The notes beneath the pieces are model-generated. The model was not told the origin of the DNA and ran no database searches. It saw nothing but the letters and a program-made list of their open reading frames with translations. From contig NZ_FOTD01000004.1 in assembly GCF_900114465.1 (NCBI RefSeq), forward strand, positions 151,660 through 198,281: a DNA stretch of 46,622 bases, written 5' to 3'. The DNA is from Trichococcus palustris. Its GTDB lineage: Bacteria; Bacillota; Bacilli; Lactobacillales; Aerococcaceae. Shown here piece after piece: positions 1 through 46,622 of this stretch (position 1 is the first letter of the stretch; the number at the start of each line of letters is the position of its first letter). Position numbers and translations under genes: made by a program.

Positions 1-90
1 AGCAGCAGGGACAGTCGGATCGACAACCGTAGCAGCAGGGACAGTCGGATCGACAACCGTAGTAGCAGGGACAGTCGGATCGGCAGTCGT
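1..90. repeat. 30-bp tandem repeats coding decapeptides
   Basis: Two identical 30-bp units (1-30, 31-60) and a third diverged unit (61-90) encode TVVDPTVPAA-type decapeptides in the leftward gene. The array probably continues past the window edge. Because the unit is a multiple of three, copy number can change without a frameshift. Confidence 0.85.
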
Positions 91-426
91 ATTAGTTGGA
101 GTAATTGTATCGTTAGCCGTTGCAGTTGGAGCCGCCGGTTCGGTAGCTGATGTAGCTGGCGCCGTCACATCGGTAGTAGGTGGAGTTGTGTCTGTGGTTG
201 CAGTTTCTAGGCTATTTGTTGAGGGTGCTGTTATTAAAGGAGTTGTACTGACTGGAGCAACAGTTTCAGCTGTTATGACCGCGGTTTCTTGATTGGGAGT
301 AGTGTTGGTGTCGATTGGTTGAGAAGTATCCACAGACTCACCCGTTGCTGCCACAGTTTCCATTGGATTACTATATAAAGTAACCATCAAAAAGAGAGGG
401 GCCAGCAACATTAACCTTTGTTTCAT
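1..426 (-). CDS. Secreted Thr/Pro-rich repeat protein, N-terminal part (runs off the left edge)
   Basis: The leftward reading frame is open from an ATG at 426-424 to the window edge (142 codons, no stop). The start is fixed by a strong AAAGGAGGG ribosome site just upstream. Residues 1-27 form a signal peptide (KQR, a hydrophobic stretch LMLLAPLFLMVTLY, then a likely cut near TVAA). The rest is low-complexity, rich in Thr, Pro, Ala and Val, and at the edge becomes perfect decapeptide repeats TVVDPTVPAA, encoded by 30-bp DNA repeats. This is a typical stalk of a cell-surface protein. The functional or wall-anchoring domain would lie outside the window, so no function can be given. Its promoter carries a cre-like box, suggesting carbon catabolite control. 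Confidence 0.75.
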   Translation of the reverse strand, partial: MKQRLMLLAPLFLMVTLYSNPMETVAATGESVDTSQPIDTNTTPNQETAVITAETVAPVSTTPLITAPSTNSLETATTDTTPPTTDVTAPATSATEPAAPTATANDTITPTNTTADPTVPATTVVDPTVPAATVVDPTVPAA

Positions 427-929
427 ATCTAGCCCTCCTTTAGACGCTAAACCTGAATAAAGGAAAAAAATTTAACCCTGACCGGTAATAAACTGATGCG
501 GTTTCCTACTCCGATGCGATGCTACATGATGTTCCTCCCCTTCCAGTTTGTTTGGCTGAAGTAACAACTATATCTGAACTAATTATAATTCAAATGAAAG
601 CGTTTTACAAATAAGGTGACGCGATTGTGAAATGAATGGTTGAATCCTTTCAGTGATTTGGGAAATCCTTGTGAAAAAAGGAGAGGTCGCCGGAAAATGG
701 CAAACACTCGTAAAGGAGAAAGAATAGCGGATGTCTGAGCTGTCCGCTTTGGATTTTTTTCAATAAATTAGCACGTTATTGAGCTTCACGAAGTTTTACT
801 TTTTTGTTACGTTTTGCATTTAGTCTTTTTAATTTGCATATGTTGATTTATACTAGAACAATGATGAAAAAGTGCGGTTGGTATAGGGGTCGATTTGGTC
901 CAGTTGCACAGAAAGAGGATAACACCATA
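427..929. other. Divergent intergenic region before the LCP gene
   Basis: About 500 bp without a convincing gene. It holds the leftward promoter/cre at 582-610 and a small hairpin AGCGGA/TCCGCT (726-748) followed by GGATTTTTTT, which could act as a leader terminator or attenuator on the plus strand. A clear plus-strand promoter could not be assigned; a TATACT (849-854) lacks a good -35. Confidence 0.45.
582..610 (-). promoter_or_regulatory. Promoter with internal cre box for the left-edge gene
   Basis: On the minus strand there is a -35 TTGTAA (605-610), a 17-bp spacer and a -10 TATAAT (582-587). A cre-like box, TGAAAGCGTTTTAC on the plus strand (595-608), overlaps the -35 and spacer and matches 12 of 14 positions of the CcpA consensus. 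This placement predicts repression by CcpA when preferred sugars are present. Confidence 0.6.
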
Positions 930-2024
930 ATGAATGAAACCAGAAGCTCTACTAAAAAAAGTAAAAAAAGAAATTGGATCATTTTATTTTCGTTGTTAGG
1001 CATGCTTTTGATTGGAGCAGGATTTTTATGGAAGGCATACAGCGACGTAGGCAACACGCTTCAGACGGTCTATGATAGCGTTGAAACGCAGAATAAACGG
1101 GATAATAAAGTTTCCGTTTCCGCAACAGAGCCCATAACCATTGCCTTACTGGGAATCGACAGCTATGGAGATGATTTGGAGGAAATGGGCGGCAGGTCGG
1201 ATACGATCATCGTCGTCACCATCAATCCCAAAACAAAGGAAACCACCTTGGTGAGCATTCCCCGCGACTCCTATGCCGAGATGGTAGGCTATCAAACAGA
1301 CGTATACGGCGAATACAACGACAAGATCACACATGCCTTCGCTTATGGCGGAACCGAAATGTCGCTGAATTCCATTCAGGAGTTCCTGAACATTCCGATC
1401 GATTATTATGTCGATATAAATATGTATGGCTTGGCCGATTTGGTTGATGCCCTTGGCGGCATCGAAATCACGAGCCCATTGACTTTTGATTATAACGATG
1501 CCTACTTTACAAAAGGCAAGAAAGTTACCCTGCAAGGCTGGGATGCTCTCGCTTTTGCAAGGATGCGTTATGATGATCCCGAAGGTGACATTGGCCGTGA
1601 AAAAAGACAGCAGATGGTCATAAAGGCAATCGTGGATAAATTGCTTAGTCTTGACGGCATTTCAAACTATCAAGCTATCCTGAAATCCGTGGAATCAAAT
1701 ATGAAAACGAATCTTTCCTTGAATGACCTGATCGATATCCAAAAGGGCTACAGTGATTCCATCCAGAATTACACGCAAGTTTCCCTTGCCGGTGAAGATA
1801 CGTACTTTGAGGAAATCTACTATTATTATGTGAACCCGGAAGAAAGATTGCGCGTTTCCAACTTGCTGCGCGACCAATTGGGCTTGGCGCATGTTACGGA
1901 AGCGGATATGAATTTATCGGATGCTGATGCTACGTATGGCTATGGCAGCGCGGATACTGGAACAACCGATTCTTCTAATGGCGGCAACGTTGTGACTGAT
2001 AGTGCAGACAGCAATGCGTATTAA
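930..2024 (+). CDS. LytR-CpsA-Psr (LCP) family wall glycopolymer ligase
   Basis: LCP proteins transfer lipid-linked wall polysaccharides or teichoic acids onto peptidoglycan at the outer membrane face. The 364-residue product has a basic cytoplasmic N-terminus, one membrane segment (about 16-34) and an extracellular LCP domain (about 68-285). The phosphate-binding motifs are present: GGRSDTI (R89, D91), SIPRDSY (R112, D113) and FARMRY with the following GDIGREKRQ (about 209-228). The tail is Gly/Ser/Thr-rich. The frame is open further upstream from a TTG at 804, but the ATG at 930 is preceded by AAAGAGG and places the membrane helix correctly. It heads the polysaccharide block, so attachment of that polymer is its likely job. 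The exact substrate is not visible. Confidence 0.9.
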   Translation: MNETRSSTKKSKKRNWIILFSLLGMLLIGAGFLWKAYSDVGNTLQTVYDSVETQNKRDNKVSVSATEPITIALLGIDSYGDDLEEMGGRSDTIIVVTINPKTKETTLVSIPRDSYAEMVGYQTDVYGEYNDKITHAFAYGGTEMSLNSIQEFLNIPIDYYVDINMYGLADLVDALGGIEITSPLTFDYNDAYFTKGKKVTLQGWDALAFARMRYDDPEGDIGREKRQQMVIKAIVDKLLSLDGISNYQAILKSVESNMKTNLSLNDLIDIQKGYSDSIQNYTQVSLAGEDTYFEEIYYYYVNPEERLRVSNLLRDQLGLAHVTEADMNLSDADATYGYGSADTGTTDSSNGGNVVTDSADSNAY

Positions 2025-2089
2025 GACAATCAGGGAACAAAAGGAATTTTAGGGAAGACAAATTATAGTCATTCGGAAAGAGGGATTTT

Positions 2090-3106
2090 ATGTCAGTTTT
2101 AGTTACAGGCGGAGCCGGCTATATCGGCAGCCATACAGTTGTGGAATTATTGAACGCAGATTATGAAGTGGTCATCGTGGACAACTACTCGAACAGCAAA
2201 CCGGAAGTGTTGAACCGCATCCAAACGATCACGGGGAAAACACCGACTTTTTATGAAGTCGATGTATTGGATAAGGAAGCATTGGATGCCGTCTTCGCGA
2301 AGGAAGCCATCGATTCCGTCATCCATTTTGCAGGCTTCAAGGCGGTAGGCGAATCGGTTTCCAAACCGATCGAATATTACCATAACAACATCACCAGCTC
2401 GCTGGTCTTGTGCGACGTGATGCGCAACCATGGCGTCAAGAAAATCGTCTTCAGCTCGTCGGCGACCGTCTACGGTATGAACAACGTGTCGCCTTTGACG
2501 GAGGACCTGCCGACCAGCGCAACGAATCCTTACGGCTACACCAAAGTGATGATCGAACAGATCCTGCAGGACGTGGCTGTTTCCGACGCAGAGTGGAGTA
2601 TTGCTTTGTTGCGTTACTTCAATCCGATCGGTGCGCATGCATCCGGCCTGATCGGCGAAGATCCGACCGGCATCCCAAACAATTTGATGCCGTACATCAC
2701 GCAAGTCGCTGTCGGCAAACTGCCGCGCTTGAGCGTCTTCGGCAACGACTATGACACGCCGGACGGCACAGGCGTGCGCGACTACATCCACGTCGTTGAC
2801 TTGGCATTGGGCCACATCAAGGCATTGGAGAAAGTCCAAGATACGAACGGCGTGGGCATCTACAATTTGGGTACCGGCACAGGCTACAGCGTATTGGATT
2901 TGGTGCACAACTTCGAAGAAGCAAACGGCGTGGAAATTCCTTACGTCATCGTCGACAGACGCCCCGGCGATGTGGCGACCTGTTATGCAGACGCAACCAA
3001 AGCACGCGAAGAATTGGGTTGGACGGCCAAAAAGACGTTGGCTGACATGTGCCGCGATTCCTGGAACTGGCAAAAAAACAATCCGAACGGATACGAAGAA
3101 GCATAA
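2090..3106 (+). CDS. galE: UDP-glucose 4-epimerase
   Basis: Interconverts UDP-glucose and UDP-galactose in the cytoplasm, supplying galactose units for surface polysaccharide and serving the Leloir pathway. The 338-residue protein has the usual GalE length. It has the NAD-binding GGAGYIGSH motif (residues 7-15), the catalytic serine in FSSSATVYG (S124) and the YGYTK catalytic tyrosine/lysine pair (Y148, K152). The ribosome site AAAGAGGG precedes the ATG. It lies 65 bp after the LCP gene and before galU, so the two sugar-nucleotide enzymes flank each other in the polymer block. No galK or galT is nearby, which favours a polysaccharide role. Confidence 0.96.
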
Positions 3107-3229
3107 GTTGCTCTAAATATAAACCAAGGTGGGATGTAATCATTCAGCGTGATTATGTTCCACCTTCTTTGCATAGTGGCAGCCTAGCCCTTCTAAAGCG
3201 GGGACCAAAATACCTTTTGGAAGGCACTG

Positions 3230-3315
3230 GAGCCACTAGCGAAAACTGTGTTATTTCCGCTAGTGGCTCTTATGATCGGGACAAAACGACTTTTGTCTCA
3301 GCTTCGTTTTTTTTT
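3230..3315 (+). terminator. Hairpins between galE and galU
   Basis: A perfect 12-bp inverted repeat GAGCCACTAGCG/CGCTAGTGGCTC (3230-3241, 3258-3269) is followed by a second hairpin GACAAAA/TTTTGTC (3280-3297). A run of nine T residues follows at 3307-3315. The second hairpin plus T-tract looks like an intrinsic terminator ending the LCP-galE transcript. The first, stronger hairpin has no T-tract of its own. Confidence 0.55.
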
Positions 3316-3326
3316 ATCGGTTTATT

Positions 3327-3335
3327 TGTTATAAT
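3327..3335 (+). promoter_or_regulatory. Extended -10 promoter of galU
   Basis: A consensus extended -10, TGTTATAAT, lies 35 bp upstream of the galU ATG, directly after the T-tract of the preceding terminator-like hairpin. The -35 region is only T-rich. Confidence 0.55.
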
Positions 3336-3369
3336 GGAACGGACTATTATAGATGAAAGAGGTAGACAA

Positions 3370-4251
3370 ATGAGCAAAGTACGCAAAGCTGTCATTCCGG
3401 CAGCAGGTTTAGGCACACGTTTTTTACCAGCAACAAAAGCTATGGCAAAAGAAATGATGCCGATTGTCGATACACCCAGTATTCAATATGTCGTGGAAGA
3501 AGCCATCGCTTCCGGCATTGAAGAGATCATCATCATTTCCGGGAAAGGGAAGAGCCCCATTGAAGATCACTTCGATGTGAACTTTGCCCTGGAAGAAAAT
3601 TTAAAAGAAAAAGGCAAAGATAAGATGTTGGCGATGGTCCAAAAAACGAATTTGCCGCATATCCATTATGTCCGCCAAGCCTATCCTCGCGGTTTGGGTG
3701 ATGCGATTCTGCAAGCGGAGACTTTCATCGGCAACGAGCCCTTTGTTGTCCTGTTGGGGGATGACATCATGCCGAATGAGGTTCCTTTGACAAAATCATT
3801 GATAGATACCTATAACCAAACGGATTGCGGCGTCGTGGCTACCATGCGTATCCAGAACGAAGCGACGAACCGATACGGCATCATCGACATCAAAGAGCAA
3901 GTATCGGAGCATACCTACAGTGTGAATCATTTCATCGAAAAACCGAGTCCGGAAACAGCACCGAGCAATCTGGCCATCATCGGCAGATACTTGCTGACGC
4001 CGGAAATTTTTGATATCCTGCGCAACCAGGAACCGGATGAGGGCAATGAAGTCCAATTGACCGATGCCATCGAATCGCTGAATAAAATCCATCCCTTGGT
4101 TGCCTATGAATATACCGGAAAACGTTACGATGTAGGGGATAAATACGGTTTATTGGTTGCGAACATCGAGTTCGGCCTGGAAAATAAAGATACCAAAGAA
4201 CATATGCATGACTACATCATCGCATTGGGTAAAGAACTCAAGAGAGTGTGA
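3370..4251 (+). CDS. galU: UTP--glucose-1-phosphate uridylyltransferase
   Basis: Makes UDP-glucose from UTP and glucose 1-phosphate, feeding GalE, the glycosyltransferases and glycolipid synthesis. The 293-residue protein starts MSKVRKAVIPAAGLGTRFLP, the classic pyrophosphorylase nucleotide-binding loop (AAGLGTRFLPATK, residues 11-23), followed by KEMMPI (K27 onward). The frame is open to 3049, but the ATG at 3370 has AAAGAGG upstream and matches the family start. The last codons (GAG AGT GTG A) are shared with a repeat element that begins at the stop, so the extreme C-terminus may have been changed by its insertion. Confidence 0.96.
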   Translation: MSKVRKAVIPAAGLGTRFLPATKAMAKEMMPIVDTPSIQYVVEEAIASGIEEIIIISGKGKSPIEDHFDVNFALEENLKEKGKDKMLAMVQKTNLPHIHYVRQAYPRGLGDAILQAETFIGNEPFVVLLGDDIMPNEVPLTKSLIDTYNQTDCGVVATMRIQNEATNRYGIIDIKEQVSEHTYSVNHFIEKPSPETAPSNLAIIGRYLLTPEIFDILRNQEPDEGNEVQLTDAIESLNKIHPLVAYEYTGKRYDVGDKYGLLVANIEFGLENKDTKEHMHDYIIALGKELKRV

Positions 4252-4442
4252 TGAATTGCGGTAGGGGGCGAGCACTAAGAGGACTAGCCGTAAATGGGCC
4301 GGTTTTGCCCATGCGGACTAGACCCCTTAGGCGGAACCCCCTGCAATTCAGAACACGTTTAAGAAAAGAGTGTGATGAAATGCGTTTAGCCCCCATACAA
4401 TCGTGTTTGCGAAACGATAGTGGGCTGATTTTTGGAACGCAT
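4244..4442. repeat. Dispersed repeat family 2, copy 1 (two large hairpins)
   Basis: Two long imperfect hairpins follow galU: 4253-4349 (GAATTGC ... GCAATTC outer arms) and 4380-4442 (ATGCGTT ... AACGCAT outer arms). Each is preceded by the same 12-mer GAGTGTGATGAA (4244-4255 and 4368-4379). The stretch AATTCAGAACACGTTTA links this copy to those at 27873-27906 and 32242-32395, where it reads in the opposite orientation. There is no convincing gene here; a short open frame through it has no coding character. Confidence 0.65.
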
Positions 4443-4499
4443 CTACGCCTCGCAAACGAAAACAAAAAAACGTGCTTTCAAGCCAAGGAAGGATAGAGA

Positions 4500-5543
4500 A
4501 TGGAAACCAGACCTTTTTTCAGCATCGTTATACCTGCGTATAACTGTGCCACTACCATCGGCACGACGCTGATGAGCATCGTGGCGCAATCGTTTGCCGA
4601 TTATGAAGTCATCATCGTGAATGATGGTTCGAAAGACAACACCACAGACGTGTTGCGGGGATTTGTGGAGAAAGAAAGCCGCTTTTCGTTTCTCACCATC
4701 CCGAACAACGGGCCGGGGAATGCGCGCAACCAAGGCATCCGCCTGGCAAAGGGGCAATACCTGTTCTTGATGGACGCGGATGATGCGATCGAGTCGCACA
4801 CATTGGAGCAATACCAGCAGATCATCACGGAGCAGGATCCCGATCTGATCGTGTCCTCCTATAAATTGAAGGTTTTGGACAACCAGCAGACCGTTTCCGA
4901 AAAACAGGTCATCGCGGCTGACGCCGTTTATCCTACGAACGAAGCGTTCCTGGACAACCTCTACCCGTTGATGAACAAGCAATTGATGTACGTCATCTGG
5001 AATAAAATCTATCGGCTGGATATCATCCATGCCAATCAGGTCGCTTTCCCGCCGTACAGCAGCTGCGAGGACCGCCTGTTCAATCTGGCTTACTACCGCC
5101 ATGCAAACAAGGTCGTCACTACCAGCAAAATCCTTTATCATTATTCCTTCGAGGGGAAGAGCAGCCTGACGAACAAGTATTTCGACAACAAGTTCGAGAC
5201 CTTTTTGGAGTTCTACAATGTGCTGTTGGATCTAACGGATAAAGACCTGCAAGGCTTCAGCGCGCTGTTTTTGAAGGGAACGATGTCCTGCATCATCCCG
5301 TTGCACAGCGACAGCTGTCCGCTTGATTTCAAACAGAAACGCCAGTACATCAAGAATATCCTGGATCATCCGCGGGTGCAGTTTGCGGTGGCGAACAGCT
5401 TGACGGATACAAGCATCCGGAAAGTCATGAAGCTTTTGTTCCAGACGAAATCGATCAGCCTGAACTATGCCGCATCATACATGATGTACGTGATCAGCAA
5501 CGCATCACCGAAGCTGATCGAAAAATTAAAAGGGAATTTTTAA
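4500..5543 (+). CDS. Family 2 glycosyltransferase
   Basis: An inverting GT-A enzyme probably adding one sugar to a lipid-linked polysaccharide repeat unit on the inner membrane face. The 347-residue protein has SIVIPAYNCATTIG at residues 8-21, the NDGSKDNT nucleotide-binding motif (41-48) and the metal-binding DADD (92-95), all standard for GT2. A conserved acidic ED (SSCEDRLF, near 190) may give the catalytic base. No membrane segment is evident. The start has AAGGAAGG upstream. It is followed after 22 bp by another glycosyltransferase, so they are probably co-transcribed. Donor and acceptor cannot be read from the sequence. Confidence 0.87.
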   Translation: METRPFFSIVIPAYNCATTIGTTLMSIVAQSFADYEVIIVNDGSKDNTTDVLRGFVEKESRFSFLTIPNNGPGNARNQGIRLAKGQYLFLMDADDAIESHTLEQYQQIITEQDPDLIVSSYKLKVLDNQQTVSEKQVIAADAVYPTNEAFLDNLYPLMNKQLMYVIWNKIYRLDIIHANQVAFPPYSSCEDRLFNLAYYRHANKVVTTSKILYHYSFEGKSSLTNKYFDNKFETFLEFYNVLLDLTDKDLQGFSALFLKGTMSCIIPLHSDSCPLDFKQKRQYIKNILDHPRVQFAVANSLTDTSIRKVMKLLFQTKSISLNYAASYMMYVISNASPKLIEKLKGNF

Positions 5544-5565
5544 CCAGATGGGAGAGTTTAAGCGA

Positions 5566-6672
5566 ATGAATCAGCCAAAAAGAGTCCTGCATTTCCAGGG
5601 CAGAATGGGAAGAGGCGGGGCTGAAACCTTCATGATGAACGCCTACCGCAATATCGACCGCACAAAATATCAATTCGATTTTGTGATCTACGAAGAATTT
5701 GCGGATGTGCGGCCTTACCATGATGAGATAGCGCAATTGGGCGGGAAAATTTTTGTTGTGCCGAACCCGAATAAACACCCGTTGAAATACATCAACCGCG
5801 TCAGCGAACTGCTCAAAGAAAACCAAGTGGATATCGTCCACAATGAAATCTTTTTCGGTGGCGGCCTGAACTTGTGGCTTGCGGCCAAAGCCGGCATCAC
5901 GAAGCGGATTGCACACAGCCACGCCACCTCGGACGGGAAGGGCAACAAAATCCCGTACAGCATCGTCCGGCCGGTCTTCAACAACTTGATGATGAAATAT
6001 GCGACGGATTTTCTGGCCTGCTCCAATGAAGCGGGCATCGGTCTTTTCGGGGATAAACAGGCTTTCCATATGATCCCGAACGGCATCGATCTGCAGCGCT
6101 ACCGCAATGTCGCCGTCACCAAGGCAGAGATGCTGGAAACGTTCGGTTTGCCGCAGGATGCTTTTGTCATCGGCCACATCGGACGCTTCGAGGAACAAAA
6201 GAACCATAGACTGTTGCTGGAAATCATCGCCCACATCCTGCAGACGCACAAAAACGTATACTTGTTGTCCGTCGGGGCCGGCAGCCTGGAACAGGAAATC
6301 CATGAACGTGCCGAGCAGTTGGGCATTTCCGATCATGTCCTGTTCCTGGGCGAACGGAACGACATACCGGAGCTGCTGAAGACGATGGATGTTTTCTTGC
6401 TGCCTTCCTTATATGAAGGATTGCCGATCGTCGCTGTCGAAGCGCAGGCCGCCAATGTCAAAATGGTGCTTTCCACGGAAGTCTCGCACGATACGGTCCT
6501 TTCCGAAAACGTCATCTTCGTGGCCTTGGACGCACCTTTAGCGGAATGGGAAACAGCCATCATGGGCGGAACATCCGGCAATACGCCGAAGCCTGAACTG
6601 GAAGCATTCGACATGGTGAAGACGGCGCATGCGCTCGAAAAAATATATGATGACCAGGGGGAATCCGCGTGA
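5566..6672 (+). CDS. Family 4 glycosyltransferase
   Basis: A retaining GT-B enzyme for surface polysaccharide assembly. It shows GRGGAETFMMN near the N-terminus, HSHATSD in the first Rossmann domain, the GHIGRFEEQKNH donor-domain motif and the EX7E motif (YEGLPIVAVEAQA) near residues 285-293. The start is uncertain: ATG 5566 has GGGAGAG 9 bases upstream and is preferred, and ATG 5548 would add six residues. It closely resembles CapM/EpsF-type transferases of exopolysaccharide clusters. The stop overlaps the next start (GTGA), showing translational coupling with the Wzz-like gene. Confidence 0.86.
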   Translation: MNQPKRVLHFQGRMGRGGAETFMMNAYRNIDRTKYQFDFVIYEEFADVRPYHDEIAQLGGKIFVVPNPNKHPLKYINRVSELLKENQVDIVHNEIFFGGGLNLWLAAKAGITKRIAHSHATSDGKGNKIPYSIVRPVFNNLMMKYATDFLACSNEAGIGLFGDKQAFHMIPNGIDLQRYRNVAVTKAEMLETFGLPQDAFVIGHIGRFEEQKNHRLLLEIIAHILQTHKNVYLLSVGAGSLEQEIHERAEQLGISDHVLFLGERNDIPELLKTMDVFLLPSLYEGLPIVAVEAQAANVKMVLSTEVSHDTVLSENVIFVALDAPLAEWETAIMGGTSGNTPKPELEAFDMVKTAHALEKIYDDQGESA

Positions 6673-7727
6673 TAAATTTACCGACTGCAAAGCAGACGAA
6701 AGGCTTTTTAAAAGATAACAAAAAAACAATCCTGACGACCACGATTGCCATCATTATCCTGTATGTATTGGGGATTGCTTATACGCTGTTCAGCAATGGA
6801 AAGGTCGATGAAATCAAAAAAATCGATCCCGCTACCGGCTTGGAAGTGAAAACCATCACTTCAAAAGAATACACGCAATTATTGGACCAAGCTGTCCGCT
6901 TTGACTTTTATGTCGAGAACAGCGACGGCGGTGCTTTTGTAAATTCTAACCTATTGGAATCGGTGCTGCTGTCACCGGCAGTCTCTTCTGAAATAGATGC
7001 GCAAGAAAAGATTGTGCCAACAATCAAGGGGGATATCCCTTTGAAATACATGCTCGACGTCAGTGCCGATGGCAGTGATAATTCGATGCACATCACGGTC
7101 AGTACCGGGGATTACAAAAAGAACTTGGCCATCGCCAAAATCCTTTATGCGACAGTCAGCGAAAAGACTTTGCCGCTTTTGAACAACAAAAATATCTACA
7201 TGCTTTCAGAACCGCATAAGGTTGAAATCGAGCACGGTCCAGAAGCGACGGAGGAAAAAACTGGTACGGGCGCACTGACCTATGCTGTATTGGGAATCGG
7301 CGTTTGCATCGGAGCCATCGTTGCGGGCATCCTGATCGCCTTCGCCAGATTGTTCTTCAAAAAAGAGATCACCGATGTGTTCAGCTACAGGAAATCGGAT
7401 GATGATACCCTCATCGATCTGACGCATCTTGCAGCGGGAGACAACAAAGATGAACTGGCGCACAGCATCCAATATCCCGCCGTCGGCCGCAAATTGATCC
7501 TGTCCGAACAAGCCTTGCCTTCGGATCTGCAGGCCGTTCTGATTGCCGAAGACGCATCGGAGAACAAATATGTGTTCGCACAGGACATCACAGCGGTAGA
7601 TCCGCAACTGAACTTTGATGAAATCATCATCGTTTCGCAAAAGAATATCACAGCAAAGAGCTGGTATAATACTCAACGGATTCAATTGGAAAATTATCCG
7701 ACTCCAATCAAAATCATCTTACTATAG
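6669..7727 (+). CDS. Wzz/YveK-like polysaccharide chain-length or co-polymerase protein
   Basis: Probably controls chain length or export of the polymer. The 352-residue protein has two membrane helices (about 20-41 and 202-228) bracketing an extracellular domain, the Wzz topology. The region after the second helix is unusually long (about 120 residues), with no Walker A, Walker B or tyrosine cluster, so it is not an active BY-type tyrosine kinase. It could be a degenerate kinase-like or docking domain. The start is a GTG at 6669 that overlaps the preceding stop, with AGGGGGAA seven bases upstream. The next gene, an EpsG-like polymerase, follows after 19 bp. The family call rests on topology and context, so it is moderate. 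Confidence 0.65.
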   Translation: MINLPTAKQTKGFLKDNKKTILTTTIAIIILYVLGIAYTLFSNGKVDEIKKIDPATGLEVKTITSKEYTQLLDQAVRFDFYVENSDGGAFVNSNLLESVLLSPAVSSEIDAQEKIVPTIKGDIPLKYMLDVSADGSDNSMHITVSTGDYKKNLAIAKILYATVSEKTLPLLNNKNIYMLSEPHKVEIEHGPEATEEKTGTGALTYAVLGIGVCIGAIVAGILIAFARLFFKKEITDVFSYRKSDDDTLIDLTHLAAGDNKDELAHSIQYPAVGRKLILSEQALPSDLQAVLIAEDASENKYVFAQDITAVDPQLNFDEIIIVSQKNITAKSWYNTQRIQLENYPTPIKIILL

Positions 7728-7746
7728 CATTGGAGGAGCAGAACGT

Positions 7747-8799
7747 ATGACACTTTATGTTTTTATGTTCATTACATTATTATTGCTTTCCGTGGGGGAG
7801 GTCATCTACGGAAATAAAAAGGTAGTCCTGATTGGCGGGGGGCTGCTGTCCCTGTTGGCTGGCCTGCGTTATTATTCGGGATACGACTTTGCGCCTTATT
7901 ATTCCTTCTTTCATGACCTGACCGGCATCCAGGATGTATTCAATGGGAAAATCGATGCAGAATCCGGCTATTTGCTGCTGAACTATCTGTTCCTGAAGCT
8001 GGGCTTGAACTTCTACGCCTTCATCCTGTTTTTCGCATTTTTGAGCATGGGATTGTTGATCAATTTCCTGTATCGCAATGCGCCGTATCCTTCCTTGATC
8101 CTTTTCTATTACTTCTCCAGGTTTTTCCTGGCCAGGGATATGGGGCAGATCAGGGGATCGATTGCCAGCATCATCCTGTTGTACTCCGTGAAGTATATGA
8201 AAGAAAAGCAGCTGTTCAAATTTTTGGTGGTTGTCTTCGTCGCCTCCCTTTTCCATATCACGGCGCTCATCTTCATAGTCGGCTATCTTTACGAGAACTA
8301 CCTCTATGATGGCAGCTGGAAGCAGCTGACCTTTTTGTTCCTGCTTGCGCTCACAATCGGGCTCATCATTCAGAACCCGAGCCTGTACCTATGGGCCATT
8401 CCGCAAAGATACGCGCCGTATTTCACCAATCCCGCCTATACAAGCGGAAAATGGTTGATGAATCCGGTCTTATGGATGCAACTGCTCGTCTTTTTCGGGG
8501 CACTGCTTTTCACCGGCATAAAGAAGGACAGCACTTACCGGACCTACCACAATCTTTATTTCTTGGCGTCGCTTAGTTTGATCGCCTTTGGTAACCTTGC
8601 GACCGTCGGCGGGAGATTGAGCTCGCCCTTTGCAACCTACGAGATGTTCGTTGCGCCTTATCTCATCCTGAATTTCACCAAAAACAAATTGGTCAATTTG
8701 GTGCTCTATCTGGGTTTCACGGTCGTCATCTTCCTGCTGATCTTCGTCTTATCAGGGGATTACGTGCATTTCATCCCGTATGACACCCTTCTGAACTGA
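7747..8799 (+). CDS. EpsG-family membrane protein, probable polysaccharide polymerase
   Basis: EpsG proteins are multi-spanning membrane proteins thought to polymerise lipid-linked repeat units (Wzy role). The 350-residue product is almost entirely hydrophobic, with about nine or ten membrane segments. It carries the family features: an early GYDFAPYYSFF motif (aromatic and acidic, external loop) and a central RDMGQIRGSIA ... FHITALIF segment. The ATG at 7747 has TTGGAGGAG eight bases upstream; the open frame further upstream overlaps the previous gene and is not used. A terminator follows, so it ends the polysaccharide block. No flippase or priming transferase is present in the window. Confidence 0.82.
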   Translation: MTLYVFMFITLLLLSVGEVIYGNKKVVLIGGGLLSLLAGLRYYSGYDFAPYYSFFHDLTGIQDVFNGKIDAESGYLLLNYLFLKLGLNFYAFILFFAFLSMGLLINFLYRNAPYPSLILFYYFSRFFLARDMGQIRGSIASIILLYSVKYMKEKQLFKFLVVVFVASLFHITALIFIVGYLYENYLYDGSWKQLTFLFLLALTIGLIIQNPSLYLWAIPQRYAPYFTNPAYTSGKWLMNPVLWMQLLVFFGALLFTGIKKDSTYRTYHNLYFLASLSLIAFGNLATVGGRLSSPFATYEMFVAPYLILNFTKNKLVNLVLYLGFTVVIFLLIFVLSGDYVHFIPYDTLLN

Positions 8800-8821
8800 G
8801 CAGGGAAATAACTTAAATGGA

Positions 8822-8850
8822 AGCCTATACAGCGATGTGTAGGCTTTTTT
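8822..8850 (+). terminator. Terminator of the polysaccharide block
   Basis: Hairpin AGCCTATACA/TGTGTAGGCT followed by a run of six T residues, 22 bp after the EpsG-like stop. Confidence 0.85.
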
Positions 8851-9000
8851 CATTTGCACCCGACATGGCAAAGCCCGATCCGGCGTACAGGGTGCGAGGC
8901 CCGGGATCGACTTTTGCAATAAAGATATATTTTTTTTGTAGAGGAGGGCGAATGGTTGTTGTATACTTATTAAGTAACCATTAAGATTGGAGGGGAATAG

Positions 9001-12000
9001 ATGGAGAAAAAGAAAAAACTGGCATTATTTTTGGCTTGTTCGGCATCAATCTTGCAATTGGTAAGTGCCATGCAACCCTTGGCTTCGGTGGCATATGCGG
9101 CTGAAACGGCGAGAAGCAGTACGCTGACGACGGGGACAGAACCGACTGCCGTGGACCAAACAGCAGCAGTGGCGTATATCGGACTGATTGCGGATGCTGC
9201 CCAGAAGGCCACGGAGAATAACCCGATAGATGCTTCCCTCTTGATAGGGTACTCGATCCTCTATACGGACTGGGGAACCACATTGGGCGGACAAACGGGC
9301 AATTATCTGCCGGCTGTTGGCCAGAGCGGTACACAGCAGACGCTGGCCGATGATTTCCGGATTTTTGCAGATACGTTCTACTCCGCATCCAAAGATTCGC
9401 TGAATGCAGCGCCAGACCGTGAAACCCAATCAGCCTTGCTGGAGAGTTATGTAAAAGTTCCGGGGATTGCCCAACAGCTAGCGGCACTTATTGCACAGTA
9501 CAATCTTCAGACGTACGATCTAACAGCTGCAGCTACGGAAGCAGCGATTGCCGAAACGAAACCGGCCGCAGCGGTGCCGACGTCGGCTTTGAGCAGCACC
9601 GTGGTGGAACCCGCCTCCGTTCCTGTGAACTACACGGCTACAATCTATAAAGTGGGTTACAGTATCGACACCCTGCCATGGGGAGTGCCCGGCTATCAGT
9701 TGGTGGCAACATCGAGTGATTACATCGGCAGCGTGGTCCAAGTGACCAAAGAATCGCTTGACCATGCCTACGGTTACATCGTGAGCAATGGGACTGGCTT
9801 AGGCTGGGTCGATTTGAAGGCGCTTAAGACTGCAGAGCGAAAAGCGGTTGCTTATTCGGCCTACATCACGAGCGGCGGCTACGAAATCGACAGCCTGCCT
9901 TGGGGCGAACCGGGTTATGCCTTAATCGGCTATACATCCGCACATCTCGGCAAGCAAGTGGACATTACTTTTGAATCCGCGGACGGCAACTATAAATATG
10001 CCAGCTCAAACGGCAAAGCCATCGGCTGGGTCGACAAGCGCGCATTCGGCCTGACGGGAACGGAAAAGGTCAGCTTCCTGCAAGGGCCTTATTCGATCGA
10101 CACCTTGCCGTGGGGCACGCCGGGTTATGCTTATGTCGGCGCAGCGGGCGATTATGCCGGCATCGAAGTGACGGTCAAAGGGACAACCCAAAACGGCCTC
10201 TATGCTTTGGTTTCCAAAGACGGAAAGGATCTGGGTTGGATCGATAACCGGGCCATCACGAATATGAAGGCGACGCCGGTCAACTATTCGGCCTACATCA
10301 CGAGCGGCGGCTACGAAATCGACAGCCTGCCGTGGGGCACGCCGGACTTCACCTTGGTCGGTTACACATCCGGCCAGCTGGGCAAGCAAGTGGACGTCCT
10401 TTACGAATCACTCGACGGCAACTACAAGTACGTCAGCTCAGGCGGCAAATCCATCGGTTGGGTCGACAAGCGCGCATTCGGCTTGACGGGGACAGAGAAA
10501 ACAAGCTTCCTGCAAGGAACTTATTCGATCGATACTTTGCCGTGGGGCACGCCGGGTTATGCTTATGTCGGTGCAGCGGGTGATTATGCCGGCATCGAAG
10601 TGACGGTCAAAGGGACGACCCAGAACGGCCTCTACGCTTTGATTTCCAAAGACGGAAAGGACTTGGGCTGGATCGATAACCGGGCCGTCAAAGACCTGAA
10701 AGTCAAGCAAGTCTCCTATTCGGACTACATAACAAGCGGCGGCTATGAAATCGACAGCTTGCCGTGGGGCGAACCGGGCTTCGCTTTGATCGGCTACACC
10801 TCCAGCCAGCTTGGCAAGAAAGTGGACATCCTCTATGAATCCCTGGACGGGAACTATAAGTATGTCAACGCCAACGGGAAAAACGTTGGCTGGATCGACA
10901 AGCGTGCGTTTGGGCTTAGCGGAACGGAATACAGCGCCACGATCCAATCGGGTTCCTACTCGATCGATACTTTGCCGTGGGGCACACCGGGCTTTGCCTA
11001 TGTAGGCGCTTCGGGCGATTATATCGGGGCAGAGCTGACGGTCAAAGGCACAACCAAGAATGGCCTCTACGCCTTGCTCTTCAAAAACGGTCAGGAATTG
11101 GGCTGGGTCGACAATCGGGCCATCAAGCCCCTGAACGTCCAAGTGGTAGCCTATTCCGCCTATATTTCCGGCGGGCAATTCGAAATCGATACCCTGCCAT
11201 GGGGCGAGTATGGGTTTAAGGCAATCGGCTCGACTGCGTCATTGGTCGGGGTGAAGGCCGATATCTCCAAGAAGACGGCTGACGGGAATTACCTCTATGC
11301 CTCCTTGAACGGTCAGGCATTGGGCTGGATCGACAAGCGCGCCTTCGGATTCGATGCGCCGGCCTATTCTTGGTATATAACGGACGGTTCCTACAGCATC
11401 ACCAATTTGCCGACGGGAACGCAAGGCTCCGCCTATCTGGCTGCGGCCAGTGCCTATGCCGGCAAGGAATTGGAAGTGATCGGCCAGACGCAGGACGGCG
11501 CCCAACGATGGGTAGCAGTCAACGGCCAGCCAATCGGTTGGGTCGACGCGCGTGCCGGCAGGATACTCTACAGCACGACGACATCTTATACGGCGACGAT
11601 CGGCTACGGCGGATACAGCATCGACTCGTTGCCTTGGGGAACCCAAGGATTCTACTCGGTCGCAAGCTCCAGCAATTACGTCGGCCAGACGGCAACCGTA
11701 TCGAAAATTTCGGTGGACGGATCCTATGTCTTCATCACGATTGGCGGAAAAGCATTGGGCTGGATCGACAAACGTGCGTTTGAAGTCCACCATGTCGTGT
11801 ATTTGGATCCAGGCCATGGCGGCACCGAGTCGGGTGCAACCTACAGCGGGGTACTGGAAAAGACCCTCAACCTGGAAGTTTCGAATGAAGTGAAAACCTA
11901 TTTGGAAGCTTTGGGTTACACGGTCATCATGACCCGCACAACGGATCAAACCGTCAGTCTGTTGAGTCGGTCTATCGCGGCGAATGCTTCCGCGGCGGAG

Positions 12001-12375
12001 ATATTCGTCAGCATCCACCACAATGCGATGCCAACGAATACAACGGTAACGGGTGTCGAAACCTATTATTATGAGTATGATCCGAATTATCCATCGTTGA
12101 TCAATGCCGCGATGCACAATGATCCTACGCGGATTCTGGAAAGCGCGCAATTGGCCGCTGCCATCCATGAGTCAGTGGTCGGCAGCACCGGCGCTGTCGA
12201 CCGCGGCATCAGAAGCGAAACCTTCTCGGTGCTGCGTGAAACGGATATACCGGCAGTGTTGCTGGAACTGGGCTACATGAGTTCACCGACTGAATTGCAG
12301 AAATTGACGAGTGACAGTTATCAAACCATTTTGGCGAAAGCCATCACGAGCGGCATCGTCAGCTACTTCAAATAA
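9001..12375 (+). CDS. Secreted N-acetylmuramoyl-L-alanine amidase with ten GW modules
   Basis: Cleaves the amide bond between muramic acid and the stem peptide. The 1124-residue protein has a signal peptide (basic start, hydrophobic core, cut near AYA-AE, about 34). A region at about 50-170 looks like a glucosaminidase fold that has lost its catalytic glutamate. About ten GW/SH3-like modules (about 205-928) follow, each with a (Y)SID(S/T)LPWG core and ending GW(I/V)D(K/N)RA; module nine is degenerate (NLPTGTQG). The C-terminal Amidase_3 domain (about 932-1124) has the zinc ligands H939, E953 and H1006 and the catalytic E1089 in LLELGYM. GW modules bind lipoteichoic or wall polymers in related proteins. 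The start has TTGGAGGGG upstream. Confidence 0.92.
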   Translation: MEKKKKLALFLACSASILQLVSAMQPLASVAYAAETARSSTLTTGTEPTAVDQTAAVAYIGLIADAAQKATENNPIDASLLIGYSILYTDWGTTLGGQTGNYLPAVGQSGTQQTLADDFRIFADTFYSASKDSLNAAPDRETQSALLESYVKVPGIAQQLAALIAQYNLQTYDLTAAATEAAIAETKPAAAVPTSALSSTVVEPASVPVNYTATIYKVGYSIDTLPWGVPGYQLVATSSDYIGSVVQVTKESLDHAYGYIVSNGTGLGWVDLKALKTAERKAVAYSAYITSGGYEIDSLPWGEPGYALIGYTSAHLGKQVDITFESADGNYKYASSNGKAIGWVDKRAFGLTGTEKVSFLQGPYSIDTLPWGTPGYAYVGAAGDYAGIEVTVKGTTQNGLYALVSKDGKDLGWIDNRAITNMKATPVNYSAYITSGGYEIDSLPWGTPDFTLVGYTSGQLGKQVDVLYESLDGNYKYVSSGGKSIGWVDKRAFGLTGTEKTSFLQGTYSIDTLPWGTPGYAYVGAAGDYAGIEVTVKGTTQNGLYALISKDGKDLGWIDNRAVKDLKVKQVSYSDYITSGGYEIDSLPWGEPGFALIGYTSSQLGKKVDILYESLDGNYKYVNANGKNVGWIDKRAFGLSGTEYSATIQSGSYSIDTLPWGTPGFAYVGASGDYIGAELTVKGTTKNGLYALLFKNGQELGWVDNRAIKPLNVQVVAYSAYISGGQFEIDTLPWGEYGFKAIGSTASLVGVKADISKKTADGNYLYASLNGQALGWIDKRAFGFDAPAYSWYITDGSYSITNLPTGTQGSAYLAAASAYAGKELEVIGQTQDGAQRWVAVNGQPIGWVDARAGRILYSTTTSYTATIGYGGYSIDSLPWGTQGFYSVASSSNYVGQTATVSKISVDGSYVFITIGGKALGWIDKRAFEVHHVVYLDPGHGGTESGATYSGVLEKTLNLEVSNEVKTYLEALGYTVIMTRTTDQTVSLLSRSIAANASAAEIFVSIHHNAMPTNTTVTGVETYYYEYDPNYPSLINAAMHNDPTRILESAQLAAAIHESVVGSTGAVDRGIRSETFSVLRETDIPAVLLELGYMSSPTELQKLTSDSYQTILAKAITSGIVSYFK
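9853..11151 (+). repeat. Three tandem 432-bp two-module repeats inside the amidase gene
   Basis: Units start at 9853, 10285 and 10717, spaced exactly 432 bp (144 codons). Each encodes one YEIDSLPWG module plus one YSIDTLPWG module. The first two units are nearly identical in DNA, and the third is more diverged. This points to recent in-frame duplication and possible length variation among strains. Confidence 0.85.
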
Positions 12376-12397
12376 TAGAAAGCAAAAAATATAGGAA

Positions 12398-12434
12398 AGA
12401 CGGGGTCTGTAAATCCAAGGCTCCGTCTTTTTTT
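12398..12434 (+). terminator. Terminator after the GW amidase
   Basis: Arms AGACGG and CCGTCT with GG/CC extension around a loop, followed by seven T residues; it starts 23 bp after the stop codon. Confidence 0.85.
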
Positions 12435-12625
12435 CATGCAATCATCTGCTGATTGTGTTTTCTTCCTATAATGGGATTGATTTTTTTTTGCCGTAATGGT
12501 AACGTTTACTGTATCAATGTAGCGCAATATTTATGGGATGGCGTAATCAGACCGGGATGCTGCGGCAATATGAAGTTGGTTTGAAATGAAAATAATCTGA
12601 TCGATGATGGTGATGGAGGGATTTT

Positions 12626-15550
12626 ATGATTGTGCAAAAAAAACATTTAAGGGCGTGCATCGCTTTATCAAGCATGGCTGCTTCCAGCCTGCTTTTTGGA
12701 AATAAATACGCATTTGCCGATGAAGTAAACACCAACACAGTGGAACCACAAAGTACGGCGACCGGAGCTGCAGCTGCAGCCGTAGCAACGGATACGCCCA
12801 GCGCGGCGGACGAACCCGTCGTCTCAGCAGAAATGCCGGTTGCCGGTGCCGTCACGGCAACGGAGAAAGATGGCGTCAAACAGACCGTTTTGGATCCGCT
12901 GTTGCCGGAAGCAACAGAAATCAGCGGCTCTACGTTACCGAATGGCTATCTCGTTTTTTATAAGGAGGATACCATCCTTGCGGAAACGGCCGTCGATGAG
13001 ACCGGCCTGTTCAAACTGCCGGTGACAGGAATCGTTGCGGGCATGAAGATAAAGGCGGTCGTCTACGGCAATCAGGACAAGACAACTGTCCTGGAGGAGA
13101 CCGAATGGACCGTCCCGGCAACGGACAAACCTGCAGCGGACGTCGCCATGCCGGATCCAATAACGGATCCAACACTTGCAGCACCGGAAGCGTCCGGTGC
13201 TGCAGAAACGGTAATTCTCGATCCTTTGGCGGATGAAACGCTCAATGCTAGTACAGAGCTGCCGGCAGGAAATATAGCGACGGAAACGCCCTCGATGAGC
13301 GTTTCCGCTGCGGCCGTGAGCGTAGAAACGGCTGCCGTCCAGGAGGCGAAAGGGTCTTGGTATTATTACGTCCAGTCCGGCGATAGCCTGCAATCCATCG
13401 CCACCCACTATGCGACTGATGTGGCCAGTTTAGTGAGATGGAACAGCCTTGTTGATGCCAATAAAATTGTTGTCGGACAGCTCTTGAGCGTGAACGGGAC
13501 GAATGCCTATGCGGAAATCGACAAGGAAACGCGCACCTTTGCCGACAATGCCGCATTCGTCAATTATCTCGGGCAATATGCGACCGATATCGGGGTTGAT
13601 TATAACCTATACGCATCCGTCATGGTTGCGCAGGCTTCTTTAGAATCGGCTTACGGGACCAGCAAACTGGGAACTGTCGGCAACAATCTTTTTGGAATAA
13701 AGGGTTCCTATGAAGGTAACTCCATCGTGATGAGGACATGGGAAGAGCAGAGCGACGGATCGATCATCTGGATCGATGCTTTCTTCCGACTCTATCCTTC
13801 CTACCAGGAATCGATGGTGGACTATGCTGAAAAATTGCGCACTGGCGTGAGCTGGGACCCGAATTACTACAAGGGAACCTGGATCGAGAACACGACCAGC
13901 TATAAGGATGCCACCCTCTATCTGACCGGCCGTTATGCGACCGATTCTTCCTATTACCTCAAGTTGAACAGCATCATCAGCGCCTACAGCTTGACGAAGT
14001 TCGATGGGCCGAAAACCGTGGCTGCTGACTACAGCGCCATCGTAGCCGGGAATGGTTATTCGATTGACAGCCTGCCGTGGGGGACGACCGGCTATGAATA
14101 TGTGGCTTCTTCCTCAGCCTATTACGGGATGGAAGTCCATGTATCGCGGCAGACTGCGGATAGCCAGTATTCTTACATTTCCATCGACGGGAAGGATTTG
14201 GGCTGGATCGACAGCGCTGCCTTGAAAAGATTCGCTACGGTTTCCACGAACTACAGCCTGCCGATCATGAACGGAGGCTATTCAATCGACAGCCTGCCGT
14301 GGGGCGAACCCGGCTGCGTCAAGCTTGGGGACTCAGCCACCTACTACGGGAAAGTGGCGACCGTCGTCCGCGAAACGGCGAACGGAGCCTATGCCGAAAT
14401 AGCCATCGATGGGGTGCTGAAAGGCTGGATCGATAAAAAGGCCTTCAATGCCGCTTTTGAGAGCTATACGGCAACCATCCAAAAAGGGAATTATTCGATC
14501 GACAGCCTACCATGGGGGACGAGCGGCTACCGCACCCTCGACTGGAGCAGTGCCTATGTGGGCAAAACCGTATCAGTCATCGGCAAATCAGCCGATGAAG
14601 CCTATCTTTGCATCGCGTACAACGGTGCTGCCTTGGGGTGGGTTGACTACAAAGCCTTCGAGAGCTTTGGATCCGTGAATGCCTATTATTATGCCATCGT
14701 TTCCGGAACCAACTATTCGATCGACAGCCAACCTTGGGGGGAAGTCGGCTATGCGTACCTTGATACGTCCGCAAATTACTATGGTAAAGAAGTACTTGTC
14801 ACCAGGAAAACAGCAAATGGCCAATACGCCTATATTTCGATCAACGGCAAAGGGTTGGGCTGGATCGACAACAGAGGTCTGCAGACGTTTACGACCAAGG
14901 CAGTGAGCTATAGTCTGCCGATCATGGCCGGCAATTATTCGGTCGATAGCCTGCCATGGGGAGAACCGGGATTCGTCAAGGTTGCGGATGCCTCCGTTTA
15001 TTTTGGTAAAATTGCGACCGTTCTGCGGGAAACGGCGAACGGAGCCTATGCGGAAATAACCATCGACGGGCAGCGGCTTGGCTGGGTCGACAAACGGGTA
15101 TTCAACAATGTGAAGCAAGCAGACTATTACGCCGGCATCTCCAGACAGAGCTATTCGATCGACAGTCTGCCATGGGGAACGGCTGGTTTCCAAACGGTCG
15201 GCAGCAGCAATGAACAGCTCGGGAATTGCGTGAAAATCATCGCGGAGACGAGTGACGGGCTCTATAAGCTCGTGCAAAAAGACGGACAGACGTTGGGCTG
15301 GATCGACAATCGGGCCTTGACGGCGTTCGGCACCGTGGCAGCGAATTACGCGGCAACGATCCAGTCGAGCGGGTATTCGATCGATAGTTTGCCGTGGGGT
15401 ACGACAGGGTTCACGCTGGTGTCATTGACCAGTTCTTACTTGAATAAGCCGGTTCAGGTGATCCGGGAGACCGCAAACGGTGCCTATGCGTTGATTGCGG
15501 TCGACGGCAAAACGATCGGCTGGGTTGATAAGCGGAGCTTCAACAAATAA
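12626..15550 (+). CDS. Secreted LysM/GW endo-beta-N-acetylglucosaminidase
   Basis: A peptidoglycan glycan-strand hydrolase. The 974-residue protein has a signal peptide (about 1-33, cut after FADE or nearby), a long Ala/Thr/Pro/Glu-rich linker (about 35-240), a LysM peptidoglycan-binding domain (about 245-291, YVQSGDSLQSIA) and a glucosaminidase domain (about 305-465). The catalytic glutamate is E340 in AQASLESAYG, followed by the typical NNLFGIKG. Seven GW modules (about 475-974), each with a YSIDSLPWG core, end the protein. The ribosome site GGAGGG lies five bases from the ATG. It shares architecture with the upstream amidase, and the two probably act together in cell separation or wall turnover. 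Confidence 0.93.
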   Translation: MIVQKKHLRACIALSSMAASSLLFGNKYAFADEVNTNTVEPQSTATGAAAAAVATDTPSAADEPVVSAEMPVAGAVTATEKDGVKQTVLDPLLPEATEISGSTLPNGYLVFYKEDTILAETAVDETGLFKLPVTGIVAGMKIKAVVYGNQDKTTVLEETEWTVPATDKPAADVAMPDPITDPTLAAPEASGAAETVILDPLADETLNASTELPAGNIATETPSMSVSAAAVSVETAAVQEAKGSWYYYVQSGDSLQSIATHYATDVASLVRWNSLVDANKIVVGQLLSVNGTNAYAEIDKETRTFADNAAFVNYLGQYATDIGVDYNLYASVMVAQASLESAYGTSKLGTVGNNLFGIKGSYEGNSIVMRTWEEQSDGSIIWIDAFFRLYPSYQESMVDYAEKLRTGVSWDPNYYKGTWIENTTSYKDATLYLTGRYATDSSYYLKLNSIISAYSLTKFDGPKTVAADYSAIVAGNGYSIDSLPWGTTGYEYVASSSAYYGMEVHVSRQTADSQYSYISIDGKDLGWIDSAALKRFATVSTNYSLPIMNGGYSIDSLPWGEPGCVKLGDSATYYGKVATVVRETANGAYAEIAIDGVLKGWIDKKAFNAAFESYTATIQKGNYSIDSLPWGTSGYRTLDWSSAYVGKTVSVIGKSADEAYLCIAYNGAALGWVDYKAFESFGSVNAYYYAIVSGTNYSIDSQPWGEVGYAYLDTSANYYGKEVLVTRKTANGQYAYISINGKGLGWIDNRGLQTFTTKAVSYSLPIMAGNYSVDSLPWGEPGFVKVADASVYFGKIATVLRETANGAYAEITIDGQRLGWVDKRVFNNVKQADYYAGISRQSYSIDSLPWGTAGFQTVGSSNEQLGNCVKIIAETSDGLYKLVQKDGQTLGWIDNRALTAFGTVAANYAATIQSSGYSIDSLPWGTTGFTLVSLTSSYLNKPVQVIRETANGAYALIAVDGKTIGWVDKRSFNK

Positions 15551-15558
15551 AGTCAAAA

Positions 15559-15597
15559 AAACCAGGAAGAGCGCCGAAATGCGCTTCCTGGTTTTTA
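15559..15597. terminator. Shared convergent terminator
   Basis: Perfect arms AACCAGGAAG/CTTCCTGGTT with extra GCGC/GCGC pairing inside, T-rich on the plus side and A-rich on the left so that it can serve both the GW glucosaminidase and the leftward azoreductase gene. Confidence 0.85.
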
Positions 15598-15615
15598 TTC
15601 ATTGTTCAGAGCAAA

Positions 15616-16242
15616 TTATAGAGATTTTGCTAATTCGGTAACTTTAGCAAGACCTTCTTCGATGATAGTTGCAGCTTGATCTGGTGCAGCCGCGTGGCCT
15701 TCGATGATGACTTCGCCGATGATTTCCATTCCGAATACGCCAGCAAATACGTTGCGCATGTAGTTAACGCCCATATCCATTGCAGACATTTCAGGAGTCG
15801 AGTAGTATCCGCCGCGAGCGTTCAATAGGATGACTTTCTTTTCAGGCATCAAAGCAACCATTGTGCCGGTTTCGTCATATTTGAAAGCAAAGCCTGCTGC
15901 AAAGATGTAGTCGATAAATGTTTGCAATTTAGCAGGAATCGTCAAGTTCCATAATGGGAATGCGAACACGATGACATCAGCTGCAGTGACAGCGTCCATT
16001 GCTTTTTGTTTAGCAGCCAATAGACGGTTTTCGATGTCCGTCAATTCTTCGCCGGCAGCCATTTTTCCGTAAGCGCCGAATAAGTCTTGCCCTAAGTAAG
16101 GCATATCTTCTGAGAAGACGTTGTAAGTTGTTACGTTCACTGCTGTATTTTCTTTCGCAGCAGCAACGAATGTTTCAAACATTTTTGTTGAAATAGCTTC
16201 TTCTGCGGGTCTGTTGTTTCCTTTAACTACTAATACGTTCAT
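15616..16242 (-). CDS. azoR: FMN-dependent NADH azoreductase (flavodoxin-fold quinone/azo reductase)
   Basis: Reduces quinones and azo compounds with NAD(P)H, usually protecting against electrophile stress. The 208-residue protein has the family length. It has the flavodoxin-like N-terminus (VLVVKGNNRP), the FPLWNLTIPAKLQTFIDYI motif that binds FMN (about 97-115) and the NARGGYYS loop (about 143-150). The start ATG has AGGAACGA-type pairing upstream (GGAGGAACGACAA region). A perfect palindrome in its 5' leader suggests control by a redox- or quinone-sensing repressor. It stands alone, transcribed leftward, and shares a terminator with the glucosaminidase gene. Confidence 0.88.
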   Translation of the reverse strand: MNVLVVKGNNRPAEEAISTKMFETFVAAAKENTAVNVTTYNVFSEDMPYLGQDLFGAYGKMAAGEELTDIENRLLAAKQKAMDAVTAADVIVFAFPLWNLTIPAKLQTFIDYIFAAGFAFKYDETGTMVALMPEKKVILLNARGGYYSTPEMSAMDMGVNYMRNVFAGVFGMEIIGEVIIEGHAAAPDQAATIIEEGLAKVTELAKSL

Positions 16243-16273
16243 TTGTCGTTCCTCCGATAAGTTCGATTTTATG

Positions 16274-16300
16274 CTGATGGGACAAGGTTTTGTCCCTCAG
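16274..16300. promoter_or_regulatory. Palindromic operator-like site in the azoR leader
   Basis: Inverted repeat CTGATGGGACAA/TTGTCCCTCAG with a four-base centre, between the azoR -10 box and start codon. It could be a repressor operator or an RNA hairpin. The regulator is unknown. Confidence 0.5.
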
Positions 16301-16308
16301 CTTACTTT

Positions 16309-16317
16309 ATTATAGCA
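16309..16317 (-). promoter_or_regulatory. Extended -10 of azoR
   Basis: The minus strand reads TGCTATAAT, a consensus extended -10, about 70 bp upstream of the azoR start. The -35 is poor, as is usual for extended -10 promoters. Confidence 0.6.
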
Positions 16318-16532
16318 CATTATCTTGAATCCGTACTAAAAAAAGCTCGTTTTAAGTAAAATATTTTGAATCCGAGTAATTTGAATTGACTGGAGTGGGT
16401 TTCCGGTTGAATAGAAGCCTTGTTCGTCCCCGAACGACAAGTTCCCCAAATAGGCTGAACAACGCTGGTCAAGTGTGTTAGGATAGATGTACAGTGATTT
16501 GAGAATAACGATATGTAGAGAGGTGGACGCAT

Positions 16533-17498
16533 ATGGCAAATGATCTCATTTCAATCATCATCCCTTGCTACAACGAAGAAGAAATGCTTCCGATTTTTTA
16601 CAAGGAAATTTCAGCGATCAGCCAGCAGATGCCGTCTGTCGGATTTGAATGGCTTTTTGTGAACGATGGTTCGAAAGACGATACGTTAAAAATAGTGAAG
16701 GGATTGTCCGAACAGGATGAGCATGTGCGGTTTTTGTCCTTCTCCCGCAATTTCGGGAAAGAGGCGGCCTTATATGCGGGCTTGCAGCACGCAAAGGGAA
16801 ACTATATCGCCGTGATGGATGCGGACTTGCAGGATCCACCGGCATTGCTTCCCGCAATGTATGGCCTGATTCGGACGGGGGAGTACGATTGCATCGGCAC
16901 CAAACGGGTGGACCGCAATGGGGAACCGCCTATCCGCTCCTTTTTTGCAAAGCAGTTTTATAGGTTGATCAATCATATCTCGGATACGGAGATAGTGGAT
17001 GGCGCCCGGGATTTCCGTTTGATGACCCGTCAAATGGTGGATGCGGTCCTCGAAATAACGGAATACAATCGCTTCTCGAAAGGCATTTTCAGTTGGGTGG
17101 GTTTCCATACGAAATATTTGGAATTCGAAAATAAGGAACGTATCGCCGGCAAAACAACCTGGTCCTTTTGGGGGCTGTTCAAATACTCGCTGGATGGCAT
17201 CGTTGCTTTTTCCGATGCGCCGTTGGGGATTGCTTCCTTCATCGGGTTCGGCACCTTTCTTCTGGCGGTTCTGGCAGCGATTTTCTTCGCCATCCGGACG
17301 CTGGTATTCGGCAATGCGACTTCCGGCTGGACCTCTTTGATCGTCATCATTCTGGGGATGGGCGGTCTGCAGCTGCTGTGTCTGGGGATACTGGGCAAGT
17401 ATCTGAGCAAGACGTTCATGGAAACGAAACGCAGGCCACTCTACATCCTGAAGGAAACGGATCGGGATACAAGAGCCGAGCTGCAATCCAAGGAATAG
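16533..17498 (+). CDS. Membrane-bound family 2 glycosyltransferase (GtrB/DPM1-like)
   Basis: Probably transfers a sugar to undecaprenyl phosphate, the first step of wall-polymer side-chain glycosylation. The 321-residue protein has SIIIPCYNEEEMLP (about 7-20), VNDGSKDDT, and the DADLQDPP metal/lipid-phosphate motif. It also has the GKTTWSFWGLFKYSLDGI segment typical of polyprenyl-phosphate transferases, then two C-terminal membrane helices (about 230-255 and 265-290). The ribosome site AGAGAGGTGG precedes the ATG. Such enzymes usually work with a flippase and an outer glycosyltransferase, and neither is adjacent. A bulged hairpin at 16419-16441 lies in its 290-bp upstream region, where no clear promoter was found. 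Confidence 0.87.
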   Translation: MANDLISIIIPCYNEEEMLPIFYKEISAISQQMPSVGFEWLFVNDGSKDDTLKIVKGLSEQDEHVRFLSFSRNFGKEAALYAGLQHAKGNYIAVMDADLQDPPALLPAMYGLIRTGEYDCIGTKRVDRNGEPPIRSFFAKQFYRLINHISDTEIVDGARDFRLMTRQMVDAVLEITEYNRFSKGIFSWVGFHTKYLEFENKERIAGKTTWSFWGLFKYSLDGIVAFSDAPLGIASFIGFGTFLLAVLAAIFFAIRTLVFGNATSGWTSLIVIILGMGGLQLLCLGILGKYLSKTFMETKRRPLYILKETDRDTRAELQSKE

Positions 17499-17512
17499 AC
17501 GGTTTAAATGAT

Positions 17513-17561
17513 AAAAGAAAAGGAAGGCGCGAATGATATGCTCGCGCCTTCCTTTTCTTTT
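17513..17561 (+). terminator. Strong terminator after the GtrB-like gene
   Basis: Twenty-base perfect arms (17513-17532 and 17542-17561) with core GGAAGGCGCGA/TCGCGCCTTCC and a TTTTCTTTT tail. It ends the transcript before the repeat element that follows. Confidence 0.88.
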
Positions 17562-17570
17562 ATCCCGCTT

Positions 17571-17852
17571 TTTATCGTTTTCCTGCCATCACATAATGTC
17601 TAGCGGTCCAAGCCTGCCTCTCGGAATAAAGATGAAGGGTCCTCTTGGCTCTGCGAGCCAAGACATACGGTTCGACTAACCTGCTGACGCAGGAAGTCTC
17701 TCAGCAATTGCGCTCTACGATGCTCATTTGCATGGTAGTCTTAGGAATTCATTCCTTAGACTAACCAGTACAAGGCGACTGCAAGGAGCGTTGCTACCTG
17801 TCAGATTTCCTAAATTTCTTTCGAAGCAGGGCGGGCTTGTCCCGCTTTTCTT
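17571..17852 (+). repeat. Structured modular repeat, copy A
   Basis: About 280 bp between the GtrB-like terminator and the stop of the leftward dehydrogenase gene. In plus orientation it holds these parts in order: a head with TCTAGCGGTCCAAG; CCTCTTG + arm GGCTC/GAGCC + CAAGACATAC; GACTA + arm CCTGC/GCAGG + AGTCTCTCAGCAA; a long arm of about 100 nt (17706-17798, with a TAGTCTTAGGAATTC/CCTTAGACTA stem); CAGATTTCCTAAAT; and a final hairpin GCGGG/CCCGC + TTTTCTTA (17831-17852). The linkers recur in the copies at 21.9, 22.9 and 35.8 kb. No open reading frame. Confidence 0.8.
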
Positions 17853-17855
17853 ATT

Positions 17856-18617
17856 TTAATAACTCGTCCAGCCGCCGTCGACGGTGAGGATGGCTCCATT
17901 CACATAGCTGGCATCATCGGATGCCAGGAAGAGGGCGGCGCCCGCAATTTGTTTGGAGGAACCGTAGCTCGGAATGAGGGGCATGCCGACGCCGGTTGTT
18001 TCTTGGCCAAATTTATCCAACTCTGTCATCGATTGGCCGATGTTGGTTGCGATGGCTCCCGGTGCAATGGCATTGCAGCGGATGCCTTTTTTCGCATACA
18101 TGAAGGCTGTATTTTTCGTCAAACCGATGATGGCATGTTTGGATGCCGTATAGGCTACGCCGGCACGACCGCCGTTCAAGCCACCGATGGAAGCGATATT
18201 GATGATGTTGCCGAAGCCTTGTTCCAAGAAAATGGCAACGGCTTTACGGGAAGCGTACATGGGTCCGTTGACGTTCACGGCAAAGACGTGTTCCCAGCGG
18301 GCGTTCTTGATGTCGCCTACCGGTTCGAAGCCATCCATGATACCCGCATTGTTCACGAGGATATCCAAATGCCCGAACATATCGACAGCCGTATCGATCA
18401 TCGCATTGTTGTCTGCTTCAACGGAAACGTCAGCTTTCAGGAAGATCGCCGCATTCGGGAATAGTACATTGATGTCATTGGCGACTTTTTCCGCGCCATC
18501 AAGATTGTAATCGGCGACGACCACTTTAGCGCCTTCCTTGGCAAACAGGTGACAAATTGCTTCACCCATGCCGGATGCGCCACCGGTTACAACAGCAACT
18601 TTATTTTCTAGTCTCAT
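17856..18617 (-). CDS. Short-chain dehydrogenase/reductase (SDR) family oxidoreductase
   Basis: A classical SDR of 253 residues reducing or oxidising an alcohol/ketone with NAD(P)(H). It has the cofactor motif TGGASGMGE (about 12-20), NNAG (about 90-93), a catalytic serine in NIASIGG and YTASK (Y and K of the active site), and ends GGWTSY. It resembles 3-oxoacyl-ACP reductase, glucose dehydrogenase and hydroxysteroid dehydrogenase types, and the substrate cannot be decided. The reading frame extends 22 codons upstream, but the ATG at 18617 has GGAGGA seven bases before it and fits the family start. Its 3' end abuts repeat copy A. Confidence 0.87.
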   Translation of the reverse strand: MRLENKVAVVTGGASGMGEAICHLFAKEGAKVVVADYNLDGAEKVANDINVLFPNAAIFLKADVSVEADNNAMIDTAVDMFGHLDILVNNAGIMDGFEPVGDIKNARWEHVFAVNVNGPMYASRKAVAIFLEQGFGNIINIASIGGLNGGRAGVAYTASKHAIIGLTKNTAFMYAKKGIRCNAIAPGAIATNIGQSMTELDKFGQETTGVGMPLIPSYGSSKQIAGAALFLASDDASYVNGAILTVDGGWTSY

Positions 18618-18653
18618 GATAATTCCTCCATCTATAGTAGAATTGATAGATAC

Positions 18654-18683
18654 AGTATAGCATGTATGCGTTTGCAAAGGCAA
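18654..18683 (-). promoter_or_regulatory. Promoter of the SDR gene
   Basis: Minus strand: -35 TTGCCT (18678-18683), 18-bp spacer, -10 TATACT (18654-18659) with an upstream TGC that makes it an extended -10. Confidence 0.65.
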
Positions 18684-18805
18684 TGTATGGAAGATTATTT
18701 GCTGTATAATAAGCTTGCACCGTTCGTGAAAAATGATGGAATCCCGTTTATCGTGTAGAATAGAAGGAACATAATACCCAAAGTGACGTGTGAGGGGGAA
18801 CTACC

Positions 18806-19429
18806 GTGGCAAAGTTTACATTCGACAAGGAAATCAGCTATTTCAAAACGGACGCTTCGACCAGGAGTACGATGAAACTGCTGAATAGTATCTTGGTGGC
18901 GATGTTGTTGTTTTTGGCTGTCATCTTTTATATCCTGTTGCACCTGGATGTCAACCAGTCCCCGGCCGTTTCCGACATCATCATTTTGCCGGAAGGCGGC
19001 ATAGAGCGGCCGTTGAAGGCAGCGGAACTGTTGGACGAAGGCTATTCTTTATCCGGGAAAGTCCTGATCACGCCATATGATCCCGAAGAGATGCAACTCT
19101 CCGGTGAGCCGATCTTTCAGGATGAGGACATCCTGCCGGAATACAGGGCAACCAGCACCTGGACAAATGCCGTCAATTCGGTGGCCATGATGGAGGAATA
19201 CGGATATAAAACCGCCATCGTCGTCTCCAGCGATTACCATATGAACCGGGTGAAATTCAGCTATGATAAGGCGGCCGCCGGGAAGGGCATCACCTTCACC
19301 TACGTTTCCGCCGGCGGTCCTGAGGGGAAACCCTGGATAGAAACCGAAACAGGACGCTATTTGGCAGTCCGTGAAATATTCAAAACATTGGGCTATTGGT
19401 TCGGCCTGTATCACTTCATCGATCTATAG
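18806..19429 (+). CDS. YdcF/DUF218-family membrane protein
   Basis: DUF218 proteins are membrane-anchored and some act in envelope or vancomycin-sensitivity functions; the reaction is not established. The 207-residue protein has a short basic N-terminus, one membrane helix (about 25-47) and an external DUF218 domain. The domain has the family pattern: IIILPEGGIERPLKAAELL, a central TSTWTNAVNS and IVVSSDYHMNRVKFSY. The start is a GTG with GAGGGGG upstream. It is monocistronic, with a terminator just after the stop. Confidence 0.78.
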   Translation: MAKFTFDKEISYFKTDASTRSTMKLLNSILVAMLLFLAVIFYILLHLDVNQSPAVSDIIILPEGGIERPLKAAELLDEGYSLSGKVLITPYDPEEMQLSGEPIFQDEDILPEYRATSTWTNAVNSVAMMEEYGYKTAIVVSSDYHMNRVKFSYDKAAAGKGITFTYVSAGGPEGKPWIETETGRYLAVREIFKTLGYWFGLYHFIDL

Positions 19430-19432
19430 GAT

Positions 19433-19459
19433 GGCGCCCTTTCGCAGGGCGTCTTTTTT
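19433..19459 (+). terminator. Terminator after the YdcF-like gene
   Basis: Hairpin GGCGCCCT/AGGGCGTC with loop TTCGC and six T residues. Confidence 0.85.
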
Positions 19460-19600
19460 GCGCAAATCTGACTATTTTGAAGACAAATATGCTCCCTGAG
19501 TAACATTTGGATAAACTTTTGGAATCTTTGTTTGCTTGACGCCTATTTTTAGAAGAAAGGCCGCGATGGTGCTATAATTCCGGTATAGGAGGCGTTTAAA

Positions 19601-20830
19601 ATGCTCGTAGAAATTGTTGTGGAAAATTTTTTTTCCTTCCTGGATGAAGCCACTTTTTCGATGGTGGCCAGCCCGATTGCGGAACATCCGGAATCGGTTT
19701 TCGGGAAGGACAATCTTGCGGTCACTAAATTGGCGACGATCTACGGAGCGAACGCCAGCGGGAAAAGTAATTTATTGAAAGCCATGAAGCTGGTCCAGGA
19801 AGGCATCCTACTTCAGAACGGTACGGCAAAGGAGTGGATCGGCAAAATCGAACCCTTCCATCTGGATGCCCGCAAGGAAAAGGAAGACACCCTGTTGGAG
19901 GTGAGCTTTCTGTTGTCCGGGAAAATCTACCGCTACGGCTTTTTTGTCAATCGGGAGCGGGTTACGGAAGAGTTCCTGTATGGGGAAGGGGAGGAAGAAA
20001 AGGATTTTTTCATCCGCAATCAAGACGGCGAAATCATCGGTGGGGAATGGACAGCTCTCTTCAAGGACATCCCTTTGGAAGCCAACCGTTTGGCCTTGTC
20101 CTCGCTCCTGCACAGCCCGTTGACGGCTGTGCACCCGGTATTGCAATCGTTTTTGAAGTGGTTCACGGATATGCGCATCATTTTGGATACTTCCAAAATC
20201 GGTCTGTCGCCTTCGATAGCGAGGATGCATCTGGAGAAATACAGGCACAATCTGTTGACGTTGGTGCAGGTGGCAGATCCTTCGATACAGGATATCGTCG
20301 TGCATGAAATCAACCATCCGAGTACCGGAAAAATCGAAGTGGCTTTCTTTGTGGTGAAAATGAGGCGGAATGAAGAAGGCGAAGCGGAAGCGTACTGCGA
20401 AAGGTTCCGCTTCCAGGACACGGAATCCGCCGGGACGGTAAAATTGTTGTCCCTGGCCGGACCCATCATCGAGGCGCTGGAAAAAGGCGGGCTGTTGATG
20501 GTGGACGAGATGGATACGCAATTCCATACACTGATGACAAGATATGTCCTGGAGCTTTTTTCTGGCCATTACAATGATAAAGGGGCACAGCTGGTCTATT
20601 CGACGCATGACATCACCAACCTGTCCAGCAGTCTGTTCCGGCGCGATCAGGTCTGGTTCGTGGAAAAGGATTCCTACAGCGCGAGTCATTTGACTTCGTT
20701 GGTCGAATATCGTTTCGATGATGAAGAACGGAAGAACAGTTTTGAATTTTTCCGCAATTATTTGAACGGAAAATACGGGGCCATCCCCTTTGTCCGTCCG
20801 GTAGATTGGTGGGTCGACGATGAACAATAG
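19601..20830 (+). CDS. RloA/AbiLi-type AAA ATPase
   Basis: Probable sensor ATPase of a two-gene anti-phage or abortive-infection module. The 409-residue protein is an SMC/ABC-like AAA_15/AAA_21 ATPase. It has the Walker A GANASGKS (49-56), a Walker B with catalytic acid LLMVDEMD (D302, E303), followed by QFH, and a STHD H-loop (H336). The N-terminal ENFFSF motif is typical of OLD/RloA-like ATPases. Its stop overlaps the start of the RloB-family gene by 11 bp, so the two are translationally coupled. The ribosome site TAGGAGG precedes the ATG. The link to RloA/AbiL is by architecture and partner, not by measured homology. Confidence 0.8.
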   Translation: MLVEIVVENFFSFLDEATFSMVASPIAEHPESVFGKDNLAVTKLATIYGANASGKSNLLKAMKLVQEGILLQNGTAKEWIGKIEPFHLDARKEKEDTLLEVSFLLSGKIYRYGFFVNRERVTEEFLYGEGEEEKDFFIRNQDGEIIGGEWTALFKDIPLEANRLALSSLLHSPLTAVHPVLQSFLKWFTDMRIILDTSKIGLSPSIARMHLEKYRHNLLTLVQVADPSIQDIVVHEINHPSTGKIEVAFFVVKMRRNEEGEAEAYCERFRFQDTESAGTVKLLSLAGPIIEALEKGGLLMVDEMDTQFHTLMTRYVLELFSGHYNDKGAQLVYSTHDITNLSSSLFRRDQVWFVEKDSYSASHLTSLVEYRFDDEERKNSFEFFRNYLNGKYGAIPFVRPVDWWVDDEQ

Positions 20831-21440
20831 GCGAAGAGAACATAAGCGCAAAATGGATTTCCGGCGGCCAATCGGAACGAGGCGGCCGGAGAAGACATTC
20901 CTCATTCTGTGCGAAGGGACGAAGACGGAACCGAATTATTTCCGCAGTTTCCATGTCATTTCCGCTCAGGTAGAAATAGTGGGGACGGGCATGAACACAA
21001 TGTCCCTGATCAACTATGCGCGGGATATCGTGGAGGACCGCCCGGATGAATACGACGAAATTTGGCTGGTGTTCGACAAGGATTCCTTTTCCCGGGACAG
21101 CTTCAATGAAGCGGTCTATTTCTGCGAAACGCATCATCGCGAAGGCTACCGTGCCGCCTACAGCAACGAGTCGTTCGAACTTTGGTATTTGCTGCATTTC
21201 GAGTTGGTCCGGAAAGCTGTTTCCCGTTTCCATTACCCGGATATGCTGTCGCGGCGGCTGGGATTCTTCTACAAGAAGAATAATCCGCATATGTACGAAA
21301 TCTTGAAATCCCGTCAGCCGAATGCAATCGCAAATGCTAAGCAACTATACAAGGGACGTTCCCCTTCGCCGGCCCGGGACAACCCTTCGACGACCGTTTT
21401 TATGCTGGTGGAGGAACTGAATAAACATTTGCGAAAATAA
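20820..21440 (+). CDS. RloB-family (TOPRIM-like) protein, probable effector
   Basis: RloB proteins accompany RloA ATPases and are thought to be the nuclease-like effector. The 206-residue product has a basic N-terminus and FLILCEGTKTEPNYF (E32, the TOPRIM glutamate). WLVFDKDSF (D86, D88, the TOPRIM DxD) and SNESFELWYLLHF (about 115-127) follow, all characteristic of the RloB family. Coupled to the ATPase by an 11-bp overlap. The same pairing is found in lactococcal AbiL and is analogous to the PARIS ATPase/TOPRIM pair. Target and trigger are unknown. No restriction-modification genes are adjacent. Confidence 0.82.
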   Translation: MNNRRREHKRKMDFRRPIGTRRPEKTFLILCEGTKTEPNYFRSFHVISAQVEIVGTGMNTMSLINYARDIVEDRPDEYDEIWLVFDKDSFSRDSFNEAVYFCETHHREGYRAAYSNESFELWYLLHFELVRKAVSRFHYPDMLSRRLGFFYKKNNPHMYEILKSRQPNAIANAKQLYKGRSPSPARDNPSTTVFMLVEELNKHLRK

Positions 21441-21552
21441 TTTGAAAATAAAAAAAGTTTCTAAAATGGTGTGCGTATATTACCCATGTAAGTACTATTC
21501 AAGCAGGGCAGACTTATAGAAAAGACATCATTGGATGGAAAAGAGGAATATC

Positions 21553-21807
21553 ATGTTTACGACATCATTTTTGGGTATGGACTTCATGGAAGACGGAAAA
21601 GGCGTTGTCCTTCATTTTGTTGAAGGAGAGGGGATTGCAGAGGATTATTTTTTCCGGACTGAGGAAGAGGCAACTGCGTTCTATACAGCTTGCCAAAGGC
21701 TTTGCGAAGAACTGAAAGAGGAACCGGTCGAAACGCAGACAGCCATTTTTCAAGAATTCCTGGACCTGAATATCGGGGAATTCCATTATAACCGCAGATT
21801 CTATTGA
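21553..21807 (+). CDS. Small hypothetical protein
   Basis: An acidic 84-residue protein of unknown function, rich in Glu and Phe, without membrane segment or recognisable domain. The open frame begins at 21535, but ATG 21553 has AAAGAGGAA six bases upstream, so it is the likely start. It lies 112 bp after the RloB gene and is followed by a terminator. Whether it belongs to the defence pair or is a separate gene cannot be told. Confidence 0.7.
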   Translation: MFTTSFLGMDFMEDGKGVVLHFVEGEGIAEDYFFRTEEEATAFYTACQRLCEELKEEPVETQTAIFQEFLDLNIGEFHYNRRFY

Positions 21808-21850
21808 TCCGCGAGAGCTATGAATAACCGGTCAACACAACGCTGCTGAA

Positions 21851-21888
21851 AAAACCCGTCATGCATTTGGCTGCATAACGGGCTTTTC
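21851..21888 (+). terminator. Terminator after the small gene
   Basis: Hairpin CCCGTCATGCA/TGCATAACGGG followed by CTTTTC, 44 bp after the stop codon. Confidence 0.8.
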
Positions 21889-22386
21889 GAAATGTTTCAC
21901 GCATTAAAAAAGTTGGCTAGCTTCACGGGTTAGCCCTTCGGAAAAGGGATGAAGGAACCTCTTGTCATCTTTGATGACTTAGAAACATGATACAACTGAC
22001 CGGTACGGTCACGTTGATTCCTTTATTTTTGGAAGTCTCTCAGCAATTGCGCTCTACGATGCTCATTTGAATGGTAGTCTTAGGAATTCATTCCTTAGAC
22101 TACCAGTACAAGGCGACTGCAAGGAGCGTTGCTACCGGCCAGATTTCCTAAATTGTCATGGCTCTTGCGATTTCAATCGCTTAATCCTGTTATCAGACTA
22201 TCCAAAATGCCTCGCAGTGAGGCCCTCTGATGTCGCATTGTGACGAATGAAGGAACCTCTTGAATCTTACGATTCAAGACATACAGTTCGACTAAGCGAT
22301 TGAAATCGCTAGTCTCTCAGCAACTTGACCGTTCAGGTCACAGTGTTTCCTCACTCAGGGCTGAACGAACCCGTTCAGCTTTTCTT
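21889..22386 (+). repeat. Structured modular repeat, copy B (tandem B1 + B2)
   Basis: Two units in tandem. B1 (21889-22155): head GCTAGCTTCACGGGTTAGCC, CCTCTTG followed by diverged arms (GTCATC/GATGAC, GACCG/CGGTC), AGTCTCTCAGCAA, the 100-nt arm seen in copy A, and AGATTTCCTAAAT. B2 (22156-22386): arms GCGATT/AATCGC and CCTC/GAGG, GGAACCTCTTG + AATC/GATT + CAAGACATAC, GACTA + AGCGAT/ATCGCT + AGTCTCTCAGCAA, TGACC/GGTCA, and GTGTTTCCT. It ends with hairpin GCTGAACG/CGTTCAGC + TTTTCTT (22360-22386). The last hairpin covers the stop codon of the leftward membrane-protein gene. Confidence 0.8.
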
Positions 22387-22755
22387 GCGGAACGTTTTAT
22401 GGAAATAGGTGCCGGAAGTGGCGGCAAAAACGCTGCAGATCAGATAGAAGAGTGCATACATGAAGGGCGACAGGGTAATCATTCCGCCCGTGGCATCGTC
22501 CATGCGCGTCGGCAATGGGTAGACCAGGCTACTCAACAGGAATAGGGCGGGCTGGAGCAACAGATAGTAGCCGGAAAAACCGTTGCGGTAGGTGTAGAAC
22601 GCTGTCACCACGATGGCTGCCAACGGGAAGATCATCGTCCATAATGTTAAGGTTGCGGTTGCACCGTCCTCCATCAAAAAAGGAATAGCCGGCACAACCA
22701 GGTGCAGGACCGCAAAGAAAAGCAGATAGTATGTCAGTGGTTTTATTTTTTGCAT
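22375..22755 (-). CDS. Small four-helix membrane protein of unknown function
   Basis: A 126-residue, strongly hydrophobic protein with about four membrane segments separated by short loops, ending in the basic tail FHKTFRKKS. No family was recognised. The frame is open from 22773, but the ATG at 22755 (MQKIKPL) has AAAGGAA upstream and is preferred. Its final three codons and stop (AGA AAA AGC TGA region) lie inside the terminal hairpin of repeat copy B, so the repeat shaped the C-terminus. Confidence 0.68.
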   Translation of the reverse strand: MQKIKPLTYYLLFFAVLHLVVPAIPFLMEDGATATLTLWTMIFPLAAIVVTAFYTYRNGFSGYYLLLQPALFLLSSLVYPLPTRMDDATGGMITLSPFMYALFYLICSVFAATSGTYFHKTFRKKS

Positions 22756-22787
22756 GGGAATTTCCTTTCGCATTTGGAATCATTCTT

Positions 22788-22796
22788 ATTATACCA
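22788..22796 (-). promoter_or_regulatory. Extended -10 of the small membrane-protein gene
   Basis: Minus strand TGGTATAAT, an extended consensus -10, 33 bp upstream of the ATG. The -35 is weak (GTTTCT). Confidence 0.6.
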
Positions 22797-22820
22797 GAAT
22801 AATTTCGGCAAGAAACAGCG

Positions 22821-22868
22821 AAACGGACAGGGAGCGCAACATCAGCTGCGCTCCCTGTCCGTTTTCTC
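22821..22868. terminator. Long inverted repeat, bidirectional-looking terminator
   Basis: Perfect 18-bp arms AAACGGACAGGGAGCGCA and its complement (22821-22838, 22847-22864) with an 8-nt loop, T-rich on the plus side. It may stop leftward transcripts coming from the amidase gene through repeat copy C, before the promoter of the membrane-protein gene. Confidence 0.7.
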
Positions 22869-22869
22869 A

Positions 22870-23275
22870 TTTGCTAGGAATTATAAAATTTTTTAATATA
22901 AAGAGCGCATCACTGAAGGTTTTTTAAAGGTTCCCAATCTGTTTCGCGCCATCACATGATGTCTAGCGGTCCAAGACTGCCTCTCGGAAGGAAGATGTAG
23001 GGTCCTCTTGGCTCTAACGAGCCAAGACATACTGTTCGACTAACCTGCTGACGCAGGAAGTCTCTCAGCAATTGCGCGGTATGCTCATTCAGGGCCAGAT
23101 TTCCTAAATTGTCATGACTCTTGCGATTTCAATCGCTTAGTCCTGTCATCAGACTATCAAAAATACCTCGCAGTGAGGCCCTCTGATGTCGTACTGTGAC
23201 ATCAGAGTACTTGACCGTCAAGGTCACAGTGTTTCCTTATTCGAGGCAGAGCGGGCTTGGACCGCTTTTCCCATT
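22870..23275 (+). repeat. Structured modular repeat, copy C (composite)
   Basis: About 400 bp. The A/T-rich head (TTGCTAGGAATTATAAAA ... AATATAAA) matches the head of copy D. It continues like copy A (TCTAGCGGTCCAAG; GGCTC/GAGCC arm; CCTGC/GCAGG arm) with a shortened third arm, then CAGATTTCCTAAATTGTCAT. From there it follows the B1-B2 junction (GCGATT/AATCGC, CCTC/GAGG), then jumps to TGACC/GGTCA and GTGTTTCCT. It ends with hairpin AGCGG/CCGCT + TTTTCCC (23250-23272). It stops at the last base before the stop codon of the LysM amidase gene. No coding potential. Confidence 0.8.
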
Positions 23276-23989
23276 TTATAATTTCTTCACTTTCAGCAGC
23301 TGTCCGATAACGATGACATCCGACTGAGTCTGGTTCCATTGCTTCAGGGCGTTGATCGTTGTGCCATGCTTGCGGGCCAACGACCAGAGGGTGTCGCCTT
23401 TGACGACACGGTGCAGGAGATAGGTTCCGGTCTGCCGAGAGGCGGTAGCAGGGAGAGCTGAAAAGCCAGATTCCACATCTTTCTTGAATTGGGCAAGCGA
23501 GATGCCCCAGCCGGCAAGGTAGCCATCCGGATCGGTGTGGGTGGTGCCGCCGATGTTTTTGGACACCCACGAATGGGTCTTGATGCCCAAGTCATGTACG
23601 GAAGCGCCGGTATTCAATGTGCAAGGGATGTCTGCCTCACTGGCCAATTGCTGCAGCAGCCAGACATAGGCCAGGTAATCCTTCGCGAAGGTCTCTTTCT
23701 TGTTTGTGCGGGCCAGCTCCACTTGGGCGTAGGCATAGCCGTTCGCCTTCGGTCCGACTCCCCATTGAACTTTCCCGGTCTGGGCGATTTGGACGATCCG
23801 GCCGCCGCCACCGACCCAATGGGAGACGAAGGCATTTTGCCAGTTCCTTTGCATGTAGCTGATTTCATTTTCCAGGCTGTTCTCCCCGACGTTGTTCGGG
23901 TTTCCGGATTCATGGGCGATGATCAGATTGCCGGCGCTCAGCTGATTTTGGTGGATGGCAAAGATTCTTTGTTCGATAGTGTAGGCCAT
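23276..23989 (-). CDS. LysM-containing N-acetylmuramoyl-L-alanine amidase without signal peptide
   Basis: An Amidase_2/PGRP-type amidase (about 1-165) joined to a C-terminal LysM domain (about 192-237, HRVVKGDTLWSLARKHG). Zinc ligands are H26 in IIAHESGN and the later His/Asp pair in THTDPDGYL. The 237-residue size, N-terminal catalytic domain and lack of a signal peptide resemble phage endolysins. It sits at the end of the leftward operon sigma factor-DUF1659-DUF2922. A terminator-like hairpin stands between DUF2922 and this gene, so its expression may be attenuated or separately controlled. The ribosome site AGGAGGAAAAAT precedes the ATG. How the enzyme leaves the cell is not evident, and no holin gene is adjacent. 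Confidence 0.88.
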   Translation of the reverse strand: MAYTIEQRIFAIHQNQLSAGNLIIAHESGNPNNVGENSLENEISYMQRNWQNAFVSHWVGGGGRIVQIAQTGKVQWGVGPKANGYAYAQVELARTNKKETFAKDYLAYVWLLQQLASEADIPCTLNTGASVHDLGIKTHSWVSKNIGGTTHTDPDGYLAGWGISLAQFKKDVESGFSALPATASRQTGTYLLHRVVKGDTLWSLARKHGTTINALKQWNQTQSDVIVIGQLLKVKKL

Positions 23990-24007
23990 ATTTTTCCTCC
24001 TATGTGT

Positions 24008-24040
24008 AAAAAAATACCGCCCGGGATCACGCCCGAGCGG
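24008..24040 (-). terminator. Intrinsic terminator/attenuator before the LysM amidase gene
   Basis: On the minus strand CCGCTCGGG/CCCGGGCGG (one G-U pair) followed by TATTTTTTT, in the 90-bp gap between DUF2922 and the amidase start. Confidence 0.75.
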
Positions 24041-24078
24041 CTGCTTTTCGTTGATGAAATCTTAATCGTTAGGGTCTT

Positions 24079-24312
24079 TTATTTGGCGTCCGTGATGACG
24101 TCTGTGATCGTACGTTCTACATAGCGTGCGCTGTTCACTGCCGCATAAGGATTCACGCCTTTCACTTCAAAAACGTTCAAGCCGATGATGGATGCCATTG
24201 CGGGCTGCAGTTCAGCGGCCGTCAAACCGCTCTTTGGATTTTTAACGGATAGGCTGCGTGTCTTCCCGTCGGCTGTACCGAATTTCAATTCTAATGTCAC
24301 TGTCGTATTCAT
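24079..24312 (-). CDS. DUF2922 small protein
   Basis: A 77-residue protein matching the DUF2922 pattern: LELKFGTADGKTRSLSVKNPKSGLTAAELQPAM followed by a conserved VFEVKG. Such proteins occur in Firmicutes next to DUF1659 proteins; no reaction is known. The ribosome site AGGAGGAAAAAC is nearly identical to that of the amidase gene. Second small gene after the sigma factor. Confidence 0.8.
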   Translation of the reverse strand: MNTTVTLELKFGTADGKTRSLSVKNPKSGLTAAELQPAMASIIGLNVFEVKGVNPYAAVNSARYVERTITDVITDAK

Positions 24313-24384
24313 TGTTTTTCCTCCTATGATTCATCTGTTTTGGGATATAAAGGGACTGGGTTACGGTTCGTTTGACTATTGCGA

Positions 24385-24591
24385 TTAGGCGATGCTGTAG
24401 CGGTTCTTTTCGACCACGACGGCGTAGGCTGCAGGCATGTCGACCAAACCGGCCACCGCTGTCTGGAATGTTTGCACTTGCTCAGGGGTGATGTCCGCTT
24501 TCAGGTTCGAGAACGACTGTTTGACTTCCTTTTCGTTCTCAAAATCATTGAAATATAACTCGATGTTTCCTTCTTCGTATTGCTTAACCAT
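24385..24591 (-). CDS. DUF1659 small protein
   Basis: A 68-residue protein with the DUF1659 pattern: KQSFSNLKADITPEQVQTFQTAVAGLVDMP, ending EKNRYSIA. Unknown function; the usual partner of DUF2922. The ribosome site GGAGGAA is six bases upstream. It follows the sigma factor gene after an 83-bp gap holding an inverted repeat TGTAAG/CTTACA, so a separate promoter recognised by the sigma factor is conceivable but not shown. Confidence 0.78.
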   Translation of the reverse strand: MVKQYEEGNIELYFNDFENEKEVKQSFSNLKADITPEQVQTFQTAVAGLVDMPAAYAVVVEKNRYSIA

Positions 24592-24674
24592 TTGGCATTC
24601 CTCCGTTTTCTTGTTTTGTAAGTGTCATGACTGCTTACACCTATAACGACGGACAGAATCGAAAAAGTGTAACC

Positions 24675-25220
24675 TTATTTTTTGCTTAACTCCAAAAATT
24701 CGTTGGCCTTTGCTTGGATCTGGCTGCGCCATTTGGATACGGTTTTTCTGGAGAATCCGTGTTTTTTTGCGATTTCCGTGACGTTCAGGCCGTAAATATA
24801 GGAGTCGTGCAGATAGATGTTTTCTTGTGGGCTCAGGCGTTTTGACAGTTTCCGGTATAGATCTTCCGTTTCCAGAATAGCCTCGAAGGTTTCCGCTCCC
24901 GGCAGGTTCATGATCAGTTCGTCGGTAACAATCGCTTCGTTTTCCCCTTTTTTGCTGGATTTTCTGATTTCGTCCAGATACACCCATAGTATTTTCCGGC
25001 CGGCATAACTGACATAGCTATACCGATTATCCTCCAGAAGCGGATCGCCTTCGCAGGTTTCGTAGGTATCGATCAAAGTCATCAGCCCCAACTGGAAAAA
25101 ATCATCATAGTCGCTGCGGGCAGGGTAAAGGTTTATTTTGTTCAGGCAATGCTTGACGACGCCGGCATATTGTCCGATAAGCAGTTCTGCAATTTCATCC
25201 GTACATGTTCTCTTTTTCAT
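24675..25220 (-). CDS. Sigma-70 family factor, ComX/SigH-like
   Basis: A 181-residue alternative sigma factor. Region 2 is seen in DYDDFFQLGLMTLIDTYE and YVSYAGRKILWVYLDEIRK (about 37-90), and region 4 in LSPQENIYLHDSYIYGLN with the helix-turn-helix VTEIAKKHGFSRKTVSKWRSQ (about 148-170). The short size and missing regions 1 and 3 resemble the ComX/SigH group rather than extracytoplasmic-function factors. It is transcribed divergently from a ComK-like gene and heads the operon with DUF1659, DUF2922 and the LysM amidase. The ribosome site GCGGAGGC precedes the ATG. Its target promoters are unknown. Confidence 0.82.
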   Translation of the reverse strand: MKKRTCTDEIAELLIGQYAGVVKHCLNKINLYPARSDYDDFFQLGLMTLIDTYETCEGDPLLEDNRYSYVSYAGRKILWVYLDEIRKSSKKGENEAIVTDELIMNLPGAETFEAILETEDLYRKLSKRLSPQENIYLHDSYIYGLNVTEIAKKHGFSRKTVSKWRSQIQAKANEFLELSKK

Positions 25221-25314
25221 TTTGGTTTGCCTCCGCTAGGTTAGTGGGTAGCCGGATGCAAGGTCGGGTGACCCTGTGCATGCTCATCACGGCTTGGCAA
25301 GCTTGCTGAATGCT

Positions 25315-25344
25315 ATGTTAGATGAAATGCAGGAAAATCGTCAA
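25315..25344 (-). promoter_or_regulatory. Promoter of the sigma-factor operon
   Basis: Minus strand -35 TTGACG (25339-25344), 18-bp spacer, -10 TAACAT (25315-25320), about 95 bp before the ATG. The shared 284-bp divergent region is very AT-rich (mostly at 25330-25500) and would be where ComK-type AT-boxes act; none was assigned with certainty. Confidence 0.55.
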
Positions 25345-25504
25345 AATGACAAATATGATTAAAAATAAGACAAATAATGATAAAGTTAGTATTCTGTTAG
25401 TAATTAAATAAATATTGCTTAATTATTGGCTGTTTTAGATGAAATTATTTGTTAAATGGTGTATATTTTTTTTGGAAAATAAAAAATGGAGGTAGAGGTA
25501 TTTT

Positions 25505-26503
25505 ATGGGGGGAAACAGAAAGGCAGAAGAATGGCCGCAAAATGATAGAATTGGACAGAGTGTTTTTTTGGATTTGCTGGCCAGTGAGGATGAAGTGCAC
25601 GGCTTCCCTGCAAACGGGCAAGCTGATTGCGCAACCATAGAAATTTTTCTTGAAACGCTGCGTCAGACGTTGAAGGAGGTAAGACGAGAAAGGCCGCAAG
25701 GCCATAAAAAAGCTGCGATATTTCAGATAGAACACCAGCGGGACCGTCTGCAGCTGTATCTGGATGATGCGCTGGAGATAGACAACTTTATCGTGGACGA
25801 GACTATTTTGTATGTCCTTTGTCTGGAAAAAGAAACGGTACGGACGCACTTCCGCACGCTAGTCTTTTTTACGGATGGCCGGATCATCAAAACACGTGAA
25901 AGCAGCAATAAAGTGATGCATGCCTTGTTTAAGGTGGTTGGCTTCAGCTATGATTTCGTCCGGAATGCATCGATCTTGGTCAGCGGTAAGGAAACGCATT
26001 GTATGCCTTACATATTAGGGAAACATTGTTATTTGCCGTTAAGTGGTCCGACGCGCAAGAATGTTTCCTGGATAAATTTGTCGGCCATCGTGAGTTATCA
26101 GCCGTTGAAAGGCGAAAAGGGTGTGGAGGTGCATTGCTGCAAGCAACATACAATCAAGATTCCGGTACGCTATTCCTACTTCAACGAAAAAATTACGCAG
26201 TCCTGCCAAATCTATTACCGGCAGGACTATCTCATCCGGCATTTTATGCGGCAATTCAATTACGTTGGCGCGACAAAGAAATCGAATAATGAAAGAGGGG
26301 TGCTGGAAAATGGCTTCCATTTGCAGTTGGGGCATCATCAAAAGCTGTCGTTGCAGGATCATCTCCGTATTTTTCAGGTGTCCTTCGCGGAATCGGCTTT
26401 ACGGCATCCCGCCCTTAAGGATAATCCGGTGGCGGATGAAGCCGTGCAGCTGTTGAAAGAAAATTTGTATAAAGAGCTGCCGTATCTGACCTTTCAAGCA
26501 TGA
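25505..26503 (+). CDS. ComK-like transcription factor with N-terminal extension
   Basis: ComK is the master activator of competence genes in Bacillus and Listeria. The C-terminal two thirds of this 332-residue protein (about 95-265) follow the ComK pattern: a TDGRIIKTRESS segment, HCMPYILGKHCYLPLSGPT, the NVSWINLSAI motif and HTIKIPVRYSYFNEKI. The N-terminal extension of about 90 residues and a longer C-terminus make it well above the usual 190 residues. It is divergent from a ComX/SigH-like sigma factor, so it may form a competence-type switch with it. The start ATG has GGAGGT and AGAGGT upstream. The family call is by pattern recall and is moderately sure. Confidence 0.68.
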   Translation: MGGNRKAEEWPQNDRIGQSVFLDLLASEDEVHGFPANGQADCATIEIFLETLRQTLKEVRRERPQGHKKAAIFQIEHQRDRLQLYLDDALEIDNFIVDETILYVLCLEKETVRTHFRTLVFFTDGRIIKTRESSNKVMHALFKVVGFSYDFVRNASILVSGKETHCMPYILGKHCYLPLSGPTRKNVSWINLSAIVSYQPLKGEKGVEVHCCKQHTIKIPVRYSYFNEKITQSCQIYYRQDYLIRHFMRQFNYVGATKKSNNERGVLENGFHLQLGHHQKLSLQDHLRIFQVSFAESALRHPALKDNPVADEAVQLLKENLYKELPYLTFQA

Positions 26504-26656
26504 ATCCGTAAGAATCAGCCAGCTGGAATTTAGTCTTTCAAATAACACTAAAGAAAACTATCTGAAAAGGAATGGCTTTTGTTTGTCATTTGTTGGCAAC
26601 TGCATTAAAATGAAAACGAATACAGTTAGGCGGTTTTGATTAGGAGGGGATTTATC

Positions 26657-27589
26657 GTGGATAAAAGAATCGATGGAACATTTGTTAATCAGGAATTGGT
26701 CATTGAGGAAATCAATCACCTGATAAAGGAAGAAGGCTACGCACCGGAGCAACTGTTGGTCCTCACCCGGAAAGCCAAGAACGATTTCATCACAACGGAA
26801 ACGGGTGTGCAGGTGGTCTTGACTGGGGAAGACCATGACGATGATTCGCTCTGGGACAAAATAGTAAATTTCTTTACAGTCGATATGGACGAAGAAGAGG
26901 AAGAGAAAATTTTTGAAAGTTACGGGATCGACGAAGATACGTATGAACGCTTCGAAGACGCAATGGAAAACGGGGAACTGCTGCTATTGATCGACGACGC
27001 AGCGCCGGTGAACGAGGAACATGCCGACTTTTTGGTGCGGGATGGCATCCTTCCTGATGAACATGCCGAAGAAAAGAAAGCTATGGCAACCCAACCGGAT
27101 TGGGCCGCCGACGATACGGCCAAAGGCGATATGCCGACGCATGCCATCGAGGCAGAAAAAGAATCCCAAGCTGTTGCTGCAGGCATGACGGAAAGCCAGG
27201 CTGATATGAAAGAAGCTGAGCCAGTTGCTCATGAGGAAATGAATGAAATGGTTGTGCGTGAAGAGTACGAAGTTGCCGAAATACCAAAAGAAAAAACGGC
27301 AACCGTTTCCGGAGAAAGTGAAAAACAACCCGATCTGAAAGATATCGTCACGGATCAGCCGATAAAAACGGCAGCTGTTGCAGGCGACCCGACGATGGCC
27401 GAGGATAACCATGAGATGGCTGATATGCAATTTGATAAAGAAGAATCACTTCCGGAACTGGATGAAACGGATGGACAGTACTCCAAAGATCCGTTCGGCG
27501 GCGAAACCGTTGCGGCGGAAGAAGGCGAAGATGCCGATGATATCCCACCGGTCTATGAAAATCCGGACAAAAAAAGACCGGCGCTATAG
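26657..27589 (+). CDS. YflT-type general stress protein with acidic tail
   Basis: The N-terminal part (about 1-110) matches the general stress protein 17M/YflT domain: DGTFVNQELVIEEINHLIKEEGY, LLVLTRK, a DDSLWDKIVNFFT segment and GELLLLID. The function of this domain is unknown; homologues are stress-induced. The remaining 200 residues are low-complexity, Glu/Asp/Ala/Met-rich and probably disordered. The start is GTG 26657 with TAGGAGGGGA upstream, not the earlier open codons. The protein has 310 residues, longer than usual because of the tail. A terminator follows. Confidence 0.78.
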   Translation: MDKRIDGTFVNQELVIEEINHLIKEEGYAPEQLLVLTRKAKNDFITTETGVQVVLTGEDHDDDSLWDKIVNFFTVDMDEEEEEKIFESYGIDEDTYERFEDAMENGELLLLIDDAAPVNEEHADFLVRDGILPDEHAEEKKAMATQPDWAADDTAKGDMPTHAIEAEKESQAVAAGMTESQADMKEAEPVAHEEMNEMVVREEYEVAEIPKEKTATVSGESEKQPDLKDIVTDQPIKTAAVAGDPTMAEDNHEMADMQFDKEESLPELDETDGQYSKDPFGGETVAAEEGEDADDIPPVYENPDKKRPAL

Positions 27590-27614
27590 AAAAGTTTTTA
27601 ATTGAATAGGTGTC

Positions 27615-27648
27615 AGAGCAGCGGAACGACAATCCGCTGCTCTTTTTT
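27615..27648 (+). terminator. Terminator after the YflT-type gene
   Basis: Perfect arms AGAGCAGCGGA/TCCGCTGCTCT with a 7-nt loop and T-tract. Confidence 0.9.
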
Positions 27649-27684
27649 GGTTAAGTTAAATAAGGTTGGGAGCGAGTAGCAGCT

Positions 27685-27883
27685 TAAAAGCATATTACCG
27701 GCGAGCGAGGCTTCGCCGGGGATTCCGGAATCTTTTGGTTGGTGTCTCCCGGCGATGATAACCTCATCGCGAATCTCACTGTTTCTAAAAGGCATATTAC
27801 CGGCGAGCAAGGCTTCACCGGGGATTCCGGTATCATTTGTTTGGAGAATCCCGATGGAACGAACCTTTTCCGTTTCCTAACAA
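27685..27883. repeat. Tandem direct repeat, two units of about 100 bp
   Basis: Units 27685-27785 and 27786-27883. The first 58 bp of each are nearly identical (CATATTACCGGCGAGC core with a GCTTC(G/A)CCGGGGATTCCGG continuation); the rest is diverged. The core forms a hairpin CCGGCGA/TCGCCGG that is partly lost in unit two. Non-coding. Confidence 0.75.
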
Positions 27884-27906
27884 TTAATCGTAAACGTGTT
27901 CTGAAT
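27873..27906. repeat. Dispersed repeat family 2, copy 2 (partial)
   Basis: Thirty-four bases here are identical to 32242-32275; the core reads CCTAACAATTAATCGTAAAC. It adjoins the tandem repeat and appears truncated, without the large hairpin of the other copies. Confidence 0.7.
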
Positions 27907-27991
27907 CCCAAGTAAAAATTGCATCAATTGTCTTGGTATAAAAATTGCGAAAGACCTCAAACGCCGCACTCTCTTATTTTCGAACGTATGT

Positions 27992-28020
27992 TTTGTTTCT
28001 TTGCCGGATTATTGTATAAT
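27992..28020 (+). promoter_or_regulatory. Promoter of recX
   Basis: -35 TTTGTT (27992-27997), 17-bp spacer, -10 TATAAT (28015-28020), 32 bp upstream of the recX ATG. No LexA-type box was recognised. Confidence 0.65.
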
Positions 28021-28052
28021 GGGGAGGCAGAATATTGCTGGAGGTGGAACGG

Positions 28053-28889
28053 ATGAGTGAAATGGAACAGGATACAGAAAAAATTCCGGTTGTGACGAAG
28101 ATAGTCGTTCAGAAGAAACGGAAAGACCGTTTTAATATATATGTGGATGGGGAATATTCGTTTCCCATCTCAGAGGCTGTTCTGATTAAAGTCGGATTGT
28201 ACAAAGGGATGCAGCTTACGAAAGAACGCAGCCTTGAAATCGAAAGAGAAAACTATGATTATATGGCTTATACAACGGCCGTCAACTATTTATCCTACAG
28301 TCTGCGCAGCGAGGCGGAGGTGCGCAAAAAGCTGATTGACGAAGAAATTTCCGAGGATGCCATCGAACGCGCCCTCACGCGGCTGAAGGAACAGAATTAC
28401 GTCAACGACCGGATCTATGGCGAAAGCTATACCCGCACAGCAGCGAATCTGAACCGAAAAGGGCCGCAGCTCATCGCCAATGAACTGAAGACAAAAGGGC
28501 TGTCGCCCGAGACGATAAGCCTTGTGTTGAAGGAGTACCCGTTGGAGCAGCAAATCGAAAACGGCATAGCGATTGCGGAAAAGATGATGCGCAAACAGAG
28601 CCGGGTCTCTTCCCGCGAAGCGAGCAACAAACTGCGTGCCCACCTGCAGCAGAAAGGCTATCTTGCCGATACGATCCCCGCCATCCTAGAGGAGATCGAA
28701 ACGGTGAAGGAAGAGGATGACGAAATGTCCGCTTTGCGTCTGCAAGGGGATAAATTGTGGCATAAACAAGAAAGAAAACACAAAGGCAAAGATTTGATCC
28801 AGAAGGTGAAAGCCGGATTGTTCCAAAAAGGCTATTCCGGGGATATGATCTCCGCCTATATACAAGAAAAAGAACAGGAAATGGAATAA
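28053..28889 (+). CDS. recX: Regulatory protein RecX
   Basis: Binds RecA filaments and modulates homologous recombination and repair. The 278-residue protein is built of three-helix RecX repeats. The hallmark segments are ALNYL-like AVNYLSYSLRSEAEVRKKL, LTRLKEQNYVNDRIYGESY and a later LRAHLQQKGYLADTI. The extended N-terminus (KIVVQKKRKDRFNIYVDGEYSFPISE) is typical of Bacilli RecX. ATG 28053 has GGAGGTGG upstream and is preferred to TTG 28035. It ends three bases before mutY, so both are probably co-transcribed as a DNA-maintenance pair. Confidence 0.9.
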   Translation: MSEMEQDTEKIPVVTKIVVQKKRKDRFNIYVDGEYSFPISEAVLIKVGLYKGMQLTKERSLEIERENYDYMAYTTAVNYLSYSLRSEAEVRKKLIDEEISEDAIERALTRLKEQNYVNDRIYGESYTRTAANLNRKGPQLIANELKTKGLSPETISLVLKEYPLEQQIENGIAIAEKMMRKQSRVSSREASNKLRAHLQQKGYLADTIPAILEEIETVKEEDDEMSALRLQGDKLWHKQERKHKGKDLIQKVKAGLFQKGYSGDMISAYIQEKEQEME

Positions 28890-28891
28890 CA

Positions 28892-30139
28892 ATGACAAAG
28901 AACACAAACGATACAAAAACGATATACGCCATCGAGATGTGGCCGATAGAAAAGATCAAGGCTTTCCGGAAAGCGCTCCTGGATTGGTACGACAAAGAAA
29001 AACGCGATTTGCCGTGGCGCCGGACGAATGATCCCTACTGCATCTGGGTCTCTGAAATTATGCTGCAGCAAACGCGGGTAGATACGGTCATCCCGTATTA
29101 CTATAACTTCCTGAACAAATTCCCGGACATCGCCAGCCTGGCAACTGCCCATGAGGATGTGCTCCTGAAAGCCTGGGAAGGGCTCGGCTACTATTCCCGC
29201 GTCAAAAACATGCAGAAGGCAGCCCAACAAATAGTGGCGGACTACAACGGCGTCTTCCCGGAGGATCCGAAAGAGATCGCGAAATTGAAGGGCATCGGGC
29301 CGTACACTGCGGGGGCGGTTTCCAGCATCGCCTTCCAGCTGCCGGAACCGGCCGTCGACGGAAACGTCATGCGGGTCATGAGCCGGCTGTTCGAAATCGA
29401 TGCGGACATCGCGAAACCGGCCAGCCGAAAAATATTTGAAGAAATCGTGCGCGAGCTGATCGATCCGGACCGCCCGGGCGATTTCAATCAGGCTTTGATG
29501 GATTTGGGCTCCAGCATCTGCACACCGCTTAACCCAAGGCCGGAAATAAGCCCGATCAAAGCATTCAATGCCGCTTATCAGCATGGCACGATGCACCTGT
29601 ATCCGGTCAAAAGCAAGGCCAAGAAACCCGTGCCGATGAACCTGCAGGGAATCATCCTGCAGAACAAAGACAAGGAATTCCTTCTGGAAAAGCGGCCCAA
29701 GACCGGTCTGCTGGCGGATTTTTGGACCTTTCCGCTGCTTCAGGTGGAGCCGGTCGTGACGGACAGAGAAAACAAGATAGTCGTTCAAACGGAATTGCTT
29801 GTGGCGGAAGCTTACCCGACAGAGGAAGTCCACGATAAGAATCCGGAAATCGCCTTTTCCCAAATCGAGGAAGCCTTGACGGCGGCCGTTGCAGCGAAGT
29901 ATCAGCTGCATCCGATTTGGCTGAAGGCTGAGACCGGTTCGGTCAATCATGTCTTCAGCCACATCAAGTGGCATATAACCGGCTACTACGGCAGGGTTTT
30001 GGATGCAGGAAACGGCACTTTGCCGGAGAACTGCAAATGGGTAAGCGAACATGATTTTCCAGCTTACGCCTTTCCGGTCCCACAGCAAAAAATGTGGCAA
30101 CAATTCCAGCAGAATACCCGAAAAGAATTTAACCTGTAG
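28892..30139 (+). CDS. mutY: A/G-specific adenine glycosylase, lacking iron-sulfur cluster ligands
   Basis: Removes adenine mispaired with 8-oxoguanine. The 415-residue protein has DLPWRRTNDPYCIWVSEIMLQQ (catalytic E55), the helix-hairpin-helix LKGIGPYTAG (about 131-140) and the catalytic aspartate D156 in VDGNVMR. A C-terminal NUDIX-like 8-oxoG recognition domain (about 250-400) includes FSHIKWHI. The usual four-cysteine iron-sulfur loop is absent: only C210 (SSICTPLN) remains, followed by PRPEISPIKAF without Cys. Cluster-less MutY enzymes are known in Lactobacillales. The start ATG is three bases after recX; ATG 28937 is an alternative. Confidence 0.93.
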   Translation: MTKNTNDTKTIYAIEMWPIEKIKAFRKALLDWYDKEKRDLPWRRTNDPYCIWVSEIMLQQTRVDTVIPYYYNFLNKFPDIASLATAHEDVLLKAWEGLGYYSRVKNMQKAAQQIVADYNGVFPEDPKEIAKLKGIGPYTAGAVSSIAFQLPEPAVDGNVMRVMSRLFEIDADIAKPASRKIFEEIVRELIDPDRPGDFNQALMDLGSSICTPLNPRPEISPIKAFNAAYQHGTMHLYPVKSKAKKPVPMNLQGIILQNKDKEFLLEKRPKTGLLADFWTFPLLQVEPVVTDRENKIVVQTELLVAEAYPTEEVHDKNPEIAFSQIEEALTAAVAAKYQLHPIWLKAETGSVNHVFSHIKWHITGYYGRVLDAGNGTLPENCKWVSEHDFPAYAFPVPQQKMWQQFQQNTRKEFNL

Positions 30140-30172
30140 CAGTCTAAAGTATCGCTTTCTTTTTCCATTCTA

Positions 30173-30181
30173 TGCTATACT
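30173..30181 (+). promoter_or_regulatory. Extended -10 of the DUF402 gene
   Basis: TGCTATACT, a good extended -10, 84 bp upstream of the chosen start. Confidence 0.5.
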
Positions 30182-30265
30182 ATTCAGTGAACTGAAAGTT
30201 GAGAGTCGTTGCAAGGAATGGTCCTGAAAAACGACTCAAATAGATGTAGAAAGTTGGGCACCGTG

Positions 30266-30811
30266 ATGCATAATCCTCGTGAGGGAGAATTCATCACCAT
30301 AAAGAGTTATAAGCATGACGGCAGCCTGCATCGAACCTGGCGTGACACCATGGTATTAAAAACAAGTGACCAATCTATAATCGGTTGTAATGATCACACC
30401 TTAGTAACGGAAGCTGACGGACGTCGCTGGGTTACCAGGGAACCGGCGTTGTTATACTATCATAAGCATTATTGGTTTAACATTGTCACGATGATCCGCC
30501 AAAAAGGTGTATCTTATTATTGCAATTTGGCCTCGCCTTATGCGATTGACCAAGAGGCTTTGAAATACATCGATTATGACTTGGACATAAAAGTTTTTCC
30601 GGATGGTGAAAAACGTTTGCTAGATGTAGATGAGTATGAATTGCATCGCAATCGCATGAATTACCCAAAAGATATCGACCATATTTTGAAAGAAAACGTT
30701 AAGATTCTGGTAAGCTGGATCAACGAAGAAAAAGGTCCCTTCTCCAAGGAGTACGTTGACTTATGGTATGAAAGATACTGTCAGCTGTCGCACAATCAGC
30801 AAAACTCGTGA
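30266..30811 (+). CDS. DUF402 nucleoside tri-/diphosphatase (YgaC/Ntdp-like)
   Basis: Homologues such as the staphylococcal Ntdp hydrolyse nucleoside tri- and diphosphates with divalent metal. The 181-residue protein carries the family hallmarks [58 protein letters not shown] and [26 protein letters not shown]. The reading frame is open from 30209, but alignment by eye to the family places the start at ATG 30266 (or the adjacent GTG 30263). The ribosome site is weak (GAAAGTTGGG). Followed by a terminator. Confidence 0.87.
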
Positions 30812-30827
30812 TGAATTTTACAAAAAT

Positions 30828-30864
30828 AAAATCAGTTAACTTTAAAAGTGACTGATTTTTTTTG
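30828..30864 (+). terminator. Terminator after the DUF402 gene
   Basis: Arms AATCAGT/ACTGATT followed by a long T-tract. Confidence 0.8.
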
Positions 30865-30996
30865 TTGGGAAATGTGGACAATTCCTTAATTTTCTAAAAA
30901 AATCGTGCAATCGGACAACAGTTATATTAAGATAAATATAGTTAAATTATTGAAAAGTAAATATATCAAACATTTTTAGACGATGGAGGAGATTCT

Positions 30997-32142
30997 TTGA
31001 AAAAAAAGGAAGTTTTGATTGTTACCCTAATGGGGATCGTGACGATTGCCATCATCCTTTTTGGGTATAAATATTCTGCCGATAGAAAAGAGCAACTACT
31101 GCTTGAGGGCGCACAAAAGAACGAACAACCGGCAGTACAAAGCTCCGCTGAGATGGACACATCCGAAGCGGAGAAAGCCGCAGCGCTGGAAAAAACATTG
31201 CAGACCTTTGCCGAGAACAGGGGCGCCGCTTCTGTAGTCGATTATCTGCAGTATATCCAATACCACAATAAACAAATCAATGTTGCCTTTTTTGGGGATA
31301 TAGCCGAAGAAGCTTCATGGGCCAAAACGGCAATGACGGATATCCAATCGGCGTACGCACTTACCATGAATCTCTCTTATTTCAGTCATTCTGGAGAAAG
31401 TAGCGCAGTTTATCTGAACGGCGGCTATTCGCAACCAGTAGCGGCAAGCAATGCGGATGTCATTTTTTATGTTTTGCCGACAAAGGCCGATCAGACAGCC
31501 GATATCGCTCGGGCGCAATCCACCGAAAATATTTTCAAAGTGTATGATGAAATCAAAGCGGCATCGCCGAATGCGTTGATTGTGTTGGTGACGCCACCTC
31601 CGGCGGAAGCAAAAATGAATGTTTTGAATTCCAGATCACTGGATTACCGGGATTATGCCACCAGCTTGGCCGAAGCAAATCAGACGTACAATGTGCCGTT
31701 TTATGATCTGCATGCGGACACATTGCAGGAATTGGAAAATACAGGAGCGGCAGTATCGACCATTATGGATGAAGCCAAACTTGGTTTGAATGAATCGGGG
31801 GCCACCTTATTCGGAACGGTCTTTGAAAAGAACTTGAAGACAAAAACGGTGAATACGACGTCAGGCCTGTATGTGGAAGGCGAAAAACCGGCAATGGAAT
31901 CCATCATTAAAGAAACGGTTGAAGAAAACACGGTTACGCAAGAGCCAGTATACGTGGAGCCGGTTTATGAAGCGCCTGCATCTTCCTCTGAATCAGTCTA
32001 TGAGGCGCCGACAATAACTGCTCCAGCTCAGGATACGACAACATACGATACAACCGCAACGGATTCAACAACAGGAACATCAGGGACAACAACAGGGACA
32101 ACAACAGGAACAACAACGCAAGCAACCACCGTTGTGGAATAA
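30997..32142 (+). CDS. Membrane-anchored SGNH-hydrolase-like surface protein
   Basis: The 381-residue protein has a basic N-terminus, one membrane helix (about 5-24), an extracellular domain (about 60-290) and a Thr/Gly/Pro-rich tail without LPXTG. The domain resembles SGNH/GDSL esterases: a block I-like NVAFFGDIAEE, VIFYVLPTKAD, LIVLVTPPPAEA and a block V-like YNVPFYDLHAD. The block I serine is replaced (GDI instead of GDS), so it may be inactive or use another residue. Start is a TTG with GGAGGAG upstream. Such proteins are often linked to wall-polymer modification. Function remains inferred from fold only. Confidence 0.62.
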   Translation: MKKKEVLIVTLMGIVTIAIILFGYKYSADRKEQLLLEGAQKNEQPAVQSSAEMDTSEAEKAAALEKTLQTFAENRGAASVVDYLQYIQYHNKQINVAFFGDIAEEASWAKTAMTDIQSAYALTMNLSYFSHSGESSAVYLNGGYSQPVAASNADVIFYVLPTKADQTADIARAQSTENIFKVYDEIKAASPNALIVLVTPPPAEAKMNVLNSRSLDYRDYATSLAEANQTYNVPFYDLHADTLQELENTGAAVSTIMDEAKLGLNESGATLFGTVFEKNLKTKTVNTTSGLYVEGEKPAMESIIKETVEENTVTQEPVYVEPVYEAPASSSESVYEAPTITAPAQDTTTYDTTATDSTTGTSGTTTGTTTGTTTQATTVVE

Positions 32143-32206
32143 GCTGATGCCTTTTTGGCAGGGAAAGCAGCAATCCTCATCTGGAAATCGAATAGTCTAA
32201 AAAAGG

Positions 32207-32444
32207 ACGGGGCTGGGACAAAAGTCCTAGCCTCGTTCGCATTTCCTAACAATTAATCGTAAACGTGTTCTGAATTGCAGACACCACTCCCGTTTCGAAA
32301 CGGGCTTTCGTCCACAAAAGAGGTGAACGAAAAGCCAGTTTCTCCAACGTCCGGGTGTCTAAACACAATTCATCACACTCTGTTTAAACGTGTTCCAAAA
32401 AGCAGACCTGAAGTCACTTCACGAATAATGCTCAGACGGTCTGC
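32207..32444. repeat. Dispersed repeat family 2, copy 3, with flanking inverted repeats
   Basis: Contains a GGCTGGGAC/GTCCTAGCC hairpin (32207-32236), the 34 bases shared with 27873-27906 (32242-32275) and a branched structure 32272-32372. That structure has outer arms AGACACC/GGTGTCT and inner CCCGTTT/AAACGGG and GGCTTTCGT/ACGAAAAGCC hairpins. CATCACACTC and GTTTAAACGTGTTCC (reverse of the post-galU copy) follow, then a GCAGACC/GGTCTGC pair (32402-32444). An open frame crossing it is not a gene. Confidence 0.65.
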
Positions 32445-32635
32445 GACCATCCTCCGCTTATTCGCTCCAGTTATTCGGGTCTATACGCTTTTTATCTCAC
32501 TCTCGTTTTTTCTCAATTATGAGGAGAAATTATTATTCGAAAGTACAACACTAAATCGCCTGTTTCACAAACTTTAGTTTGTTTAACATCGCAACTATTA
32601 ACTCTGCATTTCGGGGAAGGCATTTTCTTAAATAC
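32445..32635. other. AT-rich non-coding stretch before the pullulanase promoter
   Basis: No gene seen. A small perfect hairpin ACAAACT/AGTTTGT (32567-32582) is the only clear structure. Confidence 0.4.
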
Positions 32636-32664
32636 TGGCTAATCCCAGTGAAATAAAGTATAAT
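32636..32664 (+). promoter_or_regulatory. Promoter of the pullulanase gene
   Basis: -10 TATAAT (32659-32664) with a 17-bp spacer and a weak -35 TGGCTA (32636-32641). Leader of about 155 nt. Confidence 0.6.
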
Positions 32665-32682
32665 AAGACTATAGAAATCTGT

Positions 32683-32696
32683 TGTAAGCGTTTTTC
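32683..32696 (+). promoter_or_regulatory. cre box downstream of the pullulanase promoter
   Basis: TGTAAGCGTTTTTC matches 12 of 14 positions of the CcpA consensus and lies about 12 bp after the likely transcription start, a roadblock position for catabolite repression. Confidence 0.65.
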
Positions 32697-32825
32697 GTCA
32701 AGTGTGGTACTTGCTGTTTAAAAGGAGTGTTTTCACAAGTGGGTAGGCAACTTTGAAATTCAGAGTTCAATGATCGTTATGGAGACGCGTTTCAATGCAA
32801 AGAGAGATTTCTTGGAGGTAGTGTC

Positions 32826-34805
32826 ATGTACATACAAGTTGATGAACGGAAACGGACTGACGTTCTATCGACTAAATATTATCAATATAACATAGATAAT
32901 TTAGAGGATAGACCAGAACAGATTGTTGCGTCATCCGTTTTTGATAAGAAGTATTCTTTTGATGGAACATTAGGGGCAAACTATTCACCAACACGGACCA
33001 TACTGCGGGTATGGGCTCCTACAGCAGAAAGTGTTGATGTGATATTGTATGATGGCCTTTACGATGATAGAAATGAAAGATACGCCATGGAAAAAGGCGA
33101 AAGAGGGACTCACGAACTTCTTTTAATGGGAGATTATGCGGGCAAAGCCTATAAATACGCCATTACCTTCCCGAATGGGGATGCCGTTGAGACTGTGGAT
33201 CCCTACAGTTATGCGACGACTGTCAATGGTGAACGCTCCGTAATTTTGGATTATGCCAATACCAATCCGGAAAATTGGGGCAAACGATTAGATCCGATTA
33301 CTTCTCCTGTCGATGCTATTATTTATGAATTACATATTCGTGACTTCACGATTTCTCCAGACAGTGGCACCAAAAACAAAGGCAAATTCCTCGGCGTGAT
33401 TGAAGCAGGCACAGCCTCTCCGGATGGAAGGACGACCGGCTTGGATTATCTGAAGGAATTGGGTGTTACACATGTTCAGATTTTGCCGATGGCAGATTTT
33501 TTCACAGTAGATGAAAAGAATCCTTCAAAGACATATAATTGGGGCTATGATCCACAAAACTTCAACGTGCCTGAGGGATCATACGCGACGGATCCCTATC
33601 AACCGGAAGTTCGCATACTGGAAATGAAAGAGATGATTCAGGGACTTCACGACGCAGGAATCCGTGTCATCATGGATGTCGTTTACAACCATGTCTATTT
33701 GCCGAAAGTGCACCCGTTGGAAAAAACGGTCCCTGGCTATTACTTCCGCCGTTATGCAGACGGTACGCTGTCGAATGGGACCGGTGTCGGGAACGATACG
33801 GCATCGGAACGCTACATGATGCGCAAATATATCGTCGACAGTATTACCTATTGGGCCAAGAACTTCAACTTGGATGGTTTCCGTTTTGATTTGATGGGAA
33901 TCCATGATGTGGATACGATGAACGTCATTCGTGCGGCTTTGGATGAAATCGATCCATCCATAATCATGTTGGGAGAGGGCTGGAACCTCAACACGAATTT
34001 GGCTCCGTCTGAAAAAGCTATCCAACAGAATGCGGATCGCATGCAGGGCATCGCACAATTCAATGATGCTTTGCGGGAAGCTGTAAAGGGATCGGATTTC
34101 GACTTTGGCAACGACACGGGGTTCATTACAGGGAAACCGTTTATGGAAGGATGGGTTGCGACGAATTTGCAGGGTGGAGCCTATTATCCCGCAAATCGCG
34201 CCAGCTATACCGATCCTGCTCAGATGGTGCAATATGTGGAAGCGCATGACAACCTAACCTTATATGACAAATTGCTCAACTCCATGCCCTGGGATGATGA
34301 AGAAACCCGCGAAAGACGCCACCTGTTGGCAAGCAGCCTGGTGCTGTTGAGTCAAGGCGTACCTTTTATCCATGCCGGCCAAGAATATATGCGGACGAAA
34401 CATGGGGTGGAAAACAGCTACAACGCTCCGGATGAAATCAACCGGATGGACTGGAAACGACGCGATGAAAATGGAGCTGCGGTGGACTACCTAAAAGGGC
34501 TGATCCAGTTAAGAAAATCAGAACCGTTGTTCCGTTTGAAATCGATAGCAGAAATCAAACAGCACATGAATATTTTGAAGGCCGAATATCAGATTGTCGT
34601 ATACCAACTGGAAGATGAATCTGCCCTCTACTATGTCGTATTCAACGGCCAAGGAAACGCCATCGATTTCGATGTGGAGTCCGGCGACTATTTCGAGCTC
34701 ATCCACGATTGCAAGAACTATATGGATGCCCCCCAAACTCTGGAGAAATTATCTAAGGTGCATGTCGAAAGACTTTCCACAACCGTAATCGTAAAACTGA
34801 AATGA
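32826..34805 (+). CDS. pulA: Type I pullulanase (intracellular debranching enzyme)
   Basis: Hydrolyses alpha-1,6 branches of pullulan, glycogen or starch fragments. The 659-residue protein has an N-terminal CBM48-like domain (ANYSPTRTILRVWAPTAESVDVILYDG, about 55-85) and the diagnostic type I pullulanase motif YNWGYDP (about 238-244). The GH13 residues are the nucleophile D355 in GFRFDLMG, acid/base E384 in MLGEGWN and the late aspartate in EAHDNLTLYDK. No signal peptide, so it acts on imported maltodextrins or stored glycogen. The ribosome site TTGGAGGT precedes the ATG. Its cre box fits co-control with the maltose operon at 40.4-45.2 kb. Confidence 0.95.
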   Translation: MYIQVDERKRTDVLSTKYYQYNIDNLEDRPEQIVASSVFDKKYSFDGTLGANYSPTRTILRVWAPTAESVDVILYDGLYDDRNERYAMEKGERGTHELLLMGDYAGKAYKYAITFPNGDAVETVDPYSYATTVNGERSVILDYANTNPENWGKRLDPITSPVDAIIYELHIRDFTISPDSGTKNKGKFLGVIEAGTASPDGRTTGLDYLKELGVTHVQILPMADFFTVDEKNPSKTYNWGYDPQNFNVPEGSYATDPYQPEVRILEMKEMIQGLHDAGIRVIMDVVYNHVYLPKVHPLEKTVPGYYFRRYADGTLSNGTGVGNDTASERYMMRKYIVDSITYWAKNFNLDGFRFDLMGIHDVDTMNVIRAALDEIDPSIIMLGEGWNLNTNLAPSEKAIQQNADRMQGIAQFNDALREAVKGSDFDFGNDTGFITGKPFMEGWVATNLQGGAYYPANRASYTDPAQMVQYVEAHDNLTLYDKLLNSMPWDDEETRERRHLLASSLVLLSQGVPFIHAGQEYMRTKHGVENSYNAPDEINRMDWKRRDENGAAVDYLKGLIQLRKSEPLFRLKSIAEIKQHMNILKAEYQIVVYQLEDESALYYVVFNGQGNAIDFDVESGDYFELIHDCKNYMDAPQTLEKLSKVHVERLSTTVIVKLK

Positions 34806-34815
34806 AAACTGTAAA

Positions 34816-34850
34816 GCAGCTGTCGCTACAAAGGCCCAGCTGTTTTTTTT
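34816..34850 (+). terminator. Terminator after pulA
   Basis: CAGCTG-based hairpin (34816-34822 with 34837-34843) followed by eight T residues. Confidence 0.7.
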
Positions 34851-34957
34851 GCTGGAAGGGACAATCCGATGATTCTTGCGGTCGCATATCTTTCCGTAAT
34901 TTAGTACAATAGAAGAGATACAGGAAAACGGAAAATGATGGGATGGGTGGTTTTCGG

Positions 34958-35770
34958 ATGATCAAAATGATAGCAATCGATATTGACGGCACACTGGTGA
35001 ACGGCGAAAAAGTGATGACGGAACGGGTGAAAGGCACAATCAAAGAAGCGATGCGACGTGGCATCAAAATCGTTCTCTGCACCGGCCGTCCGCCTGCGGG
35101 CATCAAGCCTTACGCGGATGAATTGGGATTTGAAACAGGGGAAGATTACATCATTGCACAAAATGGAGCCTATATTATCCGGACAGACACAAAAGAAGTG
35201 GTCTATAAAAAAACACTGAGCTTGCCTGAAGTGCAGGAATTATATGAATTTGGGAAAGGCTTTGCGGCTGGGACGCTGTTGGTGACGGAATTCCATTACT
35301 ACAGCTTGGAAGATGAAATCACGGAGCCCATGTGGGAGGATGCCAAACTCGTCAACATGGAAATCACTATTTTGGACCCTAAAGAGATGACCGAAGAGAT
35401 GAATTTTATGAAAATCCTTTATATCGGTGAGGAAAGTGATGTCGATGTCATCGAGTCGGCAGTGCCGGACCGCATCCGTGATAACTATTACGTTGTGCGC
35501 AGCCAAAAATATTTGGTGGAAGTCATGGCCAAGGATACAAATAAGGGAATCGCATTGACGAAGTTGGCTGAACGATTGGGTATTCCGATCGAAGAAGTCA
35601 TGGCTTTGGGTGACGGCGAAAATGATTATGAAATGATCCAAGCGGCCGGATTGGGTGTCGTGATGTCGAATGGGACCGACAACTTGAAAAGCATCGCGAA
35701 CGAAATCACCTTATCCAATGAAGAGGACGGGGTAGCCCATGCCATCGAAAAATGGGCGTTCACAGAATAA
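34958..35770 (+). CDS. Cof-type HAD-IIB phosphatase (YidA-like)
   Basis: A cytoplasmic sugar-phosphate phosphatase of the HAD superfamily. The 270-residue protein has the nucleophile motif AIDIDGT (D8, D10), motif II CTGRP, a lysine in the C2B cap region and motif IV GDGENDYEMI, then the typical GVVMSNG. Substrate is unknown; relatives dephosphorylate sugar phosphates. ATG 34958 (MIKMIAID) is preferred on family length and a GGTGG site; ATG 34943 adds five residues. Confidence 0.88.
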   Translation: MIKMIAIDIDGTLVNGEKVMTERVKGTIKEAMRRGIKIVLCTGRPPAGIKPYADELGFETGEDYIIAQNGAYIIRTDTKEVVYKKTLSLPEVQELYEFGKGFAAGTLLVTEFHYYSLEDEITEPMWEDAKLVNMEITILDPKEMTEEMNFMKILYIGEESDVDVIESAVPDRIRDNYYVVRSQKYLVEVMAKDTNKGIALTKLAERLGIPIEEVMALGDGENDYEMIQAAGLGVVMSNGTDNLKSIANEITLSNEEDGVAHAIEKWAFTE

Positions 35771-35780
35771 CGCGAAAATT

Positions 35781-35825
35781 AAAACAGGGTTACAGAAATC
35801 GACTTGATTTCTGTAACCCTGTTTT
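35781..35825. terminator. Long perfect terminator after the HAD gene
   Basis: Twenty-base perfect arms (35781-35800, 35806-35825) with core CAGGGTTACAG and loop GACTT, A-rich on one side and T-rich on the other, so it can work in both directions. Confidence 0.9.
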
Positions 35826-35831
35826 GTGCCT

Positions 35832-36096
35832 AGCTAGGAAGTAATAAATTTTTTTGATATAAAAAAGCATCATTACAAGTTTTTCACAGATTGCTAATTT
35901 GTTTCATGCATTTAAAATTTGTCCAGCTTCACGGGTTAGCCTTTCGGAAAAGGGATGAAGGAACCTCTTGTCTCTGCGAGCCAAGACATACTGTTCCACT
36001 AAGCAATTGAAATTGCTAGTCTCTCAGCAACTTGACCGCTTTTTGGTCACAGTGTTTCCTTAATCAGGGCTGAATGAACCTGTTCAGCTTTTCTTA
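35832..36096 (+). repeat. Structured modular repeat, copy D
   Basis: About 265 bp. Head TAGCTAGGAAGTAATAAATT ... GATATAAA matches copy C; then CCAGCTTCACGGGTTAGCC and CTTTCGGAAAAGG as in B1; GGAACCTCTTG with a partly paired arm + CAAGACATAC; CACTA + AGCAAT/ATTGCT + AGTCTCTCAGCAA; TGACC/GGTCA; GTGTTTCCT; final hairpin GCTGAA/TTCAGC + TTTTCTTA (36069-36095). It ends at the stop codon of the leftward FUSC-type gene. The simplest, single-unit copy. Confidence 0.8.
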
Positions 36097-37194
36097 TTAA
36101 TGGATGATGTCGTCGATGTTCGAAATGTTTTTCGTTTTGCTCCCGCCGTGCGCTTTGTAGCTGCGCACCAATTGGTTGAAATGAACCAAATCATCTTCGT
36201 AGGCAAGGATGGCGCTCATCAGATGGATGATGCCGTAGCTTTCCGAACTGCTGTATTTTCCGTGGTCACTCTCTTCCTGAGCCCTCTGGAAGAAGGTGTC
36301 CATCAGCTTGTGGCGTTCCGCTTTACCCGCCTCGAAGAAGTTCACTTGGCCAGGCGGGACACGACCGCTGAACTTCAGCATAATCTGTTCGTGGCCGCTC
36401 ATCAACGTTTCCAGCCGCTCACGGATCATGATGCGCATCTCTTGAGGAAAATGGTAAAAGACATTTTCATAATCGTGCAGGACTTCCAGGACATGATAGG
36501 CTGATCTTGTGGTCTGGATCATTTTGCGGTAGACGACCAACGTCCTATTGTTCTCATATTTTTTCTTTTTGGAGAACAAGCCGCTCTCCGTCAAATATTG
36601 ATAGAGGCTATCGATTTTTTTCAACTGCATGCGCGCCCATTTCAGATCATTGTTCATGACGGAATATTCCGTATTCTTCCTTAAACCAGCGCGGATCCAG
36701 ACCAGAAACTCGGTTGTTGCATAGTCGATGGTATGGTAAAGCTTCACGTCATAGCGGGGTGGCGCAATGAAGGTGTTCACCAGAAAGGCTACGATGACGC
36801 CGACAAAGGTTTCCGCTACACGCAAGGATGCGCTCAATAGCAGGTTTGCGTCCGTGGTCATCATGATGACGATCAAGGTCACAATCGATAGACCGATCAC
36901 GTCTTCCAATTTCAAAAAGTTCAGGATGGCGATCAAGAACATTGTGGCAATCCCGACAAGATAGAGGTTGCTGCCGACCGTCAAGACGACAAGGACGGCG
37001 ACGAGACCGCCGATGGTATTGGCCATCAAGCGGCTTTTCAGGTTATCGAAAGACCTCCCCAATGAAGGTTGGGTCGAATAGATGGCTGAAATGCCGGCTA
37101 TTACGCCTCCGCCTCCAAGTCCCAATAATTGCGAAACAAGCATCGACAAGGCAACAGCGAGACCCGTTTTAAAGGTGCGGGCACCTAATTTCAT
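36097..37194 (-). CDS. FUSC/aromatic acid exporter-family membrane protein
   Basis: The 365-residue protein has about six N-terminal membrane helices (about 10-150), beginning KLGARTFKTGLAVALSM and GGVIAGISAIYSTQPSLGRSF, then a cytoplasmic helical domain (about 160-365). This is the layout of the ArAE/DUF939 group, where efflux of aromatic acids has been proposed for some members. No transported compound can be named. ATG 37194 has GGAG eight bases upstream and is preferred; ATG 37203 is too near that site. Its 3' end abuts repeat copy D. Confidence 0.8.
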   Translation of the reverse strand: MKLGARTFKTGLAVALSMLVSQLLGLGGGGVIAGISAIYSTQPSLGRSFDNLKSRLMANTIGGLVAVLVVLTVGSNLYLVGIATMFLIAILNFLKLEDVIGLSIVTLIVIMMTTDANLLLSASLRVAETFVGVIVAFLVNTFIAPPRYDVKLYHTIDYATTEFLVWIRAGLRKNTEYSVMNNDLKWARMQLKKIDSLYQYLTESGLFSKKKKYENNRTLVVYRKMIQTTRSAYHVLEVLHDYENVFYHFPQEMRIMIRERLETLMSGHEQIMLKFSGRVPPGQVNFFEAGKAERHKLMDTFFQRAQEESDHGKYSSSESYGIIHLMSAILAYEDDLVHFNQLVRSYKAHGGSKTKNISNIDDIIH

Positions 37195-37434
37195 ATCATT
37201 CACTCCATGTCTTTTCTATTTAAATATTAAGTGCAGATTGCATCCATCCATTGAATATATACTAATCCATCGGCGGTGTAAAGGCAAAAATATCCCGTTT
37301 CAGTCAGCAGCTCGGGGGTCGGGAGCTGATAAGCTATCATTGAGCGAATAAGTCAGCAATTTGGCCCAATAAACAAGAGTTTACGATTGCTATTTTCGTG
37401 TAATCGATATATGATGAACGTAACAAAATGTAAA

Positions 37435-37449
37435 TTATAATGACTATCA
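37435..37449. promoter_or_regulatory. Per box overlapping the perR -10
   Basis: TTATAATGACTATCA matches 13 of 15 positions of the PerR consensus (TTATAATNATTATAA). It includes the TATAAT -10 (37436-37441) of the downstream perR gene, which predicts autorepression. Confidence 0.75.
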
Positions 37450-37483
37450 TATACAAGTATGAACAAAGAGAGGGGGAAACCCG

Positions 37484-37972
37484 ATGAACCATTCAGTAGT
37501 GGAAGACTCTATTGAAAAAATGAAGAATGCGAACATCCGCATTACACCGCAACGGTATGCGATACTTGAATATTTGGTCGACTCAAAAATCCATCCGACT
37601 GCCGATGATATCTATAAAGCTTTGGCTGATCGTTTCCCGAATATGAGTGCGGCAACCGTCTATAATAACTTGCGGTTATTCGTCAAAATCGGATTTGTGA
37701 AGGAACTGGCGCTCGGAGATGCTTCAAGCCGTTTTGACTTCAGCAGCACCCAGCACTATCATGCCATCTGCGAGAGCTGCGGAAAGATTGTGGATTTGTA
37801 CTATCCCGTTCTCGATGATGTGGAAATGGTTGCCGAAAATCTGACCGGTTTCCAAGTGACGCATCACCGCATGGAAGTCTATGGCATCTGCCCCGACTGC
37901 CAAGCGAAAGGAATCCATAAGGACAATGCACCTAGCGCAGCCGAAACGGCGGGACACCATTCCCACCATTGA
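37484..37972 (+). CDS. perR: Peroxide-responsive repressor PerR (Fur family)
   Basis: A metal-dependent repressor that senses peroxide by iron-catalysed histidine oxidation. The 162-residue protein has all five PerR metal ligands at the Bacillus positions: H37, D85, H91, H93, D104. The structural zinc cysteine pairs CESC (96-99) and CPDC are also present. The DNA-binding helix is in [12 protein letters not shown]. The segment GDASSRFDF is diagnostic of PerR rather than Fur or Zur. A His-rich tail (HHSHH) is an extra. The ribosome site GAGAGGGGGAAA precedes the ATG. A Per box at its own promoter supports autoregulation. Confidence 0.94.
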
Positions 37973-38053
37973 TCAGCTTGCCCTGCCGAGGCTGTCGGCC
38001 GTCAAACAAGCGGTCAAGGAGAGAGCCGAAAAAAGAAAGAAATAATTGAACAG

Positions 38054-38107
38054 CAAAACGCGCTCCCAGGAAGAAAAACTCTTCTTTCCGGGAGCGCGTT
38101 TGTTTTT
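38054..38107. terminator. Bidirectional terminator between perR and proC
   Basis: Arms CAAAACGCGCTCCC and GGGAGCGCGTTTG around an AGGAAG-rich loop, with T residues on the plus side and A/T flanks on the other. Confidence 0.85.
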
Positions 38108-38116
38108 GCACTTTTC

Positions 38117-38935
38117 TCAGTGTTCTGCGGGTTTGCTCATGGCGATGGACTTGTCGATTGTCGTTTGCACGGCTGAGATGACTGCGTTGCGAAAGCCGTG
38201 TTTTTCCAATTCTGCGACTGCTTCGATGGTCGTTCCGCCAGGCGAGCAGACCATGTCCTTCAATTCGCCGGGATGCTTGCCGGTTTCCAATACCATTTTT
38301 GCTGAACCGAGTACGGCTTGGGCAGCGAATTTGTAGGCTTGCTGACGCGGCATGCCGCCACGGACGGCACCATCCGCAAGCGATTCGATGAACATGAAGA
38401 CGAGCGCAGGAGAAGAACCGCTGACGCCGGTCACGGCATCCATCAAGTATTCCGATATTAATTCGGTGCGGCCGAAGCTGTCGAAGATTGTTTTCACGTC
38501 CGTCAACTCGGCAACGCTGACCATTTCGTTTGCGCAGATGCCGGTCATGCCTTCGCCGACCAATGCCGGTGTATTCGGCATGGCGCGGACAATCTTAATT
38601 TCGCGTCCGAAGCGTTCTTGGATTTCCTCCAAGCTTTTTCCAGCTGCAATCGTCACGATGACGACATTTTCTTTAACCGCGCCTTTGATTTCTTCAATGA
38701 CCGGAGCATAGATGTTGGGTTTTACCGCAAGGAAGAGGATATCTGCTTCCGCAGCAACCGCTTTGTTATCCAAAGTGGTGCGGATGGCGTATTTGTCTTT
38801 TAAGGACTGCAGGCTTTCTTCCTGAACGCTTGATGCGATGATTTGGTTAGAGGATACGAGGGCTGAACCCACTAAACCGGCGATGATGGCGCCGCCCATA
38901 TTGCCGCTGCCGATAAATCCGATTGTTTTTTTCAT
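38117..38935 (-). CDS. proC: Pyrroline-5-carboxylate reductase
   Basis: Last step of proline synthesis, reducing pyrroline-5-carboxylate with NAD(P)H. The 272-residue protein has the Rossmann start IGFIGSGNMGGAI (residues 5-17), AVKPNIY, MPNTPALVGEGMT, the SGSSPALVFMFIESLADGAVRGGM signature and the SPGGTT motif near the end. The length is typical. The ribosome site AAAGGAGTG precedes the ATG. proA and proB are not in the window. A palindrome GGTTGC/GCAACC (38967-38984) lies in its leader. Confidence 0.95.
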   Translation of the reverse strand: MKKTIGFIGSGNMGGAIIAGLVGSALVSSNQIIASSVQEESLQSLKDKYAIRTTLDNKAVAAEADILFLAVKPNIYAPVIEEIKGAVKENVVIVTIAAGKSLEEIQERFGREIKIVRAMPNTPALVGEGMTGICANEMVSVAELTDVKTIFDSFGRTELISEYLMDAVTGVSGSSPALVFMFIESLADGAVRGGMPRQQAYKFAAQAVLGSAKMVLETGKHPGELKDMVCSPGGTTIEAVAELEKHGFRNAVISAVQTTIDKSIAMSKPAEH

Positions 38936-38996
38936 GAATGAACACTCCTTTTGTCGTTTCGAATGAGGTTGCCTGTGTGCAACCCTATTGTTTTAT

Positions 38997-39005
38997 ATTA
39001 TAGCA
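38997..39005 (-). promoter_or_regulatory. Extended -10 of proC
   Basis: Minus strand TGCTATAAT, about 60 bp upstream of the proC ATG. Confidence 0.6.
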
Positions 39006-39095
39006 AGGAAATGGGAAAAGGGTGAAAAAAAAGATAGATACCTTTCATTTCACGACTCACCTAAAAATGATAAGCAGGATAGTTACAAAAAAGAC

Positions 39096-39124
39096 TTGCA
39101 CAATAAGGAATGTTTCGATAAGAT
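39096..39124 (+). promoter_or_regulatory. Promoter of the zinc-binding lipoprotein gene
   Basis: -35 TTGCAC (39096-39101), 17-bp spacer, -10 TAAGAT (39119-39124). Confidence 0.65.
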
Positions 39125-39129
39125 GTAAA

Positions 39130-39144
39130 GCGTAATTATTACGA
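39130..39144. promoter_or_regulatory. Zur box
   Basis: GCGTAATTATTACGA matches 14 of 15 positions of the Bacillus Zur operator (TCGTAATNATTACGA). It sits at the expected transcription start of the zinc-binding lipoprotein gene, so repression by Zur when zinc is plentiful is predicted. Confidence 0.8.
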
Positions 39145-39198
39145 TTTGCGAAAAAAGAATCATCTTGGGGTTTAAACAATCATTTTGGAGGAGAAAAC

Positions 39199-40182
39199 AT
39201 GAAAAAACAAAACTATTTCTTACGTATGGCAGCTTTGATGGGAGGAGCGGCTATGCTGTTGGGCGCATGCGGCACCAACGGCGGGGCAAGCGACGCGAGC
39301 AGTGAAGCAGTTGCCGATCAGGAAGGCGATAAACTGCAGGTCGTGACGACTTTTTATCCGATGTATGATTTCACAAAAAATGTTGCCCAAGACAAGGCGG
39401 ATGTCAGTCTGCTGATTCCGGCGGGTACAGAGATTCATTCGTATGAACCGTCAACGAAGATGATCGCCGAAATTCAGGATGCAGATGTTTTCATATACAA
39501 CAGCGATGAGATGGAAACCTGGGTTCCGGCTGTCTTGGATGCAATCGATACATCGGACATGGTCGTGATCAACGCGAGCGAAGGCATCGAATTGTTGGAT
39601 TTCGCTGCAGAAGAGCATCCCGAAGGCGAAACGGAAGAAGAACAGGAGGGGCATGAACATGCCTTTGATCCCCATGTCTGGTTGGATCCGGTACTGGCGC
39701 AAACGGAAGTGGACAACATTCAGGCTGGTTTAGCGGAAGCGGATGCTGAAAATGCCGCATTCTATGAAGGGAACGCGGAAGCCTATAAAACTAAATTGGC
39801 TGCATTGGACCAAGCGTTTCAAGCTGCCTTCGAAGGGGCGACTAACCGCACATTCGTGACGCAACATGCCGCTTTCGCGTACTTGGCAAACCGTTATGAT
39901 CTGGAACAGGTTTCCGTCTCCGGATTGACGCCGAATGCCGAGCCGAGTGCAGCTATTTTGGCCAAATTATCCGACTACGTGAAGGAACACGGAACAGAGT
40001 ACATCTATTTCGAAGACAACGCGTCATCGACAACGGCTGAAACCCTGGCGAACGAAGCGGGACTGCAGTTGGCAGTCTTAAGCCCTTTGGAAGGCATAAC
40101 GCAGGAAGACCAGGATGCCGGCGTCGATTACATCCAAGTGATGCACAACAATCTGGAAGCATTGAAGAAAGCGATCAAGTAG
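39199..40182 (+). CDS. Zinc ABC transporter substrate-binding lipoprotein (ZnuA/AdcA-like)
   Basis: Captures zinc outside the membrane for an ABC importer. The 327-residue protein has a lipoprotein signal with lipobox LLGAC (C24) and VVTTFYPMYDFTKNV. A ligand histidine lies in GTEIHSYEPS, and a His/Glu-rich loop (HPEGETEEEQEGHEH, about 139-153) typical of zinc rather than manganese binders follows. The later ligands are DPHVWLDP and TQHAAFAYLA. A Zur box at the promoter independently supports zinc. No permease or ATPase gene is adjacent, so the importer must be encoded elsewhere. Start ATG has GGAGGAG upstream. Confidence 0.92.
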   Translation: MKKQNYFLRMAALMGGAAMLLGACGTNGGASDASSEAVADQEGDKLQVVTTFYPMYDFTKNVAQDKADVSLLIPAGTEIHSYEPSTKMIAEIQDADVFIYNSDEMETWVPAVLDAIDTSDMVVINASEGIELLDFAAEEHPEGETEEEQEGHEHAFDPHVWLDPVLAQTEVDNIQAGLAEADAENAAFYEGNAEAYKTKLAALDQAFQAAFEGATNRTFVTQHAAFAYLANRYDLEQVSVSGLTPNAEPSAAILAKLSDYVKEHGTEYIYFEDNASSTTAETLANEAGLQLAVLSPLEGITQEDQDAGVDYIQVMHNNLEALKKAIK

Positions 40183-40220
40183 GACGCGCAAACGCAGTAA
40201 TGCATTTTATCAGTAGATAT

Positions 40221-40265
40221 AAGAGCAGCTTCCGTTGGAATAGTGACGGATGCTGTTCTTTTTTG
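40221..40265 (+). terminator. Terminator after the zinc-binding protein gene
   Basis: Arms AGAGCAGC-TCCGT / ACGGA-GCTGTTCT followed by six T residues. Confidence 0.8.
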
Positions 40266-40437
40266 TTGAACGCTGCATTGCAGGAGTTTCGCCTAAGCTG
40301 ACTCCCGTAATTCGCCTTATCCTAGTAGGCGAGTGCCGAATCATGTTGCCGTTATCCTGGTTGTTATGGTTGTGTTTGGGGCCTGAATTGTATAAGCTAA
40401 GGGTATAAATTATTTTTTTGGAATCGAGGTCTTATTT

Positions 40438-42141
40438 ATGGGCAATGTGCGTAAGTGGTGGCATGATTTGATCGTTTACCAGGTTTATCCGATGAGCTTC
40501 CAGGATTCGAACGGGGATGGCGTAGGGGATGTCCGGGGCGTCATCAAACGGTTGGATTATATCCAACTTCTGGGCGTCAACATGATTTGGCTGAATCCGA
40601 TTTTTACGTCGCCGAAAATTGATAACGGTTACGACATCTCCGATTTTATGGCAATCGATCCGCTGTTCGGGACGATGGAAGAGGTGGAGGAATTGATTCA
40701 GGAGGCGCACAAGCGCGGCATCAAAGTCATCTTTGACTTCGTCATGAACCATACTTCCAATCAGCATCCTTGGTTCAAGGAAGCATTGAAAGGGAAGGAC
40801 AATCCCTACCGGGACTATTATTTGTGGGCGGATGGCAAAAACGGCGGCAAGGATCTGCCGAATAATTGGGAATCGTTCTTCACGGGGACGGTCTGGGAAA
40901 AGGAACCGATCGGCGACCAGTACTATTTCCATCTGTTCGCGAAGGAAATGCCCGATCTGAATTGGGAGAATCCTGAGGTGCGCAAGGCGATGATCGAGAT
41001 AGCCTTTTTCTGGTTGGACAAAGGGATCGACGGGTTCCGTCTGGATGCCTTCATCCATCTGCAGAAAGAGGCGGGATTCCCGGATCTGCCGGGGTTGAAG
41101 GAAGGCGAAATCGCCTTGGCCGAGAACTACTATGCCAATTTGCCGAAAATAAACGAATACATGAAATTCTTTACGACGACTTTGCGGGAACGTTATCCGG
41201 ATACCTTCATTGTAGGGGAAGCGGCGTCCGCGACGGTCGATTTGGCGCATGCCTACACCGACCCTATATTGGGGGGCTGTGATACGGTCATCACTTTCCG
41301 TTATTTCACAATGGATGAATCGGCGAAAGATCCGCGTCTATCCTCAAACATGCAGAAGACGAGTCTTTTATTTGGGGAATTCAAGAAAAACATGCATGAA
41401 TGGCAAAGAGCCATGGCTGATGTCGGCGGACCGACCTTGTATTGGAACAATCATGATATGGCACGGGTCGTTTCGCGCATCGGGGATGATGTCCATTACC
41501 GCGATGACAGCGCCAAAATGTTGGCGGTCTTGATGTACCTGCAAAAAGGGATTCCGTTCATCCTGAACGGCGAGGAGCTGGGCATGAAGAACCTGTACAT
41601 CGACGATATCAGGGATTTCAATTCACCGGAGGCACAAACTTTCTATGAAGAGGCATTGGCGTTGGGTTATACGGAAGAATCGATTCTGCACAACTTACGC
41701 GAAAGTTCCAAAGATGCCAGCCGCGGCGCGATGCAATGGGACGATTCCGCCTATGCAGGCTTTTCCGAGGTGAAACCTTGGAGTGGTGTCAACATCGAGC
41801 CGGCCTACAATGTGGAGGCGGAGGAAGATAATCCGGAAAGCGTTCTGCATTTTTACCGCAGGATGCTTCAGCTGAAGAAAACCGATCTGTTTGTTGATGG
41901 CTCTTATTTCCCTTGGGATACCGATGACGATTTTTACGTCTATGAGCGGGTACTGAACAAAAAAGGCGGATTGGTCATCTGCAATGTGACCGATCAGCCG
42001 CAAGAATTTGTGCTGCCGCCGCTGGAACAACAAGGCTATCGGCACATTTTATTGCAAAACAGCGGCGTATGGATGGAAGGCGACAACGTGCATTTGGGTC
42101 CTTACGGAGCGGTTGTTTTCCAGACGGACTACACCCAATAG
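40438..42141 (+). CDS. GH13 alpha-glucosidase (oligo-1,6-glucosidase/maltodextrin glucosidase type)
   Basis: Releases glucose from short alpha-glucans. The 567-residue protein has the (beta/alpha)8 GH13 signatures: DFVMNHTS, the nucleophile D203 in GFRLDAF, acid/base E261 in IVGEAAS and D340 in NNHDMARV. Start VYQVYPMSFQDSNGDGVGD is typical of the oligo-1,6-glucosidase/trehalose-6-phosphate hydrolase group, so bond preference is not certain. No signal peptide. The ribosome site GAGGT lies before the ATG. First gene of the maltose operon, 70 bp before the phosphorylase gene. No transporter or LacI-type regulator is present in the window. Confidence 0.92.
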   Translation: MGNVRKWWHDLIVYQVYPMSFQDSNGDGVGDVRGVIKRLDYIQLLGVNMIWLNPIFTSPKIDNGYDISDFMAIDPLFGTMEEVEELIQEAHKRGIKVIFDFVMNHTSNQHPWFKEALKGKDNPYRDYYLWADGKNGGKDLPNNWESFFTGTVWEKEPIGDQYYFHLFAKEMPDLNWENPEVRKAMIEIAFFWLDKGIDGFRLDAFIHLQKEAGFPDLPGLKEGEIALAENYYANLPKINEYMKFFTTTLRERYPDTFIVGEAASATVDLAHAYTDPILGGCDTVITFRYFTMDESAKDPRLSSNMQKTSLLFGEFKKNMHEWQRAMADVGGPTLYWNNHDMARVVSRIGDDVHYRDDSAKMLAVLMYLQKGIPFILNGEELGMKNLYIDDIRDFNSPEAQTFYEEALALGYTEESILHNLRESSKDASRGAMQWDDSAYAGFSEVKPWSGVNIEPAYNVEAEEDNPESVLHFYRRMLQLKKTDLFVDGSYFPWDTDDDFYVYERVLNKKGGLVICNVTDQPQEFVLPPLEQQGYRHILLQNSGVWMEGDNVHLGPYGAVVFQTDYTQ

Positions 42142-42211
42142 GAAAACAACCGGGAAAGGCACCTGCAAGGGACAGAAAAAATCACTTGAATTTTATTAGG
42201 GGGCATTCTAT

Positions 42212-44497
42212 ATGAAGAGACTTTTCGATATCGATACTTGGAAAATAACGACGAATGAATTGGACAAGGCAAACAAGCGGCTGCAGGAAAGTTTGACTGC
42301 AATCGGCAACGGCTATATGGGGATGCGCGGAAACTTTGAGGAAGGCTACTCCGGGGACACGCATGAGGGAACCTATTTGGCGGGGGTTTGGTATCCGGAT
42401 AAAACGCGCGTAGGTTGGTGGAAGAACGGGTATCCGGAATATTTCGGCAAAGTGATCAATGCACTGAATTTCATCGCGGTAGGGATCGAAGTGAATGGGG
42501 AGACGGTGGACTTGGCGAAAAACGACATTTCCGATTTCCGCCTGGAGTTGGATATGCGACAAGGCCTGCTGAACCGCGGTTTCGTTTGGAAAAGCGAGAA
42601 CGGGGAGACGGTTGTGCGTTTCACATTCCAGCGGGCTGTCAGCATCGCGAAGAAGGAACTGGCCCTGATCCGCATTGAAGCGGAGGTGTTGGACGGAACC
42701 GCTGACGTTACCTTCCATCCTCGTCTGGACAGCAACGTTACCAACGAAGACGCCAACTACGAGGAAATGTTCTGGACGGAAGTGGCCCGTTCAATCGATA
42801 CACCGGTCAGATTGACCGCCAAAACCATCCCGAATCCGTTCGGTATTGAACAATTCACCGTCACGGCGGCCATGATGAACGTTGCGGATGGCTTGGAAAA
42901 GACAAGCAGCAACGAGAGCCCGCTATTAGTAGAAGAAACCTTCAATGGGACGATTGCCTCCGGAGGGAAGCTGACTTTGACAAAATACGTGGCGATCGTA
43001 ACGAGCCGGGACGTTCCCGAAGAGGGACAGGCAGCTGTGGCGAAAACGCTGTTGGCAGAAGCTGCTTCAAAGGGCTATGATTCCCTGATCGCGGAGCATG
43101 TTGCGGCATGGGCGGAACGCTGGAATAGGGCCGACGTAAAAATCGCGGGCGATGAGGAAGCGCAGCAAGGCATCCGCTTCAATATCTTCGGGCTGTTCTC
43201 GACCTACTATGGGGAAGATGAACGCCTGAACATCGGGCCGAAAGGATTCACCGGCGAGAAATACGGCGGCGCCACCTATTGGGATACGGAAGCGTACATG
43301 GTGCCGATGTATCTGTCCGTTGCGGAACCGCGCGTGACGGAACAATTGCTGCGTTACCGGCATAGCCAATTGCCGGGAGCTTTCCACAATGCGAAACAGC
43401 AAGGGCTGAAGGGTGCCCTATATCCGATGGTCACGTTTACGGGGGTCGAGTGCCACAATGAATGGGAAATAACATTCGAGGAAATCCACCGCAACGGAGC
43501 GGTTGCGCATGCCATCTATAACTACACGAACTATACGGGCGACGAAGCCTATCTGTTGACGAAAGGGATCGATGTTTTGACGGGGATTTCCCGTTTCTGG
43601 GCCGACCGTGTCCATTTTTCAAAACGGAAACAAAAATATATGATCCATGGCGTCACCGGTCCGAACGAGTATGAAAACAACGTGAACAACAATTACCACA
43701 CCAATAATATGGCTGCCTGGACTCTGGAATATACGTTGGAGAGCTTGGCGAAAGTGTCGGATGACAAATTGGCCGAGCTGGCTGTTTCGGAAGAAGAAAT
43801 GGCGCAATGGCAAGACATCGTCGATCATATGTATTATCCGCACGATGCGACATTGGGGGTGTTTGTCCAACAAGACACCTTCTTGGACAAAGACATCCGC
43901 ACCGTCGATACGTTGGACCCCGCCGAGAGGCCGTTGAACCAACACTGGTCATGGGACAAGATTTTACGGTCCCCATTCATCAAACAGGCGGATGTGCTGC
44001 AGAGCATTTATTTCTTGAACGACCGCTATACGTGGGAAGAAAAAGAACGGAACTTCGACTTCTACGAACCGATGACCGTTCATGAATCATCTCTTTCCGC
44101 CAGTGTGCATGCCATTTTGGCGGCCGAATTAGGTAAAGAGGACAAAGCGGTGGAACTTTATGCGCGCACGGCCCGTTTGGATTTGGACAACTACAATAAC
44201 GATACCCAAGATGGTTTGCATATTACTTCCATGAGCGGAGCCTGGTTGGCGATCGTTCAAGGCTTTGCTGGGATGCGCGTCAGCGACAACCAACTCCAGT
44301 TCAAACCGTTCCTGCCGAAAAACTGGCAAGGCTATGATTTCAAGATCAATTTCCGCGGAAGCCTGTTGGATGTGGCCATCACGGGAGGCGAGGTTACCCT
44401 TAAGGTGGTTGAAGGTCCGGCTTTGAATGTGAAGATTTTTGAAGAAGTCATCGCAGTGAATGGTACCGTGGTGAAGAGTTTAATTGAAGTGGAGTAA
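42212..44497 (+). CDS. mapA: Maltose phosphorylase (GH65)
   Basis: Splits maltose with phosphate into glucose and beta-glucose 1-phosphate. The 761-residue protein has the GH65 layout: an N-terminal beta-sandwich (about 1-270), a helical barrel (about 310-680) and a C-terminal beta domain. The general acid is E486 in [14 protein letters not shown], the motif of maltose phosphorylases of lactobacilli. Kojibiose or trehalose phosphorylase is less likely given the beta-phosphoglucomutase partner and the NEYENNVNN motif. The ribosome site AGGGGG precedes the ATG. Confidence 0.93.
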
Positions 44498-44546
44498 AGA
44501 CGAGCGAAACAGTGTTCTTAAAGCGAGGCAGAAAGTTGGTGCAGGG

Positions 44547-45206
44547 ATGAGAGGGATCGTATTCGACTTGGATGGCGTTCTGACGGATACCGCCGAATAC
44601 CACTATCAGGCATGGAAAGCATTGGGAGAAAAAATAGGCATTCCGTTTGATCGGGCCTTCAACGAAAATCTGAAAGGGATCAGCCGCATGGATTCTTTGG
44701 AAAGAATCCTGGAATTGGGCCATAAGGAGAACGACTATACCCAAGCAGAGAAGGAAATCTTGGCGTCAGATAAGAATGAGCATTACAAGGAACTCATTCT
44801 GGAAATTACGCCGAAGGATCTCTTGCCGGGAATCAAAGCGTTCATTGAAGCGGCTAAAGCCAGAGGGTTGCGTTTGGCATTGGCCTCGGCCAGCAAAAAT
44901 GGCCCTGTCATTTTGGAACGACTGGGCATGACGGATTATTTTGAAGCGGTAGTGGATCCGTCAACGTTGGAGCACGGAAAACCCGACCCGGAAATATTTA
45001 CCAAGGGAGCGGAGCTGCTCGGATTGCCGGCCGAGGAATGCGTCGGGATCGAGGACGCGCAAGCCGGCATTGCAGCCATCAACGCAGCCGGTATGTTCTC
45101 GGTGGGGGTAGGATCCGCCGAATCGATGAAAGAAGCGGATCTGTTTGTGGAGAGCACGGCGGATCTTGATTTGGATGAGATTATGCGCGCGGCAGCGGCG
45201 AAATAA
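44547..45206 (+). CDS. pgmB: Beta-phosphoglucomutase
   Basis: Converts beta-glucose 1-phosphate from the maltose phosphorylase into glucose 6-phosphate, linking it to glycolysis. The 219-residue protein has the HAD nucleophile motif FDLDGVLTDTAEYHYQAWKAL (D7, D9), the cap residue motif KGISRMDSL, ASASKNGP (motif II) and the late GIEDAQAG (motif IV), all as in Lactococcus PgmB. The frame is open to 44484 inside mapA, but ATG 44547 fits the family start. Third gene of the operon; no terminator is seen directly after it. Confidence 0.94.
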   Translation: MRGIVFDLDGVLTDTAEYHYQAWKALGEKIGIPFDRAFNENLKGISRMDSLERILELGHKENDYTQAEKEILASDKNEHYKELILEITPKDLLPGIKAFIEAAKARGLRLALASASKNGPVILERLGMTDYFEAVVDPSTLEHGKPDPEIFTKGAELLGLPAEECVGIEDAQAGIAAINAAGMFSVGVGSAESMKEADLFVESTADLDLDEIMRAAAAK

Positions 45207-45849
45207 GGAAGAATAAAACATAAAAAAATTCAAAAAAAGTTTCAAAAAAAGAGAGTTAACACTTGAAAAGTTAGCGCTTACATGTTATTATTACAGTGTA
45301 AAGAAGGACAGGAAATATAAATCGAAAGAGATATATGGAATGATTTCTTTACGCAGAACCAATTGAAGTTCTAGCAGTTTATGATTTTAATTTCATTCAT
45401 GATCGAGTAGAGACTTTCAGTATAGACCCGAAAATCTAGAACAGAATCAAAATGACAGATTGAATGAAAAAATTAAACGTAACAGTAGAAAAGATTTAGA
45501 ATAGCTTCAAAAACTAAACCAAATTGATTTAACCTGTGAAGTTAGAATCATAATAGAATGGATAAAGGTTCAAAATGAGAAACATTTTAGGCGAGTAAAC
45601 TTAAGATGTTATCTCGAAGAAGATTCTTGTTTAGATGTGAGTGGCGAGATGCCCCGTTTGAACAGTCAAAAGGATCTTCAGTTATACAACTTCATATTGT
45701 GGCCATGTTCCTCATTCAGTGGAAGTAAAAGTCCGAGAAGTTTGTAAGACTCACATGAGCGAAGATCATGTAAACTAACAATTAACTTAAGTATCGACGA
45801 TGTTATGTTGGTACATAAATTACAGGAACTAGTGCTACAAGCATGAAGC
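45207..45849. other. AT-rich non-coding stretch after the maltose operon
   Basis: About 640 bp with stops in all frames and no gene recognised. It is distinctly more AT-rich than the flanking genes. It begins with a cre-bearing promoter and ends at a strong terminator, so it is probably transcribed as an untranslated RNA, a long operon 3' tail, or the scar of a lost gene. Confidence 0.55.
45263..45291 (+). promoter_or_regulatory. Promoter with cre box in its spacer, upstream of no gene
   Basis: -35 TTGAAA (45263-45268), 17-bp spacer, -10 TATTAT (45286-45291). The complement of 45269-45282 reads TGTAAGCGCTAACT, 13 of 14 positions of the CcpA consensus, filling the spacer. Strong catabolite repression is predicted, but no open reading frame follows. 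Confidence 0.7.
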
Positions 45850-45898
45850 GGGGCTACCTCATCTTTGAGGTAGCCTCTTATTTTTTGTCGGAAGACTA
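45850..45898 (+). terminator. Terminator before the rRNA promoters
   Basis: Perfect arms GGCTACCTCA/TGAGGTAGCC (45852-45861, 45866-45875) followed by TCTTATTTTTT. Confidence 0.88.
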
Positions 45899-45969
45899 CC
45901 GCTTCAAGGGATGGTGACAAGAGAATTGCTTTTCAGGAAATTTTGAACGGAAATGTTGATGGTGAAGTA

Positions 45970-45999
45970 TTGACAGGGCTTACATTTTTGTGGTAATCT
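45970..45999 (+). promoter_or_regulatory. rRNA promoter P1
   Basis: Consensus -35 TTGACA (45970-45975), 18-bp spacer, -10 TAATCT (45994-45999). Confidence 0.6.
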
Positions 46000-46072
46000 T
46001 TAGTTCCTCGGGTTGCTTGATTCATTTTTATGCCGGTTGGATATTTCAAAACATGGATAAGTTGAAATGTGT

Positions 46073-46101
46073 TTGACACGGAAGTGAAATGATGATAATA
46101 T
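46073..46101 (+). promoter_or_regulatory. rRNA promoter P2
   Basis: -35 TTGACA (46073-46078), 17-bp spacer, -10 TAATAT (46096-46101). Confidence 0.75.
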
Positions 46102-46146
46102 TATCAAGTTATCTTTTACAAGGCACCTACAGGATATGAAATGTTG

Positions 46147-46175
46147 TTGACATGCTATCGAAACGATGTTATTAT
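46147..46175 (+). promoter_or_regulatory. rRNA promoter P3
   Basis: -35 TTGACA (46147-46152), 17-bp spacer, -10 TATTAT (46170-46175). Confidence 0.75.
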
Positions 46176-46235
46176 ATGAAAGTTGCCGCTTCAAATTTGA
46201 AAAAACGCTTTTGGAATTTATTTTTTTCAAAGTTG

Positions 46236-46264
46236 TTGACAAGATATTGAAGCCGTGATAATAT
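46236..46264 (+). promoter_or_regulatory. rRNA promoter P4
   Basis: -35 TTGACA (46236-46241), 17-bp spacer, -10 TAATAT (46259-46264). The hairpin CTATCAC/GTGATAG (46272-46292) follows at the predicted RNA 5' end. Confidence 0.8.
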
Positions 46265-46301
46265 GAATAAGCTATCACGTAATAAGTGATAGGCGAGATT
46301 G

Positions 46302-46321
46302 CCCTTTGAAAACTGAACAAA
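46302..46321 (+). promoter_or_regulatory. rRNA leader antitermination-type box
   Basis: TTTGAAAACTGAACAAA, the conserved leader sequence of rRNA operons in Bacilli, about 150 bp before 16S; it includes the boxA-like region used by Nus factors. Confidence 0.75.
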
Positions 46322-46463
46322 GAATGAACGAACCAAATGTGCAGGGAGCTTTGATTCTATCAAAGCAAACGAAGGCGATACACAGTATCGCAAACATAAA
46401 GTCAGTAACGTAACAAATGAGCTTTTAAATTTTACATGTAGGATTTCTGTACAAGAGTCCACA

Positions 46464-46622
46464 TTTACATGAGAGTTTGATCCTGGCTCAGGACGAACGC
46501 TGGCGGCGTGCCTAATACATGCAAGTCGAACGGTTCTTTCTTTTGGAAGCTTGCTTCCGATCGAGAGAATAGTGGCGAACGGGTGAGTAACACGTGGGTA
46601 ACCTGCCCATAAGAGGGGGATA
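46464..46622 (+). rRNA. 16S ribosomal RNA, 5' end (cut by the right edge)
   Basis: The universal GAGAGTTTGATCCTGGCTC begins at 46471, followed by GACGAACGCTGGCGGCGTGC, and ATACATGCAAGTCGAACG. The 5' end at 46464 is set by comparison with the Bacillus 16S start. The V1 loop (TCTTTCTTTTGGAAGCTTGC region) fits Carnobacteriaceae-type Lactobacillales. Only about 159 bases are inside the window. Confidence 0.97.

Follow-up and report, generated by a model that had tools for sequence, protein, structure and literature searches.

Four intergenic loci in a 46,622-nucleotide stretch of the Trichococcus palustris genome (hereafter the window) carry related, hairpin-rich repeats whose arms differ in sequence yet remain paired, which raises the question of whether these are a family of structured RNAs or a mobile repeat. 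The original prediction, made from the letters of the window, took the compensatory changes between arms as strong evidence for selection on RNA (or single-strand DNA) structure, and offered a non-autonomous BOX-like mobile element as the other possibility. All four copies are present, and the positions of their parts are as follows.

17510..17564, + strand: inverted repeat with 23-base arms behind the upstream gene, immediately 5' of copy A
17573..17853, + strand: copy A (profile match); truncated left end, core cassette C, hairpin cassette B, right end
17635..17710, + strand: core cassette C of copy A (profile match); two hairpins with linkers CCTCTTG, CAAGACATAC and AGTCTCTCAGCAA
17817..17853, + strand: right end of copy A (profile match, terminator prediction); predicted terminator-like stem-loop at 17828-17848
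21876..22386, + strand: copy B (profile match); truncated left end, composite interior with two core units, right end
22250..22325, + strand: second core unit of copy B (B2), inside another cassette; AATC/GATT and AGCGAT/ATCGCT arms
22351..22386, + strand: right end of copy B (profile match)
22877..23270, + strand: copy C (profile match); complete left end, core cassette, cassettes 4, 6 and p, right end
22877..22989, + strand: left end of copy C; A+T-rich tip, small hairpins, 5' arm of the long-range outer stem
23237..23270, + strand: right end of copy C; 3' arm of the outer stem, T-rich tail
35781..35825, + strand: inverted repeat with 20-base arms behind the upstream gene, immediately 5' of copy D
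35838..36096, + strand: copy D (profile match); complete left end, core cassette, small hairpin, right end
36061..36096, + strand: right end of copy D (profile match, terminator prediction); predicted terminator-like stem-loop at 36066-36091

The linkers named in the original prediction are found as given, and so are the arms: arm one is GGCTC/GAGCC in A and C and AATC/GATT in B2, while arm two is CCTGC/GCAGG in A and C, AGCGAT/ATCGCT in B2 and AGCAAT/ATTGCT in D. Arm one of copy D, which had been left out, is GTCTC/GAGCC and contains a T-C mismatch. The incomplete left ends of copies A and B start at profile positions 60 and 48, respectively. With 20 shuffles each, copies A, B and C have clearly unusual folding energies (z of -3.5, -5.6 and -6.1) and copy D does not (z of -0.9).

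A full copy is bounded by a left end (a profile of 113 positions) and a right end (37 positions), and hairpin cassettes may be present in between; the inserts are short, contain no genes and are built of swappable cassettes. Arms in the left and right ends can pair across the whole copy, forming an outer stem with a single 19-pair register and a 5-nt bulge that occurs in three sequence types, or allomorphs, and the right end resembles a terminator hairpin. Terminal inverted repeats, sought by eye as the left AGGAAAG against the right complement AGAAAAGC, are not evident. Cassettes a and C occupy one slot, being found in 66 and 67 of 136 distinct copies, with neither in three and never both. 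Cassette content differs in 12 of 24 orthologous groups. At one site genomes G012, G010 and G009 have near-identical ends, but G010 carries cassettes C and B where the others carry a; cassettes have thus been exchanged at a fixed site with ends and flanks unchanged. Minimal type-2 hairpins number three in 13 genomes. Three pairs of rows among the 145 (L046/L193, L047/L207 and L044/L128) describe the same places twice, and L022 and L023 are identical copies at contig ends; counts were therefore made on the 136 distinct sequences. Both sets keep one 766-nt row (L140) that falsely pairs ends across tRNA genes, and four of the 78 distinct outer-stem rows are misparsed. Model R1 retained just two base pairs, and was therefore used as a sequence profile.

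Copies A to D are four of about 40 in their own genome, where the left-end model gives 40 matches; a 269-base query from copy D gives 61, the best non-self match having an E of about 1e-42, far beyond chance. The original prediction, which recognized no known family, had proposed searches of Rfam and of related genomes. Rfam gives no match on the element at the gathering score in the window and 40 loci, and a permissive search returns nothing better than E 0.056; of its 15 sub-threshold hits, three extend into the start of copy A. The left-end model detects the family in all 13 Trichococcus genomes, at 5-48 copies each and with 363 matches altogether, and, under stricter filters, in none of 63 other genomes of the bacterial family; a DNA search of 40 genomes of the order outside that family found no match. 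Neither a blastn search of plasmids and phages with one long copy nor a search of viral contigs for one exact 19-base pattern gave a match, and no paper on such a Trichococcus repeat was found in the openly licensed literature. The best reading of these sequences is a new, genus-specific Trichococcus family of BOX-like, non-autonomous modular repeats.

Of nine sites searched in eight genomes, seven are unoccupied in three or more other species, where the alignment runs through without a break. One further site also has empty and occupied alleles, with an ambiguous duplication. Genome G001 contains three identical 210-nt copies at unrelated sites, whose identity ends 6-8 bases to the left and 0-1 bases to the right of the profile ends. 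In 24 groups at least two species retain an element at a shared site. Occupancy of some sites is scattered across species, a pattern that gene flow or loss fits too. At the seven sites with empty alleles a target duplication is clear in two, ambiguous in one and not seen in four; none was seen in two of the three identical G001 copies or in the G009 copy at the L198 site. Family-wide there are two weak signals: duplications of at least 7 bases flank 10 of 132 copies (3.2 expected), and identity in the best duplication register, picked among 189, is 0.416 versus 0.368 (88 copies, z 4.0). Dispersed genus-restricted copies, empty sites in relatives, identical copies at unrelated sites and modular cassettes support the suggestion of a non-autonomous BOX-like mobile element.

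We consider it likely that these are genus-specific, small non-autonomous mobile repeats working like pneumococcal BOX elements. An enzyme encoded elsewhere would move the ends, and cassettes may be exchanged via homologous recombination among the many copies. Arm complementarity would be kept because template switching re-copies hairpin DNA and because whole hairpins move as cassettes. Effects on neighbouring genes (as a terminator, mRNA 3' end or leader), if any, would be secondary and locus-specific.

Most copies lie directly after the T-run of an intrinsic-terminator-like hairpin, in the same direction as that hairpin. A hairpin with a T-run is present within 45 nt before the left end in 98 of 134 copies (21 of 31 in the own genome), compared with 45 of 670 and 31 of 402 control positions, and with 10 of 134 copies when the hairpin faces the other way. 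Gene orientation was taken from the longest stop-free frame, a crude measure from which we draw little. Promoter-like sites occur at the shuffled rate across 17400-36300 (27 versus 26.4), a figure for the whole of that stretch and not for left ends separately.

Could the elements, rather than being parasites, be cis-acting terminators or 3'-end elements that the host maintains at useful places? Copies are positioned behind genes, and the right ends of A and D (though not those of B and C) are predicted terminators. However, site occupancy is polymorphic among close species, a terminator-like hairpin already precedes most copies, and termination should hurt where copy L034 lies between polA-like and mutM-like genes and where L006 lies just before an ileS-like start (names read from translations); we regard this reading as very unlikely. 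A structured RNA family, whether non-coding RNA or cis-regulator, with its own right-end terminator and a structure under RNA selection, would account for the mean folding z of -5.0 (134 distinct copies, of which 105 lie below -3), the pairing of the outer stem in 1217 of 1406 cells (shuffled mean 0.735), the two-sided changes seen at 5 of 15 pairs in cassette B and at 4 of 6 in the second core hairpin, and the 24 groups in which at least two species share a site. Yet the opposite strand folds equally (mean z -5.1, 114 of 134 below -3; p 0.28 for the z difference), and raw energy slightly favours it (p 0.011). The four stems contain 18 G-T versus 26 A-C (outer stem 7/15, cassette B 9/6, cassette 4 0/2, second core hairpin 2/3), with no sense-strand wobble excess. 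Cassettes are gained and lost at a given site, the folding of copy D is not unusual and Rfam has no match at the gathering score, all of which also speak against an RNA family, and we judge it unlikely. The arms are indeed paired and some changes within stems are two-sided, but covariation in the outer stem is mostly between the three allomorphs, with two-sided changes within one type at 2 of 19 pairs in T1 and 1 of 19 in T2. Of 65 copies found in a recount, 49 have a mismatch in the first core arm, and one right arm, among 152 left ends examined, is a perfect 21-base copy of its own left arm, a template-switch signature. Given the equal folding of the strands, the G-T and A-C counts, the between-allomorph covariation and this arm copy, RNA selection is unsupported; nor do the mismatched first arms and the few within-type changes sustain the claim that compensatory change is strong evidence for it. 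Selection on single-strand DNA, which the original prediction also allowed, may still apply. It is probable that the arms match through DNA-level processes and do not mark a working RNA. Tentatively, we hypothesize a terminator-seeking mobile repeat whose arm "covariation" may come from cassette exchange and from template switching within the repeat's own hairpin DNA, with no RNA selection.

As to the enzyme, a variant of the preferred mobile-repeat reading has the same repeat moved as single-stranded DNA by an IS200/IS605-type (HUH, Y1) transposase, for which oriented insertion, end hairpins and no duplication are expected from the insertion rules of that family. The repeat inserts in one orientation behind a T-run resembling its right tip TTTTCTTA and has hairpins at its ends, and Y1_Tnp is found in 12 of 13 genomes. 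The G009 copy at L198 (TTTTGTTA before it, TTTTCTTA at its right tip), two of the three identical G001 copies and the empty and occupied alleles at the further site all fit insertion without duplication. Against this, no Y1 match was found in G009, a 98% complete genome with 17 copies, two sites show apparent duplications, and none of the eight Y1 loci fetched, of 47 listed Y1_Tnp matches, has a left- or right-end profile match. We find this variant doubtful, and a resident IS200/IS605 parent was rejected on the absence of element ends from the eight loci. A search for an autonomous parent by its left tip gave 45 matches in three genomes; the 30 loci examined comprise 29 ordinary left ends and one tip only, so no parent element with that tip is among them. 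Terminators are also the target of group IIC introns, and a retrotransposing RNA (a "bacterial SINE") that a reverse transcriptase acting in trans copies into terminators would explain insertion behind a T-run and a terminator-like 3' tail. Among 12 reverse-transcriptase loci fetched, one lies near an ordinary copy (L096) and another contains a weak match to the left end (L088); in addition, L160 is adjoined by a group II intron. But RVT_1 was not found in seven of 13 genomes (two of them only 51 and 63% complete), including the own genome with its 40 copies, and intron models match no copy in the 40 loci and the window; we consider a reverse-transcriptase origin highly improbable.

Set beside known systems, the repeat resembles group IIC introns in inserting behind terminator hairpins and differs in that no intron model matches its copies and its own genome lacks an RVT_1 match. 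Like REP/BIME and IS200/IS605-derived elements it is palindromic, non-autonomous and present in many copies with hairpins near its ends, whereas the eight fetched Y1-transposase loci lack those ends. In one account (PMC3049150), BOX of Streptococcus pneumoniae and BOX-type families of S. suis are described as dispersed repeats of 67-637 bp, composed of 5', variable inner and 3' modules and rich in stem-loops; BOX is limited to a few streptococci, overrepresented between convergent genes and thought non-autonomous, and in S. suis the same inner modules are enclosed by two different end pairs. Compared with that description rather than by sequence, the Trichococcus repeat has the same modular 5'-inner-3' architecture and many dispersed copies. 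Unlike BOX as described there, it inserts in one orientation behind a terminator-like hairpin and its right end is itself terminator-like; two inner cassettes are mutually exclusive, cassettes are swapped and not tandemly repeated, end stems form three allomorphs in one register, and terminal inverted repeats are not evident by eye. The same account describes SPRITE of S. pneumoniae as one duplex with a T-rich tract and no cassettes (PMC3049150). SPRITE is thus alike in being a terminator-like hairpin repeat near gene 3' ends, and the Trichococcus repeat differs by its cassettes.

A functional RNA is usually regarded as proven by two-sided base changes. In this case such changes are found in a mobile repeat with strands that fold alike, alongside whole-cassette exchange and an exact arm copy. 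RNA hairpins, it is argued in PMC8794818, can arise and be maintained through template switching, and the Trichococcus repeat would supply many copies per genome for testing that idea. If there is indeed no RNA selection, the family would be a natural decoy for covariation-based RNA discovery, and one in which templated arm repair would be observable between close species.

Re-reading of the sequence, together with profile matches, placed four copies of the element, with their linkers and arms, where the original prediction had put them:

17573-17853, + strand, copy A
21876-22386, + strand, copy B
22877-23270, + strand, copy C
35838-36096, + strand, copy D

The first arm of copy D, overlooked in that prediction, is GTCTC/GAGCC, with one mismatch. 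A 269-base query from copy D gave 61 matches in the window's own genome, which merged into 40 loci, and the 36 loci outside the window were retrieved. Contigs C37 and C25 of this genome carry identical copies close to their ends (L023 and L022 as a pair), probably the result of an assembly overlap. Other repeats were also observed in the window: a 34-base sequence present twice with 100% identity (27873-27906 and 32242-32275), possibly a second dispersed repeat family, which an end fused to a lone right end at locus L033 resembles; and a 69-base direct repeat (27683-27853), whose two copies lie 102 bases apart and are 86% identical.

Using profiles for the left end, core and right end, we found 145 end-to-end copies, 136 of them distinct, among the loci supplied to the profile script; their lengths group around 210, 270, 335, 400 and 470 nt. 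One slot between the ends holds either segment a (66 of the 136 distinct copies) or core cassette C (67), with neither in 3 and both in 0, and the hairpin cassettes B, 4, 5, 6 and p may be present or absent. An outer stem joins the final 25 bases of the left end to the right end; its 19 pairs keep a single register, and its 3' side carries a 5-base bulge. This register is common to three sequence allomorphs (types 1 to 3): GCGGTCCAAGCC/GGCTTGGACCGC, ACGGGTT/AACCCGT and, in 2 copies, AAGTC/GACTT. At L140, in Trichococcus genome G001, a minimal type-2 hairpin (stem ACGGGT/ACCCGT) lies immediately 5' of a tRNA gene run. The right end by itself is terminator-like: of the four in the window, a terminator scan picked out those of A and D and passed over those of B and C.

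A pattern search of 84,980 species genomes, among which the records of the window's own genome are perhaps absent, returned 9 loci, all titled Trichococcus. The left-end model matched 13 of 13 Trichococcus genomes (5 to 48 matches each, 363 in total, 40 in the window's own genome) and, with stricter filters, none of the 63 genomes examined from the rest of the taxonomic family. A DNA search of 100 genomes gave matches in 13/13 of the genus and 1/87 others, this lone match being of 34 bases (E 4e-4) and regarded as chance. The plasmids, phages and viral contigs searched held no match to the element.

The proposal of a BOX-like mobile element is supported by uninterrupted empty sites in relatives, identical copies at unrelated sites and modular cassettes. 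Element-free junctions were built from the flanking sequence of nine sites and sought in eight genomes, including the source genomes; seven of the nine aligned uninterrupted in at least three species. Some insertions are patchily present across species. The genes beside A, B and C are kept in relatives at 68-78% DNA identity, and the loci retrieved from 10 relatives showed no element at these positions; the interval that contains B and C, with a small reading frame between them, spans ~1,575 nt in the window and ~390-400 nt in genomes G004, G009, G011 and G012. In G001 three copies at unrelated sites (L141, L142 and L143), all preceded by a hairpin and T-run, share one identical sequence of 210 nt, and this identity stops 6-8 bases to the left and 0-1 bases to the right of the profile ends; therefore exactly this unit has recently been copied.

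Insertion of the element is thus well supported; no such support extends to its chemistry. A clear duplication, single in the empty allele, is present at two of the seven sites: L198 (TTAGCC, in G012 and G010) and L180 ((T)GATGCC, which in the G002 copy reaches about nine bases with a single mismatch). At L202 and one further site, where the T-run itself repeats, a duplication is ambiguous, and none was seen at four of the seven sites with empty alleles, in the L198-site copy of G009 or in two of the three identical G001 copies; across the whole family the signal is weak. IS200/IS605 transposons insert by a route without duplication, and a route of this kind fits part of the data.

A hairpin and T-run occur no more than 45 nt upstream of the left end in 98 of 134 copies with adequate flanks (21/31 in the window's own genome), compared with 45/670 and 31/402 control positions and 10/134 in the opposite direction, an orientation that may stem from targeting or from selection. 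Copies A and D adjoin perfect inverted repeats upstream (23-base arms at A, 20-base arms at D); copy B failed the hairpin and T-run test. At L006 and L131, in two species, elements with different cassettes lie between an ileS-like gene start and a leader that its motif suggests is T-box-like and that had no Rfam match. At L268 (G010) the left tip alone stands behind a right-end-like hairpin, just before a small gene that is presumably PII-like, judging from its translation.

Cassette content differs in 12 of the 24 groups of copies with both flanks common between species. C replaces a between L043 and L188, whose left end, and whose flanks over the portion compared, are nearly identical; at the L198 site the left end is the same in G012 and G010 over the portion compared and nearly the same in G009, with C plus B in G010 and a in G012 and G009. 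These observations point to recombination between copies within a standing insertion. A larger palindromic repeat (GCGGGACAGAACGC...) was seen in G009 inside one element and elsewhere alone (L127 and L301).

The nearest known kind is BOX. PMC3049150 describes modular repeats, 67-637 bp long, that are rich in stem-loops and probably non-autonomous, and reports for S. suis two different pairs of ends enclosing the same inner modules, an arrangement close to the architecture seen here. The Trichococcus family seems to work like BOX; we do not file it as BOX, since terminal repeats are not evident by eye.

The original prediction also took compensatory change in the arms as strong evidence of selection on RNA or single-strand DNA structure; as regards RNA, the analysis did not support this. 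The folding of the copies departs strongly from random (mean z -5.0, 105/134 copies below -3), but the complementary strand folds equally (mean z -5.1, 114/134 below -3; difference p 0.28). If an RNA is under selection, G-U pairs are expected to accumulate on the RNA's strand, whereas the counted stems contain 18 G-T against 26 A-C (7 against 15 in the outer stem, 9 against 6 in cassette B, 2 against 5 in cassette 4 plus the second core hairpin), and 49 of the 65 copies counted have mismatches in the first core arm. Two-sided change affects 11 of the 19 outer-stem pairs overall, with 2 within type 1 and 1 within type 2, so that covariation there lies mainly between allomorphs. Furthermore, among 152 left ends examined, one (L150 in G001, listed also as L290) has, nine bases on, a 21-base stretch perfectly complementary to its own arm; this stretch includes an unusual base and lacks the usual bulge. 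This is likely a template-switch product in a hairpin, although no ancestral copy was found at the site to polarise the change, the G010 and G002 stretches there being without a recognisable copy. Template switching is described for RNA genes in PMC8794818. Against a reading without selection on RNA stand two-sided changes at 5/15 pairs of cassette B (23 rows) and 4/6 pairs of the second core hairpin (12 rows), and matched changes occur at single sites within type 1 (GCGTTCC/GGAACGC, GCGGTACAAG/CTTGTACCGC and GCGATTCAAG/CTTGAATCGC). Given that the strands fold alike, that G-T pairs are not in excess, that outer-stem covariation lies mainly between allomorphs and that L150 carries an arm copy, we suggest that the arms probably stay complementary largely through DNA-level copying and movement of whole hairpins, to which selection at the right-end terminator may add.
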